Shown here one piece after another: positions 1-64,000 of a DNA stretch of 64,000 nucleotides. The position numbers were made by a program, and so were the translations under genes. The notes beneath the pieces are model-generated. The model did no database searches. It had not been told where the DNA came from and saw nothing but the letters and a program-made list of their open reading frames with translations. The stretch is from Bryum argenteum (Eukaryota; Streptophyta; Bryopsida; Bryales; Bryaceae). Within the stretch, counting starts at the first letter, position 1; each line of letters starts with the position of its first letter. Location of the stretch: assembly GCA_037043015.1 (NCBI GenBank), contig CM073321.1, positions 27,827,010 to 27,891,009 on the forward strand. Direction: 5' to 3'.

Positions 1-462
1 GGCCGTAAAGTGTTTACCACAGCAGTTTCCCTCTCTCAGATACCTAGACTAGTTCAAGACACAAGGCACTCAAGAATACGCCCAACCCGACCTCAACTCC
101 ACAGAAACGATCTAACAAAGAATCCGGATTCCTAACTCCCAACTCATAACCCAACACAGTAGATCCGACTTTCCAAGCACTCAACTGAACCGGAGACAGG
201 GAAATGATCACACAGAATATGCGCATAAGAAGGTTTGATTAACACTCAAGCAAGGAATGTTTTAGGTGGCAAAAGTTCCACCTATAAGTACTTCTAAGTC
301 AACGACTTAGAAACCTAACTGGATTGCGGTGCTGGCCTACAAGGCCTACTCCTCAAAAAGCGGCACACATTCCCAAAAAGAAGATACTATCCTGGCCTAG
401 GCCGGATACCAATCCGACCTCCTTACCCTGGCCGTCCTCTGACTGCCGGCCTCTAATACGTC
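1..462 (-). repeat. 3' flank of gag-like element copy A
   Basis: Read on the minus strand, this follows the stop of the gag-like gene. It closely matches the plus-strand DNA at about 4530-4985. Shared landmarks are GTGCCTTGTGTCTTGA, CTGAGAGAGG and AAACACTTTAC. The two copies face each other as a long inverted repeat. The window starts inside the element, so its true end is not seen. The flank is rich in GGCCGGAT-like words. Confidence 0.75.
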
Positions 463-2361
463 CTACCTCCTCCTTCGCGAACTAACCCCGTGCTTCGGCC
501 GTTTCAGTGGCGTAGCTGCGATACGTTTTGCCTTCATTCTCTTGCCCGTATCCATTATCACGTACTCATCCTCGCTGGAGTTGGTGTCGTCCCCGCTCTT
601 CAGCTCTTCTTCTTCGGAGTGCTTGAGGCCGATGTCATAAAGCTTCTGGACTCCAGGAGACTTCTCGTATTCCTCGGCCGTAAGCTTCCTCTTCTCGGTA
701 CAAGTGTTCTTGGCCAGAGAATCTACTGGGACGGGTGCGTCCCCCTCCGTCTTTACCTTCGATTTACCCTTCGTGTCGGTCGGACTGGAGGGTCCACCAG
801 CCGTCCTCTCCATCTTAAGTGGATCCGGCCTCGGAGGCTTGGCCGGGGTAGAAGTGAAGGCCGGCATGACTACCTCCTTTATCTGCTCCCGGACGGCGTC
901 GAGCAACACCTTGACCTCGGCGTTGCTCTTCTCGACCTTCGCGGCGTACGTCTTTGCTGCCAAGAGAAACTTCCTGAAAGTTTCCGCCTTGAACACCTCC
1001 GACTCCAGGATTCCGGCCTCGTACAGGTTTGCCTTCTGAAGTACGTCGGCCGGAGTCTCGCAAATCTCGACGAGCTTCACGACCTGCTCGTTCGCCGTGA
1101 TTACGGCCTGCCGTCCGACCAAGAGTTCTTCCTCCCTTCTTCTAACCGTCTCGCGGAGACGTCTATTCTCCAGGATAAGCTTTGTCACTTGCTTCTCCAT
1201 CTGTCGGAACTGCTCCTCGTCCGGCTTGGAGTCCCACATCTGCTTCACCTCCAGCAAAGTCCGTACTCCAAACTCCTTGCATAGTTGTGCCAGTAGATTC
1301 TGGTAAAAGAAGTACTGGCACCTGGCTTCCGTAAAGTGGTGCCATGCTCGCCTCATGGGAGCCGCATGGTTAGCGGACGGACTGAGAGGTGGGGGAAGTC
1401 TGGGGTTGTTTGGATTCATGGGATTCTCCCAGTCGGCCATAACTTCCCCCTCATCCACAAGCCTCGAAGGCTGTCCTCGCTCAGTCTGAGTTCCGGCCTC
1501 GGTCGGGTTCGTAGGGGGGGACGGGGATGGAAGGATGATTACCTCTGGACCCGTACGCGGTGGGTTTGCCTCTGGAGCCGGCTCTTGTGGCGCGTCCGGT
1601 TGGACGTCCCCGTCGTCTGATCCGACCTCGTCCGAGTACACGGCCTTGCTGTCCGCGCTCTCCTCCGATTCGAACACTCCGTTGTTTTGCGATGATAGCG
1701 CAATCTCGTAGTTCGACTCCTCCTCCTCCGTCAGTACTTCCTCCTTTTTGTACAGGTGGTAAAGGAAAGGAGTAATAGGGCTAGGACGGGTTTTACCTAC
1801 GTTCTTCGCGAGCCGGGCGACCAGGTCTCGGATAATCATACCCCAGTCAACCTCCCATTCGCCGCGCAGGGACCCCAGGACGGTGTTGGCGAGCCGGACG
1901 GTTATGCGATGCGGCTTCTCCCCGTGGATAATCGGCGCCAAAAACTTGATGATGGCGCGCTCCCTCGGATCCTTGCAATCTTCCACCGAGTAGCCGTTGT
2001 TCTTGTGCGGACTCCCGTGGAACGCCTTCTTCGCCCATTTGTGTTTCCGGCCGCACAACCCTACTCCGCTGTTTACGACCAGGCCGTAAACAGCTCTCCA
2101 GTGGTCGGCCGTCCAGGAAGCCGGCTTTACTCTGACCGTCCCTTCGAATTGATTTGGCGCGCCGACCTTGATCTTGCGCACCATCTCCGCGTCGCGCAAT
2201 CCCCAAGGCGTGTCCAGCAGGCCGGCGAGCCCCATCTTGTCGAGGTCCTCTGCCAATGACTTCTTCTTGTCCTCATCGATCGGAATGCAGGGGAGTACCA
2301 ACTTCATCGAGATCTTGAGTTCCTCCTGCGCCTGAGCGGAAGCGGACGCCGATCCTGCCAT
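463..2361 (-). CDS. gag-like structural protein of a putative LTR-type element (open over its whole length)
   Basis: This 632-residue frame has no interruption. I start it at the ATG at 2361 (MAGSASAS), because the open frame upstream begins with TTG. Residues 1-200 form a basic globular region with a GLLDTPWGL motif and a W..DHWRAVYG motif. An acidic stretch follows, then a proline-rich spacer with repeated P/S runs. A coiled coil lies around residues 370-430, then an alanine- and lysine-rich helix region, and a strongly basic C-terminus ending RRRR. The same architecture recurs in the remnants at 3750-4529 and in the split copy at 20577-21938 and 36907-38044, so this is a repeat family. No zinc knuckle, protease or polymerase was found, so gag is an inference from multicopy context, layout and basic tail. 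It could instead be the protein of a non-autonomous element. Confidence 0.55.
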   Translation of the reverse strand: MAGSASASAQAQEELKISMKLVLPCIPIDEDKKKSLAEDLDKMGLAGLLDTPWGLRDAEMVRKIKVGAPNQFEGTVRVKPASWTADHWRAVYGLVVNSGVGLCGRKHKWAKKAFHGSPHKNNGYSVEDCKDPRERAIIKFLAPIIHGEKPHRITVRLANTVLGSLRGEWEVDWGMIIRDLVARLAKNVGKTRPSPITPFLYHLYKKEEVLTEEEESNYEIALSSQNNGVFESEESADSKAVYSDEVGSDDGDVQPDAPQEPAPEANPPRTGPEVIILPSPSPPTNPTEAGTQTERGQPSRLVDEGEVMADWENPMNPNNPRLPPPLSPSANHAAPMRRAWHHFTEARCQYFFYQNLLAQLCKEFGVRTLLEVKQMWDSKPDEEQFRQMEKQVTKLILENRRLRETVRRREEELLVGRQAVITANEQVVKLVEICETPADVLQKANLYEAGILESEVFKAETFRKFLLAAKTYAAKVEKSNAEVKVLLDAVREQIKEVVMPAFTSTPAKPPRPDPLKMERTAGGPSSPTDTKGKSKVKTEGDAPVPVDSLAKNTCTEKRKLTAEEYEKSPGVQKLYDIGLKHSEEEELKSGDDTNSSEDEYVIMDTGKRMKAKRIAATPLKRPKHGVSSRRRR

Positions 2362-2540
2362 GGGAAAGAAGTGCGACAAAAAGTACAAAGTGGCCGGGCT
2401 GAGATCGGCCAGTGGGCCGGATCGGAACTAAGGGACGGAAAGCAAAAGACGGAAGGCAGGAGCGCAAGAAGACAAAAGGCGCAGAAAGCGAGGAGGCAGG
2501 TGACGACAAGGGCGGACGGGTCGCCTTTTATAGAGGGAGC
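2362..2540 (-). promoter_or_regulatory. leader and TATA box of the gag-like gene
   Basis: A minus-strand TATAAAAGG lies at 2524-2532, about 165 bases before the chosen ATG, with a GC-rich leader between. This fits a plant RNA polymerase II promoter. The assignment rests on position and motif only. Confidence 0.45.
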
Positions 2541-2691
2541 CGGAGTTAAGTCCAACCATCATGACTTGTTCCGCCGCCATCATTGCCATCTCCGTACGGA
2601 GTCGCCTTCTGGATTTCTCGCCATTATTAAATTCTTCGCCACTCCGTCCTTCAGCCGCCGTAATAACTCCCATTCCGGCCTCTGACAGCAC

Positions 2692-3749
2692 GTCCTAGCC
2701 GTACGGTAGCAGAGTACGGATTGGCAAATCCATCCTTATTATCACAAACTAGATTTTAACTATAACACTTATTTGTAAAAACGTAATTGCCTTATAGTAT
2801 ACGGCCTAGCACATACTTAGGCCGGATTCTAGACTCTATACTTATTCTTAATGCGCTTTAGAACTTAGTGGCCAAAAATCGAAAAAACACGGTCCAACAC
2901 CTCTCCCCTTGACTTCTTTTCATCGTCACTCCTGTTGAGCCGTCCACAGGGATGAACGTCAGTCAGAGGGAGGGCAATTTATACCAAATATTCCTTGAAT
3001 ATTCCTTTTTGATTATCTATACCCGGTAGGTATAGATTTATAGGCAGATAATTAGCTAAGTCGACACTAGCCAGGGATTTATACCCGTCTGGTCGACCGA
3101 CCTATACACAGGTCGAATCGACCCTAGTATCAGGTCAGACCCTAGTATAGGGTCGGGTCTCAAACCCCTTAACTATAAGTAGTCTATTCTCCTCGGAGAA
3201 GACGTGGCTTTTATATACATTATGTTATATCTTTGCTGGTAACCCAAGACTAGTCGACTCTCTTATGTTGATACTTATTTTCTCGGTAGGTCGACTTTCT
3301 CTTGTCTGTACAATAGCATTGTTGTTCCGCTAGTATTGTGTACTCCTATCGATTGTATTACAATTTGTTTGCTTGTCGATTCATTTTAGAGTGATGGATC
3401 AACTGGGTTAGTCGATTGACTTACTGCTCGATGGTATCCTAGGAGTAACCTTCTGAGGAATCGACCTCTTGGTCGACTAAGGCATTTCCTATTCTAGACA
3501 GTGGAATTTTTCTGAGTTATCAACGAAGTGGTCAAGTCGCCTCGTCGTCCCCTCCATTTTCTTCAGCACGACTTATAGCAATTTAGATAAGTCGATTGGT
3601 TCCTCCTTGAAGATGCGGTTCAGCGGGAACCTTTGTAGTAACATTGATCTAAGGAATCTATTGCGACTCAATAACTGAGTCGACTAGATACATCAATTCT
3701 CTCTTCTTCACTGTCTTAAGGTGGGTTTCTGAATGAACCCCTTTACAGT
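2692..3749. other. noncoding stretch between two head-to-head gag-like copies, rich in GTCGAC
   Basis: I see no credible gene. From about 3050 to 3680 the words GTCGAC, GGTCGA and TCGATT recur roughly every 30-60 bases. A TATA-like ACTATAAGTAG lies near 3170. This could be a terminal repeat or promoter of the element whose C-terminal remnant begins at about 3750, but no matching second copy is present here to prove that. Confidence 0.4.
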
Positions 3750-4529
3750 GGACGCCATACCAACTTAGGAGCAAGTCTAGAAGTTGGAGCAACAGATCAC
3801 AAACTTAACCTTTGACAACAAGCGGCTAAAGGAGCAGGTCAATATGAGAGACGACACGCTCGCTGTCAACGAGCAAGTGATCCAAACCGCTCACGAGGAG
3901 GTAGTCAAGCTAACCGAGATTCGCAAAGTTCCGGCTGAGGTGCTCCGGAAGGCAAATCTCTAGGAGGCCAGAATCCTCGAGTCGGAAGTTTTCAAGGCGG
4001 ACACCTTCGCAAGTTCCTGTTGGCAGCCAAGACGTATACGACAAAAATTGAGACTAGCAACAAGAAAGTAAAGACCATGCTAGAATCCGTCCGTGAGCAG
4101 ATACGTACGATCAAAGCCCCTCCGGCTTTAACAGCTACGCCTGTACAGACTTCGGTCGAACTCCCTCCTCCCATGGAAGTCCCGAAGACGGATGCAGGAC
4201 CCTCCAATCCGACCACTCCCAGGGGTAAGGCGAAGGTGGAAGAAGGCGTACTCGTCCCAGCCGATTCTCCGGCCAAGAAGACCCGTTCTCTGGCTAGGCG
4301 ACTTTCGACTGAAGAGTGGGAGAAGTCTCTAGCCGCACAGAAGCTTCACGAGCAGATCGGCATCAACATATCAGACGGAGAGGAGCTAAAGAGCAAGGCG
4401 GACACTGAGGGTGAAAGCGACGAGGAGTTCATGATCGTGCAAGGGAAGCAAGTCCCCATAGGCCGGATTTCGGCAACACCTGTAAAACGCCAGAAAAAAA
4501 GTGTAAGAAGGCGAAACAGGAGAAAGTAG
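3750..4529 (+). pseudogene. gag-like element copy B, C-terminal remnant
   Basis: The readable protein matches the last 40% of the gag-like protein at 463-2361. The match covers the coiled coil (around NKRLKEQV), the NEQVIQTAHEEVVKLTE region, the AAKTYTTKIE helix, the threonine/proline spacer and the basic tail near RRRNRRK. The copy lies in opposite orientation to copy A. It is broken and lacks the N-terminal half. The two copies are clearly diverged, which points to separate old insertions rather than a recent duplication. Confidence 0.7.
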
Positions 4530-5330
4530 GACGGATTCGAAATCCGTAATTAGAATCCAGCCTGAGTTAGCAAGCCGGCCTAGGACAGTAGGTAGTGTCT
4601 TTTTGGGAAAGCGAGTCACTTTTCATAGCTTAGGCCTCGTAGGACGGTCGCCGTCTACTTGTTAGGTTTCAAAGCCTATGACTTTGAGTACTTATAGGTG
4701 AAGGTTTTGTCACCTAAATATTCCTTACTTGTTAATCAACAACCTCTTATGCGCATGTTCAAGTGTGATCCTTGTTTTGTCTCCCTTTGAGGTCGAGTGC
4801 TTAGAAGTTGTATCAATTGTTTCTGAGTTGTAAGTTGGGGGTTTAGGAATTCAGATTCCCTGCTAGATCGGATCTGTGGAGTTGGGGTCGTGATAGGCAT
4901 TTAGGCGAGTGCCTTGTGTCTTGAGTCGGTCTAACGTGTCTGAGAGAGGAAAACAGCTGTAGCAAACACTTTACAGTCTGGGAGGCCTAGGAGTAAAGTG
5001 GACGAGGCCGGATTGTTATCCGACCTCCAACTGCTACAGAGTTAGGTTCCTCAGTACTCTCAGAGGACGGATTGAGAGCAGTACGTGACCGGATTACGTG
5101 TAGCCGTCTTCTAGCCGGTTTTGGATCTCTTGGAGTTTGCCATTGTAATAAGTGTAATAGTATAATCAGGAGGTCTTGCGTGGCCTCCTAATCCGGCCTG
5201 AGCAGATTAGTTGTGAGGAAGTAATGAATGCCTAGTGTGTGTGTGTCACTAGAGTTTAGTCGTGGAAGTTTCCGCCACTTAAAGCATAAGAAAAAAAGTC
5301 TTTGCGCATCCCCTCTTGCAAAGGAATACC
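4530..5330 (+). repeat. 3' flank of gag-like element copy B
   Basis: The first 450 bases match the inverted complement of 1-462. After ACACTTTACAG the sequence continues with repeated GGCCGGAT and CCGGATT words and a TG microsatellite at about 5238-5250. The minus-strand 3' region at 19203-20576 also contains a CACTTTACAG word, which supports one family layout. Confidence 0.6.
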
Positions 5331-5497
5331 CTTAAAAATCAAGGCTAAAATATAAATCTGAGGGTAGGAAGGATTGGAGTTAGTTATTATATCTCTACTT
5401 TCTCTTGGTTACTTCAGAGATTCCATTGAACGATACAGGATTTACTTATAAACGGTTATTAGACTTATAAACGTGTAAGGGAAGACAACGTTGATAC

Positions 5498-6828
5498 ATG
5501 GCATGTCATGTAAAAGTTTCCATGAAGAGGAGTCGGAATCCGAGTCACTACGGGTACAAAAAGATTCCTGGACATCGCGATCTAAGTTTTGCCCTTTGCC
5601 CAAAGCTGCCTACGCAAATCAGACAGCTATTTGTAAGATGTGGCGGGAAGTTCTCTCCATATAACGGACAAATTGGACCAATTTCTTGGTAAATCTTCTC
5701 TCACTCCCTCAACGGGCGTTCCGTTTGCTTCAAAACATGGCATTCAAGAAACCCCTAGGAGTGACTCTTGTGTAGGGTCCTCTTTAGGTTCCTTCATAAA
5801 TTCAGCAAATCATGTGGTTGGAGCAACCCTCGCTTCTTCCATCCTCATGAGAGGAATTAAGGATAATCGCCTGATGATTGGATCTATGAAGCAAACTAAG
5901 CAATCTTCAATTCAAGCTACTTTTGCAGAAGCGGATAGGCGGGAGTTGGATAAACTTTGGGCAAAAAAATTCTATGAAGCAAATATTCCATTTTTTGTAG
6001 CCCAAAATAATGCGTTCAAAGCAGCTGTAATGAAGACTACTTGATTTCAAAAATCCTGTGCTCTACCATCTTACCATGACATTCGGACAAGGTTGTTGGG
6101 AGAAGTAAAGACCGAGTTACAAATGAAACTAGATAGTATACTCTCGGAGAGCCTTTGATTGTTTGGAGGAACTTTTGCCATGGATGGATGGCCATTTATG
6201 ACTAGTCGCCCTTCGCTGAATGCAATGCTCGTGACTCAAGCTGGAGAGCTTTTTCTTGGAGCTGTGGATACTACTAGCACAGAAAAGACAGTGGTGTACA
6301 TGTCATCTCTCATGTTGAAGTACATAGAACAAGTTGGACCAAAGAACATTGTCTAAGTATGCACACACAATGCTTCTGTAATGCTCAATGCCTCCAAAAT
6401 ATTCCTTGAGAAATATCCACACATATTTATGCAAGGGTGTGCGACACATGCAATGGATTTGTTGTTGGAGGATTGGGGAAAGGCTAGATGGATGGCAAAA
6501 CCTTTGTTCATGGCTAAGAAAATGGTTAAGTTTATCAAGAGACGGCAAATGCCCCTAGCTGTAATTTGTAAAGTCCAGGCGAGATTTAGCCTAATGATGC
6601 CTGGAAAAACAAGATTTGCTAGCCAAGTCATAAAGATAGATCGCTTGTTGGAGGTCAAGACATCATTAGAGCAAGTTGTTGTTGATCCTATGTTCACAGC
6701 CTATACCTCAAAGAAGACGGTATCAGCTACAAATAAGCTTATATTCTCCCGTAAGGTCAAAACGGTGGTTTTGAACAAAGATTTTTGGAAGCAGTGCAAA
6801 AGACTACGGGATATGGGGGCCCCCGTAG
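5498..6828 (+). pseudogene. hAT transposase X3, first part (older relative of the X2 transposase)
   Basis: The translated pieces match the 55099-57468 transposase in order. A poor BED-like start comes first. Next is the QSSIQATFAEADRRELDKLW region ahead of FYEANIPFFV, then the DUF659 core (FAMDGWPFMTSRPSLNAMLV and VGPKNIV), the CATHAMDLLLEDWGKA motif, and the FWKQCKRLRDM helix. The gene then stops dead at the CCCCGTAG that begins the X1 insertion and resumes at 18346. Several stops and frame changes show it is long dead. X3's own terminal repeats were not found. Confidence 0.85.
6821..6828. repeat. target-site duplication of X1, left copy
   Basis: CCCCGTAG precedes the CAGGG terminus and is repeated exactly at 18338-18345. 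Eight bases is the length hAT elements produce. Confidence 0.9.
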
Positions 6829-6843
6829 CAGGGTTGTCTTATG
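6829..6843 (+). repeat. X1 left terminal inverted repeat, outer part
   Basis: CAGGGTTGTCTTATG matches the X2 terminus CAGGGTTGTCTT. The last five bases (TTATG) also form the target duplication of the copia insertion. The rest of the repeat (TGACACTC) resumes at 10896. Confidence 0.9.
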
Positions 6844-7249
6844 TATTGAGATTCAATAGAGGGAGAGAGAGAATACAACACACTCAAAGCTTACAAGTAG
6901 TAGAGCAAAGAATGCTTGAATGAAATACACACTCATTCTAAGCACTATCTTATATATCCAAGTGAAGGCACTAGGTGCTACAACAAAGATAAGGTTTGAG
7001 TAATTAAGATCAGTCAACAAAAGATAGACCACTAGAGGACCTTCTCTCTCTACATACGATAAGGCTCAAGTGATCCATTCTTCTCTACATACGATAAGGC
7101 TCTTGTGGACAAGCCTTCTCCACATACGATAAGACTCTATTCATCCAACACTATCCATATACGATAAGACTCTATTCGTCCAACCCTCTCCACATACTCT
7201 AATCAACTCTAGTTACCCTTAGTAACTACGAGCAATCTAATCTTCAACA
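6844..7249 (-). repeat. copia LTR (3' repeat)
   Basis: On the minus strand it begins TGTTGAAGATTAG and ends CTCAATA. It holds several imperfect copies of a CATACGATAAG(G/A)CTC unit. The matching repeat is 10520-10890, which has one unit fewer. Confidence 0.92.
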
Positions 7250-10057
7250 TTCCCACTTTGCGAGTAGTTACCACCTCGCAATCCCATCGCCTTTGTTAGC
7301 TTCTCGTGCCTCACCCTAGGAAGCGCCTTTGTCAACACATCCGCCACCATGTCTTTCGTTGGGCAATACCACAAGCTCACCTCTCCATCCTCTAACTTCT
7401 CCCGAATGAAGTGATGTTGCACATCTATGTGCTTCGTACGAGAGTGGTGTTTGGAGTCCTTTGCAAGCGCAATGCACCCTTGGTTGTCACACATGATCCT
7501 TGTGGCCTCCGCTTGCACAAACCCAACATCCTCCAATAGTTGCCGTAGTCACAACGCCTCCTTCAAGCAATGGCTAGTTGCCATGTACTTTGCCTCCGTA
7601 GTAGACACCGCTATCGTGGGTTGCCTCTTGCAATTCCACGAAATTGCACCATCTCCTACAAAGGACACATACCCCGTTGTGGACCGGCGCTCAATCACAT
7701 CACCCGCCCAATCCGCATCACAATATCCCTTCAAATCAAGGTTGTTACCACCAAGGCACAATTTGTAGTCAATGGTGCCTTTCAAGTACCTCAAGATGCG
7801 TTTTACCGCCATCCAATGTTGGGGACCAGCCTTTGCCATGAATTGGCTCACCATGCTCACCGGAAATGCAAGGTCAGCCCTTGTGGCCACCATTGCATAC
7901 ATCAAAGACCCCACCGCAGCCTTGTATGGAATAGCCTTCATCTCCTCTTCAACCTCCTTAAACTCCTTGTCCGAAAGCTTCAACAACGACCCCTTTACAT
8001 CAAGCGGCGTGCCAATAGGCTTGCACTCCTCCATGCTAAACCGCATAAGCACCTCCTCAATGTATTTGCCTTAGCTCATGGTGATGATGCGTGCGCTGCG
8101 ATTCCTCTCAAACGCAACACCAAGGCAAAACTCCAAAGGCCCTAGATCACTCATCTCAAACTCCTTCTCAAGCTTAGCCTTCAACCACTCCAAAACGGCA
8201 TCATCACTAGCCAAGATAATCAAATCATCCACATAGATGATTACAATCAACAACAACTCTCTTGTTTGCTTTACATACAAAAAGTGATCCGCATGGCTTC
8301 TAAAGATGCCTTCTTTGGTGAAAAACATGTCAGTCCTTTGGTACCACGCCCTTGGTGATTGCTTGAGCCCATACAACGACTTCTTGAGCTTGCAAACAAG
8401 GTGTTGAGTGCCCTCCTCCACAAAACCAAGGGGCTGGTCCATGTAGATATCCTCCTCCAACTCACCATTCAAGAACGTCGTCTTGACATCCATTTGGTGA
8501 ATCTCCAAGTCCATGGCTACCCCAATTGCCAACATGCAACGGATGGTGGTAAACTTTGCCATGGGTGCAAAGGTCTCATGGAAATCCACACCTTCCACTT
8601 GAGAGAAGCCCCTCACCACCAACAGTGCCTTGTAGCGCACCACGTTGCCTTGTGCATCCCTCTTGGTCCTAAACACCCACTTGCAACCAACACTCTTGCG
8701 GCCTTTTGGCAATGGAGCGAGCTCCCATGTGCCATTGGCCATTAGAGATGCATACTCCTCTTGCATGGCCAACTCCCACTTGCTTGCATCCACACTTCGC
8801 AAAGCATCATCCAAACTCAAAGGATCATAAAAAGAAGCCACATTTGCACGTTCCAGCTTATTAGTGGGTGGAAGCACGTGATTCAACCACCACTCACCCG
8901 GCGGCCTCCTCTCCCTTCTTGGATACTTAGAGCCTTGTGCACGTTGTCCTTCATCAATCTCCTCGTGTAGAGCTAGTTTTTCTTCCACCACCTCCTTTTC
9001 TTCTTTCTCTTGTCGATTTTGCACACCTTTAAACTCCTCCCCAACTTGTGCCTCTTGTATAACGGGCGCTGAAATTGGAGGTGTATCCACCAAAATCACT
9101 ATAGGTGGCTCCAAACTCCCACTTGGATGCATCTCCATAAGTAGCATCCTTTGCAAATACCACATCATGACACTTGAGGATGTTCTTCGTCTCTAAACAC
9201 ATGAACCTATAAGCATTGGTTCCTTCACAATAACCAAGAAACACACACTTTGTGCCCTTTGCATCAAGTTTAGTCCTCTTTTTATCCGGCACCTTTGCAT
9301 AAGCAACACACCCAAGCACACGCATATGTGTCACAAAAGGCTTCTTACCACTCCATGCCTCTTCAGGTGTCTTACCAACAAGTGCACTAGTTGTCCACTT
9401 ATTGCGTGTGTACACCGCTGTAACCATCGCTTCCGCCCAAAGGTTCTTGTTGAGGTTTTGGTGATGTAGCATGTTCTTTGCGATCTCCACAACGGTGCGA
9501 TTTGCTCTCTCCGCTACTCCATTTTGTTGTGGTGTGTACGGTGTTGATGGTTGTCTTACAATGCCATGTACTTACAAGAAGCGTTCAAAGGCCTTGGAAG
9601 TAAACTCTCCTCCATTGTTGGACCGAAACGCCTTGATCTTGTGCTCCAACAAGTCCGCCCCTTCGTCCATCTTAATTGTGAAGAACTTGGGCCTCAAATA
9701 GAGTATGTTGGACAAGCTTCTTGTCTCGTGGATGTTACAAAGCACGCTCCATGCTTCCGCCGGACTCTTGCAACTCTTGATTTGCGCAAGTTGCGCATCC
9801 ACCAAGTTGAGCCCAAGCATGGACATTGCCTTGCGCACCCTCCATTTTTAGTCCTTCTTGTCCTTCTCACTTGCTTCGGATGGTGGAGCCTCCTCCGTCC
9901 CTTCACCAATCTCCCACAAGTCCATGGAAGAAAGTGCCAAGTTCATCTTGAACTTCCACAAGTTGAAGTTGGTGCCATTGAACCTTTCAAGCACTCTAAC
10001 ACTCTCACCTTCCACAGAAAGCCATGGCAAAGCTCCAATGTTGCCTTTACAAAGCAC
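7250..10057 (-). pseudogene. copia gag-pol coding region, broken
   Basis: The gag-like N-terminus lies near 9850-10057, integrase C-terminal sequence near 9030-9600, reverse transcriptase near 8080-9000, and RNase H near 7250-8050. Recognisable motifs are [52 protein letters not shown] and the C-terminal WYCPTKDMVADVLTKAL. The family is Ty1/copia. It is not a working polyprotein in this copy. Confidence 0.93.
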
Positions 10058-10519
10058 TCAAATCTAGCTCCTAAGCACTCAAATCAACCCTCTAGGAGTG
10101 TGTAAACACACTTATGCACCATATAAAGCACAATATGCCCCTCCAACACTCAAACAAGCAAGATACACTTGCTCCTACTCAAATCGGATCTCCTTCAAGC
10201 TATTTGACCTCCAAATAGAACATCTACATCTCTTCCACACACACAATGTGTGATTGCACTTCAAAGCACTCTCTATACTAGATCAACTCTCACACTATGT
10301 CAACAAAGCTTGTAGATCCACAAATCACTCAAATCAAAGCTTAGGAGTCTCAAAACAACTACTTTTGCACCTCAAATGCTAAAGTCAGCCTCTGTGTGCA
10401 CATATGCACCCCAAATGTTAAATTCAGCCTTCCCAAATCCAAGTGCACTCAAGTAAACGACTAAGTGCAACCACACCTTCTAAGCTTAAAACACTCTAAA
10501 CAATGCACAAGGACACAAC

Positions 10520-10890
10520 TATTGAGATTCAATAGAGGGAGAGAGAGAATACAACACACTCAAAGCTTACAAGTAGTAGAGCAAAGAATGCTTGAATGAA
10601 ATACACACTCATTCTAAGCACTTACTTATATATTCAAGTGAAGGCACTAGGTGCTACAACAAAGATAAGGTTTGAGTGATTAAGATCAGTCAACAAAGGA
10701 TAGACCACTAGAGGACCTTCTCTCTCTACATACGATAAGGCTCAAGTGATCCATCATTCTCTACACACGATAAGGCTCTTGTGGACAAGCCTTCTCCATA
10801 TACGATAAGACTCTATTCGTCCAACCCTCTCCACATACTCTAATCAACTCTAGTTACCCTTAGTAACTACGAGCAATCTAGACTTCAACA
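10520..10890 (-). repeat. copia LTR (5' repeat)
   Basis: This is the partner of 6844-7249, with the same start and end words and about 35 bases shorter because one CATACGATAAG unit is absent. About 460 bases of leader (10058-10519) separate it from the gag start. No clear methionine-tRNA primer site was seen next to it. Confidence 0.92.
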
Positions 10891-10895
10891 TTATG

Positions 10896-11265
10896 TGACA
10901 CTCTCGAACATCAGACAGACACGACATGTTAGAGAGACATTGAGCGTAAGAATGTGTAATAGATTCTATAGAATCTTTTCCTTCAGAAAAATTACCCTTA
11001 ATTTACCCTGACCGCGTTGAATTCTAGGTGACTGCTACATGGACTGTACAACTCAGCGATATAATGTGTGACTGCGCCACGTAGGACTAGACCGGTGGTG
11101 GCCTCATCCTTGACCGGCGGTCGCCTCTTCTACCTCGCCTAGGCGACCGCCGGTCTACCTAGAGTGAGCGACGATCGCCCAGGGCGATCGACGGTCGCAT
11201 ATAGCGACCGCCGGTCGCCCTGGAGACAACGCACCTTTGGCTGATCGGCGGTCGCCGTGGGCCAC
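10896..11265 (+). repeat. X1 left subterminal region with GCGACC array
   Basis: After the terminal repeat come GACAGACA and ACATGT words matching X2 39728-39790, then CGCCACGTAGGA, then from about 11085 an array of GACCGGCGGTCGCC-like words on both strands. The same order appears at the X2 left end. I infer these are transposase-binding subterminal repeats. Confidence 0.8.
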
Positions 11266-11618
11266 CTTGTGTGTGGCGACCAGCACCATGGTTGAATACA
11301 AAACAGCCAAGATAATTTTATATTGGTACAAAACGAGCACCAATGCAATTTATGAATACCTTTTTATGCGAAACAAGATCAATGGTGCATTTCAGAGTAG
11401 AAATTTGTCCATGTCTATAATCATAGTATTCATATATATGATGTAACTACTACATATACCGAACTATATATATTATACTCCGAAACATACCAAATTACCA
11501 AAATATTGTAAACTAATAGTTGCCCTACTTGCAGTACATTGTAGTATTGTACTCACTGCCAACTTCCTGCTTCCAATCCAAAATTAAAAAATTCTAATAA
11601 CATGTCTTTAGGTATCCT
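11266..11618 (-). other. noncoding stretch, inverted copy of X2 58251-58600
   Basis: I see no gene. Read on the minus strand, the sequence follows the end of ORF2 as in X2, with shared landmarks such as CATATATATGAATACTATGA and GAAATGCACCATTGA. Confidence 0.7.
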
Positions 11619-12180
11619 TCAATGATATGTATCACTGCTTGAGACTTCATCTGCGTTTGGATCGGTCTCATCTAGAGACTCATCAGTGCTTTGGTCGCCA
11701 TCCTCGTCCTCATCCTCTGTCTTATTGCGTACTTCACACTCAACCTCACTCGCCAAATTGCGCACTTCCGTGTCCGTAGTTGTTTTCTTCTCCATTGTAA
11801 CAAGGCGCTTCAAGGGCCATGAAGCATTAGTAATCCCGTTTGCGTTGAGTGGTAGATGTCGCATTGTACGTGTATTCGGATTATTGGAGGAAGCAATATC
11901 TGCATGGACTTCTTCATGTACGCATGCTTCTTTTCCGACTTTGTCACTCGTGTGCCTTCCTCAAACGCTTCTGGCCTCGTGCAATACGATTGCGAGGTTG
12001 TGAAGATGGCCCGATGTCTCGTGACACTCCCAATGCTCGGGTGCATATTGGACATGTTGCTTCTATTTTGATCTCCGTCTTCGGCAATACCATACGAGTT
12101 GTATGGGCCCCTTTAGGTTGGGTAACCTATGTGAACAACTGTTGTAGTAGTACATCAGAGTCATCTCCGTTATGATTTGC
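11619..12180 (-). pseudogene. decayed copy of the X2 ORF2 acidic protein
   Basis: The last 80 residues stay open and match the C-terminus encoded at 57492-58250 very closely (MRHLPLNANGITNAS, then KKTTTDTE, then a run of D/E). The upstream half has lost its frame. In X2 this gene directly follows the transposase. Here the transposase is gone, so the deletion that disabled X1 lies between this remnant and 12880. No domain is recognised; see the X2 copy for its SUMO-type motifs. Confidence 0.8.
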
Positions 12181-12881
12181 ACTTCTTGATCGAGTCTCGA
12201 AGTAACTGAGTCCAGGTATTTGCTTAGACTTAACTATAATCAAGGATAACATGAAAACATTTTCCACAATGCAAACTTTAGCATACTTTGGAAAATCCAA
12301 ATTTAGTGGTCATTTTCCATTTTTTAAGGTAGCGTAAAGCCAAATTCGACAAAAAGCACTTTACTTCCAATCACAAATTTTAGAAGGTCATGGTCAATCT
12401 CCATGGTTCATATTGTAAAGCAACCCTCAACTACAATCCCGGAGACCATGCGGCTCAAAAATGCTTGGTTGGCTAGTGTGCTTTTTTTTTGTTAAAAACA
12501 AAAAGAGGGAACATGGGAGGGTAACAGAGAGAATAATTAGGATTCATATGAGAAACAAGAGCTTTAACTTCTCCTGCTCCAAATCCAAAAACTAAAGGGA
12601 TCAATAGTGCTCAACCCACATTCCCTAAATAATTAAGAATGATAAAAAATGCCATATATCAATGAAGGTACCTTGGACATTGAAGGTTTTTCCCTTTTGC
12701 TTATACCAATTCCATTAGTGACAATTCGTTCACCAAAAATATTGAAATTGAGCAAAAGAAAAACTTCATATTCAAAGTCAATGTTTTTGCATACTTACAA
12801 AATGGCAATTACACTTAGTGTTTGGTATTGCGTACACTACTGTTCAACAACTGCATTTCAATGTGATGCACATACTACCGG
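12181..12881. other. noncoding stretch at the transposase deletion joint
   Basis: On the minus strand, 12480-12880 matches X2 54213-54600 (landmarks CACTAAGTG and TTGCCATTTTGTA). The joint to ORF2-like sequence therefore lies near 12200-12450, and roughly 3 kb carrying the transposase is absent. No gene seen. Confidence 0.65.
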
Positions 12882-13559
12882 TCATTCTTGGCTTGGGCCC
12901 CCTTTATTATAAACTTGGCTTGGCCCGCCTTCATTCCGATGCGCTTCATCTTCATCCATGGTTTGGTTCGGCTCCCCTTCATCCACTTCGCGCCTTTCGC
13001 TCCTTTCTACTTCTAAATCCGACCAAACTATGTCCTCATCATGGATTCCTCCTCTGTAACCCCTAGGCGTTGTAAAACCTTCTCGTGGGTTCTCCAATGG
13101 AAAAGAAGCTCGCGGAATGCAGGGTTCTGTTGGCTTTGTAGTTTGAGACAATCTTTTTAACGTCCTCCAATCCACCTCCCTCTCCAAAATTATCTACGCG
13201 TACACCATTTGTAGTATGTTGTACGAAACCACGTTGCTCAGCACATGCTTCCTACCGTAAAGGAATCTCCACACTTCAATACATTGTTGCACAAATTCAT
13301 CGTGATTGCAATAGTGCAAATTTGCACTATTCGAGCGGCAATGAAACTTGTGACGATAGTGTGGAAACAAGTGACCGATGTGGCACCAAGCAATGTACCA
13401 CTTCGCCTTCTTCAGGAACCACGGTCCCTCTACTGTCTCCCACCCAGGAAAAGCATGTTGCGTGGGATCTAAGAGAATCTTGTGAACTCTCCTTTGCTTC
13501 TTTCCTTTCCTCTTGCGGTTCTTGTCTTTTGCTATCTTCTGCTCTTGGCTAGGCGTCAT
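12882..13559 (-). pseudogene. WCH-domain protein with acidic GGPSQ tail, X1 copy
   Basis: This is the counterpart of the X2 gene at 53508-54212. It starts MTPSQEQKIAKDK and has the lysine/arginine-rich leader, then the WCH domain (WYIAWCHIGHLFPHYRH, NSANLHYCNHDEF, QCIEVWRFLYG), then VDWRTLK and an acidic tail with repeated GGPSQ. One in-frame TAG interrupts it just after MVYA, where X2 has a glutamate codon; the frame is otherwise kept. Function is unknown. The upstream block at 13735-13980 matches the promoters of its relatives. Confidence 0.8.
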
Positions 13560-13734
13560 TGTTACCCAAATGCTCACCAACTAAGAATCTATAAAAAAAA
13601 CTAAAACAAAGTTTTATTTATTCAATGAAATAACACACCATTTGAAAAACTAATTCGTGAATCTATTGCGTCCGCGGGCGGCACGTTTGTGTAAACGTGT
13701 GGCACATGTGTGCGAATCACCGCACGTTTGAGCA

Positions 13735-13980
13735 CTCGAACAAGCAGGCCGCAACGAAAGGTCGACACCAGACAATGCGCAAATGCCCAACACGTGGAGG
13801 TGAGAAATGACGACTGCTTGTGTCATATTTGTACCCCTCCTACTGGGGCGACTGACGGTCTAGCCGATGGGCGAACGTCGGTCACAGAGCGACCAGTGGT
13901 CCAGCTGATGGACGAACGTCGCTGAGAGGGCGAGCGGCGGTCCAGCTGATGGGCGAACGTCGCTGAGATGACAAAAATAA
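13735..13980 (-). promoter_or_regulatory. GCGACC array and start-region motif of the WCH gene
   Basis: Reading on the minus strand, GCGACC/CGACGTTCGCCC words occupy about 13840-13980. A TATA-like ACAAATATGA follows near 13830, then GCGCATTGTCTGGTGTCGAC within 13735-13780. The same order stands in front of X2 53508 and 48877. Confidence 0.65.
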
Positions 13981-14037
13981 AATAAATGGATATAACCAAC
14001 ACACGACCGTCTTTTTTAAAATTTAATTCCACTTATT

Positions 14038-15663
14038 TTAATTTTCTTCCATTGTACTCCTACTTTTTTCTCCTTGGTACCATCTCTGATATTTATCCTT
14101 TGTCTTATTTGCAATACATACATCTTTGATCCTTGCCTTTAAGAACCTCTCCTCTTCTGCGCACACAAGTAGCTTATTCACCAACTCCTCAGTTGTTTCA
14201 CTACCCTGTGAACTTTGACCCTCTTCTACAATTTCCTTGCAATCTACTGGATTGAGTACTAGCTTTTCTTCATTCTCCCTCAATCTTCCTGATGCTTGAC
14301 TACTAGCTAATTTCACCCTTTCGATCTTAGAGCTCAAGACATCGCATGCCCTAATGAATCCCTTTAGCTCCTTTTAACAATGACCTTGGTCTTTGGCTCC
14401 TTCAACCATAATCTCCTTCTCGCGAATCCAATCATTGACCATATACAATTCGTTGACCATATAATATCTCCTTCGCACATCTTTGAAACGTTTTTCCTGC
14501 TTTATGAGTTCTAACTCATAATTGACCTGATCCGATGTATCGAAAGCTGGAAAAACATTGGTCGGCACCTCTTGGCTCTTAAGTTTTGCATCCTTGATTT
14601 CCTCAATGTCATGTTGGAGTTCAACACACTTTCTCTCTTCAAATGACAAAGCATAAAACAAATATTCATAATCTTCATAAGCCCACTTGTTCTCCTCGAT
14701 GCACCTATCTTCGATTTTCTTCAGGCGGTCATCATTGATGACTACTTGAACTTCCTTCTCCAGTTCTACTTCTTCATTTCCTTCTCTTTCTGGCCCTTCA
14801 GTCGTTTCCATTAGATACTCTTGAGTCCCCTCTTCTACGCTAACATTTGTTTGAGGAGGGGCGCTTATACTAGGCCCAAATATAACTTCAAGTTGACCCA
14901 AACCTTGTGCACCAAACATTCCTTGAACCTCCATGTGTTCAATGAGATCGGCTTCTCCTTCTGTTCGTAGGTCCTCGATGTGCTTCACATGTGCATTAGT
15001 CACCTCCGAATCCCGCACGCTTGTTTCTCCCACAGGAAAGTGTTCCACATCACCAATAGAACCTTCTAAAAGAGGAGTATGATGCTGCCTCTCTTGAACC
15101 TCTTCTCCATCAGAATTAGGATTTTCCCAAACATATACTTCATCGGCATCCCCATCTTTCCAATGCCTTGCTGCTGTAAGACCTTCTCATGGGTTTTTTG
15201 ACAATGGAGCTCTTGGAATGTCTCGCTTGGGTGGAAGGAAGATTTGAGGCGTTTTATTCAATGAGCTCCAATCCACTACTTTCTCCAATATTACCTCTGC
15301 ATACACCATTTGAGCAATATAATACGAAACCTCGTTGTTGGTGACATTCTTGCCTTTATAAATGAACCTCCACACTTCAATACATCGTCGTACAAATTTG
15401 TCATGCTTACAATAGTGCAGATTTGCAGCATTTAATTTCAAGTGCGTCTCATGTCGAAAGTGTGGAATCAACTTGCTGATGTGGCACCAGGCGATGTAAT
15501 TCTTCACTGTTTTCTGAGTCCAAACACCCTCTTCGGTCTCCCACCCTGGAAAAGCGCATTGAGTGGCATCTTGTAGAATACGGTGATTCCTTTTGTGTTT
15601 ATCTCCTCTCCTATTGCGTCGTTGGTCGAGTACTATTTTACGTTCTGCAATTGTACTCGTTGT
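14038..15663 (-). pseudogene. WCH-domain coiled-coil protein, X1 copy
   Basis: This matches the X2 gene at 48877-50460. The WCH domain (NYIAWCHISKLIPHFRH, NAANLHYCKHDKF, RRCIEVWRFIYK) is better kept here than in X2. After it come VDWSSLNKTPQ, an acidic linker, and a long lysine/glutamate-rich coiled coil. The expected start is ACG instead of ATG (the X2 copy has ATG at 48877), and the frame is interrupted near 15180 and 14370. Function unknown. Confidence 0.78.
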
Positions 15664-15746
15664 TACCTTCGAACACAAGAATGCGTATATGATGTGATGT
15701 TTGATACAAAACACCAAAAATAGTGCAGTCCACGTTCTCCGAACAA

Positions 15747-16060
15747 TTTTGCAAGCAAGTGGCAACTTTGAGCCGACACCAGACAATGCACAACAGCACG
15801 GCACGTGGACTGAAAAGTGACGACTACGGCCAAGAAAGATTGTATTTAACCTCATGTGGCAGGGCGACCGGAGGTGTCAGGGCGACATCATTAGAGAGAT
15901 TGGCGGTCCAGTAGTTCTTGCAAGACTCGCTCCGCGGCGACCGGCGGTCTAGCTGCAACACACCTCCTGGGGCAACGGACGGTGCTGCTGCATAAGAGGT
16001 CCAGCCTCAGCAGCGGTTCGGGGCGACCGGCACTCTGCAGGGGCGACTGCACGAGAGCTC
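15747..16060 (-). promoter_or_regulatory. GCGACC array and start-region motif of the coiled-coil WCH gene
   Basis: Minus-strand order: GCGACC/GGTCGCC words at about 15860-16060, a TTAAATAC box near 15845, then GCATTGTCTGGTGTCGGC and a TTGCCACTTGCTTGC word at 15747-15792. The X2 block at 48535-48800 is closely similar, including the TTAAATAC box. Confidence 0.6.
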
Positions 16061-16091
16061 CTGCTCTTGTTCTTGGATCCTCTTTCTTCAA

Positions 16092-16970
16092 TATTCAAAT
16101 ATTAACCTTTTTATGGTGGTAACTCAATTTTTCTCCAAACATATAATATGTTATATATCACCCTTTAATTTGGTAAGCAACTATTTCTCTCACTGCTTAG
16201 TAGGCTATATGCACTAATCCCTTACTCTTAATTGTATAATAAGGCTTAGCCCGCCAAAATTTTCAAAATCCTTCACTCTCTCAATTTAACCAATGTTATA
16301 ATGTTATGGGGCAATAAACTAATTGCAAGGATAATCTATTAGCATACATATACTCGGATATTGTATATGGAGAACTTATAATTTATTAAAGGCTCCACCG
16401 ATATAAAAAGAAACTACAAATTGTTCTTGAATGTGATGTTAGAGCATGAGGTGAAGTTTTGGTGCAAAGATGGTATCTTATCTAAATGCTAGAAATTGAA
16501 TGGCTGGATTAAATTCTAAGATCGTAGCTATTAAATCGTTAGATGCATGAAAGTGTTTCATGCATTGAAGAGGCTGATGCTTTATAAATGAATTCACATT
16601 TTATCAATTATTATAAATAGTTAGGCACAAAATGACTTGTTAAAATATACATTATACAAAAATTTATATACCATTGATGCCTACAAAGAGGAGAAGAAAC
16701 TCTCACCCCATCCTCCCTCCCATTCATTGTTATCCATTTAGACCTCTCTTGTCTATTTGTTATGAAATGAATGATCATGAAATGGGAATTATGGGACCAA
16801 CGATCCAAAATTACTACCTTATGCGTACCTTGTTAATTTAAAACTAATACATAATAAACTATAAGGCTCTTTTACCCCTCCCCCATCCAATATTCATCCT
16901 CATCTCATCCCCCTAGGAGCTGCTACAAAACCTCATGGACTCGCATTCAACATAAACATGGAGAATTCTT
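16092..16970. other. AT-rich noncoding stretch, inverted copy of X2 47250-48290
   Basis: The minus strand matches X2 with few changes around GTCCCATAATTCCCAT and GCATCAGCCTCTTCAATGC. A 65-codon frame at 16611-16808 resembles the one at 47366-47581, but the nucleotide identity is high throughout, so protein conservation is not shown. I see no gene. Confidence 0.55.
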
Positions 16971-16974
16971 GATT

Positions 16975-17433
16975 GCAAATAGGGCGACCGGCGCTGCAAA
17001 TAGAGCGACCAACGGTGCGGAAGGGCAACTGAAGGTGCAGAAAAGGGCGACTGACTGTGCAGATAGAGCAACTTCCTTCGGCAGGGCGATCGGCGGTCCA
17101 GTCGATGGGCGAACGTCGGGCACAGGGCTACCGACGGTCCATCTGATGGGCGAACGTTGCTAAAAGGGCAACCGGCGGTGTAGCTGATGGGCGAACGTCC
17201 CTGAGAGGGGGACCGGGGTTTCAGAAGGGCGAACGACGGGGTAGATAGGGCGATCGGCAGTACATATAGGCCGATAGCTGGTGGCTCGGGCGACCGGCGG
17301 TGTAGATTCTGTAGACTGCTGGTCGCCATATTACTGTGCTTAAGAAGGCGACCAACAGTCCATTTTCACACTTTGTGAGTCCCTCCTTTCTCGCATTGAC
17401 TAGTATCGACTTCAATATTGCTGCTTGCTTGCA
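16975..17433 (+). promoter_or_regulatory. GCGACC array and start-region motif of the third X1 cargo gene
   Basis: GGGCGACCGGCGG-like and GATGGGCGAACGTCG words repeat from 16979 to 17360. A CGCATTGACTAGTATCGAC motif follows at 17392-17410, then CTGCTTGCTTGC. The X2 block at 46860-47220 is the inverted counterpart. Confidence 0.6.
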
Positions 17434-17469
17434 TATAGAGGGAATTTGCCTTTCTACTTTTTTTTTTTA

Positions 17470-17830
17470 TGGAGGCACTACCCGTTGTAGCTGCTACATC
17501 TATGGTGCTACATGACAAAGGTGGGAAGATAAAGAAGAGGATTGAGAAGAAGCGCATAGAGATCTTGAAGAATCCAAAGATATTAGCGTTTAGAGGATAG
17601 GAGGAAGAGACAAAGCCGTGGTCTTTTGCCATGTGTGTGAGATATGTGGAGTGGTGCCAGATCAACAAGCTCTTTCCTCTACATTGGCACAACATTCATC
17701 AGTCTCACAATGAGGCGAACCTCCGAGAGTACCATAATGACCTATTTAAACACGGATGCATATATGCTTGTCATTTGATATACGGTACCAACCATATTTT
17801 TAAGTATGAGCTTCCCTACTTCTCGGCGGG
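17470..17830 (+). pseudogene. WCH-domain protein, X1 copy of the X2 45480-46821 gene
   Basis: It starts ATGGAGGCACTACCC after a poly-T run and encodes the basic leader IEKKRIEILKNPKI followed by most of the WCH domain (YVEWCQINKLFPLHWH, NEANLREYHNDLF, IYACHLIYG). Early frame breaks are visible, WCH has become WCQ, and the gene is cut off at about 17830 where it runs into the right subterminal array. It therefore lacks the coiled-coil part. Truncation by the same rearrangement that inverted the interior is likely. Confidence 0.72.
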
Positions 17831-18337
17831 CCCTGGGCGATCGTCGCTCGTTCTAGGCAGACCGGTGGTCGCCTAGGCGCGGTAGGCAAGTCAACCGACG
17901 CTCCCTCAAGCGAGCCTCTATCGCCCTGGGCAATCGTCGCTCGCTTTAGGGAGACTGGCGGTCGCCTAGGCGCGGTGGCCAGGGCAACCGCCAATCTCCC
18001 TGGACCGCCGCTTGCCTACGCGCGGTAGCCTAGAATGATCGACGATCGCCACAAGCGACTCTCGATCGCATAGGGCCACCGTCGGTCGCCTACCCGAGCT
18101 TGCCCATCCGCGGTCGCCTACTGTGACTAATATTCCAATTTCCACGTCATTATCAACCCTACGCCACGTATAAAAATAGCTTTTTACCTCAATGTCAATC
18201 TTGAAAACCCTCAACAAGTTTTCACTATGCAATTTCTAGTATGGTCGACATCTCCGTTGAGTCGGACGTCAGACAAACATGTCGAATACGGACAATTCAG
18301 ACAGACATTCCGAAAAGTGTGTCTTATAAGACAACCC
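17831..18337 (+). repeat. X1 right subterminal region and terminal repeat
   Basis: GCGATCGTCGCTCG, GGTCGCC and CGACGATCGCC words fill 17831-18115. A 150-base stretch then matches X2 58980-59148 (TTCCACGTCATTATCAACCC, CTACGCCACGTA, AGCTTTTTACCTCAA), and the element ends in GTCTTATAAGACAACCCT. Confidence 0.85.
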
Positions 18338-18345
18338 TTCCCCGT
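18338..18345. repeat. target-site duplication of X1, right copy
   Basis: CCCCGTAG, identical to 6821-6828. Confidence 0.9.
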
Positions 18346-19202
18346 AGTCTATGCTTTGAGAGAATTTGACGGCAAGGCTCCTAGTACGGGCAAGGCTTAG
18401 CATATCATGCGTGATCTTGAGAGACATGTCCATACTTTGCATGCACCGCCATTCTCTTTGGAACCACATGAGGTGGCCACCGCAAAGCACGAGTTTTACC
18501 ATTGGAAATTGTTCATGACAACTCATTTACATGGCGCGGCTACACTTCTAAATCCTTATTTACTACATGACCAAGAGTTAGCTGACGATCTTGATCTTAT
18601 TATAGTTTGCAAGTGTGTTCTACAAAAACTATGTCCCACAGAGGATTATGCAAACGTGGTGAGTGAATTTCTTGTGTTTCGAGTAAGGGGTCCACCATTC
18701 CATGGCATGTTGGAGCCTAAGACTCAAAAATTAACTCGACATGTATGGTGGGAGTTTGAGGGTGCTTGTGCTAAATTCCTCTCTCCAATTGCATAGCCAA
18801 TACTAGCACAGAGCGTGTCCTTATCGGCTTGCAAACGCAACTGGAGTAGCTACTCTTATGTTCAGGGCAAGAAACGGAATTGGTTACTACCGGGGAGAGC
18901 TGATGACTTGGTCTACATATATTCGACCGCAAAATTGCTTGCATATGATACGTAGAGTGACGATGGCAGATGGTATAGAAAGAACTTAGATTCTAAGGAA
19001 GACCAAGTACATGAAGACGATGAAGAAGCTGACGAGCACGACTCTTTGTTTGGTGACAATGACATTTTTGAATTTGGTGATTAAGACGATGATATGCCGT
19101 TCTTCCCCGCTTCTAATGATGAAGATGCTCTAAATGTTCATGATGCTTAGGGTGATTTTATTGCTGATGGTGCTTTGGAGGACGATTTAGAGGACTTGCA
19201 GC
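18346..19202 (+). pseudogene. hAT transposase X3, second part
   Basis: This continues the transposase interrupted at 6828. ALREFDGKAPS matches ALREFDGEVPA of X2. HVWWEFEG and the dimerisation region with CKRNWSSYSYVQGKKRNWL and DDLVYIY follow, then an acidic tail. The catalytic glutamate of the SxxCxRNWS motif reads lysine here, and several stops are present. The acidic tail ends near 19200, where the gag-like element begins. Confidence 0.85.
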
Positions 19203-20576
19203 TGTTAGCACGGTAAATGACACAAGGCCGCATGGACAAATCCAATAACATCTTGCTGTGAGTTACCAAACCAAGTAGGACCAAAAACAACCCAATTTAC
19301 CTCTAAAACCAAGCAAAAAGGTCCACCTATCGGGTAGTGTCTACGAAGACTCTGTAAAGTGTGAAAACAAGGCATAATCCGGTTGGGCTACCAATTCTAC
19401 GCTACAACGACCTACTACAATCCGGTTTACAGAACCGATGGCTCCTGGAGGCGGATCCGGTCAGACTCAACCCAAAACCCCAAGGTAACCACGTTGTTCT
19501 TGATCCGGTTTCCCTCTCGAAGTGGGTGGTCCATTGACCGGGTGTTACTTAGTAAACAATAGTGATTTGGTTTAACCTCCGTAACTCCTCGGAGGGATCC
19601 TTCCTATTATTTGGAAGAGTGCAGAATGGTCACTCTCTACCGGTTGATTGAGGTGATTGAAGTTTCACCAGTTTGCATTACTCTTTCCTTCTCTCTCCCC
19701 GAAGTTCTTCCCTTATAACTAATCCTACTATCCGGTTTACCTCCCAAACAGTAGGTCACACTAGCAGCTATCCGGTTCTCTCCCTCTCCCTAGTCCAATG
19801 GTACTTGTGCTCTAGGTTGCAGTGAACGGCATCTCACCGCTCGGTCCGCGAGATTTTGACTAACGATACGTGAGGTCTAATTGATGTCCTGGTTTCTACG
19901 CAACTCCTAGTGAGGACTTCCCTCAACCGGATATCCCGTCCGGGAGGTTGGAAATCATGATGGCTTTACTCACCAACCTAACACCTATGTTTAAACCGGT
20001 TGGTGCGACGAATTCCTTAACCAACTAACACCACAGGGACGCTCGGACTCTCCCACTCGGACCTCTTACTGACCACGCAACTTCTATAGCAATCCCAAAC
20101 CAGGTACTAGAATCGAAGCCATCGAGTCCACAAGGGACTCCCTGTAACTGCAACCGGATCAAGACTGAGTTTGCACAACACAACTTATAATCTCACAACG
20201 ACAAGTAGGGACACGAGGTGTTCAGATACAAGCTCAACCTTTACTCACAGATGCAAGGAATACATGAAAGACACGGAGCACTCCGCAAAGGCCCCGCTTA
20301 GTACTTAGGATCTCCGGATTGCCCGGAAAACTCTATCAGATCTGAAATTCCCGGAATCCAAGATTTTCAGGTGAGTCGGCTAGGCTAGCATCTACTATTC
20401 CTGCCTATGCCTAAGTCTAACTAATTCTAACCCTATTTCTACCGGCTGATCATTGGACGGCTCGAGGGTGATGACAGCGGTGTCGTACTTCTGAAGATTC
20501 CTGAAGGGGTGGGAGTGGTGCCATCAGGACTACTGAGTCCTTCGGCTTTTCCACCTATTCCGGAGCGCCTTGAGCT
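19203..20576 (-). other. long CCGGTT-rich 3' region of the split gag-like element
   Basis: I see no gene. CCGGTT and CCGGAT words recur along the stretch, and a CACTTTACAG landmark near 19352 corresponds to the one after gag-like copies A and B. This matches the layout of the 4530-5330 flank. Confidence 0.5.
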
Positions 20577-21938
20577 TCAACGGTGGAGGACTTGTGAGGA
20601 CTTCCCGTTCCATCGCCTGAGGGGTGGGCCCTTCCGGTTTTGCTTGCTTCTCTCCGAACTCCATTTCGTCACCTTTGGCCAACGGATGGGGGTCTGACTC
20701 TTCCACTCGACCAGTGGTGGCTCTGTCCCTTCCTCCACTGGTATCTCATATGCATCCTCATCCGGTTGCTGGAGTAGATTCCCTCTCACTTCCACTCCCA
20801 AGTCTGCTGCATCCTCCTCCATGGGAACTCCGGGTGCCTCCACTTCCTCACTTGCTTTGTCCATCCGAGGTGGTGTTACCTCCTGCTCCTTAGGTCCCAC
20901 TTCCGTCATTCCCTGCGTTTCTAAGGCCACCGGTTCCGCCGAAGCGGGTGTCAACACCTCTCCTTCTCCCATACGCACCGGTTCTTCGGCTAGTGCAATG
21001 GGTGCCTCCCTCTCCGGAGTAGCAACCTCCCTTGGGTCCTCCCGAGGTTAGGCTCCTCGAAGTTTACCGGTCAGTACCCTAAATTCCTTCAGGCATTGGT
21101 TAATTCCTACCGAATGCCTTTGGAGGAGCTCGGCCAATTGAGGTGACTCGCTGGTGCCGATCCAGACATTGTAGAAGGCCGCCTTGGTCTGGACCTCCGC
21201 CTCCGGTTGCAGCATCCGCTAAAGTGATTGCAAGACGGTCCAATCAATGCCTTGTAACTTTTAGACCACCTCCGCTTGCTCCTGCACGGTTCGTCAGGAA
21301 TATACGTTCAAGCCGCTCTAGCGAGGTGAACAATTGCCGGTGGTCCTGCTCCACCTCATCCATTGCGAGCCGGATGGGGTTGAGGATACCCCCGCTCGAG
21401 ATCTTGTAGTACGGCCGAGAAAGGGTGGGGGTTGGGGCCGCCGTCCCGGGTGTCATCGTACCCTAGTGAGACGACTCCGGAGCCACCTTTGCTACCGGTG
21501 TCCCACAAGTTGGAGCATCCACCTACTCCGGTGAAAGGGGTCGAAGAGGGGTAGCCTCCTCCGCAACGTTGTTCTCCTCGGCTTCGAGCAGCCTTCTGCT
21601 CACTTCAGGCGGGGGCTGGCTCTCCGGCTTGGGCTCCTCCACCGGAATCGGCTCTCGTTCCTGCATCGGAGTCGGGTCCGGGCTCAGTTCTCCCTCCACC
21701 TCTATGCTCCGAGCAGCCACCTTTGGGCTAGCTGACTTCTTCCTCTTCCTGGCCTTGAGCTTGATGTTGGGCAACTTCCCCCTGGAGGTCCTTGCTCGGG
21801 TGGTCGAGCCACCGGCTCGACTTCGGCAGAAACACCCGGACTAGTACCTGAGCCGGACGCTGCCTGTGCCAGCGGAGGGGCCCGGATGGGAGGATGCATC
21901 TTACCATACCCGGTGGTGTTCTTCCTTCTCACCCCTCC
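20577..21938 (-). pseudogene. gag-like gene, C-terminal half
   Basis: Minus-strand reading gives a basic start (GVGGVRRKNTTGYGKMHPP), proline/glutamate-rich spacers, and a helical region (AMDEVEQDHRQLFTSLERL). A segment near 21060-21230 (EAEVQTKAAFYNVWIG, then RHSVGINQCLKEF) parallels the ADVLQKANLYEAG region of the 463-2361 protein. The copy is broken. Its boundary with element T falls at 21938-21941. Confidence 0.6.
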
Positions 21939-21940
21939 AA

Positions 21941-21963
21941 CCCCATATTCGTTATATTGGGAA
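21941..21963 (+). repeat. element T left terminal inverted repeat
   Basis: CCCCATATTCGTTATATT followed by GGGAA. The partner at 36884-36906 differs at one base within 23. Confidence 0.8.
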
Positions 21964-22233
21964 ATATGCAGGACTTTGGGAGATTTAAGAGTAGAGAACT
22001 ATCTAAACTTTCGATCAATATTAAGCATATAGTACTAGATCTATATCAAACATGATATGAATATATGTAAAAAGAGACATCGCTCTGAACAAACAATAGA
22101 AAACGGATGGGAATAAAAGAATGTTCCATTTATTCGCTTGTAAATATCAATAATGATTCACAGAATATGTCATACAAGAGTGATGACTATCAAATCTGTA
22201 CATAATTACTTCTGTAGCTAATAAGTGTAACTA

Positions 22234-24340
22234 CTACGGAGGTCCACCATAAGCGACAATACGAGATTGGATGAATGCTCGTTGACGCCGACAAGTCCAG
22301 CTAGAATCATTGTCTTGCATCAATGGACTATCAAGAAGGCGTTGCAGTCCTTCGCGACGCCGGTCCTCAATGCTTGACTTAGGTAGCGAGTGGCGGCGGG
22401 TTTCTGACGAAGGCTTGATTGCTCCTTGTTCCATAGACTTCGAAGGACATGCTTTTGGACTCTCCAAAACACGATCCTGAACAAAATAAAACAACGGCAT
22501 TTCTTATAAGTGAACGAGCGAATAGATACATACATGCAATAGGTAGCATATGAGTACAATGTCTAAGAATTCTCTAACGTATTAGAGTGTATAGCGGTAG
22601 ATCTACAAATAGTTATTCGTTCTTGCAAACACTTAACTCAAAGCATTAAGTGCACACTGTGGTACAAACCTTCACGAAAGCTTCTTCAGAAATATCAAGG
22701 TCAATGTCGTATAATATATGCTTCGTAGGCGTAAATGTATTTTGAAGAGAAGAACCATTTCAATTAAATGTTGGAGGCGACACAGTTAGGCGGATTGCAA
22801 CACCTTTGGAGGTGATGACTTAGTGACAGGGCTGTTAACTACTCCATCTTCTACTGCCATTGTCGAAAAATCCATGGTAGATTGAGCCGTTTCAGCAGAC
22901 TGCAATAATCGTCCTCTACTCCGAAGTGAAGGCCCGACATCCGCAGCATTCATCAAAGAATCTACAGAAGCACGACAATCACCCTGCGTAATCTATTTCT
23001 ACAATTTTCCAAACAAATCATGAATTATCTAGAGTACATAAAGTTCACGCAAGAGAGACTTTGTATTCACAAACTAAAAATTCTGAAACCTATGAAAAGT
23101 CCTACATATCTACTACGGGAGCTACACATTCTAAGATACAAATTCAAATTAAACCAAAGGGTCGAAAATTATCGACAATAGAATATAAAATAAATCTTCA
23201 TTCTATTAAGGCTTTTTGTATATCATTATACAGATCTAATGATGCACGATCATCATATATCATGGCACGTCCAAATGGAAACGATGACCGAAACCTGCTA
23301 AGGGGACCGTCAAACTCATGGAGCTCTAACAGATACGGCAAAACCTCATCTAACAAAATAGAATCCTCGTGTGCCCTATTGTCCTTGTGAGACCAAGATG
23401 GTAGTAAAAGAACATTTTCTCGCTGATTAAGCACGTGCTTAACCGGACTATCATCTATGATGAGCGTATTAGCCTCTGTATAAAAACCATCAAAGCTATT
23501 GAAGAGATGAGCTGACAAGGTCTTAAGAAAGATGGATTCTTGAGTTCCCGGTTCCTTCATGAACAATGGTCAGCTCCCACCAGATTTCAAGGGAATCATG
23601 TCACAGTCTTTTTGACCAAGAATTCGTAGTGGCCTTATAGGGTTTATAGGACCGAAGAGAAAATCACAAATGGCTTCTGTGGTTGTTCTCATCATCGAAC
23701 TCCAAACCGTAGTGGTAGGAAACGATGCCACCCGAGAGTGGAAGTCCTTACAGTTGGGCCTCACCCGTACAAGCTTCTTCCCCACCTCGGTTGGCAACGT
23801 GGCCGAGTGAATACGGAAGTCACGATTTCTGTATCCTTTAGCTTCCTAAAATGGGGTACAACTGCAGAGGATACCATTGAGGTCGAGAACAACATTTAAC
23901 CAAGTATCGCAGGATTTCCTTGGAACCCGACCTATGTCTTCTCAAGATATTAAATCATTGACCGATGCTTTGTTGACTTGAAATGAAAACGGCGCACCAC
24001 GACAAAATTACTGGGGAGCTTTCGTCACTGGTGCGATGAATTCAAGGTCAGAAACATAAAATACATCGCAACGATGGCATGGGTTAGAGCAGTGTTTGTC
24101 GAACAAAAATCACCTGATTATCATAATTGCTCTCCTGTAAGTCAACTTGGACACCCATTGACCCGAGTGACTGCTCAGTGCAATCTATCTCATCACGGAC
24201 AGCAACAACATTCTCTGTATGTGAGACAACATGCATTTTAAGTGTGTCCTCCACCGATGGAACCCGCTCATGGTGATAACATTCAAGCGTGACATCATCC
24301 ATGACTAGAACATTGATTGCTTCGTCATCCAAATTAACAT
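22234..24340 (-). pseudogene. FCP1/SCP-like HAD phosphatase gene, multi-exon, decayed
   Basis: Reading right to left, an exon near 24117-24332 (acidic, MDDEAINVLVMDD) ends at CAG|GTGATT. The core exon at about 23198-23950 carries VVLDLNGILCSC, the HAD motif-I position, near 23866-23892. It also has RPNCKDFHSRVASF, TTVWSSMM, AICDFLFG and IIDDSPVKH at about 23440-23460, all typical of NLI-interacting/FCP1-type phosphatases. Shorter open exons follow at about 22809-22981 (GDCRASVDSLMNAAD), 22679-22750 (TPTKHILYDIDLDISEE) and 22234-22479. The second aspartate of DxD is asparagine, as in the DLNG form of these proteins, so activity is doubtful. Two in-frame stops lie in the core exon. The likely source is a captured host gene. 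Confidence 0.7.
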
Positions 24341-24435
24341 CTGGCAGCGCAATACAAATTCATGGAATTAAGAAACAATAAGATGGAGGAAATAGAATAT
24401 GGGAGCCAATAAGAAGCAGATAGGACAAAGGGCAA

Positions 24436-24462
24436 CAGTTTAGCTCGAGTCAAGCTAAAGTG
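24436..24462. repeat. 27-bp palindrome, copy 1
   Basis: Arms CAGTTTAGCTCGA and its complement around a single central base, with two mismatches. It lies between the methyltransferase-like gene and the phosphatase gene. Confidence 0.85.
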
Positions 24463-25446
24463 CAAAATAGTAAAGGCCTGTATTAATTACAAAAAAATGT
24501 CTGAGTTTGATACAAAATTTCACATGTATATGTGTTTTCCGGCAATTTCAGCTTAAATACTATACACTCGATCCAAGATCTAAGATAAAGGAGGACCTGT
24601 GGATTCTTCTGCGCCACCCTCAGGTTGTAACTCAGGCGTAGGGGATGAAGGTGTAGGCACAGAAGGCTCGGTAGTTGGAGGCGGCAAGGACGTGAGTGGT
24701 TGCAGAGAAGTAGGATCAGCATGTGTAGCAGTAGTGATTGCCATTGTCTGCACCGAAGTTAATGCGTTGCCGGCAGTAAAACTCTGCATCATCTCCATCA
24801 TCCTGTCATGGCGTTCCTGGTCCCTCTTATCGCGTTCCTGCTGCGCAAGGAGCTCTTCCAACTTTTTCCGGTGTGCCATCTCCTCCTCAACCTTGCGCTG
24901 TAGTGCTGCCAGTTCAGCACTCTCCTCGGCCTTGAACCTACTTGAGGGAGAGTCCTTCGACACGGGATTACGTTTCCATTTTGCACTCCCCCTACCGCCT
25001 CCTCGCCCGGGAGCGGTACGCGACTCCTGCGGTGTCCGAGGGGTCGTGTCCAACTCCATGTCTTGCTCTTCGCCTGGAGCAGAGTTATCTCCTCCGGAAC
25101 CAAGGCTGTAAGTGCTCCCTTCGCCGTGAAGTTGCCTTCCGCTTGACCCAGAGTCCTCCCGGTCGGGGACGTCCGCCTCATCGTCAAGGGCCTTGTCATC
25201 CAAAGACGCAATAGCTTTGCGCTTGCCCTTCAAGAGCATGGCCCCGACCTCCGGAAACTCGACTTTGTCCACGTAATAGCCGTTCACGGAGAAGTCAGTG
25301 GGATCAAGAGTAAGCCCATCGCTGTACGGTTGGTCGATGTCCTCTTTATCTTCGAGATCGAATATGGCGTAGGCATCCAGAGACAACATCTACAAAAAAA
25401 ACAGTGGAGCTTAGCTAAAGCGAACATGGTTGGAGAACAAGCATGA

Positions 25447-25503
25447 CAGTTTAGCTCGAGTCGAGCTAAACTGTACTGCAGTTTAGCTCGACTCGAGCTA
25501 ATT
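25447..25503. repeat. 27-bp palindromes, copies 2 and 3 (in an intron)
   Basis: A perfect copy at 25447-25473 has a central G. A second copy at 25479-25503 has a central C and loses its last bases. Both lie inside the intron 25390-25535. Confidence 0.9.
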
Positions 25504-26980
25504 TCTAGGGAAACATTTAAGCGTAAATAGAGTAAGTCAGCTTACCACGCTTGCGCAGAGTGCTTTTCTGCCGGCGTAGACAAGAAAAATATTCTCCTGC
25601 TCCTGGCAAAAAAGCTCGATGACCTGCAAATAAAAATCCATCCTCAAGTCGATCGGGTACATGTAATACCGAGACTCGTTGTACTTCCGCGGCTTCTCGT
25701 AAAGCGCGTCCTTAGGAGCGCGGTACTCGGTCTCTGGCAATCTCGCAAGTTTTACGTCTTCCCTGATCATGAAGAGAAGACGCACGGGCTGCGAGGCTTG
25801 CTTGGCTTTTGCATTGAATCCAGCGATCCGTTCGTGCGGGGATGGATAGTACATCGATGAAATCAGTTTATAATTTGCCCCTTGGAAGTAGGCAGGATTT
25901 TTCGCAAACGCCTCGACTTGCAGGTAATCATTGTCATCCCCGCAAATGAAGAACCAGCAAGGTACATCCTTGAGAGCTGGCTTGTTCTGAGACCATAAGA
26001 TCGCCATGAACATTTTGAAGAATGGGTGTTCAGGCGAGGAATCTGCGGAGGTGCTACCACTACCCGGAATCAATCTGAAGTCGATGATTCCAACGATCAT
26101 CTCAGGAGCAACCTCCGGCCATGCGTTCTCAGGCCAGTTTCCGAGCCTCTGTGGTGTTTTGCGGTGGAAGGAACAGAATATAACACTACCAACAGGGCCT
26201 ACGAACTTCTCGCGCTTTTCGAGGAAAACCTCGAAGAATCTCTTTGCGTAGGGAGAGAGATCCTCGCAGCTGTGCTGGGTCTACCTCTGATCCGCATAAT
26301 ATTTGTCAGAGATACTCCAGTCCAAAAGTGCGCGCTTGGAGGCCTTCGTAACGTGGTAGTTTTTCTTGAACTTCTTCCACGCATCCACGTCAAACTCATT
26401 ATTCTTGATGATCCCAAGTTCGGTGCGGATCTTGTGGATCTGAAGCTGGGCGGTCGCCTTCCGCTTCAACAGCTCAACGTACTCCTTCACGGAGCAGCAA
26501 TCATCAAGATGAGTTACTGGCTGTTTGAGGGTAACCTTCGGGTATTATAGTTTCCGCGACGGACCTGACTTATTGAGCATATGGGTACAAAGTTTCCTGT
26601 GGTCCGACTCTGAAAGGTTACCGAGGTTTTTGAAAAACTCCCTCGACAGGGTTTGGTCGTTATCTGGTTTGAACCTTGGCTTGTCACACAGTTGCCTCAA
26701 GGAGTAGGAGTCGATAAGGGTCCCCTACGCGACACTTCCGATCAACACTGCCCATAGGTTCCAGAGATCATCAGAGAAGGTGATGATGTTTAGCTCCTTC
26801 GTTAGGAACAAGACCTTGTTCTTCACCTCTACCTGGGCCTTGGCAACATCAATCATGGCAAACCTATGCCAAATAGAGTCAACGAATTTCTGCAACGGCA
26901 CAGAAGTAATGTAAGATTTCAGAGTATAAGAGAGCTTAAGTGTGAATCCAAAATTAAGAAGCTTGTTGAAAGTGCAGTGG

Positions 26981-27007
26981 CAGTTTAGCTCGAGTCAAGC
27001 TAAACTG
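26981..27007. repeat. 27-bp palindrome, copy 4 (in an intron)
   Basis: One mismatch from perfect; it lies inside the intron 26890-27069. Confidence 0.9.
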
Positions 27008-28580
27008 TCATTGCAAATTTTTGCAGTTAGAGAAGGTAGAGTTGCGATGCGGCATGAGGTAATACTTACGTCAAAATTTGCAAATTGTGACAGAAATCGC
27101 TTCGCTTGAACTCGTTTGTCCGCCACCCCAGCTGCTGCATGTCTGTTGGCTGGGCGCCCATAGTTCTCCCACACGGTGCGGGCGGCAAGGATATTCGATG
27201 CCCATATTGGCTTAAACGGAGTGAAATGGTTCACTCTGTTATAAAACGCGGATATTTTGCGTAGCTAGGCTTCATCCTTCGTCCAAACTACGAATGCAGA
27301 CCACACCCGAAAGTCCTTACGAATTGTTTCTGGGACTTTGGACTCAAACATCTGCTTGGAGGCGGCAACACTGTGCTGGCCGTTGATGATCCAAAACTCG
27401 CAGTCCTGCATATCTTCAGTTCCGTTCGGCTTGACATCCAATTTTGGCATCACGTAGAGCGTTTGCTTCTGCGACTTGTCGGGCATATTGATGAGAAAAT
27501 TCATCAAGTCCGTCTTGCCCCTCTTCTTGAATGCCTGAATCGTCCATTGTGGAGGGGACTCGATCATCTTCATTGTGTCTATCTCCATCTTTGTGTCAGG
27601 TTTAGGAAAGACAAAACAGTCATGACAATCCGTGAAGAACATCTGGTAGATGAGGTTGACGTTCTCGAAGTCAATTTCCTCCACGGTATTAACGTTCTTT
27701 GGGATGCGTTGAATGGCATCGTTCAAAGCCATTAAAGCATCCTCTTCCGGGATGAGCATGCTCTTCTTCTTTTTCGCCTTGCCCGACTTCTTCACGGGAG
27801 CTTCTCTCCTCATTACCGACGAGTCAGTCGTCGTGCTCGTTGGAGGGGCAGGCCTTGTAGCACGTTGCGGGCGTCTTGGGGTCCTGCTCAGTACGCCGCT
27901 CCCCGTTGCTGTCAGCCCAGATCCCTCCAGTGGAGCTTTTCCTTTCAGTTGAATAGTCTTCGCCATAATGTCAGCGTGCGTCAGAGCAGAGACTACAGAT
28001 CGCAGTTTGATCGCGAGCTGCTTAGCCTTGAGAGCTCCCCCCTATTTGGTTTGCCATGCTTTAGTAAGCATATCATGTTTCAGTGTTGATTTGATATCAT
28101 CAAAACTGGACGGCTCTAAACTCTCCACCAATTGGCTTAAGTCGAAACGAGTCTGCTTGATATCGATCAGTATGGCGTAGTTGTAGGCACACTCCTTGTC
28201 TTTCTTTTTGAAGGTTTTGCACGTTGCTATGACTTCCTTCTCTATTTCGTGGTCGAAGTCAGTGAGCTTGGAGTCGATGTCAACGCACATGGGGTCTTCT
28301 ACATCTCCTTCGTATGTGACGACAAGGGTGAGGAATGCTCTGTATGGGATCCATCTCGCAGACCACGAAACCACTTTCGATGGGTCTTTGAATCCCCAGC
28401 AGTCCAACTGCTTCGTGTCGTCGCCATCGTCTTCGTCAGCGTCCAGCGGCCTAAGTTTGAAGAAGTGCTGGAGCGCCTCTTGAACTCGTGCCTTTTCTTG
28501 ACTGTTAATGTAAAGGTTGTGTTAGTTGATAGTATCGATTTTGATACACATAAAGCGTAATTCATACATCCTAGTACTTG

Positions 28581-28699
28581 CAGTTTAGCTCGACTCGAGC
28601 TAAACTGTAGTTGGCAAATGCCTCTACAGTTTAGCTCGAGTCGAGCTAAACTGTTGTTGGCACAAGCCCCTACAGTTTAGCTTGACTCGAGCTAAACCG
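28581..28699. repeat. 27-bp palindromes, copies 5-7, spaced exactly 46 bases
   Basis: Copies start at 28581, 28627 and 28673. The first has a central C and the second a central G, both perfect; the third has two changes. They lie just upstream of the CAG splice acceptor at 28502, so probably in another intron of the methyltransferase-like gene. Confidence 0.9.
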
Positions 28700-30130
28700 T
28701 GGTGTGGACCTATCTAAATACCGCCTAAATTAACATCAGTATGCCGGTAAGATTATCACTTCTCTGCCATTTTTCTTCTTTTAGTCGATTTTCCGCTTGT
28801 TTGATGCGTTAGGCCTTTGCTTGACCTGCACAAGAATGTGATTGATTATTATTTTGGAATGATGTGATAAACTTCGTTTGCTTGTTAGAATTCGTGGTGA
28901 GTTAGTGATCTTGTATAAAATGATCTTGTAGTTGGATTGGGAGTTTAATGATAGTGTAGCTCAAAGACAAAGTCTAATTTCTTCATGCATAAGCCGACCC
29001 AATCCAACAGAACATGGTGCATCTATTGTTCTTTTGAATGCTTCAACAGCAATGCAGTCAGGAAAGAAGTGCTATTGTGGAGAACAGAAATCAAATACTG
29101 CAGAGCACATTCGAAGTCAAAATGAGCAAACAAAATTGGTACTAGAGCGCTGGGCACATTCAAAGATAAAGAAACTGGTATTGTATGTTACAAAAGAACA
29201 TGATAAACCCTTCTGCAAGCGCAAACCACTAAACCCTAGTAAACAGGTAGAGAAAGTGACGACCTTAAGGTACATGCGATAACGCGCAGCAGCACCGGCG
29301 ATGGCAATTTCAGAAAGAACCTCCTCCAAGCAGCACCTCGGACCGCTCCGCGAAGACAGGACTCCGGGCGCGAAACGAGCAGAAGACAGGGATTGAAAAG
29401 AACGAGCAGAACGAGCAGAGACTGATGAATGACCGGCAAACAGCACCTCCGAGCAGGACCGGCGACCTGCAGCTCCAGACCCTAAACCCTAAACCGACGC
29501 ACTTCGCCAAGAACCGCAGGAGCGAACCTCCCCTCCGCTCCGCCAAATCAAACACCGCTCTGCCAAATGAAACACCTCCGCTCCGCCGCAAAACCCTCCC
29601 TCCATTCCGCAGCAAAATCTCCCTCCGCTCCGCCCAATTAAGAACGTCTGTCGCCCAAATCGCAGGAGAAAACCCTCCGCTGTGCACTCCTATTTTGAGC
29701 TCCCTCCTGAACTCCTCCTCGGCCTCCTCCTCGGCGCAAACCAAAATAATTAAAAAGCTCAGCTGAACTGCAGCGCGTGGAGAGAAATGGCGGCAAAGCA
29801 ACCAAGCGCAATATGACAAAAACTCTATCCTCACAAGCCAGCAAAATGACAAGAAACGATGGCGCGAATTCCAAGTGAAAACTGCAGCACTCTGCGTGTG
29901 CGAGCGTGGAGGAGTTAGGAGAAAAAACGCAGGAAATGTGCCTGCACTGACCAGTAAGTGGAGAGATGAGGGGATGGACACTGCCTCAAAATGGCGGCGG
30001 TGGTGGGACGTGGGGGTCCCATCACAAATACTTTTTCCATGTGCATGGGCATGGTCATGCACATGGTCATACACACATACATGGCCATGTACATGACCAT
30101 GCCCATGCACATGATCATGGGCATGGAAAT
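28700..30130. other. stretch with CTCCGC-rich DNA, a telobox-like word and CATG-rich repeat
   Basis: No gene is convincing. A 116-codon plus-strand frame at 28932-29282 is preceded by no clear promoter. The region 29300-29760 is rich in CTCCGCTCCGCC and contains CCCTAAACCCTAAACC near 29481, which could be a promoter telobox. From 30035 to 30125 the words CATG, ACATGG and CCATG recur almost without a break. Confidence 0.4.
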
Positions 30131-32130
30131 TTTTTTTACTTTAGTGGAAAACGTTTTTACTTATTAGTCAAAAGTTTGTTACTAAGTATGTTTACTATTT
30201 GTTCACTAATTCTTTGCTACGTTTTGACTACGATTTGACTATGTTTATGTCCAAATTTTGTCTAAATTTTTACTAAGTAAATGTTTAGGTTTTTAACGAA
30301 AGTTTGTGACTAAATTTAGTACTCTAAAGTACTCTAAATTCTTAGTTTTAACTCGTAATTTAGAGAGTAAGTTGTTCCTTATCTACTGTAATAAAAGGCT
30401 GTCATGTTTTGTTTTTATCTCCTATAGTATACATACTAAATACCATTTTAAAATAAAAATAATTCTATATAAGGCTCTGCACCTTGTAATTGATTTGTAA
30501 TCTTTTAATCATCCAAGTAAAACAAATATACTGTATTTGTAACAAAAATCGTCTTATACATATTAATTTCTTCTACTTCTAAAGTATGCGCTATTTTCAG
30601 ATGATGGGTATTTAAAAGTACAAATATTATTTTGTTAGTATAAATGAATATAACTATAAGTTCTTAGAAACGTGAATTTTTGTTTTGTACTCTAGTCACA
30701 TTACGGTTAACTTAAGTATGAAAAGATATATGCGATTACATCGAAATGCAAAAGTTTAAAAAAAATAAATTGATGTCATTTTCAAAAAAATTAGGAATTA
30801 AAATGATCACTCTCTATCATAATACCTCTATTATATTTCAGAAAAATAAAAATAATTAAATAAATAAATAAGTAAGAATCTAACTCTTTGAAAAATAAGT
30901 TATTTTTTGTATTACTCGTTAATAAATAATATCATTAATGAATTATTTTTTGGATAATATAAGTCTTAATAGAAATTTTTTAATACACATTTAATTTGTC
31001 AATCAGTAGATACTTTATAGACTTTTCATAAATATGTTAATGTACAGAAATAAATAAATATACAATCATATAATAAATTGATCAGCAAAAGATACAATAT
31101 CTTTTAAATATAGTACTTTGAAAAATAACTGTGAATAAACAAATTATTGAATACACATAGAAATAAGGAATTATTGATCAGACTATTTCTTAAACATATT
31201 AATATAACTTAATATTTATTTAATTTAAGGAACTGATACATAATACATGATAAATACATTATCTTAAGAATTTGGTATTTGAAAATAGTAGGTCAATAAA
31301 TATATTCTTTGGAGAGTTCAATTAATAGTTTTATTGACTTTAAAAGACTAATAAATTAGTTATCCAATAAATATAGTATTTTATAGATATGTTATTTAGG
31401 TATAAGAAATTAAGGTTAGGAATAGATTATTACTACATGTGAAATAGACTTGTTTTTTGGGAATGGACTGTTATTGCATAAAGTTATTGTTGAATATAGT
31501 AGTTTATATATAGATAATTAAAAAATATAATATGATATTTTTTAAATTTTTGGTACTTCTATAAGTAGTGTCTTTGAGAACATTAGTTAATAACTGAATT
31601 ATTAATTTGAACATTATTTTGAAATTCAAAATTTGAGGATAAGAGATTCATAAATATAATTAAGTAGGACAGTGAATGTGTGCACAAATGCAAATTTGGA
31701 TTTTTTTGATGTCCAATATGGGTTAATGATATAAAGTGTTGTGAAACTATAAAAAAATGCTATTGCCTAGAGGGTTTCAATAAAATTGATAAATTAGAAG
31801 CTATAAATATTGCCTATTATGTAGAATTTTACCAGCTATATAAATTAAAAAAGACATATTTTAGATAGTATAATGACTATGATTACATTCTAAAAATATG
31901 AAAACATGTATTAGTTTACATTGTTGGGCACAATGTTATTTACATTGTAGGGCACAATGTTATTTACATTGTACAACGATCATTTCTTTACATTTATTCT
32001 TATTGCATGTTCATTTAAAACCATTTTTGTTCTTTAGTATGCGTTTAAATATATTTATAAAGTAGTAGAATAAATTATTAATGAAAAGTCACGTTTAAAA
32101 CATAAATACGTCGATGAAGTTCATCACTCT
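30131..32130. other. very AT-rich stretch with no recognisable gene
   Basis: I see no coding frame, RNA gene or repeat unit beyond a short duplicated TTACATTGTAGGGCACAATG-type segment near 31918-31975. Confidence 0.5.
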
Positions 32131-32780
32131 CTAAGGTTGTTCAAAAGACCATTTGTTCTCAGGCCAATCTTTTAGCCTCTGTGGTGTTTTGCGCTCGAAG
32201 GAACGAAATATAAGACTACCAACAGGGCCAATAAACTTCTTGCGCTTTTCAAGAAACTCGATATCATTGCTACACAATTTGAAGAGAATTAGCACCCACT
32301 CTACATCAAGCCAATTCGTCGTTGTAGGCAGCCCTGCGCCTAAAGCGCTGAACATTCTACGTTCTGAAGGCATTGCTAAGGATGGAAGGCTCACAATGAG
32401 GCTGAGTCTTTTCTACTTTGCAAGCGGCATTCAAAATCAGGTGGATTAGACAATAGAGTGTTGAGTATATGAGTGTTGGATACATGCCTGGGCAATAATG
32501 AGTTATCAATCAGGGGAGATAATATGCATCGCTTAGCGGTCCAGTACCTGAGGTTGAATTCGTTGTCTATGCCCGTGTGAAAGTCTTCTCGAAGTACAGG
32601 CACTTCTGCAACATGAGAAGCACAAGGAGCTTAAATCAAGAATCTTGAACGACATGCTTTTCATATCGTTAGTGCCCATCGGCTCCGGTGAGCTGTACTC
32701 TGCACTTGAGTGATCGGACTCAATCTTTCGGCTCGCACTCTCTATTGTTGACCTTTTGCAGCTCGAGTTGTTCATCATAA
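32131..32780 (-). pseudogene. fragment of a second methyltransferase-like gene
   Basis: The frame ending FLEKRKKFIGPVGSLIF, then KTPQRLKDWPENKW, matches FLEKREKFVGPVGSVIF, then KTPQRLGNWPENAW, in the 26889-25536 exon. Upstream reading (to about 32780) adds FHTGIDNEFNLRYW and a serine-rich stretch with no match in copy 1. Only this part survives; AT-rich DNA flanks it on both sides. It shows that the element family carried, or duplicated, at least two versions of the gene. Confidence 0.6.
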
Positions 32781-34225
32781 ACGAGAAAGCAGCAACCTGT
32801 ATTAATGCTGCTCACTGTAAGAAGTGTTGATATTCCAGTTCTGAGGTTTTCAGAAGCCACACATGGCTATAAGTGATGGAAGATTTGAAAACTACACAAC
32901 TCTTGACGTGATACAATGCTACAAAAGATGATTGATATCTCGATCAAGAGTAGCAAAACATTTCTAAAATAAGTAACTTAACATACACATGATCCTAAGC
33001 ATTATGTTTGAGTAATTTCTAGACGATAAAAATGAATAATTTCAATCATAATGCTTTACAAGTTTTATTTGTAATACCTTTTTAGCTTGCTTGTAAAATT
33101 ATAAATAAATTTTATTTAATGTTGCTTTTTCTATAAATTATATTTTAATAACGTATAGATAAATATAAATGTACATTGCAGTGTCGCGTTGTTAATGCCT
33201 AATGATATATTATAGAGTACTGTAAGATAGTCTTATAGAGAAGCTTATTCATTTAAAAGTATAGTTTTCAACAAATAATTTCAAAAATATAATTTCAATA
33301 AATGTAAATAATTTTTACAATCCTTAATTTGGAGTATGAACATCTTTTAAAAAAAAGAAATGTCCAAGATTAACTACAATACTTAAAATAAATATAAATT
33401 ATATTATATTGCATGGAATACATTATAATAGGGCGTAAAGAGTTTCATATGCTTATAACTCATTATACTAATTACAACGAAAACAATACAATTATGATGA
33501 AATAAACTCCATTCGGTTAAAACACGTAATTTTTTATAATGATATTCTTCACTGATTTTGAGAAAATTAATGTGGGTTTAGCTTGGGTCGAGGTAAATGT
33601 ACCCACACAGTACATTTGGCTCAACTCAAGCTCAACTTTCGTCAATTTGATAATCTGAATATTCCCATTATAACGAATTATGTGTTTTAAGCTTACGTTT
33701 AAGCTTAAGAAAGTCCAGTACTAAAAAATTTCATTTCTTTAATTGGTTTTCATAAATCTTATTCTTATGATTTCACAAGGTCAAATAATTTAAGACATAA
33801 GCATAGAATAGGTTCAATTTCTCACACATAGACTTTCTTAAATACTCACATGTTTATTTAGTTATTTAATCCTCAAGAATGAAAGTTAAAATCTAATATA
33901 ACGTTACAAAAATTAATACTAATGATAAGAATAAAATGGCTGCCCTGCTTTCTCCTACATGAACGCAGTGAAATTGAACTCTCCGTGAAGATGCGAAGTA
34001 CCAACGGCTAAACGGTAAGACACCGTGCACCTTTACCATAGCTTTGCAGTGACAACCTTGATTGGATGTGTAAGATAGGTGGGAGGTGGTGACGTGCAAC
34101 GTCACCACCAATCTTTGAATATCACTTTAGTCTAAGGATGTCTAACTGCCGAAACAGAGGCAGAACACTACATGTTGGTTAGTTTATCTGGGGCGGATGC
34201 CTTTAAGGAAGGGGCACTTGGATGA
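32781..34225. other. AT-rich stretch with one degraded palindrome pair
   Basis: I see no gene. Near 33576-33645, GGTTTAGCTTGGGTCGAG and GGCTCAACTCAAGCTC look like decayed relatives of the 27-bp palindrome. Confidence 0.4.
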
Positions 34226-34306
34226 AAACATCTCAGGCTAATCTGTCTATATGCTGAAATCTTTATTACTTGGTCGATCAGCGGGGATTTAATTAAAATT
34301 CGAGTT

Positions 34307-36553
34307 GTGGTGCAAGTTTCAACTCTGTTTGTTGCGGTCGAGGATCCAGACGACTGGATATACTCCTTCAAGTCCTGGCCCATCCAACAAGTCCTCCTAG
34401 ACGGTGTTACTCTTTTTGACCATAGCCAGCAAGATGTTTACAACAGATGGGTCCGGCAACGTAGTCGACGGCAGGGGCCATCTCGAACTCGATCGTATGA
34501 TAATTCTTCAAGGAATGAGTCTACTCCAGTTTCGCGCAAAGCACAGTTGCTGATGACAGCGGAGTCAATCAATGCCGTTGCATGTAATACTTGCTGTAAG
34601 CACAACTGTGTTCAACTATACCCAAGGGAGAAGATTAAGGTTCTCAGGTGTCGCATGTACGACAAGACAACTGTGCAGTTCATGAATCACGTCAAACTCG
34701 ATGTCCATAGGCAGTTTCACAGAAATGCTGAAAGGCAAAATGTAGTCACTTTAGAGGGTATTGATGTTTGTCCGATTACGTGGATGAAGATCATGGGCGT
34801 GAGCAACGGTACGTTTTATCAAAACGCCCAGAGTGCAGCTGATGGTCATGAGGCCCAGTTACACGGGAACACGGGCATGCAAAAGCCTAGAAGGCTTACG
34901 ATTGTTGCTTTTGTCGTTTTAGGGGCAATACTTGATAGACATGCCGATCACATGCCTCACAAGTCCCGGAGCCTTCCATCAGGGGAGAAGGTCGTTGCCA
35001 AGGTACTTCCTTCAAGTTTTAAGTGGAAGGACCAAATTCCTCTTCTTGATCATCACCTTGAAGAGTGTGGGCTCCCGCCGGTGTCAACTTCAAACCTTAG
35101 TAAGATTCGCCGCCTCAGCTATCCTGAATACTATGCCAAAAGATCGGGGGATAATTTCGCGCGTTGCTCTAAGTGTGATGAGTTACAATCACTGATGAAG
35201 CTCACTCTTCCTGGAACACAATCATCTCTTATATGGTCGAGGAAGTTGAATGTGCACTTAGATTCCGCATATGCGCACAGGGACGTATACTACCTCAACC
35301 GCTTTAGGTCTAAGGAGTCGCCTCAAGATGTTTTGACCATTATGCATGACAAGATGGACCACTCAAAAACAACATCACCTGCCTTGTCTCATAAGGTGAA
35401 AAACTTAGACGGACTCATGAAGTTACCTCTTGCAGTTACGGGAATTCTTGCTCATGGTCATGTAGACCAGCGATACGCTCATTACGGACTAGATGTTTAC
35501 TCACATGATGCCAATTATACGGTTGGCTCGTTTGCAAAACTTCTGCGGGATCTCGAAGCTGCACCTAAATCCTCATCTAGACAGCTCTTTACAGAGCCCC
35601 CATCGCATCCACTGTATACTGCTCTTTTACGAGGTTCAGAGGTGTGTATGGATCCATTAGGCCCGATTCCGGACATTCTAGTTCCAGCAAAGTCTTTGCC
35701 TCCGATTTTGAATGTCCAAATGGATAATGCTCTGAGTAATAACAATAATAGATTCGTCTTCAGTTTCTGGTCTCTTTTGGTAGCAAAACGAGTATTCCGA
35801 GAGATATATGTAAATTTTATGCTCGTTGGTCACACTCATGATGACATAGATGGGTTATTCGGGCGTTGGAGCATGGCGTTGCGAAAGGAGGATTATCATA
35901 CCATCCCTCTTCTCATAAGATCTTTTATGAGGATTGAGAAGCTTGCAATTATTCCACACCTCGTTCAAGAGGTTCCGGACTTCAAGAAATTCATTGAAGA
36001 GTGGATGTTAGACGGCAATGAAGCATTGGTGGGGCATATGAAAGCGCATCAATTCAAGTTTTACATGGATCCCAGTGGATGCCCCGTAATGAAGTACAAG
36101 ATTTTTTGTCACGACGAGGAATGGCTTCCTAAGGGTGATTATGCTGGTATTAAATTGTGGAAGGAGGATTGTCAAGGCAGATCATTATCGCCACGTGGTG
36201 AACCGGATGCAATGCGTCCAAACGAGATGCGCCATTTGCTTGAGGTGGTGAAAGGGATTTCAGGCTTTATTGATCATTGGGAACAATTATCACATGAGTC
36301 AATTGAATCGCGGAGATTGTACGAGCCTCTCTCATATTACTGGAGCGGCGTTAAAGATGCTCTTTGTATACCCATGGATGTACTTGCATCGTCGCATAAT
36401 GGGATTCCGAGAGAGCTTGCTTCATCGATTACGAGAGCTTGCTTCATCTTCTCTAGAGTAGTCTTCAAGTATATAGTATATATTATGGAAGTAGGTGTCA
36501 TAGTACTTAAACTTGGTATTGACATATATATTACTTTGATATTTAGTATATAG
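34307..36553 (+). CDS. DUF7869-like protein, transposase candidate of element T
   Basis: A 748-codon uninterrupted frame. The first codon shown is GTG, the frame is open back to 34226 and the first clear ATG is near 34553, so an upstream exon probably supplies the start. An N-terminal Cys-rich module (CNTCCKHNC, then CRMYDK) is followed by a VCPITWMKIMGVSNGTFY helix-turn-helix-like stretch. The C-terminal half has VQMDNALSNNNN and FMLVGHTHDDIDGLFGRW, the hallmark QxDN and GHTHxxID motifs of the DUF7869 family. These acidic motifs would fit an RNase-H-like nuclease core, which is inference. It lies 350 bases from the right terminal repeat and is the only intact long frame in the element. Confidence 0.7.
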   Translation: MVQVSTLFVAVEDPDDWIYSFKSWPIQQVLLDGVTLFDHSQQDVYNRWVRQRSRRQGPSRTRSYDNSSRNESTPVSRKAQLLMTAESINAVACNTCCKHNCVQLYPREKIKVLRCRMYDKTTVQFMNHVKLDVHRQFHRNAERQNVVTLEGIDVCPITWMKIMGVSNGTFYQNAQSAADGHEAQLHGNTGMQKPRRLTIVAFVVLGAILDRHADHMPHKSRSLPSGEKVVAKVLPSSFKWKDQIPLLDHHLEECGLPPVSTSNLSKIRRLSYPEYYAKRSGDNFARCSKCDELQSLMKLTLPGTQSSLIWSRKLNVHLDSAYAHRDVYYLNRFRSKESPQDVLTIMHDKMDHSKTTSPALSHKVKNLDGLMKLPLAVTGILAHGHVDQRYAHYGLDVYSHDANYTVGSFAKLLRDLEAAPKSSSRQLFTEPPSHPLYTALLRGSEVCMDPLGPIPDILVPAKSLPPILNVQMDNALSNNNNRFVFSFWSLLVAKRVFREIYVNFMLVGHTHDDIDGLFGRWSMALRKEDYHTIPLLIRSFMRIEKLAIIPHLVQEVPDFKKFIEEWMLDGNEALVGHMKAHQFKFYMDPSGCPVMKYKIFCHDEEWLPKGDYAGIKLWKEDCQGRSLSPRGEPDAMRPNEMRHLLEVVKGISGFIDHWEQLSHESIESRRLYEPLSYYWSGVKDALCIPMDVLASSHNGIPRELASSITRACFIFSRVVFKYIVYIMEVGVIVLKLGIDIYITLIFSI

Positions 36554-36883
36554 AGTATTATATATTTGTACTATTTACTATCCATATTCAATACATTTAT
36601 TTTGTATAAGAAGATTGTTTAAGTTGACTCCATCATTATTATCAATTGAAAGAAAATTATTTTTTGTTAGTATGTTAATCTTGACATGTACCGTATCAAA
36701 TATATGTATGGTTGGAAATGTTTTTTAAAATAAACATATTTTCTAAGATTCAAGAGGACTCATATCATCTCTAAATATAATAAAAATTAGTAAATTCCGA
36801 GTACATATGCCTACAGTGAAACCTCTCTAAATGTTGATTTTTGCTTCGTCCGTTGTCTTGTTTTAATTTAGGAGATAAAAATG
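36554..36883. other. AT-rich right subterminal stretch of element T
   Basis: I see no gene. The CAGTGAAACCTCTCTAAATG near 36817 looks like the ends of some pogo/Tigger-type elements but has no partner nearby. Confidence 0.4.
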
Positions 36884-36906
36884 TTCCAAATATAACGAAT
36901 ATGGGG
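36884..36906 (-). repeat. element T right terminal inverted repeat
   Basis: Read inward it is CCCCATATTCGTTATATT followed by TGGAA. It abuts the N-terminal half of the gag-like gene. Confidence 0.8.
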
Positions 36907-38044
36907 TTTTCTGGACGGCCTACGACGTCGGGGAGGGGTCTCTTCCTCGTCCTCCTCATCCTCCTGGTCGTCCTCATCCTCGAACTGATCTCCACCAGCC
37001 TCCGCTATGGCTTCACCCCTTCTCATATGGGCCCTCGTTCTCCGAATGAGGGGGGTGTGTTCTTCTTTCTCTTCCTCCTCCTCTACCTCTACCGGACTGA
37101 CCCGTTCCTCTTGCTCTTCGGCCTCTTCCTCTTCTTCATCCGCGTTCGGCATGAACATCGTTGGCACGGCCCTGCGTGCCTGGGTAGCAGGCACGGGCTT
37201 CACCTCCTTTCTCGGGGCAGTCATCCGGGGTGCATTGCTGGGCCCGGCTTGGCTCAGCCTCGTTTGCTTCTTCTGCCCACTAGCCGGCTCCGGGGATCCC
37301 TCCAAGTCGCTCGGCCATACTCCTCCTTTCTCTCCTTCCGACTCCGAGGAGATATCCTCCTGGGGGTCTCCGGACAGCATGGGCTGCTTGTCGCTCTTGT
37401 AGAATACCTCCTGATCGGTGAGGATGCCGAATCGGACGTAGAAGTGAAATAGAAAGGGGGCGAGGGGGCACCCCTTCCAATTGCCAACCTTGGCAATCTC
37501 CCGCTGCAACACATCGCTGATGATGTGATGCCATCTGACTACCTGCTTACCATCATAGCTCCACGGGATGGACTTCATGAGCTTGATGGTGCAGGTTGAT
37601 GGCTTATCTGGGCTGAGGATGGGCACTCAAAACCGGAGTAGCCGCCTCATCCGGTTGCTTTTGCACTCCTCGATGGTGAAGCCATTCTTTTTATCGGGTG
37701 CCTTCCGGAACCGACTTCGTAGCCGTTCATCGCCCTTAGTCTTGATATACTCCACCGGGGAGTCTGGAAACCGGTAGGTTGCCCTCCAATGGCGTGGCTT
37801 CCAGTTCTCCGGCTTCCCCCGCAAAAGATGCATCAAAAACTGCTCCGGAAACTGCTTGCTAACCGTCTCCTTGATGATCAGCTGGTCGGACAGGTCCCAC
37901 GGAACGTCGAAAAGGCCGGCGCACCCCATCTGCAGGAGGTCCTCCTTTAACTTCGCGGCGTCTGTAGGAAGTCTGGCTTCACCGTCTTTAGGGAAATTGG
38001 CTTCCCCACTGGCCACAACTCCGCGTCTTTCTTCCTCGGCATTG
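36907..38044 (-). pseudogene. gag-like gene, N-terminal half
   Basis: It starts near MPRKKDAELW at 38044. The stretch GCAGLFDVPWDLSDQ and PRHWRATYRFP parallels GLAGLLDTPWGLRDA and ADHWRAVYGLV of the 463-2361 protein. PLAPFLFHFYVRFG parallels PITPFLYHLYKKEE. An acidic E/D run and a short basic segment (PPRRRRPSRKP) close the readable part at the element T boundary. The copy is broken. Confidence 0.65.
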
Positions 38045-38605
38045 CATCAATGCTACTCCTGTTCCTCCGCTTGGAATTGCTCGCCACACCCCGAGCTACC
38101 GGACTTCTTCCGGTAGAAACCCTATCTCCCGAAACCCTAACTGGACTCGCTAATCGTCTCTTCTCTCCGGTGCACTGAGCGCGCAGGGATATCTGAGAGC
38201 TAAGAATGCGCGAATCAAAACTGGGATGGCTAAGAATGGTGGCGGCAGCGCTTAAAAGCCTTAATTCGGAAACCTCCTCTCGAGACATCATTACTTCGGC
38301 CCCGAGAGGTACACCGGTCCTTCTTCCAGGCACAAGTGAGCCACCGGTGGTACTCGTGGGCGCGCGCGAGAATTCCGATTGTTTCTCCGGGTCGACCGGT
38401 CGCCCCGGTGACCATCCCGGTAGAACAACCGGGTCACCCAGAATTCACAGGGGAAAACCAGATTGGGAACAGGAGTCCGGTAGGCTCTAGAATCTACTAA
38501 GGCTAACCGGATTAATCACAACAGAAAAATACTATCTACGGACCGATTTTAGCTGTCCGGTCTTTATTTCCAAACACTATAACTATCATTTAAACCCTAA
38601 AAATG
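38045..38605 (-). other. leader region of the split gag-like element
   Basis: CCGGTT/ACCGG words are frequent, as in the 3' region at 19203-20576. I see no gene. The right limit, near AATGCAATAAAA, is approximate. Confidence 0.4.
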
Positions 38606-38619
38606 CAATAAAAAAAAAA

Positions 38620-38845
38620 TAATTGGAGAGCAAGGTTCGACACATCCCACCTCTTGTTGCTAGTGTAATTGTGGTGGAAAACGAGGCGATGGACGTGAAA
38701 ACTACCGCGTGCAATACTAGTGCCGACACTATCAGTTTTGATTCGGTTGTAGAGAATATCGCGTCTTGTGATAAGAACCAACTATCTTTACCATGTGCTA
38801 CTCCCCGCGCTTTATTTCAACCCTCTACTGTAAGGGTTATGTGAA
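38620..38845 (+). pseudogene. possible tail fragment of hAT X3 ORF2
   Basis: An open frame with VRHIPPLVASVIVVENE and NQLSLPCATPRALFQPSTVRVM resembles in character the ORF2 segment of X2 around DVPLQQLFPRVTQ. If right, X3 continues here after the gag-like insertion. The match is weak. Confidence 0.25.
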
Positions 38846-38850
38846 CCGCC

Positions 38851-39705
38851 GAAATGCTTCACACTTGTGCGAATTCCTTTTTCTAAGCTTTAATTTAATT
38901 TATTAATATTCAAATTCCTTAGTTGGGACAATTAGGCCCATTCTTCCGGTTCCCGGAAAATCTATGTTCTCGGGTGGAGTTTTGTCTAGATGCCTTGGCG
39001 TTAATCTAGTTCATTCTAATTTAGTAATATTGATGGGTGCCAAAGTATTATGGCATATTTTCGAGCATGTTTTATGCCCCATTATTATTCATAGATTAAC
39101 AAATATACATGTGAGTGCTTAAGGTTGTTATAATTAATAATCAAAGGACTTAAGTAAACCATGCGGATGAATTTTCCGGATGAAAAGAGATTCATCCGTT
39201 TGGGATGGATGAAGATTTGTTCCATCCAATTAGGCCGAATTGGGTGAGAGAGAGAGTGGACTTAGGTTTTTCATATTCCGTGTGTGTGGGGGATCTAGGT
39301 TAGTTTTGTTGCAGTTTTTGGTGGATGTTTTTTGCGTATGTGTACGATTTAGGAAGAAAGAAAGAATTTTTGCAGGCAGCATGGAGGAAGTCGCAACTGG
39401 CTAAGGGGGTGGCTGAGAGGGACCACTAAGAGTCGGAAGGAGGGCTGCGATCCAGCTCCAGCATCGTCAACCACGCCGGAACGAAGTAGGACGGGGAAGA
39501 TCGAAGGTGGAGTAGTCGACAAAGCGAGCAGGGCGACGGCAATCAGCACCGCCAACCGGAGACGGCTGATCCGATATGATCGGCACCCTCGGTCGGATCA
39601 GTGCCGGCAATCAGCAACGACGAATCGACAGCACCAGAAGCAGGACAACGGCGATCACCGCCGGCAGATCAAGTACCGGCTGGCAACCCCGACAGCACCT
39701 TGGCG
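38851..39705. other. unassigned DNA left of X2
   Basis: I see no gene. The sequence changes from AT-rich to a GC-rich 39370-39705 portion with GGCGACGGC and GCCGGC words, which continues at 59179 on the far side of X2. Confidence 0.4.
39698..39705. repeat. target-site duplication of X2, left copy
   Basis: CCTTGGCG, repeated exactly at 59171-59178. Confidence 0.95.
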
Positions 39706-39727
39706 CAGGGTTGTCTTGCTAGACACA
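39706..39727 (+). repeat. X2 left terminal inverted repeat
   Basis: CAGGGTTGTCTT, two variable bases, then TAGACACA. It pairs with 59149-59170 with two mismatches. Confidence 0.95.
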
Positions 39728-40140
39728 GACGGACGTCAGACAGACACGACATGTCAGACAGACATTGAGCCTCAGAATGTCTAATAGAATCTACAGAATC
39801 TTTTTTTTACCCTGGATTTACCCTGTCCACGTTGCATCCTACGTGGCTACCACGTGGCATGTACAGCTCAGCAATACGGTTCGCGACCGCGCCACGTAGG
39901 ACTGGACCGGCGGTCGTGTCATCTAGACCGGCGGTCGCCTTGGCCGGACCGGCGGTCGACTTGGCTGGACCGGCGGTCGCCTTAGCGACCGACGATCGCC
40001 CAGGGTCGACCGACGATCGCCCATGGTCGACCGACGATCGCCCATGAGCGACCGACGATCGCCCATGGCGACCGGCGGTCTCACTGGACAGGCGGTCGCC
40101 TATTCTGGCCCCTGGACCGGTGGTCGCCTAGGCTGGCCTT
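39728..40140 (+). repeat. X2 left subterminal region with GCGACC array
   Basis: GACGTCAGACAGACA and ACATGTC words come first and have counterparts near the right end. CGCCACGTAGGA follows at about 39890. From 39900 come about a dozen GACCGGCGGTCGCC or CGACCGACGATCGCCC units in both orientations. Confidence 0.85.
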
Positions 40141-40541
40141 GCATTGGAGGCTTCCCCCGAGTAGAATAAGTAAATTTTTTTATCCCACATTATCCAAAAT
40201 TCTTCCTTTCACGTTTTTAAACGTAGATGAAGCATTAAGAATTCAAGATGAAACAAATTACAACAACCCACAAACCCCTGAAGAAAAGGCTAACATCAAC
40301 CATGAGGTTTGAAACTCATGTAACAAAAAATGTGGTGACATACATACGTGACTAGTGTAAAAAGGGAACATAATTATAAGAGTTGCAAAAATCTATTAGA
40401 TTTGGAACAATATGTCAAAAAGTAGATTGTATATATTGCAAGTATGAAATGTGAATTACATGGCTAAATGAGCACTCAATGACGTGACATGGTCATCCAA
40501 AGGAGTCTATGAATTGCAACAAGATATAATGATATTATAAA
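40141..40541. other. AT-rich stretch downstream of the kinase-like gene
   Basis: I see no gene or repeat. It lies between the left array and the 3' end of the minus-strand kinase-like gene. Confidence 0.5.
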
Positions 40542-42092
40542 CTAATAACTGTCCTCTCTAAATACAAGCTCCGGTGGAAGCATATGATATGGTTTCGCCA
40601 TCAAGCGGTTCACCACCTCCGAACAGGTCATTCTCTCATTTAATTCATGCCTGGTCATTGAGAACACCTTCGTTAGGAATGAATCTCGCACCGTCGAATT
40701 CGGTAATAATTCTTTGTCGAATTCGTTATACACACCAATCAGTTGGATGAGCTTGCCAACCGCATACGAATTTGATGCTACCGTGGTTGGATGTCGAAGT
40801 TCCTGGACGTTCAAATTTGTATCTGAACCTTCAGGTCCATAAGTATAGAACAACTCGGGCGCCACCCACCATCGACGTGTCATATCTTCTTTCTTTTTTT
40901 CCGTCGTCTGGTATCCGTAACGTGAAGGCTGTTGTTCTACTATACGAGATGCCATCCCCCAGTCACACACTCCAATACAAATCTTGGTTCCTCCGAAAGT
41001 TGGGAAATGCAATAGTATGTTCGAGGGGGATAGGTCGTTGTGAAGAACTCCCGTCTTATGCACGAGATTCATGATGTACACTAAACCCCAAGCTAATTTC
41101 ATCCTGTGCTGACGGAAAAGGGTAATTCTGAAAACCTCCTCTTGAGTGAGACTCGGAACTTCCTTCACTTTCGACCAGTGAAGATGTTTGTCGCCGACCT
41201 TCTCATCCAACTTCAACATCTCGTGTAGTGATCCCCCATTCCACCAATACGAGTAAGCTTCGAATGTCCTTGTATGCAACGCCCAAAACTTGATAATTCC
41301 TGGATGATTCAAAGGACATACAAGAGCTTCTGCAGCAGTCTCTATCCTCCTCTTCTGAAGATTCATATTCTTGGAAAGCTTTGCTGCAAACTCGACATTT
41401 TCTGGAACGTGGTCTACTCCAAGTATCTTCACCTTCCGCACCAGTCCATGGCCTCCCTCCATATTGCGGCCTGATAGAGCTTCTATCGTAGCGTCTTGAG
41501 GAATCCACACCACCCCCGACCCTGTGTCTCGTTCAAATGTGGCGCGCAAAGCGGTTTTTTCCCATGACTTCCCTCGGGTTTTATTCTTGCTAAGCTTTTG
41601 GATTGTGTGTTGCCACCAATCCATCTTGCGTTTAAACTGGTCCTCCTCTTGTGTTAGACGCCTCGTTCCAAATCGCTTCTTCCACAACTCCTTTACATTG
41701 AAGATGCATTGTTCAACTGTATTATCCATCCACAACCCGTATTGCGAATAATAATCCACATCTTGGTATTTCTCCGTTTCCTCCATGGCCTTCAAAATTA
41801 CTGCCGCCAATTTCTTCTTCAGTCTCTCTTTGCCCGTGCTAACATTCCTGAGGTAGTTGTGCTCTAGGAATTGAGCCTCCGTTTCCTCATACCAATCCAA
41901 ACATGCTTTTTCCGCAAACTTAGTATAATCTGTTATTGGGAATCCGGGCCTGTCTTCTTTTGGGTGTCTCCTCTTCCTCTTATGGCCTCCACTTCCACTA
42001 GGTTGTTCCCCTCCAACGTCTGGTGCAAATGTTTCGGGGGCATCCAAATCCCATGCTTGTTGTCCCTTCCCGTGCTTTCTGGATTTAGTCAT
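40542..42092 (-). CDS. protein-kinase-like cargo gene
   Basis: This 516-residue frame runs from the ATG at 42092 (MTKSRKHGK); the open frame upstream begins with TTG, which I reject. Residues 1-200 are a basic and tryptophan-rich region with no recognised domain. The C-terminal 300 residues read as a protein kinase. AAKLSK, at about 236, offers the ATP-binding lysine. NHPGIIKFWA and GGSLHEML follow, and then HNDLSPSNILL at about 351, with the catalytic aspartate and asparagine in place. DWG stands for DFG at about 377, and WWVAPEL for the APE motif. The key catalytic residues are present, so activity is possible. The glycine-rich loop is not obvious. Its promoter is shared head to head with the gene at 42729. 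X1 has no copy. A kinase encoded inside a hAT element is unusual; capture of a host gene is likely. Confidence 0.82.
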   Translation of the reverse strand: MTKSRKHGKGQQAWDLDAPETFAPDVGGEQPSGSGGHKRKRRHPKEDRPGFPITDYTKFAEKACLDWYEETEAQFLEHNYLRNVSTGKERLKKKLAAVILKAMEETEKYQDVDYYSQYGLWMDNTVEQCIFNVKELWKKRFGTRRLTQEEDQFKRKMDWWQHTIQKLSKNKTRGKSWEKTALRATFERDTGSGVVWIPQDATIEALSGRNMEGGHGLVRKVKILGVDHVPENVEFAAKLSKNMNLQKRRIETAAEALVCPLNHPGIIKFWALHTRTFEAYSYWWNGGSLHEMLKLDEKVGDKHLHWSKVKEVPSLTQEEVFRITLFRQHRMKLAWGLVYIMNLVHKTGVLHNDLSPSNILLHFPTFGGTKICIGVCDWGMASRIVEQQPSRYGYQTTEKKKEDMTRRWWVAPELFYTYGPEGSDTNLNVQELRHPTTVASNSYAVGKLIQLIGVYNEFDKELLPNSTVRDSFLTKVFSMTRHELNERMTCSEVVNRLMAKPYHMLPPELVFREDSY

Positions 42093-42728
42093 CGTCGAAA
42101 ATCTTGAAAAAAGCGGCAAAAAATCTCCCCCCTGCTATCAATGTGCACCAAACCCCAAAAACTCCTCAGACGACCCGGCAGTGCGCATCATTAAGACGAG
42201 CAAGGACACAGGGCGGAAGAGAATTCGGTAGCGGTTTGGGGAAAAGTAATAACAAACCCGCGCGTTGGGGTTTATATATCCTTGGAGACCGGCGGTCGCC
42301 CTACAATCGCCGCCCACCGGCGGTCGCCTCTGATCGCCCCACGGCGGTCGTCGCCCAGTCCCATTGTCACGACAGCTGCACCGGCGGTCGCCCTACGTCC
42401 CGAAGTCGCGGCAATTTGGACGGCGGTCGCCTGCGTCTCATTGTCGCGAACAATTTGCACCCGCCGGTCGCCCTACGCCCCATTGTCGCGATTAGCCGCA
42501 CCGACGGTCGTCGCTCTCACTTTGGACCGCGGTCGCCACGCAACGCGATACTCTATCTGGACCGCCGGTCGCCTTGATTTCTGGTCGCCCCGCGTATATA
42601 TTCCCCCATAGTACCTAAACTTGTTATTTGGGTTTACTGGCCTAGCGCGTTGTCTTACATCCATTGAATTGGCTGCATGCTCGTGCGGGGTAGGTAATAA
42701 CTATTTGCCATTTTTGGCTATTTCATCC
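42093..42728. promoter_or_regulatory. two-way promoter between kinase and RING genes, GCGACC array in the middle
   Basis: The array (42283-42590) has about ten GGCGGTCGCC words. A TATATAAA on the minus strand (about 42271-42279) points to the kinase, and TATATATT at about 42593 points to the RING gene. A GCGCGTTGTCTTACATCC near 42648, before the RING gene, resembles the GCGCATTGTCTGGTGTCGAC of other cargo promoters. Confidence 0.65.
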
Positions 42729-45057
42729 ATGGCTACTCTCGGCCAACTTCGGAAGGAAGAGAACGACAAGAAGAGGAAGAGGAAGGGCGCTCCACAACGG
42801 AAAAGATTACACTTGCTTCTGAATCCAAATAAGCTTGCCTTCAGAGGTTGGGAAGATGAACCAGATATGTGGACGATGGCCACTTGCGAATCGTTCATTG
42901 AATGGTGTCACATTGACAAGAAATTCCCTCTCTCTCGTCACTATTTTCACCGGCACACCAACAAGGCAAATCTTAAGTTTTGCGAATGCCCAAACTTCAA
43001 GCAACGATGCATTGAGGTTTACCAAGTCCTGTATGGCATGCCATGTATGGAGCGCAACGAGGTTCCATTGTTTCTTGCTCGTGGAGTATACGCCGAGGTT
43101 GCTCTTGGTAAACGAGTGGATTGGACAACTATCAAAGAGGGGAAGCATGTAACACGACCTTCAACGAGTGACATTCCGACAGGCATTCTAAGATTCCCTG
43201 ACGCTCCTAATGGTGGCATGGCGGTGATGAGGTCTATTACCAAGGCTATGGAAGAGGCTGCCCATCATAGTGCTACATCGGAAGAGGACGATGACTCGGA
43301 TGGTTCGCGGCCTCGTAAGGCGGTGCGTCAAGTTCGACAACCTCTTCCTCCCGCCAGCGTTGTGATTGTTGCGGATCATCGTCGTAATTTACCTGGCCGC
43401 GTTCCTGAAATAGGTGGCTCTCGCCCTCCAATAGCAAGTAATCATCCACCCGTAGTAGAGCCCCATGGTACTTGCATCTTACCATTGGAAGAACTTGACT
43501 CATCTTCTGATCTCAAAGCTCTTCTGAAGAGTAAAGACGACGTCATAGCAAGATTGGAAGCGGATCTCGAAAAAACACGAGCAATGTATGAGGAGAAGGT
43601 GAAAGAAGGGGAGCAGCTTTCCGTGGAATATGCACGCATGCGCGAGAAGATGCAAGAACTATCTCACGCACGTAACATTCGTGGAGATGTAGAGAAATCT
43701 GACATGGCGGATGTTGATAGAGTTGTCTTCAACCTTACGAGAGGACTTGGCATTTGGAGAAATGTCACCGCAACGCCCTACATTGCGCCGTCTGTGAAAG
43801 CTCAGCCATGTGTTGTTAATATGTCGGGCCTCGAACGAGAAGAAGATGTACGATGTGATTCTCGGGATTCTTTATCTTTACCTTTATTGTTCCCCCTATC
43901 CGTAATCCCCCTTTCATGTCGTCGATGGATACAACTCCTTATTAAAGGAAAAGCTACAAAATCGCAAGCCCGTTTGGAGCGATTTGTCGCCACTTACTAC
44001 CATTGGAAGGTGGCATGTATACTTTCGGTGGATAGAGGGAGACAAGTTGCGGCGGAGTGGAGAAGATCGATAAGAATTTTACTAGTGGATTTGGTCGGCG
44101 AACGTTTGGTATGACCTCGTGGCCGAGTGTGGATACATTGTTTGATAATCTTCCTATGATGGACATCAAGATGCAAGATGACACTTCTACAGAGGTTGTA
44201 GATTGGAGCAAGGCCGGGTGGAATTTCAAACACCACATGTCGGCACATGTTAATGTAGAATCCAAGACATTATTGTGGCCCAACCCTCCGCAGTTTGTAT
44301 TGGATCACTCTCCGTGTCCCATATGCCTAAATCCATTTGGACCTGAGGGTGGATGGGCTTTAGGCTCTTGTGTCCATATGTATCAATCGCAGTGTCTTTT
44401 AGTTCATTGTTTGACTCAAAGTCGTTGTGCTATATGCAAAGCGCCTTTTCACGAGCGGTTCTACGAGATGTTCAATCTAAGAACTTATATGCCGCCTTCT
44501 TGTGAACACAATGCTGAGACTACTGACGAGGTTCGATTATGGGTAAAGACCTTATCTGGAGTTGGCGTAGAGGTGAACATGATCTCGAGAAGAGTACTCC
44601 TAGCTCCCAATTGAATTGGGAGACTGACCCAAACGAGATTCTAAGAGTTGCTCCAATACTTGCCGGACACGGTCCACAGCATGAGGGTAATCGGATGTTC
44701 TTCTTCCAATGCCTTGGAGGCTATTTTGATGTGAGCTCTAATACATTCAAGTGGGGGCCCCATCCAATGGGACATCGATGGAATCAATATGGGAAGAAAG
44801 TAACCGACGGTGAAGGTCGTGCCTCCATGGAAGATTTGGAAGAGTGTCAATATGCTGAGTCTACTTGGGGGCCACGATACCAGTCTCAAGCTCTAGACTA
44901 TTTACTGGATGTACATAGTCCCCTCACAAGAAGGACTTTGCAAGACTTGAAAGACTCTAGAGTTTTAGATCTGATCTTAAATGCAGATGGTCCATTCAAT
45001 CGAACTCGTGCAAAGCGCAAACTTCTTGTTGGAGAATGCTCCAACCCTCGACCCTAG
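42729..45057 (+). CDS. WCH-domain / coiled-coil / RING-like cargo gene, frame disturbed
   Basis: From ATG 42729 come a lysine/arginine leader, then the WCH domain (AFRGWEDE, SFIEWCHIDKKFPLSRH, NKANLKFCECPNF, QRCIEVYQVLYG), VDWTTIKEG, an acidic linker, and a coiled coil at 43500-43680 (LKSKDDVIARLEADLEKTR). A RING-like motif follows at about 44308-44450: CPIC, CVHMYQSQC and CAIC. The second histidine expected in RING-H2 reads glutamine. The last part (44540-45057) has the motifs GHGPQHEGNRMFFFQCLGG and KWGPHPMGHRW. The three parts lie in different frames, changing near 44050 and 44530, so there are either unrecognised introns or frameshifts. A ubiquitin-ligase role is possible from the family but the ligand loss makes it uncertain. 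Confidence 0.68.
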
Positions 45058-45479
45058 TGAATGATAATTACGATATTGTGAATCCATACACTCCAAAGAT
45101 AGCGTATGGTTTTAGCTATATAGGAATATATTCCATTATAGTATTATCGAGTGGTAGCTTTTTGCGCAACAATGTATCTCATTTCCTATTGTACTACTTT
45201 TTGCATCGATTAAATCAATGGTATGTATTTGGTTCGCTCCTTTGCTTGTGGTCTATCGATTGTACTTTGTCACTTTTATTGTATCTTACATCTTCATAGT
45301 CCATATAACCCGCCCAACCCCTTGTACCAATGCACAAACACGTACTTTACGCATGATGAAAGGTAAAAACAAACTTCCATATATAAAGAGTATGCGAAAA
45401 AGTACATAGAAGAAATTACGTACACTTTCCCTACACCTAAATAACGTAAATCAAATATCGTTTGGTGAATGTTGGGGGT
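45058..45479. other. noncoding stretch between convergent cargo genes
   Basis: I see no gene, terminator or repeat. The RING gene (plus) and the next cargo gene (minus) end into it. Confidence 0.5.
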
Positions 45480-46821
45480 GTAAGTCCATCGCCTCTACGT
45501 TAAGAATCTTCAACTTTTTCCTTGCCCTTTGAAAAAAGTGATCGTTGCGGTTCCAAATCAACGTCGATTGCGTTTATGTTGATGTCATCTTTTGCGTTAC
45601 TTTTACGATGAGCCCACTCTGCCCATGCGTCCTCAAATCGAGCATTCTCCTCAGCTACACGTAGTTGCTTTGCTTTACATTCTGGTCTTCACTCCATTTC
45701 ACCAGCCTCTTTAATTTGTCAACTTCCTCTGGAGTCTTGCCATACTTACCCGCTAATGCCAAATCCCGAATGCGTAGCATCTCTTTATCTACCTCTAGAG
45801 CAATAGATTCTTCAATATCCGTCAACTTATCCCTCCTCTCAGCTAGGACCCCTTCCAGGTAATTATGTTTAGCTGTCCAAAACTCTACGTAGTCTTCTAC
45901 GGAAAAAATTTGTTTGAATTTTTCTTCTCAAAAAACTTCTCCTTAGCCTCTTTTCGTAGCACAAGCATGGTCTCCATGTCAGCTATGTGGTCTAGAGCTT
46001 TTTCGAAAACCTCCCGACATTCTTCTTGTACATCGTATGGTGTAGAAAGGGCTCTTTCTTTGAGGGCTTCCAATTCCTTTCTATTCTGCGATGAAATCCA
46101 ATTCGATGCATGTGACTCTACCTAAATTGTGCAAAATGATCAAAGTATCCATGGCTTCGGATAATCTTCCACCCACTTTTCGGAATGGATTTACCTCAAA
46201 GGATATTGCTTCAATCCAATGCAGTGGAGGACTAGTTGGTTCATCGAGCTCGTATTCGTGTGTGTGTTCATCCTCCGAGGATTCAGAAGAAGACCCTGCT
46301 GTGTAAAATTCCGCGTCGGCCTTAGGACTCATAGGTACCATTCCAATTCCATCTCCTTCAATAGTCTTTGATGTCTCTCCAACCTCTATTGGTTCGGTCT
46401 TCTCTTGCATAGGCAAACGTGGATGCGTCCACCAATGCACCTCCTTCCCGAGAATCATTTCCGCATATGCCATTTGTGCCAAAAAGTAGGGAACCTCATA
46501 TTTAAAAATATGGTTGTTACCGTATATCATATGCCAAGCATAGATGCATATCGCTTTGAAATCGTAATGATGGCACTCTCGGAGGTTAGCTTCATTCTTG
46601 TGCCGATGAATATTGTGCCAATGTAGAGGAAAGAGCTTATTGATGTGGCACCACTCCACATATTTCTCACATATGGCAAAAGACCACGGCGCCGTCTCTT
46701 CCTCCCATCCTCTAAACGCTACTATCTTTGGATTCTTCAAGATGTCCCTGCGCTTCTTCTCAATCTGACCTCGGTCATGGCGAACCATGGATGTACCCGC
46801 TACAACGGGTAGTGCCTCCAT
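45480..46821 (-). CDS. WCH-domain / coiled-coil cargo gene, one or more frame breaks
   Basis: I start at the ATG at 46821 (MEALPVVAG) because the X1 copy begins at the same place after a poly-T run. IEKKRRDILKNPKI leads into the WCH domain (AFRGWEEE, YVEWCHINKLFPLHWH, NEANLRECHHYDF, IYAWHMIYG, QMAYAEMILG), then an acidic linker with SSSESSEDEH. At about 46085 the open frame ends, but in the next frame a clear coiled coil continues (RKELEALKERAL, CREVFEKALDHIADMETMLV, then YLEGVLAERRDKLTDIEESI and GKTPEEVDKLKRLVKW) down to about 45650. A frameshift or a missed intron at about 46085 explains this. Function unknown. Confidence 0.7.
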
Positions 46822-46849
46822 AAGAAAGATTCGTAGAAAAACGCAAAGT

Positions 46850-47220
46850 CCCTCTACGAGCGAGCAAGCAGCAACTCTGAAGTCGATACTAGTCAATGCG
46901 CGAAAAGGAGGAACTCGCAAAGTGTGAAAAATGGATCGCCGTCGTCGCGTTTTAAGCGATGATAAGGCGACCGGCGGTCTACAAAATGTGCATGCACCGC
47001 CCGATCGCCATTGGTCCGGCTATCGCCCTATCTGGACCGCCCGATCGCCCCGGCGACAAGCGTTCGCCCATGGCCCGGACCGGCGGTCGCCCTAGCGACC
47101 GACGTTATAAAGCTGGACCGGCGGTTGCCCTAGCGACCGACGATCGCCCAAAGCTGGACCGCCGATCGCCCTAGCGACCGACGTTCGCCCATGAGCTGAA
47201 TCGGCGGTCGCCCTATTTCA
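46850..47220 (-). promoter_or_regulatory. GCGACC array and start-region motif of the 45480-46821 gene
   Basis: GACCGGCGGTCGCC, CGACCGACGATCGCCC and related words fill about 46965-47215. Nearer the gene on the minus strand is CGCGCATTGACTAGTATCGA at about 46882-46901 with GTTGCTGCTTGCTCGC after it. Confidence 0.65.
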
Positions 47221-48534
47221 CCTATTTGTGTTGAATGCGAGGGCATCAGGTTTCATAGCAGCTCCTACGAGGATGAGAATCATGAGATGAGGATGAATAT
47301 TGGATGGGGGAGGAATAAAAGAGCCCTTTAGTTTATAATGTATTAATTTTAAAAATTAGGAATGTATGCATAGGGTAGGAATTTCGGATCGTGGGTCCCA
47401 TAATTCCCATTTTATGATCATTCAATTCCTAAGAAATGGACAAGAGATGTGTAAATGGATAATATTGAATGGGAGGAAGGATGGGGTGAGAGTTTTTCGT
47501 CCTCTTTGTAGGCATGAATGGTATATATTATTTTGTATGGTGTATATTTTAAGAAGTCATATCGTGCCTAATCAGTTATAATAATTGATAAAATGTGAAA
47601 TCATTTATAGAGCATCAGCCTCTTCAATGCATGAAAACACTTTAATGAATCTAACGATTCAATACCTACAATCTAAGCATGTAATCCTAGGTAGTCAATT
47701 CCTAGCATCTAAATAAGATACCATTTACATAAAATCGCACCTCTTATTTTAACATCACATTCAAGAACAATTTCTAGTTTCTTTTTATATCAAAGTGGAG
47801 CCTTTAATATATTATAAGATCTCCGTATATAATATCCGACTGATAGATTATCCTTGCAATGAGTTTATGGGCTCATAACATTATGAAATTGGTTAAATTG
47901 AGTGGGGGGAGGAATTTGAAAATTTTGGCAAGTCAAAAATAAGGTCTTGAAATACAATTAAGTGAATGGAATTAGTGCATATACCCTAGAAAGCACTAAG
48001 AGAAATAGTTGCTTACCAAATTAAAAGGTGATATATCATGACATATTATATGTTTGGAGAAAAAATGAGTGACCAGTATATAAAGGTAAATATTTGAAGT
48101 GAAGAAGACTAATGATTTGCGGACATTCTTATCAACCCCCATTCGAGCGTACTTTTGGAACCAATATTTGATGAGTATTTTATGTTGAGAATTCTGAGAA
48201 TGTTGAAAATTATAATTTTGTAAATTGTGATTAAACATGTATCGATCTAAATCCATATTACACCACAAGAGTATCCACTGAGAATAAAATCATTTTTCAT
48301 GTATCATGGTCACCGCTCTTGGCAAAATGCCCATGACCATGAGAATCATTTTCAATTGTGAATGAGATATAGGAAGAACGGAGTGGGAATGAGAGGGAAT
48401 GAGGGGGTGATGAGGGGGGATGAGGGGGATTGAAGGGGGGAATGGGGGAGATGCTTGAATCGGTTAATTCAAAATTTGAATATTGCATAAAGAGGATCCA
48501 AGAAAAAAGAGCGAAAGCTCTCGAGAAGTCGCCC
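47221..48534. other. AT-rich noncoding stretch shared with X1, plus a G-rich tract
   Basis: The first kilobase matches X1 16092-16970 in inverse orientation. I see no gene. CCCATGACCATG near 48330 recalls the CATG-rich repeat at 30035. The G-rich tract is listed separately. Confidence 0.5.
48403..48449 (+). other. G-quadruplex-prone tract
   Basis: Five runs of five or six G separated by 3-6 bases (GGGGGTGATGA, GGGGGGATGA, GGGGGATTGAA, GGGGGGAAT, GGGGG). Confidence 0.7.
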
Positions 48535-48876
48535 TGCAGAGTGCCGGTCGCCCCGAAGCGCTCCGCTGAGGCTGGATCGAAACTCTTCTGAAGCTGCACC
48601 GGCGGTCGCCCCGGAGGTCTGCTGCAGCTGGACCGGCGGTCGCCCTAACGATGTCGCCGTGACACCGCCGGTCGCCCTGCCACAGGAGGTTAAATACAAT
48701 CGTAATTGGCCGTAGTCGTCACTTTTCAGTCCACGTGTCGTGGTGTTGCGCATTGTCTGGTGTCGACTCAAAGTTGCCACTTGCTTGCTCGATTGGAGGC
48801 CAACGTGGACTGCACTATTTTTGGTGTTTTGTATCTAACATCATATCATAGCGGCATTTCCGTGATCGGAGGTAAC
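48535..48876 (+). promoter_or_regulatory. GCGACC array and start-region motif of the 48877 gene
   Basis: GGTCGCCC words at 48540-48680, TTAAATAC near 48691, then TTGCGCATTGTCTGGTGTCG beginning at 48746, and TTGCCACTTGCTTGCTCGA. The order is as in the X1 block at 15747-16060. Confidence 0.65.
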
Positions 48877-50460
48877 AATGACTACAATTGCGGAACGTAA
48901 AATAGTACTCGGGGAGCGACGCAAGAAGAGAGGAAAAACACAGAAGAGGAATCACCGTATTCTCCAAGATGCCACTCAACGCGCTTTTCGGGGTGGGAGA
49001 CCGAAGAGGGTGTGTGGAGTCGGACAATGATGAAGAATTACATCGCTTTGGTGCCACATCGCAAGTTGTTTCCACACTCTCGACATGAGACGCACTTGAA
49101 ATTAAATGCCGCAACTGCACTATTGTAAGCATGACGAATTCGTGCAACGATGTATTGAAGTGTGGAGGTTCCTTTATAAAGGCAAGAATGTCACCAAGAA
49201 CGAGGTTTCGTATCATATTGCTCAAATGGTGTATGCAGAGGTAATATTGGAGAAAGTGGTGGATTGGAGCTCAATGAAAAAATCGCCTCAATTCTTCCTT
49301 CCAACCAAGCAAGATATTCCAAGAGCCCCATTGAGAGAAAACCCACGAGAAGGACTTACGGCAGCAAGGCATCGGAAAGATGGGGATGCTGATGATGTGT
49401 ATGTTTGGGTAAATCCTAATTCTGATGAAGAAGAGGTTAAGGAGAGGGAGCATCATACTCCTCTTGTAGAAGGTTCTATTGGTGGCGTCGAACACTTTCA
49501 TGTGGGTGAAACAAGCGTGCAAGATTTGGATGTGATTGATGCACCTGTGAAGCACATCGAGGACCTACGAATAGAAGGAGAAGCGGATGTCATTGAATAC
49601 ATGGAGGTTGAAGCAATGTTTGGTGCTTGTACTTTGGGTCCACCCGAAGTTATAGTTCGGCCCGCTATAAGCGCCTCTCCTCAAACAAATGTTAGCGTAG
49701 AGGATGGGACTCTAGAATATCCAATGGAAACGATTGAACAACCGAAGAAGAGAAGGAAATGAAGAAGTAGAGCTGGAGAAGGAAGTTCAAGTAGTCTTCA
49801 AAGCGAAACGCCCGAATGAAAACGATGATTCGTACATGAAGTTGTTGAACAAGGCTTTTGAGAATTATTCATATTTGTTTCATGCTTTGTCATACGAACG
49901 GGCAAAGTGTGTTGAACTCCAACATGACATAGAGGTAATCAAGGATGCAAAAAAGAAGATCTAAGAGGAGGCGACGAATGTTCTCCCAGCTCTGGTTGCA
50001 TCAGATCAGGTCGATTATGAGGAAGAGCTCATAAAGAAGACGAAAAATTTCGAGGATGTGCATAGGAGATACAAGCGCGTCGACGAATGGTTTGTGGTCA
50101 ATGATTGGGGTCGCGAGAAGGATTTTATGGTTGAAGGAGCCAAGGACCAAGGTCATTTTGAGAAGGAGCTAAAGGAACTCATTTCGGCATGCGATGCCTT
50201 GAGAGCTGAGATCGAAAGGGTGAACCTAGCATCAATAAGATTGAAGGGGAACAAGGAAAAGTTAGTCCTCAATGGAATAGATGGAACCGTGGATATTGCA
50301 GAAGAGGGTCAAAGTTCACAGCGCAATGAAACAACTGAGGAGTTGGTCAAAAAGCTACTTGTGCTCATGAGAAGAGGAGAGGTTTAAATGCAAGGATCAA
50401 AGATCTATGTATTGCAAATAAGACAAAGGAGAAATGTCGGAGCTGGTACCATCTAAAAAA
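48877..50460 (+). pseudogene. WCH-domain / coiled-coil cargo gene, X2 copy, decayed
   Basis: ATG 48877 opens MTTIAERKIVLGERR. The WCH domain reads through AFRGWETE, then loses frame around WCH itself and resumes at LHYCKHDEF, QRCIEVWRFLYKG and QMVYAEVILEKVVDWSS. An acidic region (EEEVKEREHH) and a long charged coiled coil follow (ERAKCVELQHDIEVIKDAK, then KELISACDALRAEIERV) to about 50390. At least three frame breaks. The X1 relative at 14038-15663 keeps the domain but lost its start codon, so neither copy is whole. Confidence 0.75.
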
Positions 50461-51159
50461 AATCTAAAGTACAATGGAAGAAGATTAGAGTAAGCGGAAT
50501 CAAGTTTTAGAAAGACGTTGGCGTGTTGGTTATATCCATTTACTTTATTTTATTTGGGAACTGAAAGTTGGGAGATAAGTGCTAGGCTGGATGTTATACA
50601 ATGTATCTTTTTGATTATATGATATGTTTTTACTAGTAAGATACCCGTTGAACGATGTTATGTTTATTATTTGTATATATGCGCACGATGTTATTTTAAT
50701 CATCTTGTTTATTCTTTTTATTTGTTTATTTTTTATTTGAAATGCATGATTTGGAAATATCTAAAAAAAGGTTCTTAGAATGGTATGTAGGTTCGTAATT
50801 ATTTAAGTTGGTAGGTTTGTATGTTGGTAGGTTGGTGGATACTTTGGATAGTGGTCTTTTAGAAAATTATGTCGTGTATACCATTCCATATGTATATATA
50901 ATGATATTGAATTTTGGAAAGCTTTGATTAGTATTAATCCACGATGAAGTAATGATAAATAATTTGTAAAAATTTGGAATCGTAACTAAGTTGTTGAAGT
51001 TACGTATAAATATATGGTGGGATTTAGTTGCAAGTATTTAGAGTCAATGAATATATTTACAAACCCCCCAGAACCTCGAAAGGCAATGATTCGTACATGA
51101 TTTCAAATATGCAAAATAAGATTTGTAGCAAATGGGGGGGGAAGCAGATATTCGCGCCC
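50461..51159. other. AT-rich stretch, no gene seen
   Basis: Nothing recognisable apart from short GGTAGGTTTG-type direct repeats near 50805-50835. X1 lacks this stretch. Confidence 0.5.
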
Positions 51160-51480
51160 ATCACGTAGACCGCCGGTCGCCCTGTCACCGTCGTTCGCTG
51201 GATCGGCGGTCGCCCTAGCGACCGAAAATCGCCCTAGCGACCGACGATCGCCCATCGCCTGGACCGGCGGTCGCCCCAGCAAGAGGGTGCGCGGAGGCTC
51301 GCGGACACTATTCTCCTTGGTGCACCCATGACGTAGACCGCCGGTCGCCCTGTCACAGTCGTTCGCTGGATCGGCGGTCGCCCTAGCGACCGACGATCGC
51401 CCATCAGCTGGATCGGCGGTCGCCCTAGCGACCGACGTTCGTCCATCCGCTGTATTGGCGGGCGCGGGATTTGGAGGTTT
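51160..51480. repeat. GCGACC array built from a duplicated unit of about 170 bases
   Basis: ACGTAGACCGCCGGTCGCCC at about 51164 recurs at about 51331, with the following CGTTCGCTGGATCGGCGG also repeated. Unlike the other arrays, no gene starts beside it. It may mark a lost cargo gene or an old element end. Confidence 0.75.
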
Positions 51481-52892
<1,412 letters not shown>

Positions 52893-52984
52893 GTTTTGAT
52901 GGTTCCAAATACTTGCCACCAAAAGTCATTATATACATTCGTTACTACTTTGAAAATTCTGACACAAACGCTGGGAGGAAGGTT

Positions 52985-53340
52985 AGTACTTGCTCACGAG
53001 GTGGACCGGCGGTCGCCCAGTGACCTCCGGTCGCCCACCAGCTGGATCGGCGGTCGCGCGATCCAGAGGTCGCGCCCCCACGCATACGTCGCGCCCTCCC
53101 ACTTGGTGGTCGCGCCCTCTGACCATTGGTCGCAGACCAGGTGGACCGGCGGTCGCCAATCCGCTGGATCGGCGGTCGCCCTGGCGACCGACGTTCGCCC
53201 ATCGGGTGGATCGGCGGTCGCCCTAGAACCAGGGTTACATATACGCGCGCGGACACCGCCAGTCGCCATTTCTCACCTCCACGTGTCGGGCCTTGCGCAT
53301 TGTCTGGTGTCGACCTCTGGTTGCCGCCTGCTTGTTCGAG
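52985..53340 (+). promoter_or_regulatory. GCGACC array and start-region motif of the 53508 gene
   Basis: GACCGGCGGTCGCCC words and several GGTCGCGCCC variants occupy 53003-53225. A CATATAC box lies near 53237, and TTGCGCATTGTCTGGTGTCG begins at 53293, followed by GTTGCCGCCTGCTTG. Confidence 0.65.
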
Positions 53341-53507
53341 CGCTAGAGCGTGCGGTGATTGGCACACACGTGCCTCACGTGTGCATTTCACACATACATG
53401 CTGCCCGATTTTCGAGTTTTCTAAATTTTGTGTTAGTCCACGGAATAGATATAACTTTTTTTGAGTTAGTTTCAAAACTTTCTTCCTTCGTTAGCATTTC
53501 GGTGACC

Positions 53508-54212
53508 ATGACGCCTAGCCAGGAGCGGAAGATAGCGAGTGACAAGGACCGCAAGAGGAAAGGAAAGATGCAAAGGAGATTTCACAAGATTCTCATAGAT
53601 CCCACGCTACAGGCTTTTCCGGGGTGGGCGCAAGTAGAGGAACCGTGGACCCTTAAGACTTGCAAGTGGTACATTGCTTGGTGCCACATCGGCCATTTGT
53701 TTCCACACTATCGTCACGAGTTTCATCGCCGCCTGAATTGCGCAAATTTGCACTATTGCCATCACGATGAATTTGTGCAACGATGCATTGAAGTGTGGAA
53801 GTTATTCTACGCCGGTGTGCATGTGGTGAGCAACGAGGTTTCGTACAACATAGCACAAATGGTGTACGCGGAGGTAATTTTGCAGAGGGACGTGGATTGG
53901 AGGACGTTTAAAAAATCCCCTCAAACAATTAGGCCAACAGAACCCCATATTCCGCGAGCTCCTTATCCAGCGGCCAACCCACGAGAAGGGCTTACAACAC
54001 CTAGGGGTTACAAAGGAGGAATCCCTGATGAGGACATAGTTTGGTCAGATTCGGAAGAAGAAGGGACCGAAAGGCGAGAAGTGGATGAAGGGGAGCCGAA
54101 CCAAACGATGGAGGAAGGTCATGCACATTTTGATGAAGGGGGGCCAAGCCAAGTTTGTACAGAAGGGGGGCCAAGCCAACTTTACAATGAAGGGGGCCCA
54201 AGCGAAGAATGA
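53508..54212 (+). CDS. WCH-domain protein with acidic GGPSQ tail (intact copy)
   Basis: A 234-residue uninterrupted protein from ATG 53508 (MTPSQERKIAS). Residues 1-35 are basic with HKILIDPT. Residues 37-135 form the WCH domain: AFPGWAQVEEPW, KWYIAWCHIGHLFPHYRH, NCANLHYCHHDEF, QRCIEVWKLFYAG, QMVYAEVILQRDVDW. The histidines and cysteines (WCH, RH, H, C.H, RC) could bind a metal. The C-terminal 90 residues are acidic and end in three GGPSQ/E repeats. No known domain comes to mind. This is the best-preserved member of the family and the one to use as a query. A DNA- or RNA-binding role is a guess from the basic leader and Cys/His content. The gene lies directly upstream of the transposase. Confidence 0.8.
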   Translation: MTPSQERKIASDKDRKRKGKMQRRFHKILIDPTLQAFPGWAQVEEPWTLKTCKWYIAWCHIGHLFPHYRHEFHRRLNCANLHYCHHDEFVQRCIEVWKLFYAGVHVVSNEVSYNIAQMVYAEVILQRDVDWRTFKKSPQTIRPTEPHIPRAPYPAANPREGLTTPRGYKGGIPDEDIVWSDSEEEGTERREVDEGEPNQTMEEGHAHFDEGGPSQVCTEGGPSQLYNEGGPSEE

Positions 54213-54759
54213 CTGGTAGTTAGTTAATCACGTTTTTTTAGCAGTTGTAGAAAAGTAGTGTACTCAATATCAAACACTAAGTGCAATTGCCATTTTGTAT
54301 GCAAAAACGTTGAATGAGAATATGAAGTTTTTGATTTTCTTCAATTTAAATATTCTTGGTGAATGAAATCTCACTATTGCATGTGGTATAAGCATAAAGG
54401 AAAAACCTTCAATGTCCGAGGTACCATCATTGATACATGGCAATTTTTATCATTCTTAATTATTTAGGAAACGTGGATTGAGCAATATTCATCACTTTAT
54501 TTTTTGGATTTGGAGGAAGAGAAGTTAAAACTCTAGTTTCTAATATGAGTCCTTATTGTTCTCTCTCTTGCCTTCCCATGTTCCCTTTATTATTATTAAT
54601 TTTTTTTCTTTTAAAAGAAAAGCATTATTGCGAATCAAACATTTTTGAGCCACATGGTCTCCGGGATTCTAGTTAATAATAGCTGTACTACGTGGACGGT
54701 GGACCATGGAATTTCACTTGGAGAGTAAAGTGCTCTTCGTCCGAACAATCTGTCATCGC
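54213..54759. other. noncoding stretch between the acidic WCH gene and the transposase promoter
   Basis: I see no gene. The first 400 bases match X1 12480-12880 inverted. Confidence 0.6.
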
Positions 54760-54930
54760 TAAGGCGACCGGCGGTCCAACTGGGTAGGGCTAGGGCAACC
54801 GGCGGTCCAGCTAGCGCGATGAAGTCAAGGCCAGGGCGACCGCCGGTTCACATGGCGCGACAGCGTTGTTGTTAGGGCGACCGCCGATCTGGCTGTGGCG
54901 ACCGCCGATCTGGCTGTGGAGTATATAAGG
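54760..54930 (+). promoter_or_regulatory. transposase promoter: GCGACC array plus TATA box
   Basis: Five or six GGCGACCGGCGG or GCGACCGCCGAT words end at about 54910, and TATATAAG follows at 54922-54929, 170 bases before the chosen ATG. The proximity suggests the transposase may bind and regulate its own promoter, as is known for some DNA transposons. Confidence 0.7.
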
Positions 54931-55098
54931 AGTCGTTCACGGGCTCGAAGTCACTTTCCTTTGCGCTTGGCCCGTTGTCTTGGGTCTCCCCATGAGAAGC
55001 CCCCTGCTCGGTCTATAGGTGCAAAGAGTAACTTGAGCCTTGTAGTGCGTGTTGTCGTCACCGGTTTCATTGCAGCGGCGGAGGTGCGGTTCCAGAAC

Positions 55099-57468
55099 AT
55101 GGAGCATTCTTCCCAATCCAACGGGGTACCAGATAATAGAAGAGACACTCGCAAATGGGACGAGTGGCTACGAGTATCCACGGAACGGAACGACAAGCCA
55201 AATACTCGCGTGTGCTTATTCTGTGGGAAAAGCACAGTCTTTGTAAGGCAACGAGCATTAGCTCATTTCGGATATCCTCACAATTCCCCATTACCCCGGT
55301 GTACGAGGTTGCCCCGTGGAGTTCTCGAGCTATTCCGTGACTGCGGAGGGATAGTTCCAAAGAACAACATTTCTTATGCGGATGTTGTTCCAGACTCACG
55401 AGTGGATGCCGACATACCATATGCGGCAAGGGAAACTACGGATAACATAGATACTCCTCGCATCGACTCTGTAGAAGTACCATCCCCTAACCTAAGGTCT
55501 AATCAGGTGCCATCCTCTAACAAGGGGAGTCATGGCAGCAATGGACAAAGGATCTCTACACTCTCTAGTGGACGGCGACATGGGCAAAGGAGTATGGAGG
55601 ATAGTTTTGATCTTGCCATTAGGCAAAATTTGGATGCAAAGTGGGCTTCATTTATCTATGAGGCAAACATTGCATTCAATGTCGTACGACATTCAGCATT
55701 CATAAGTGCCGTTCAAGAGACAGCAAAGGCCGGTATTGGTAGATATCAACCACCCTCGTATCATGCTATTAGGACTACGATGCTCGAGGCGAAGAAGGCG
55801 GCTGTGCAAAGGTCGGTAGAGGATCGAACAAAACTTTCTATCGAGAAGTACGGAGGAACAATATGCTCAGATGGGTGGTCCGATGTCACAAGCAGACCAC
55901 TCATTAACATGATGCTCGTTTGCCCAGTGGGAGAGGTGTTTTTGGGATCAATGGATACTATAGGGAAGAAAAAGGACATTGCTTATGTGGCAAATGAAAT
56001 GGCGAAGTACATAGAGGAGGTTGGACCACAAAACATCGTTAAGATATGCACAGACAATGCAAGCTCCATGTTAGGTGCTGTGAAGAAGTTGCAGATAGAC
56101 TATCTTCACTTGTATGGACAAGGTTGTGCGGCACATATTCTAGACCTCCTTCTGGAAGATTGGGGGAAAGAGGCGTGGGTATTGCAATTGGTGGAGCAAG
56201 CCAAGAGAGTGTGCACATTTATTAAGGGGTCCCACGTCCCCCTTGCTCTATTCAGGAAGTACTCGCCGAAGCTGCAGCTCAAGGTACCACCCCAGACTGG
56301 ATTTGCAACAAACTACTTGATGATAGAGCGGTTGTTAAAGCTACAACAACCTCTGAACAACATGGTGATCGATGCGGAGTGGCATGTGTTTGTCCAAACA
56401 TTGTTCAACAGGCAAAACAGTCACCAGTTACAGACAAAGGCAAGGAATGTGCGGATTAGCATTAGGAGCGATGAGTTCTGGGAGAATTGTACGAAGTTTG
56501 TCAAAGTAGTTGAACCAGTACTCCTAGCTCTTCGGGAGTTCGACGGGGAAGTACCAGCCATGCCCAGGGCGTATGTGATCATGTCGGACCTTAAGGAACA
56601 CGTGTTCTCTTTGCGTGAACCTCCATTCGAACTATCCCCCGACATTGCTACAAAATACGAGGATGCATTTCAAAAACGATGGGAGATGATGCTCACAGAC
56701 CTCCACTATGCAGCAGCTTTGTTGAACCCTTATTTGACAAATATTGGAGCAATTCAAAACACTGGAGAAGCAAGAAGAGCTTTAAACCGGGTCATAAGGA
56801 AGCTTAGCGCCCCAATGGGAGTGGTCTATGAGGAAGTGGTGCGGGAACTCCTACAATATGAGGAGAGGACGGGTCCATTTAACACCAATTCAGAGGCCCC
56901 TGATCCAGCTCACTGTGACCTGTTACCACATCAATGGTGGCATCAAGTCGGGGGGAATGCCTTGCCAAAAATTGCAAAGAGGATTTTGGCATTGACATGT
57001 TCAGCTTCATCATGTGAGAGGAATTGGAGCATGTACTCTTTCGTGCACAACAAAGTGAGGAATCGGTTGTCAACTTCCAAAGCAGAGGACCTTGTGTACA
57101 TCTATGCGAACGCCAAACTCGAGCGCCAGAAACGTACCAGATCGCCGAGAACGTGGTACGAAAATTACTTAGAAGAAGAGGAATCTGACGAAGAAGACTA
57201 TGTACCCGACAATGAATGGGATGATGGTGTATTCATGGATAACTCGGAGGCGGATGACGAGAATTATGTCAATGACGGTAGCGAACACGACGACCTAGAG
57301 AATTGGAACGACAACGAAGGAAACATGACTATTCATGTCAAGGACCCGTTTGAGTTCGATGACGACCAGGATGTTCCACAACTGCCTCGCCGCCAGTTTG
57401 CGGTATTTGCCAGCGACACGAAGGAGAAGGAGTGGCAAATTTACAACTCCAAGAGAGTACCTGCCTAG
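55099..57468 (+). CDS. hAT transposase of X2
   Basis: 789 residues from ATG 55099 (MEHSSQSNG). The frame is open further upstream but that part overlaps the promoter array and starts with GTG. A BED-type zinc finger lies around residues 18-55 (W, CLFCGKS, HFGYPH). The RNase-H-like core (DUF659 region) has CSDGWSDVTSRP, CTDNASSML and GCAAHILDLLLEDWGKEAW. The C-terminal hAT dimerisation region holds LPHQWWHQVGGNALPKIA and SSCERNWSMYSFVHNKVRNRL, with the catalytic glutamate in CERNW. The three acidic catalytic positions are present and there is no stop, so this could be functional. It ends in a strongly acidic tail. Its frame overlaps the start of ORF2. Compared with X3 it is clearly younger. 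Confidence 0.93.
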   Translation: MEHSSQSNGVPDNRRDTRKWDEWLRVSTERNDKPNTRVCLFCGKSTVFVRQRALAHFGYPHNSPLPRCTRLPRGVLELFRDCGGIVPKNNISYADVVPDSRVDADIPYAARETTDNIDTPRIDSVEVPSPNLRSNQVPSSNKGSHGSNGQRISTLSSGRRHGQRSMEDSFDLAIRQNLDAKWASFIYEANIAFNVVRHSAFISAVQETAKAGIGRYQPPSYHAIRTTMLEAKKAAVQRSVEDRTKLSIEKYGGTICSDGWSDVTSRPLINMMLVCPVGEVFLGSMDTIGKKKDIAYVANEMAKYIEEVGPQNIVKICTDNASSMLGAVKKLQIDYLHLYGQGCAAHILDLLLEDWGKEAWVLQLVEQAKRVCTFIKGSHVPLALFRKYSPKLQLKVPPQTGFATNYLMIERLLKLQQPLNNMVIDAEWHVFVQTLFNRQNSHQLQTKARNVRISIRSDEFWENCTKFVKVVEPVLLALREFDGEVPAMPRAYVIMSDLKEHVFSLREPPFELSPDIATKYEDAFQKRWEMMLTDLHYAAALLNPYLTNIGAIQNTGEARRALNRVIRKLSAPMGVVYEEVVRELLQYEERTGPFNTNSEAPDPAHCDLLPHQWWHQVGGNALPKIAKRILALTCSASSCERNWSMYSFVHNKVRNRLSTSKAEDLVYIYANAKLERQKRTRSPRTWYENYLEEEESDEEDYVPDNEWDDGVFMDNSEADDENYVNDGSEHDDLENWNDNEGNMTIHVKDPFEFDDDQDVPQLPRRQFAVFASDTKEKEWQIYNSKRVPA

Positions 57469-57491
57469 CGAAACAAGACTTGGTAAACCGG

Positions 57492-58250
57492 ATGGATGAA
57501 GAGAACATTGGTCCACTTAAAGGCAGCCCACACTCTAACAACGACGATAAACTTGAGAGTGTGAAGGGCACGGTTACCACGACAGGAGTTCAAATGGACC
57601 AAATTAAAGTGGAACCTAACGATGTATCCAATTCAGGTTGCATGGAAGTGGGGTCACCTAGAGTTTCAACCATTCGATCAAGGAATTCAACTCTTAACGG
57701 AGATGACTCCGATGTACCTCTACAACAATTGTTCCCAAGGGTTACCCAACCTAAAGGGGCCCATACAACTCGTATGGTATTGCCCAAGATGAAGGTCAAG
57801 ATAGAACCAACAAGTCCAACATGCAACCGGGCATTGGCAGTGGCACGAGACGTCGGGCCATCTACACAACCTCGCAATCGTATTACACGAGGCCAGAAGC
57901 GTTTGAGGAAGGCACACGATCGACGATGTCGGAAAGGGGCACGTGTACATGAAGAAGTCCATGCTGGGATTGCTTCATCCAATAATCCGAATACACGTAC
58001 AATGCGCCATCTACCACTGAACGCAAACGGGATCACTAATGCTTCACGGCCCTTGAAGCGCCTCGTTCTGATGAACAAGAAAACAACCACGGACACGGAA
58101 TTGCGCAATTTGGCGAGTGAGGTTGAGTGTGAAGTACGCAATGAGACAGAGGAGGATGAAGACGAGGATGGCGACCAAAGCACCGATGACTCTCTAGGTG
58201 AAACCGATCCAAACGCAGATGAAGTGTCAGCGACGATACGTATACATTGA
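57492..58250 (+). CDS. ORF2: acidic protein with SUMO-type motifs, next to the transposase
   Basis: 252 residues from the ATG at 57492; the open frame reaches back to 57432, overlapping the transposase end by 37 bases in another frame. It could be a separate protein or be joined to the transposase by splicing. Two psi-K-x-E motifs are visible (IKVEP and VKIEPTSP), and the second is an exact psiKxExxSP phosphorylation-dependent sumoylation pattern. A basic segment (RGQKRLRKAHDRRCRKG) may be a nuclear signal. The tail is a D/E run. The C-terminal half is almost unchanged in X1, and a diverged relative lies at 61700-62054. No known domain recognised. Confidence 0.7.
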   Translation: MDEENIGPLKGSPHSNNDDKLESVKGTVTTTGVQMDQIKVEPNDVSNSGCMEVGSPRVSTIRSRNSTLNGDDSDVPLQQLFPRVTQPKGAHTTRMVLPKMKVKIEPTSPTCNRALAVARDVGPSTQPRNRITRGQKRLRKAHDRRCRKGARVHEEVHAGIASSNNPNTRTMRHLPLNANGITNASRPLKRLVLMNKKTTTDTELRNLASEVECEVRNETEEDEDEDGDQSTDDSLGETDPNADEVSATIRIH

Positions 58251-58614
58251 AGGATACCTAAAGACGGGTTATTAGAATTTTGTTATTTTGGATTGGAAGC
58301 ACGAAGTTCATTGTTAGTACTCATACAATACTACAATGTCTCGCAAGTAGGGCAACTATTAGCTTACAATACTTGGGTATCCTAGTATGTTTCGGGAGTA
58401 TAATATATATATAGTTTGGTATATGTAATAGTTACATCATATATATGAATACTATGATTATAGACATGCGCAAATTTGTACTATGAAATGCACCATTGAC
58501 CTTGTTTCCGATAAAATGGTATTCATAAAAATGCTTTGAAGCTCATTTTGTACCAATATGGATATATTTTTCTTGTTTCATATACAACCATAGTCTTTGG
58601 TCACATGGGTGCTA
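58251..58614. other. AT-rich stretch downstream of ORF2
   Basis: I see no gene. It matches X1 11266-11618 inverted. Confidence 0.6.
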
Positions 58615-59148
58615 CTCAGGCGACCGCCCGATAGCCATAAGCGACCGACGACGCTCGGGCGATCGTCGGTCGCTAAGTACTAGACCCGCGGTCGCCTAAT
58701 AGCGGTTGCCAAGGCGACCGCCGATCGCTATAAGCAACCGACGACGCGCAGGCGGGCGATCGTCGGCCGCCAAGATTGGGCCGCGATCGCCTACTAGCGG
58801 TTGCTAGGGCGACCGCACGGTCTCCATCTTCGACCGCCGGTCGCCTTCTCATGGCGGCCAGGGCGTCGGCGGTCGCGAGAGGGCGACCGACGTTCGCCGG
58901 TGCGACCGCCGATCGCCTAGCGAGGTCGCCACCGCGATCGCTCGCCACCGTGATCGCCCATCGCGACGCGTGTTTTTGATTTTCCACGTCATTATCAACC
59001 CTACGCCACGTAGGAAAATAGCTTTTTACCTCAAGGTAAATCTCAGCAAGTTTTTTACTATGTAATTTTTGGTACCGTCGACATTTTCGTCGACTCGACG
59101 TCTAACAGACATGTCCAATACGACAATTCAGACGGACATTCCCAAAAT
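58615..59148 (+). repeat. X2 right subterminal region
   Basis: GCGACC/GGTCGCC words fill 58618-58975. Then come TTCCACGTCATTATCAACCC, CTACGCCACGTAGGA, AGCTTTTTACCTCAA and finally GACGTCTAACAGACATGTCC, the inverted counterpart of the left subterminal words. Confidence 0.88.
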
Positions 59149-59170
59149 TGTGTCTAATAAGACAACCCTG
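59149..59170 (-). repeat. X2 right terminal inverted repeat
   Basis: Ends GTCTAATAAGACAACCCTG; pairs with 39706-39727. Confidence 0.95.
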
Positions 59171-59178
59171 CCTTGGCG
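59171..59178. repeat. target-site duplication of X2, right copy
   Basis: CCTTGGCG, identical to 39698-39705. Confidence 0.95.
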
Positions 59179-59408
59179 GTGGAGGGCGAGTCCCGATCGA
59201 GGAGGCACTCGACGCCGGCAGTAAGAATTGGGCCACTACTAGAAAACTGTGACCGAACCAACATAAAATCAACTGATTCTTGTTGTTTAGGGCACTGCAT
59301 TGACCGAATTCACTGATTTTTGAGTTTTTTGTAAAAATCAACAGTTTGCTAAATATATTTTGTTGATTTTAGTGTAATGACCGAATTTTTAAAAATGTCA
59401 TCAAATAT

Positions 59409-59660
59409 GGAATCTTTTTGGAATTTTTTTGGAATTTTTTGGAATTTTTTGGAATTTTTGGAATTTTTTGGAATCTTTTTGGAATCTTTTTGGAATCTTT
59501 TTGGAATCTTTTTGGAATCTTTTGTGAAATCTTTTTGAAATCCTTTTGGAATCTTTTTGGAATCTTTTTGGAATCTTTTTGGAATCTTTTTGGAATCTTG
59601 AGTAATAACTTTGGAATATTTTTGGAATCTTCCAGAATCTTTAGAATCTTTGGGAATCTT
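59409..59660. repeat. tandem array of TTTTTGGAATC
   Basis: Around twenty imperfect copies of an 11-12 base unit (TTTTTGGAATC/TTTTTTGGAA). Confidence 0.95.
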
Positions 59661-59709
59661 TTGAATCTTTTTCAGATATGGATTAAAATGCAAAATGAAA
59701 AACGAAGAT

Positions 59710-60048
59710 GCTTTGAGGCATCCTCACTTCTTCAAAAGAAAAAAAAATTCAATTTTTTTTGATATTTTTTCTATATGTATAAAAATATCTGCATGGAATA
59801 GAGTATAAAAAAATTTTGAAAAAAACATAACTTTTACATCGTGAAAATTATTCGAAGTCTGCAGGGCAGTAAAAAGACGCCTAAGCCTCAAAAAAAAAAT
59901 TTCAAAAAATGTCGAAATTTTTTCTACATGTAGAAAAGAACCTGCATGAAATAGTGCAAAAAAAAAAAATTGAAAATTTTTTGTTTTTTTACATCGTGAA
60001 AAATATTCAAAGTCTGCTGGGCAGTAAAAAGACGCCCCAGCCTCAAAT

Positions 60049-60085
<37 letters not shown>

Positions 60086-60175
60086 CGAAATTTTTTCTAT
60101 ATGTATAAAAATATCTGCATGGAATAGAGCATAAAAACATTTTGAAAAAAAAAACGTTTTTATAAGGCAAATTAA
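59710..60175 (+). repeat. three tandem copies of a 150-170 base unit with A and T tracts
   Basis: Each copy has a TTTTTTCTAYATGTA word (near 59765, 59920 and 60090), then CTGCATG(G/A)AATAG. The first two are followed by TTTTACATCGTGAAAA-like sequence and GGGCAGTAAAAAGACGCC. Copies are separated by A-rich runs of up to about 30 bases. Confidence 0.85.
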
Positions 60176-60237
60176 TAGTCAATGGGGCAGTTTCCCTATA
60201 ATTACAAAATTAAAACACTCGTGTGCACACATGGACT

Positions 60238-60315
60238 TAGGTGGTGTAGCGGCGAAGGACGTCGGTTAGGGGACGGGAGGTCTCGGGTTCGAACTCGGCC
60301 CCTATGGCAACGGAG
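60238..60315 (+). other. tRNA-like stretch with Pol III B-box (SINE-like)
   Basis: GGTTCGAACTC at 60286-60296 fits the tRNA B box, and GGTGTAGCGGCGAAGGA at about 60243 is an acceptable A box at a tRNA-like distance. I could not fold a full cloverleaf with an acceptor stem, so it is probably a tRNA-derived SINE fragment or chance rather than a working tRNA. Confidence 0.4.
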
Positions 60316-60551
60316 GAGGTTGAGATGTGCCCCACTTGTGCACGACATGAAGTGGGTTGACATGGGCATGAGTTGGGTCCCACCTAATTGTTTTAGTTTT
60401 AATTTAATAAAAACAGAAATTATGCTTGACCGAATCAACAGATAATATCAACACTTTTATGTTGATCAATGTCCGGATCAACGCGTCCGAATCAACTGAA
60501 AATTTCAACGTTTTCATGTTGATTTGGACGCTGAATTTTCTAGTAGTGGGC

Positions 60552-61699
60552 CGGCCAGTTTAGTTTCCGGAGCAATGACGGGTGAAGGAAGCATCAATGC
60601 ACTGGTTCTGCCGATACGGCAGTTGATCACAAGGAGGACAGCGAGAAGCTTAGGATCGGAGGTTGACCAGCTGTGATCGGGGCAACGTCACCGACAGGTC
60701 TAACACTAGGATCGCCCGGCAGGGTGACGGTGCAAGCGGAAGGCAAGACGACGTAGGCATCTGAAACGTCGGCAGTCTAAGTCGACAGCAGTCCGAAGGC
60801 CGCCAGTAGCAGTTTGAAGGCTGCCGACAGCAGGACGGGAGAGAGCAGGGGCAAAATCGGAAATAGGGGTCGAGCAGAAGCAGCTGCTCGTCAGCAACTC
60901 GGCACCGGCTCTCCACCAACGACAGCCACGCCGGCAACATTATCGATTGGTACACAAAGCAAACAGCCACGGCTTCACCGATACCTTGTCTCCTCCCATG
61001 TGATAATACGGAGGGTAGACAGGGTGATATTCAAGAAGGAGCATCTTCTTCTTCCTACTTTGCTCAATTTGTTTGTAGTTTTGTGTTGCTAGGATGTTTG
61101 GGTTGAATGCAATAGTTAGAATCCGAATTGTGGAAACAAGAGAAAGACAAGGCTAATTCGCCACCAAAAATTATTATGAATGTATTAGTTGAAGTCGTGA
61201 TGGTATGGTTGCATGTTGGGTTTGGTGTGGGAATTTGCTTATTCAATTGCTGAATTGCATCCTTAATGGTACGAGCATGGATTAACTGCGGAAGGTGCTA
61301 TCCGAATCACCCCGGTCACGTGTTGGTCGTTTAATGCATGTTTGGATTAGAACTTTAAGGTTTTGAGCGGAACGTGGAAGCGCTGCTGAAATCCCTTAGG
61401 GGCACCTTGCCAAAGTTAACTAAGCCTTTGGTGGTCACTTGGGAGCTTTTTGAGCCTCCTAGGGTGGATTTTGGAACTTAGGTTGAGGCTGAATTTTCTT
61501 GCTTGCGTGAAGATTAGAGTCCTTGCTCGTTTACGTCTTTTACTTGAACTTGTCTTGCATTGCATGTTTGTAGTTGAAAGTGGTGTCCGTTGCTTAGAAG
61601 GCTAATTAGTGTTGTATTCCACCACCACGGCCCAACTTGTGGCTTAAAAACGGGTCACCGGAATTTAGGCTCACAGGTTACGAAAACCTTGGAGAAAGC
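60552..61699. other. unassigned DNA right of the CACTA element
   Basis: The GC-rich part (60552-60970) continues the style of 39370-39705 and 59179-59230, the sequence X2 landed in. I see no gene. GGTGCTATCCGAATCACCC near 61296 begins a slightly more structured region of unknown nature. Confidence 0.4.
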
Positions 61700-62054
61700 C
61701 TCTATGGGTTGAGTATCCCTTTCACAAGCCAAATATGGCAGCATCTCTAGTGACTCTGATGTACCTTTTGGCAGGTATTTAAAAAGTGCCAATGTTCCTC
61801 GTAGTGCCACAGGGTTACAACACATGCTTGGCTCTTCCAAGTCGCATAAACGTAAATTATCAACGGTTCCAATTATTCCACCAAAAAAACCAAAAATCCT
61901 TGTTAATCTCCCCGAATTTGATACTTGGCATAAATATGGGAATATACAATGTTCAGAGAACAAGCTCAAGATCAAACAAGAGGTTCCAAGCGATTATGAA
62001 TATGATCCTACGGGGTCTAGTGGAGTTGAAGTGAAGGGAGATAGCGATTATTAA
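61700..62054 (+). pseudogene. ORF2-like tail of another hAT element (X4)
   Basis: The reading SSDSDVPFGRYLKSANVPRS, then KKPKILVNL, then KLKIKQEVPSDYE parallels the X2 ORF2 DDSDVPLQQLFPRV, then KMKVKIEPTSP. A psi-K-x-E motif (IKQE) is again present. The 5' portion and the transposase that should precede it are not visible, so this is a fragment. Confidence 0.5.
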
Positions 62055-62454
62055 CACTCCTCTGATGTTGATGAGTAGTTGAATTTTGCTTTTTTATGTA
62101 GTATAGGTTCATAGAACTTATCCTTATTATAGATATTCTAGTTATAGTTTTTTGTAGTACTTTATTGTTATACTCCAAATGCACTTGGAGTTTCTATTGT
62201 CAACAAGACTATTTAATGTGTTGAAAAATTATATATATCTCTACATACTTGTCTCACATTGGTCTTGACTCTCAAGCATAGAGAAGAAATGCACATTAAA
62301 CCAAAATAATTGCAACCCTCTACTTCAAAAATAATGCCCCATGAGTCAATGGTGTCATTTTCATCATTTTTAACCAACATCCACACAAACTAGAGAAAGC
62401 CTCTCTTTATCTACCATGTTCTATTGAGTTCAAACTAAAGGTTCATCCGATTAA
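62055..62454. other. AT-rich stretch between convergent X4 genes
   Basis: I see no gene. Confidence 0.5.
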
Positions 62455-63997
62455 TTAGATTTGAGCTATACTACGAGTACGCAGTCTTTGGCTTGGATGG
62501 GCAATTCTACCGCCCTCTTCATATTCCTCATCCACAGCTGCAATTTCGCGGCTCATCTCTACCTCCCAACTATTCTCGCCATCTTCACCATCTTGCCTCT
62601 TCCGCTTTCTACTAGGATCTACTTGTTTGTTACGTAAGATTTCCATGGCCTTCTTGATTCGTGCAACGACATTGTGTACAATACCTTCGAAATCATCCAT
62701 AAATATGAATGATCCTTCTTTTGGATATAAATACATGTCCTCCAAAACGAAATGGCGTCATCGATACGCTTATCAAACTTCTGCATCGCATCCCAATACG
62801 AGACGTCCGCATCTTGAAAAGAATCTTCCGCTGTTAAAGTCCAGTATATCGCGGCTTCTTCCAATTTTGCAAGGACCAAAGCTCTTCTAATTGGAGTATG
62901 ATTGTACTTCTTGTACTCGTCTCCTAAGCCGATTGAATCTGTTACTTTGTGCCACGAACCATCTTCTCCCTTTCCACTCTCTTCGGAGGAAATCGAAACA
63001 AACGGTTGTGTTTGATGCTCCAATGCCCTCCAAAATTACAACAAAACAACACTCGTTGCTCTTCATCTTTAATAATACTCGCCCTTATCTGTACTTCGTA
63101 ATCTTGTGTCATCCAAAATAAGGGATCTCTTTCCCTACCATATTAAATGCTTAGTTGGTGTTTTGATTTGGACGTACTTCACTCAAGTGCATTTCTCCAA
63201 TCACAATAGTGTAGAAATTTCTTTGGGAGTGATCCACTGGAAGATTCTATCGGTTGAACTTGTGCCCGGAGGGCATAAGATCTCGTATTCCCATCATCTC
63301 GTAGAATCTTGTGTTGAATGGAGAGCAACATACCAGACATACCAATTTTGTCATGGCATATCGGCATATGCAAGTAACATGAAAGTTATGGCCACATTGG
63401 CCCAACGTGTATGCTCCCTCTCGACCAAAATGATGTAGGCACACCGCACATTTGTACAAAAGTATTGCCGGAGGAGGGTTGCATGTGTTAATTAAAATGC
63501 AAGCTCACTCTTGTAGGTGCAATGCGAATCTGTTGTACGGCGCCCATCCTTCTTCTATCTCCAAAGTTCAATCAGTATCATTGTTTCTCTCCATCTTAGA
63601 GTAATTTGTATGCTCCATCATCTCTTCGGCATCACCCCAAAAAGTGACCTCTATAAGGTTATATTGCTGTTCGTACTGAGCTTATGAAACTTCTCCAATA
63701 AAGTATCTAGAACTTCACGTGAATCTTTTGATTTAGCTGCAATAGATTTGAGATCTCTTGTGTCTTCAAAACCAAGCTCTTCATGTCTTGAAGTTGATGA
63801 ACCCATTCCAACCATGGTAGTGTGCATTGTTGGAGTAGTGTAGAATCTACCGTTCTCAAGGTGTTCCGTAATGCCTCCAATTTCGCAACTGCATCATCTC
63901 TCTCCTTGTTCGTAGCCTCCAACTTCATTGACCATGCTTTTGCATCATCCTCCAAATTTGCAACCACATCATCTCTCTCCTTATTCGCAGCCTCCAA
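62455..63997 (-). pseudogene. coiled-coil / RING-H2 gene of X4, cut by the window edge
   Basis: Right to left: a coiled coil with two repeats of ATNKERDD..AKLE-type sequence (63707-63997); then a complete RING-H2 motif at 63247-63459 (CAVC, then CGHNFHVTC, then CLVC) followed by FNTRFYEMMGIRDLMPSGH; then a C-terminal region at 62455-63023 (ALVLAKLEEAAIYW, a KRKRQDGEDGE basic/acidic run). The RING and the FYEM.. motif after it correspond to 44308-44500 of X2. The parts are in different frames, so introns or breaks separate them. The WCH domain, if present, lies beyond the window. This copy keeps all eight zinc ligands where X2 has lost one. Confidence 0.65.
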
Positions 63998-64000
63998 CTT

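What the first reader, a model, noticed from the sequence alone, without database searches (positions are those of the whole stretch)
39706..59170. A complete 19.5-kb hAT element carrying a kinase and a family of unknown genes
Both terminal inverted repeats, an exact 8-bp duplication (CCTTGGCG), an open transposase frame and five cargo genes are in one unit. hAT elements are usually a few kilobases. A cargo-bearing, apparently self-mobilising hAT of this size with its own gene family looks undescribed.
Basis: partly seen in the sequence, partly recalled or inferred. Interest (0 to 1): 0.95.

Follow-up and report, generated by a model that had tools for sequence, protein, structure and literature searches.

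The report
Giant multi-gene hAT transposon family
A 19.5-kilobase plant jumping gene, present in dozens of related copies, carries its own set of extra genes (a protein kinase, a RING-finger-like protein and four related proteins of unknown function), with the same repeated DNA motif in front of each main gene, which makes it larger and more complex than the hAT transposons we could find described.

Summary
Window 39706-59170 is a 19,465-bp element with 22-bp inverted termini, an exact 8-bp duplication (CCTTGGCG) and an open hAT transposase frame. It is one of a family. The host assembly (258.8 Mb, plant-type telomere repeat) holds 353 exact matches to a 20-base terminal pattern, control 0. 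Of 100 listed left ends, 71 face a listed right end within 100 kb; 25 of these pairs span 17.6-22.7 kb. Of 33 pairs tested, 25 have exact 8-bp duplications, 3 have 7/8, 5 fail. Kinase, g4 and transposase hits inside TIR pairs have the window's orientation in 17/17, 22/22 and 10/10 cases.

New here: a palindromic motif (half-site GGCGAYCG) occurs 54 times (0.68 expected) in eight arrays: two subterminal, five within 300 bp upstream of six gene starts (two genes share one; 0 of 200,000 random placements), one without a gene. Cargo paralogues show long-term purifying selection; young copies do not.

Best reading: a giant hAT family whose accessory genes form a self-regulating, possibly anti-silencing, regulon, working like VANC of VANDAL elements. 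The mobile unit is shown; the regulon's function is inferred. New variant of a known kind.

The parts
39698..39705 (.). left target-site duplication CCTTGGCG
   Evidence: sequence
39706..39727 (+). left terminal inverted repeat (22 bp, 20/22 with right)
   Evidence: 30-base left end with up to 3 mismatches at 117 places
39932..40100 (.). left subterminal array of the palindromic motif (8 sites)
   Evidence: same place in two other full copies
40542..42092 (-). protein kinase, 516 aa, open frame; HNDLSPSN and DWG read as catalytic and metal-binding loops (motif names recalled)
   Evidence: Pfam Pkinase 1.1e-10; 40 genome copies listed (40 of 170 candidates scored)
42293..42573 (.). motif array between the divergent kinase and g2 genes (7 sites)
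42729..44114 (+). g2: shared domain + coiled-coil-like region (first of several overlapping frames)
   Evidence: coiled coil judged by eye
44111..45057 (+). RING-H2-like part downstream of g2, in overlapping frames here, one 274-aa frame in copy C1:26022983
   Evidence: zf-RING_2 26.0 bits, below the 27.3 cut-off
46081..46821 (-). g3: shared-domain protein, 246 aa
46966..47212 (.). motif array upstream of g3 (7 sites)
48545..48676 (.). motif array upstream of g4 (4 sites)
48878..50390 (+). g4: shared-domain gene, frame-shifted in this copy, longer open frames in some others
51174..51424 (.). motif array with no recognised gene next to it (8 sites)
53010..53222 (.). motif array upstream of g5 (6 sites)
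53508..54212 (+). g5: shared-domain protein, 234 aa
   Evidence: (1,268 candidates, 150 scored)
54763..54904 (.). motif array upstream of the transposase gene (4 sites)
55099..57468 (+). hAT transposase, 789 aa, open frame (DUF659 + Dimer_Tnp_hAT)
57492..58250 (+). 252-aa frame after the transposase; in copy C8 one 522-aa frame runs from the transposase into it
58619..58917 (.). right subterminal motif array (10 sites)
59149..59170 (-). right terminal inverted repeat
   Evidence: 36-base right end with up to 3 mismatches at 205 places
59171..59178 (.). right target-site duplication CCTTGGCG
   Evidence: sequence

Best explanation
This is one full-length copy of a family of giant hAT DNA transposons that amplified fairly recently. 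SHOWN: a 19.5-kb unit with hAT ends, 8-bp duplications and a transposase, with the cargo in fixed order inside. SHOWN: six gene starts have an array of one palindromic motif just upstream, and both ends carry arrays too; the shared domain of g2-g5 bears the mark of purifying selection between paralogues. INFERRED: the transposase cuts and pastes the whole unit. INFERRED: the g2-g5 proteins (conserved C/H pattern, basic N-terminus) bind the CpG-rich arrays and switch on, or keep unsilenced, all genes and both ends of the element together, as VANC proteins do for VANDAL elements. INFERRED: the kinase and the RING-like protein modulate host silencing or the element's own regulators. Shorter derivatives (2-12 kb) with the same ends would be moved in trans.
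For: Family and unit: (71 of 100 listed left ends paired; 25 pairs of 17.6-22.7 kb, 30 of 2.2-12.1 kb, 16 of 24-78 kb). Of the 25, 19 have exact and one 7/8 duplications; one more (C1:19243813) is exact if its altered end is 1 bp shorter; two have each other's duplications, as an inversion between them would give. Full copy C8:15163840 (19,468 bp) is collinear and has its own exact duplication. Insertion events: a 5.7-kb derivative (C1:1074950) sits inside the kinase gene of another copy, the two flanks overlapping by the duplication plus one base; a related 11.5-kb element at window 6829-18339 (TSD CCCCGTAG on both sides) splits a distant hAT transposase gene. Regulon: 54 motif sites against a mean of 0.68 in 50 first-order Markov simulations (maximum 3); the same eight clusters in 3 of 3 copies; 6 of 6 gene starts with an array edge within 300 bp upstream, 0 of 200,000 random placements; arrays, a TATA-like stretch and a GCGCATTGT-like block can be read by eye upstream of g5-like genes of 55-74% identity (11 counted, exact motif counts 0-11). 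Constraint: g4 against g5 dN/dS 0.25 and third-position excess (26, 27, 48). VANC binds motifs in non-coding parts and ends of its elements (PMC5735166, abstract and Results part 1).
Against: No mobility, expression, DNA binding or methylation was measured. Among young copies the genes look near neutral: kinase pN/pS 0.56 and no codon-position bias (117, 112, 122); with CWG codons removed the transposase (3 rows) rises from 0.80 to 1.35 and g2 (3 rows) from 0.67 to 1.00. g5 relatives of 65-88% identity give dN/dS about 0.63, again without periodicity, and within-gene pairs are less constrained (g4 new against old 0.43, g5 new against old 0.65). Two other full copies carry frame-shifts in the transposase. 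Two of 25 full-size pairs lack duplications without explanation (C1:21435767, C1:26022983). One array (51174-51424) has no gene. The shared domain has no Pfam match except a sub-cut-off one for g2, only sub-cut-off NCBIfam matches for g2 and g3 and none for g5 (g4 not run), no PHROGs match for g5 and no PDB fold match with E<=0.001 for the g5 model, so DNA binding is a guess; RING is below Pfam's cut-off. Unlike VANC targets, the motif seems stable between diverged families.
Confidence: 0.6

Rival explanations
1. The element is a real giant hAT, but the extra genes are captured host passengers with no role in the element's life.
For: Young copies show near-neutral change in the cargo; no function is assigned to g2-g5.
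Against: Cargo has one orientation in all hits inside listed pairs (17, 22 and 10); each of the six gene starts has the element's arrays upstream; g4/g5 paralogue pairs show dN/dS 0.20-0.25; a diverged element in the same window (6829-18339) keeps g3-, g4-, g5- and C-terminal-frame relatives.
Confidence: 0.2
2. The arrays are bound by the transposase itself (subterminal repeats, as recalled for Ac and En/Spm) and by duplication also lie in promoters; the g2-g5 proteins do something else, for example inhibit host silencing proteins directly with the kinase and RING protein.
For: Two of eight arrays are subterminal; subterminal repeats matter for another hAT transposase (Kat1, PMC4763223, start of abstract in a listing).
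Against: Six of eight arrays are internal and five of those lie within 300 bp upstream of gene starts, more than end recognition needs.
Confidence: 0.3
3. The large unit is an artefact: unrelated repeats assembled or nested between hAT ends.
For: The assembly seems to carry systematic miscalls, 16 of 71 pairs are 24-78 kb and may contain nested inserts or mispairings, and one related element in the window contains a copia-type insert.
Against: Two further full copies at other sites are collinear over about 19.5 kb, size peak at 17.6-22.7 kb, exact duplications in 25 of 33 pairs, unique flanks.
Confidence: 0.02

Closest known systems
hAT superfamily transposons of plants (Ac/Ds type)
   Same: 8-bp duplications, short TIRs fitting [T/C]AGNGNNG (consensus from PMC6027215, passage), DUF659 and hAT dimerisation domains
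   Different: about 19.5 kb against a longest listed plant consensus of 7,144 bp; several accessory genes and promoter arrays
ToxhAT of fungal wheat pathogens
   Same: hAT-type transposase with cargo genes between TIRs, 14.3 kb
   Different: ToxhAT has 74-bp TIRs and no target-site duplications (PMC6737239, passages); here duplications, dozens of copies and a shared promoter motif; no cargo gene in common by name in the passages seen
VANDAL/VANC anti-silencing elements of Arabidopsis (Mutator-like)
   Same: element-encoded protein family and repeated short motifs in non-coding regions and ends (PMC5735166)
   Different: different transposon superfamily; homology of the proteins not compared directly and none suggested by family searches; motif seems conserved rather than fast-changing
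Starships and Teratorn (giant eukaryotic transposons)
   Same: large units with cargo
   Different: Starships use a different enzyme class (recalled); Teratorn is a piggyBac-herpesvirus fusion of 180 kb (PMC10175614, passages); here no relative of the kinase or of the g2-g5 alignment was found in viral contigs

Membership tests
hAT superfamily | 8-bp target-site duplication | tested here: met
   25 of 33 pairs exact, 3 with 7/8, 5 fail; control at most 6/8 in 1,056 wrong pairings
hAT superfamily | short TIRs of the [T/C]AGNGNNG type | tested here: met
   CAGGGTTG at both ends (consensus)
hAT superfamily | transposase with hAT dimerisation domain | tested here: met
   PF05699 4.3e-06 (26.9 bits, cut-off 21.4), PF04937 1.9e-36
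hAT superfamily | catalytic D-D-E triad in the known fold | tested here: inconclusive
   candidate residues are visible (CSDGWSD, CTDNASS, CERNWS; recalled motifs), but the structure model failed (pLDDT 33.7) and no PDB relative was found by sequence
hAT superfamily | cut-and-paste mobility | not testable with these tools
   only past insertions seen
VANC anti-silencing proteins | homology to VANC proteins | tested here: inconclusive
   no Pfam family at E<=0.1 for g3, a g4 fragment and g5, a sub-cut-off glutaredoxin hit for g2; no direct comparison with a VANC sequence was run
VANC anti-silencing proteins | repeated target motif in non-coding regions and ends of the element | tested here: met
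   eight arrays; that it is a target is not shown
VANC anti-silencing proteins | sequence-specific binding and loss of methylation | not testable with these tools
   needs bench work
ToxhAT | 74-bp TIRs without target-site duplications | tested here: not met
   TIR is 22 bp with an exact 8-bp duplication (ToxhAT features)

The most novel reading that the evidence does not exclude
A hAT transposon lineage has evolved into a giant, multi-gene mobile element with its own transcriptional or anti-silencing regulon: four paralogous regulators, a kinase and a RING-type protein that act on one palindromic motif placed at its promoters and at both ends, so that expression and end accessibility of a 19.5-kb transposon are controlled by the element itself.
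Probability: 0.45. Interest if true: 0.88.

Novelty: new variant of a known kind. Interest (0 to 1): 0.76.

Why it matters
hAT elements are usually thought of as small transposons (Tol1 and Tol2 are 4.4 and 4.7 kb, PMC10175614, passage). A hAT family that moves about 20 kb with a fixed set of accessory genes widens what cut-and-paste transposons can carry, may be a hAT counterpart to the VANC anti-silencing systems, and offers a testable motif and protein set. The family may also have rearranged its host's chromosome: two copies carry each other's target-site duplications.

Tried and rejected
Rejected: artefactual or chance pairing; passenger capture as the leading reading; viral origin as a lead (no relative of the kinase or the g2-g5 alignment in viral contigs; PHROGs gave a serine-threonine kinase family at 3e-05 and two unnamed families for the kinase, none for g5 and the RING part).

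Led nowhere: structure of the transposase (pLDDT 33.7, not used further); fold search with the g5 domain (model confident only in part, no match with E<=0.001); PDB sequence search with the transposase; protein homology search in public genomes (switched off), so relatives in other species are unknown; a search for distant kinase relatives in the host genome (not completed). Selection on young copies was expected to show constraint and did not. Six loci that repeat an element already counted were dropped and eight.

The TATA-like words and coordinates printed were mis-indexed; only the printed upstream letters were used.
Full report
OBSERVATION. The element at window 39706-59170 (19,465 bp) begins CAGGGTTGTCTTGCTAGACACA and ends with the reverse complement of CAGGGTTGTCTTATTAGACACA, flanked on both sides by CCTTGGCG. 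A query made of the two flanks joined at one duplication hit only the two sides of this insertion (100% each), nothing else in the assembly. No empty site was found in this one assembly.

HOST. The window lies at G000:C1:27827010-27891009 of an unnamed assembly of 258.8 Mb in 25 contigs. The plant-type telomere repeat TTTAGGG is common (997 + 224 exact matches to a 28-base pattern, overlapping ones included, control 0). Eleven large contigs of 7.0-44.1 Mb were met. I take it for a plant; a moss with 11 chromosomes is my guess from recalled karyotypes and was not tested.

COPIES. The terminal pattern CAGGGTTGTCTTNNTAGACA has 353 exact matches, control 0. A 30-base left end with up to 3 mismatches has 117 matches and a 36-base right end with up to 3 mismatches 205, 100 of each listed. 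Pairing the listed ones gave 71 facing pairs under 100 kb: 30 of 2.2-12.1 kb, 25 of 17.6-22.7 kb, 16 of 24-78 kb; 29 listed left ends had no listed partner. I read the middle class as full-length and the short class as non-autonomous derivatives; only three full-size copies (this one, C8:15163840, C1:26022983) were read from end to end.

TARGET-SITE DUPLICATIONS. All 25 middle-class pairs and 8 others were checked. Over the 33, 25 are exact, 3 match at 7 of 8, and 5 fail; wrong pairings never exceed 6 of 8 (1,056 pairings). Of the 25 middle-class pairs 19 are exact and one is 7/8. Of the five failures, C1:19243813 is exact if its altered end is one base shorter. C1:10218197 and C1:10436905, which lie in opposite orientation 0.2 Mb apart, carry each other's duplications (TTCACACG and CCGGTCAG): an inversion between the two copies, or a misassembly, explains both. 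C1:21435767 and C1:26022983 are unexplained.

CARGO TRAVELS WITH THE ENDS. DNA searches scored 40 of 170 kinase, 40 of 299 g4 and 40 of 290 transposase candidates. Inside listed TIR pairs under 40 kb lie 17, 22 and 10 of them, all in the window's orientation. Kinase offsets from the left end are 712-899 bp (17 of 17). g4 offsets are 8.4-9.4 kb in 19 of 22; the other three (12.0, 12.4, 19.3 kb) lie in pairs of 22.6-35.3 kb. Transposase offsets are 13.7-15.9 kb in 8 of 10; the other two (24.0, 28.5 kb) lie in pairs of 28.0 and 32.5 kb. Of the 23 kinase hits outside listed pairs, 12 have a listed left end 398-955 bp away. Of the 25 middle-class pairs, 22 held at least one of the three listed genes and 4 held all three; three (C1:5007260, C1:21435767, C10:12536209) held none in these truncated lists, though g5 hits fall inside all three. 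Copy C8:15163840 (19,468 bp) is collinear with the window copy (substitutions 2.7% over aligned bases) and so is C1:26022983 (19,540 bp; 3.4%).

INSERTION SEEN DIRECTLY. A 5.7-kb derivative at C1:1074950-1080681 interrupts the kinase gene of another, older copy (88-90% identity): the two flanks cover kinase positions 496-1551 and 1-504, overlapping by the 8-bp duplication CTTCACAA plus one base. In the window itself, 6829-18339 is a related older element with the duplication CCCCGTAG and relatives of g3 (47% aa), g4, g5 (74%) and the C-terminal frame (74-85%); transposase-like matches of 35-36% identity abut both of its sides (5718-6827 and 18341-19213), so it entered the transposase gene of another hAT.

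GENES. The transposase has DUF659 and a hAT dimerisation domain above cut-off. The kinase is above Pfam's cut-off. g2, g3, g4 and g5 share an N-terminal domain of about 110 residues with a conserved C/H pattern (WCHI...H..H...N.ANL..C...F...C) that no library names. After g2 lies a RING-H2-like part, one 274-aa frame in copy C1:26022983, 26.0 bits against a cut-off of 27.3. A model of g5 is fairly confident in the blocks 41-60 and 81-130 (mean pLDDT 78-87), weaker between, poor after 140, and has no PDB match with E<=0.001.

THE SHARED SWITCH. The half-site GGCGAYCG or its complement occurs 54 times inside the element against a mean of 0.68 (maximum 3) in 50 first-order Markov simulations. The sites form eight clusters: one near each end, one between the divergent kinase and g2 genes, one each upstream of g3, g4, g5 and the transposase, and one at 51174-51424 without a gene. 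All six gene starts have an array edge 144-285 bp upstream; 0 of 200,000 random placements of the six internal clusters satisfied six genes, 8 satisfied five. Copies C8 and C1:26022983 have the same eight clusters (58 and 54 sites). Upstream of 11 g5-like genes of 55-74% identity (the 55% one is more like g4) arrays, often decayed, a TATA-like stretch and a GCGCATTGT-like block can be read by eye; exact motif counts range from 0 to 11 (a twelfth, 53-base stretch was fetched and not counted). No reporter or binding data exist.

SELECTION. Among 29 kinase rows pN/pS is 0.56, and variable columns are spread evenly over codon positions (117, 112, 122); with CWG codons removed 0.62 (70, 70, 71). 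In the same call the C-terminal frame (12 rows) gives 0.51 and 0.58, g3 (4 rows) 0.66 and 0.65, g5 (3) 0.60 and 0.64, g2 (3) 0.67 and 1.00, the transposase (3) 0.80 and 1.35. g5 relatives of 65-88% identity (14 rows) give dN/dS 0.63 without periodicity. These look like decay after insertion. Between paralogues the picture changes: the four g4/g5 pairs give 0.20-0.25 with third-position excess (26, 27, 48 in the new pair); g2 and g3 pairs are mostly saturated at synonymous sites, with the same excess; but g4 new against old gives 0.43 and g5 new against old 0.65. I conclude that the shared domain was under constraint over the long term, in the lineage that kept moving.

SEQUENCE QUALITY. Differences between three copies cluster at CWG sites: 194 of 720 differing positions fall within one base of a majority CWG, against 1,124 of 17,296 (6.5%) of all positions, arrays and the AT run left out. 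GCTG against CTTTG recurs at three of the places shown (in one, C1:26022983 reads as C8). I take this as CHG methylation seen as deamination, as base-calling error, or both; some frame-shifts, perhaps those in g2 and g4 of this copy, may therefore not be real.

MECHANISM. Shown: mobile unit, past insertions, fixed cargo, arrays at gene starts and ends, constraint between paralogues. Inferred: cut-and-paste by the transposase; binding of arrays by g2-g5; activation or protection from silencing of all genes and both ends, with kinase and RING protein as modulators. The closest working model is VANC of VANDAL elements, which binds short motifs in non-coding regions and ends and removes methylation (PMC5735166, abstract and first part of Results read). 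VANC sequences were not compared directly.

KNOWN KINDS. By the tested features it is a hAT element. It differs from those I could read about in size and gene content: longest plant consensus 7,144 bp (PMC6027215, passages), Tol1/Tol2 4.4 and 4.7 kb (PMC10175614, passages), a rice DNA transposon of 6,721 bp with one additional 'TE-associated' frame (superfamily not seen in the passage; PMC4423477, passages), and ToxhAT 14.3 kb with cargo but without duplications (PMC6737239, passages). The review of giant transposons has no mention of hAT in its main text (PMC6431247). Searches of the open-access library listed nothing that by title and abstract start describes a plant hAT of this kind; subscription papers and preprints were not covered.

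VERDICT. Confirmed observation, supported interpretation, and an added finding (the shared arrays) that turns 'cargo' into a probable self-regulating gene set.

Noticed in passing
window 6829-18339: A second, older element of the same lineage (11.5 kb, TSD CCCCGTAG on both sides) with g3-, g4- and g5-like genes and a copia-type reverse transcriptase inside it (8071-9168, RVT_2), inserted into a distant hAT transposase gene.
   Followed up: partly
G000:C1:10218197-10238168 and C1:10436905-10456397: Two full-size copies in opposite orientation carry each other's 8-bp duplications, as a 0.2-Mb inversion between them would produce (or an assembly inversion).
   Followed up: partly
L069/L070 and L071/L072 against the window element: Copy differences cluster at CWG sites, with a recurring GCTG/CTTTG exchange: a sign of CHG methylation and possibly of base-calling errors.
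   Followed up: partly
G000:C1:26669416-26689050 (L099, L100): The flank and duplication of this full-size copy (ACCGGCGGTCGCCCT) read like a motif array, so it seems to have inserted into an array of another copy.
   Followed up: no
G000 contig C1: 100 of the 353 terminal matches lie in the first 30.6 Mb of C1, about 12% of the assembly, so the family looks enriched there; matches beyond that point were not listed.
   Followed up: no
window 34032-34227: Match to bacterial-type large-subunit rRNA, probably an organelle DNA insert.
   Followed up: no
window 34553-36553: Open frame of 666 aa with DUF7869 (3.6e-41), not part of the element.
   Followed up: no
window 59400-59600: Tandem repeats of TTTTTGGAATC type just right of the element.
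   Followed up: no
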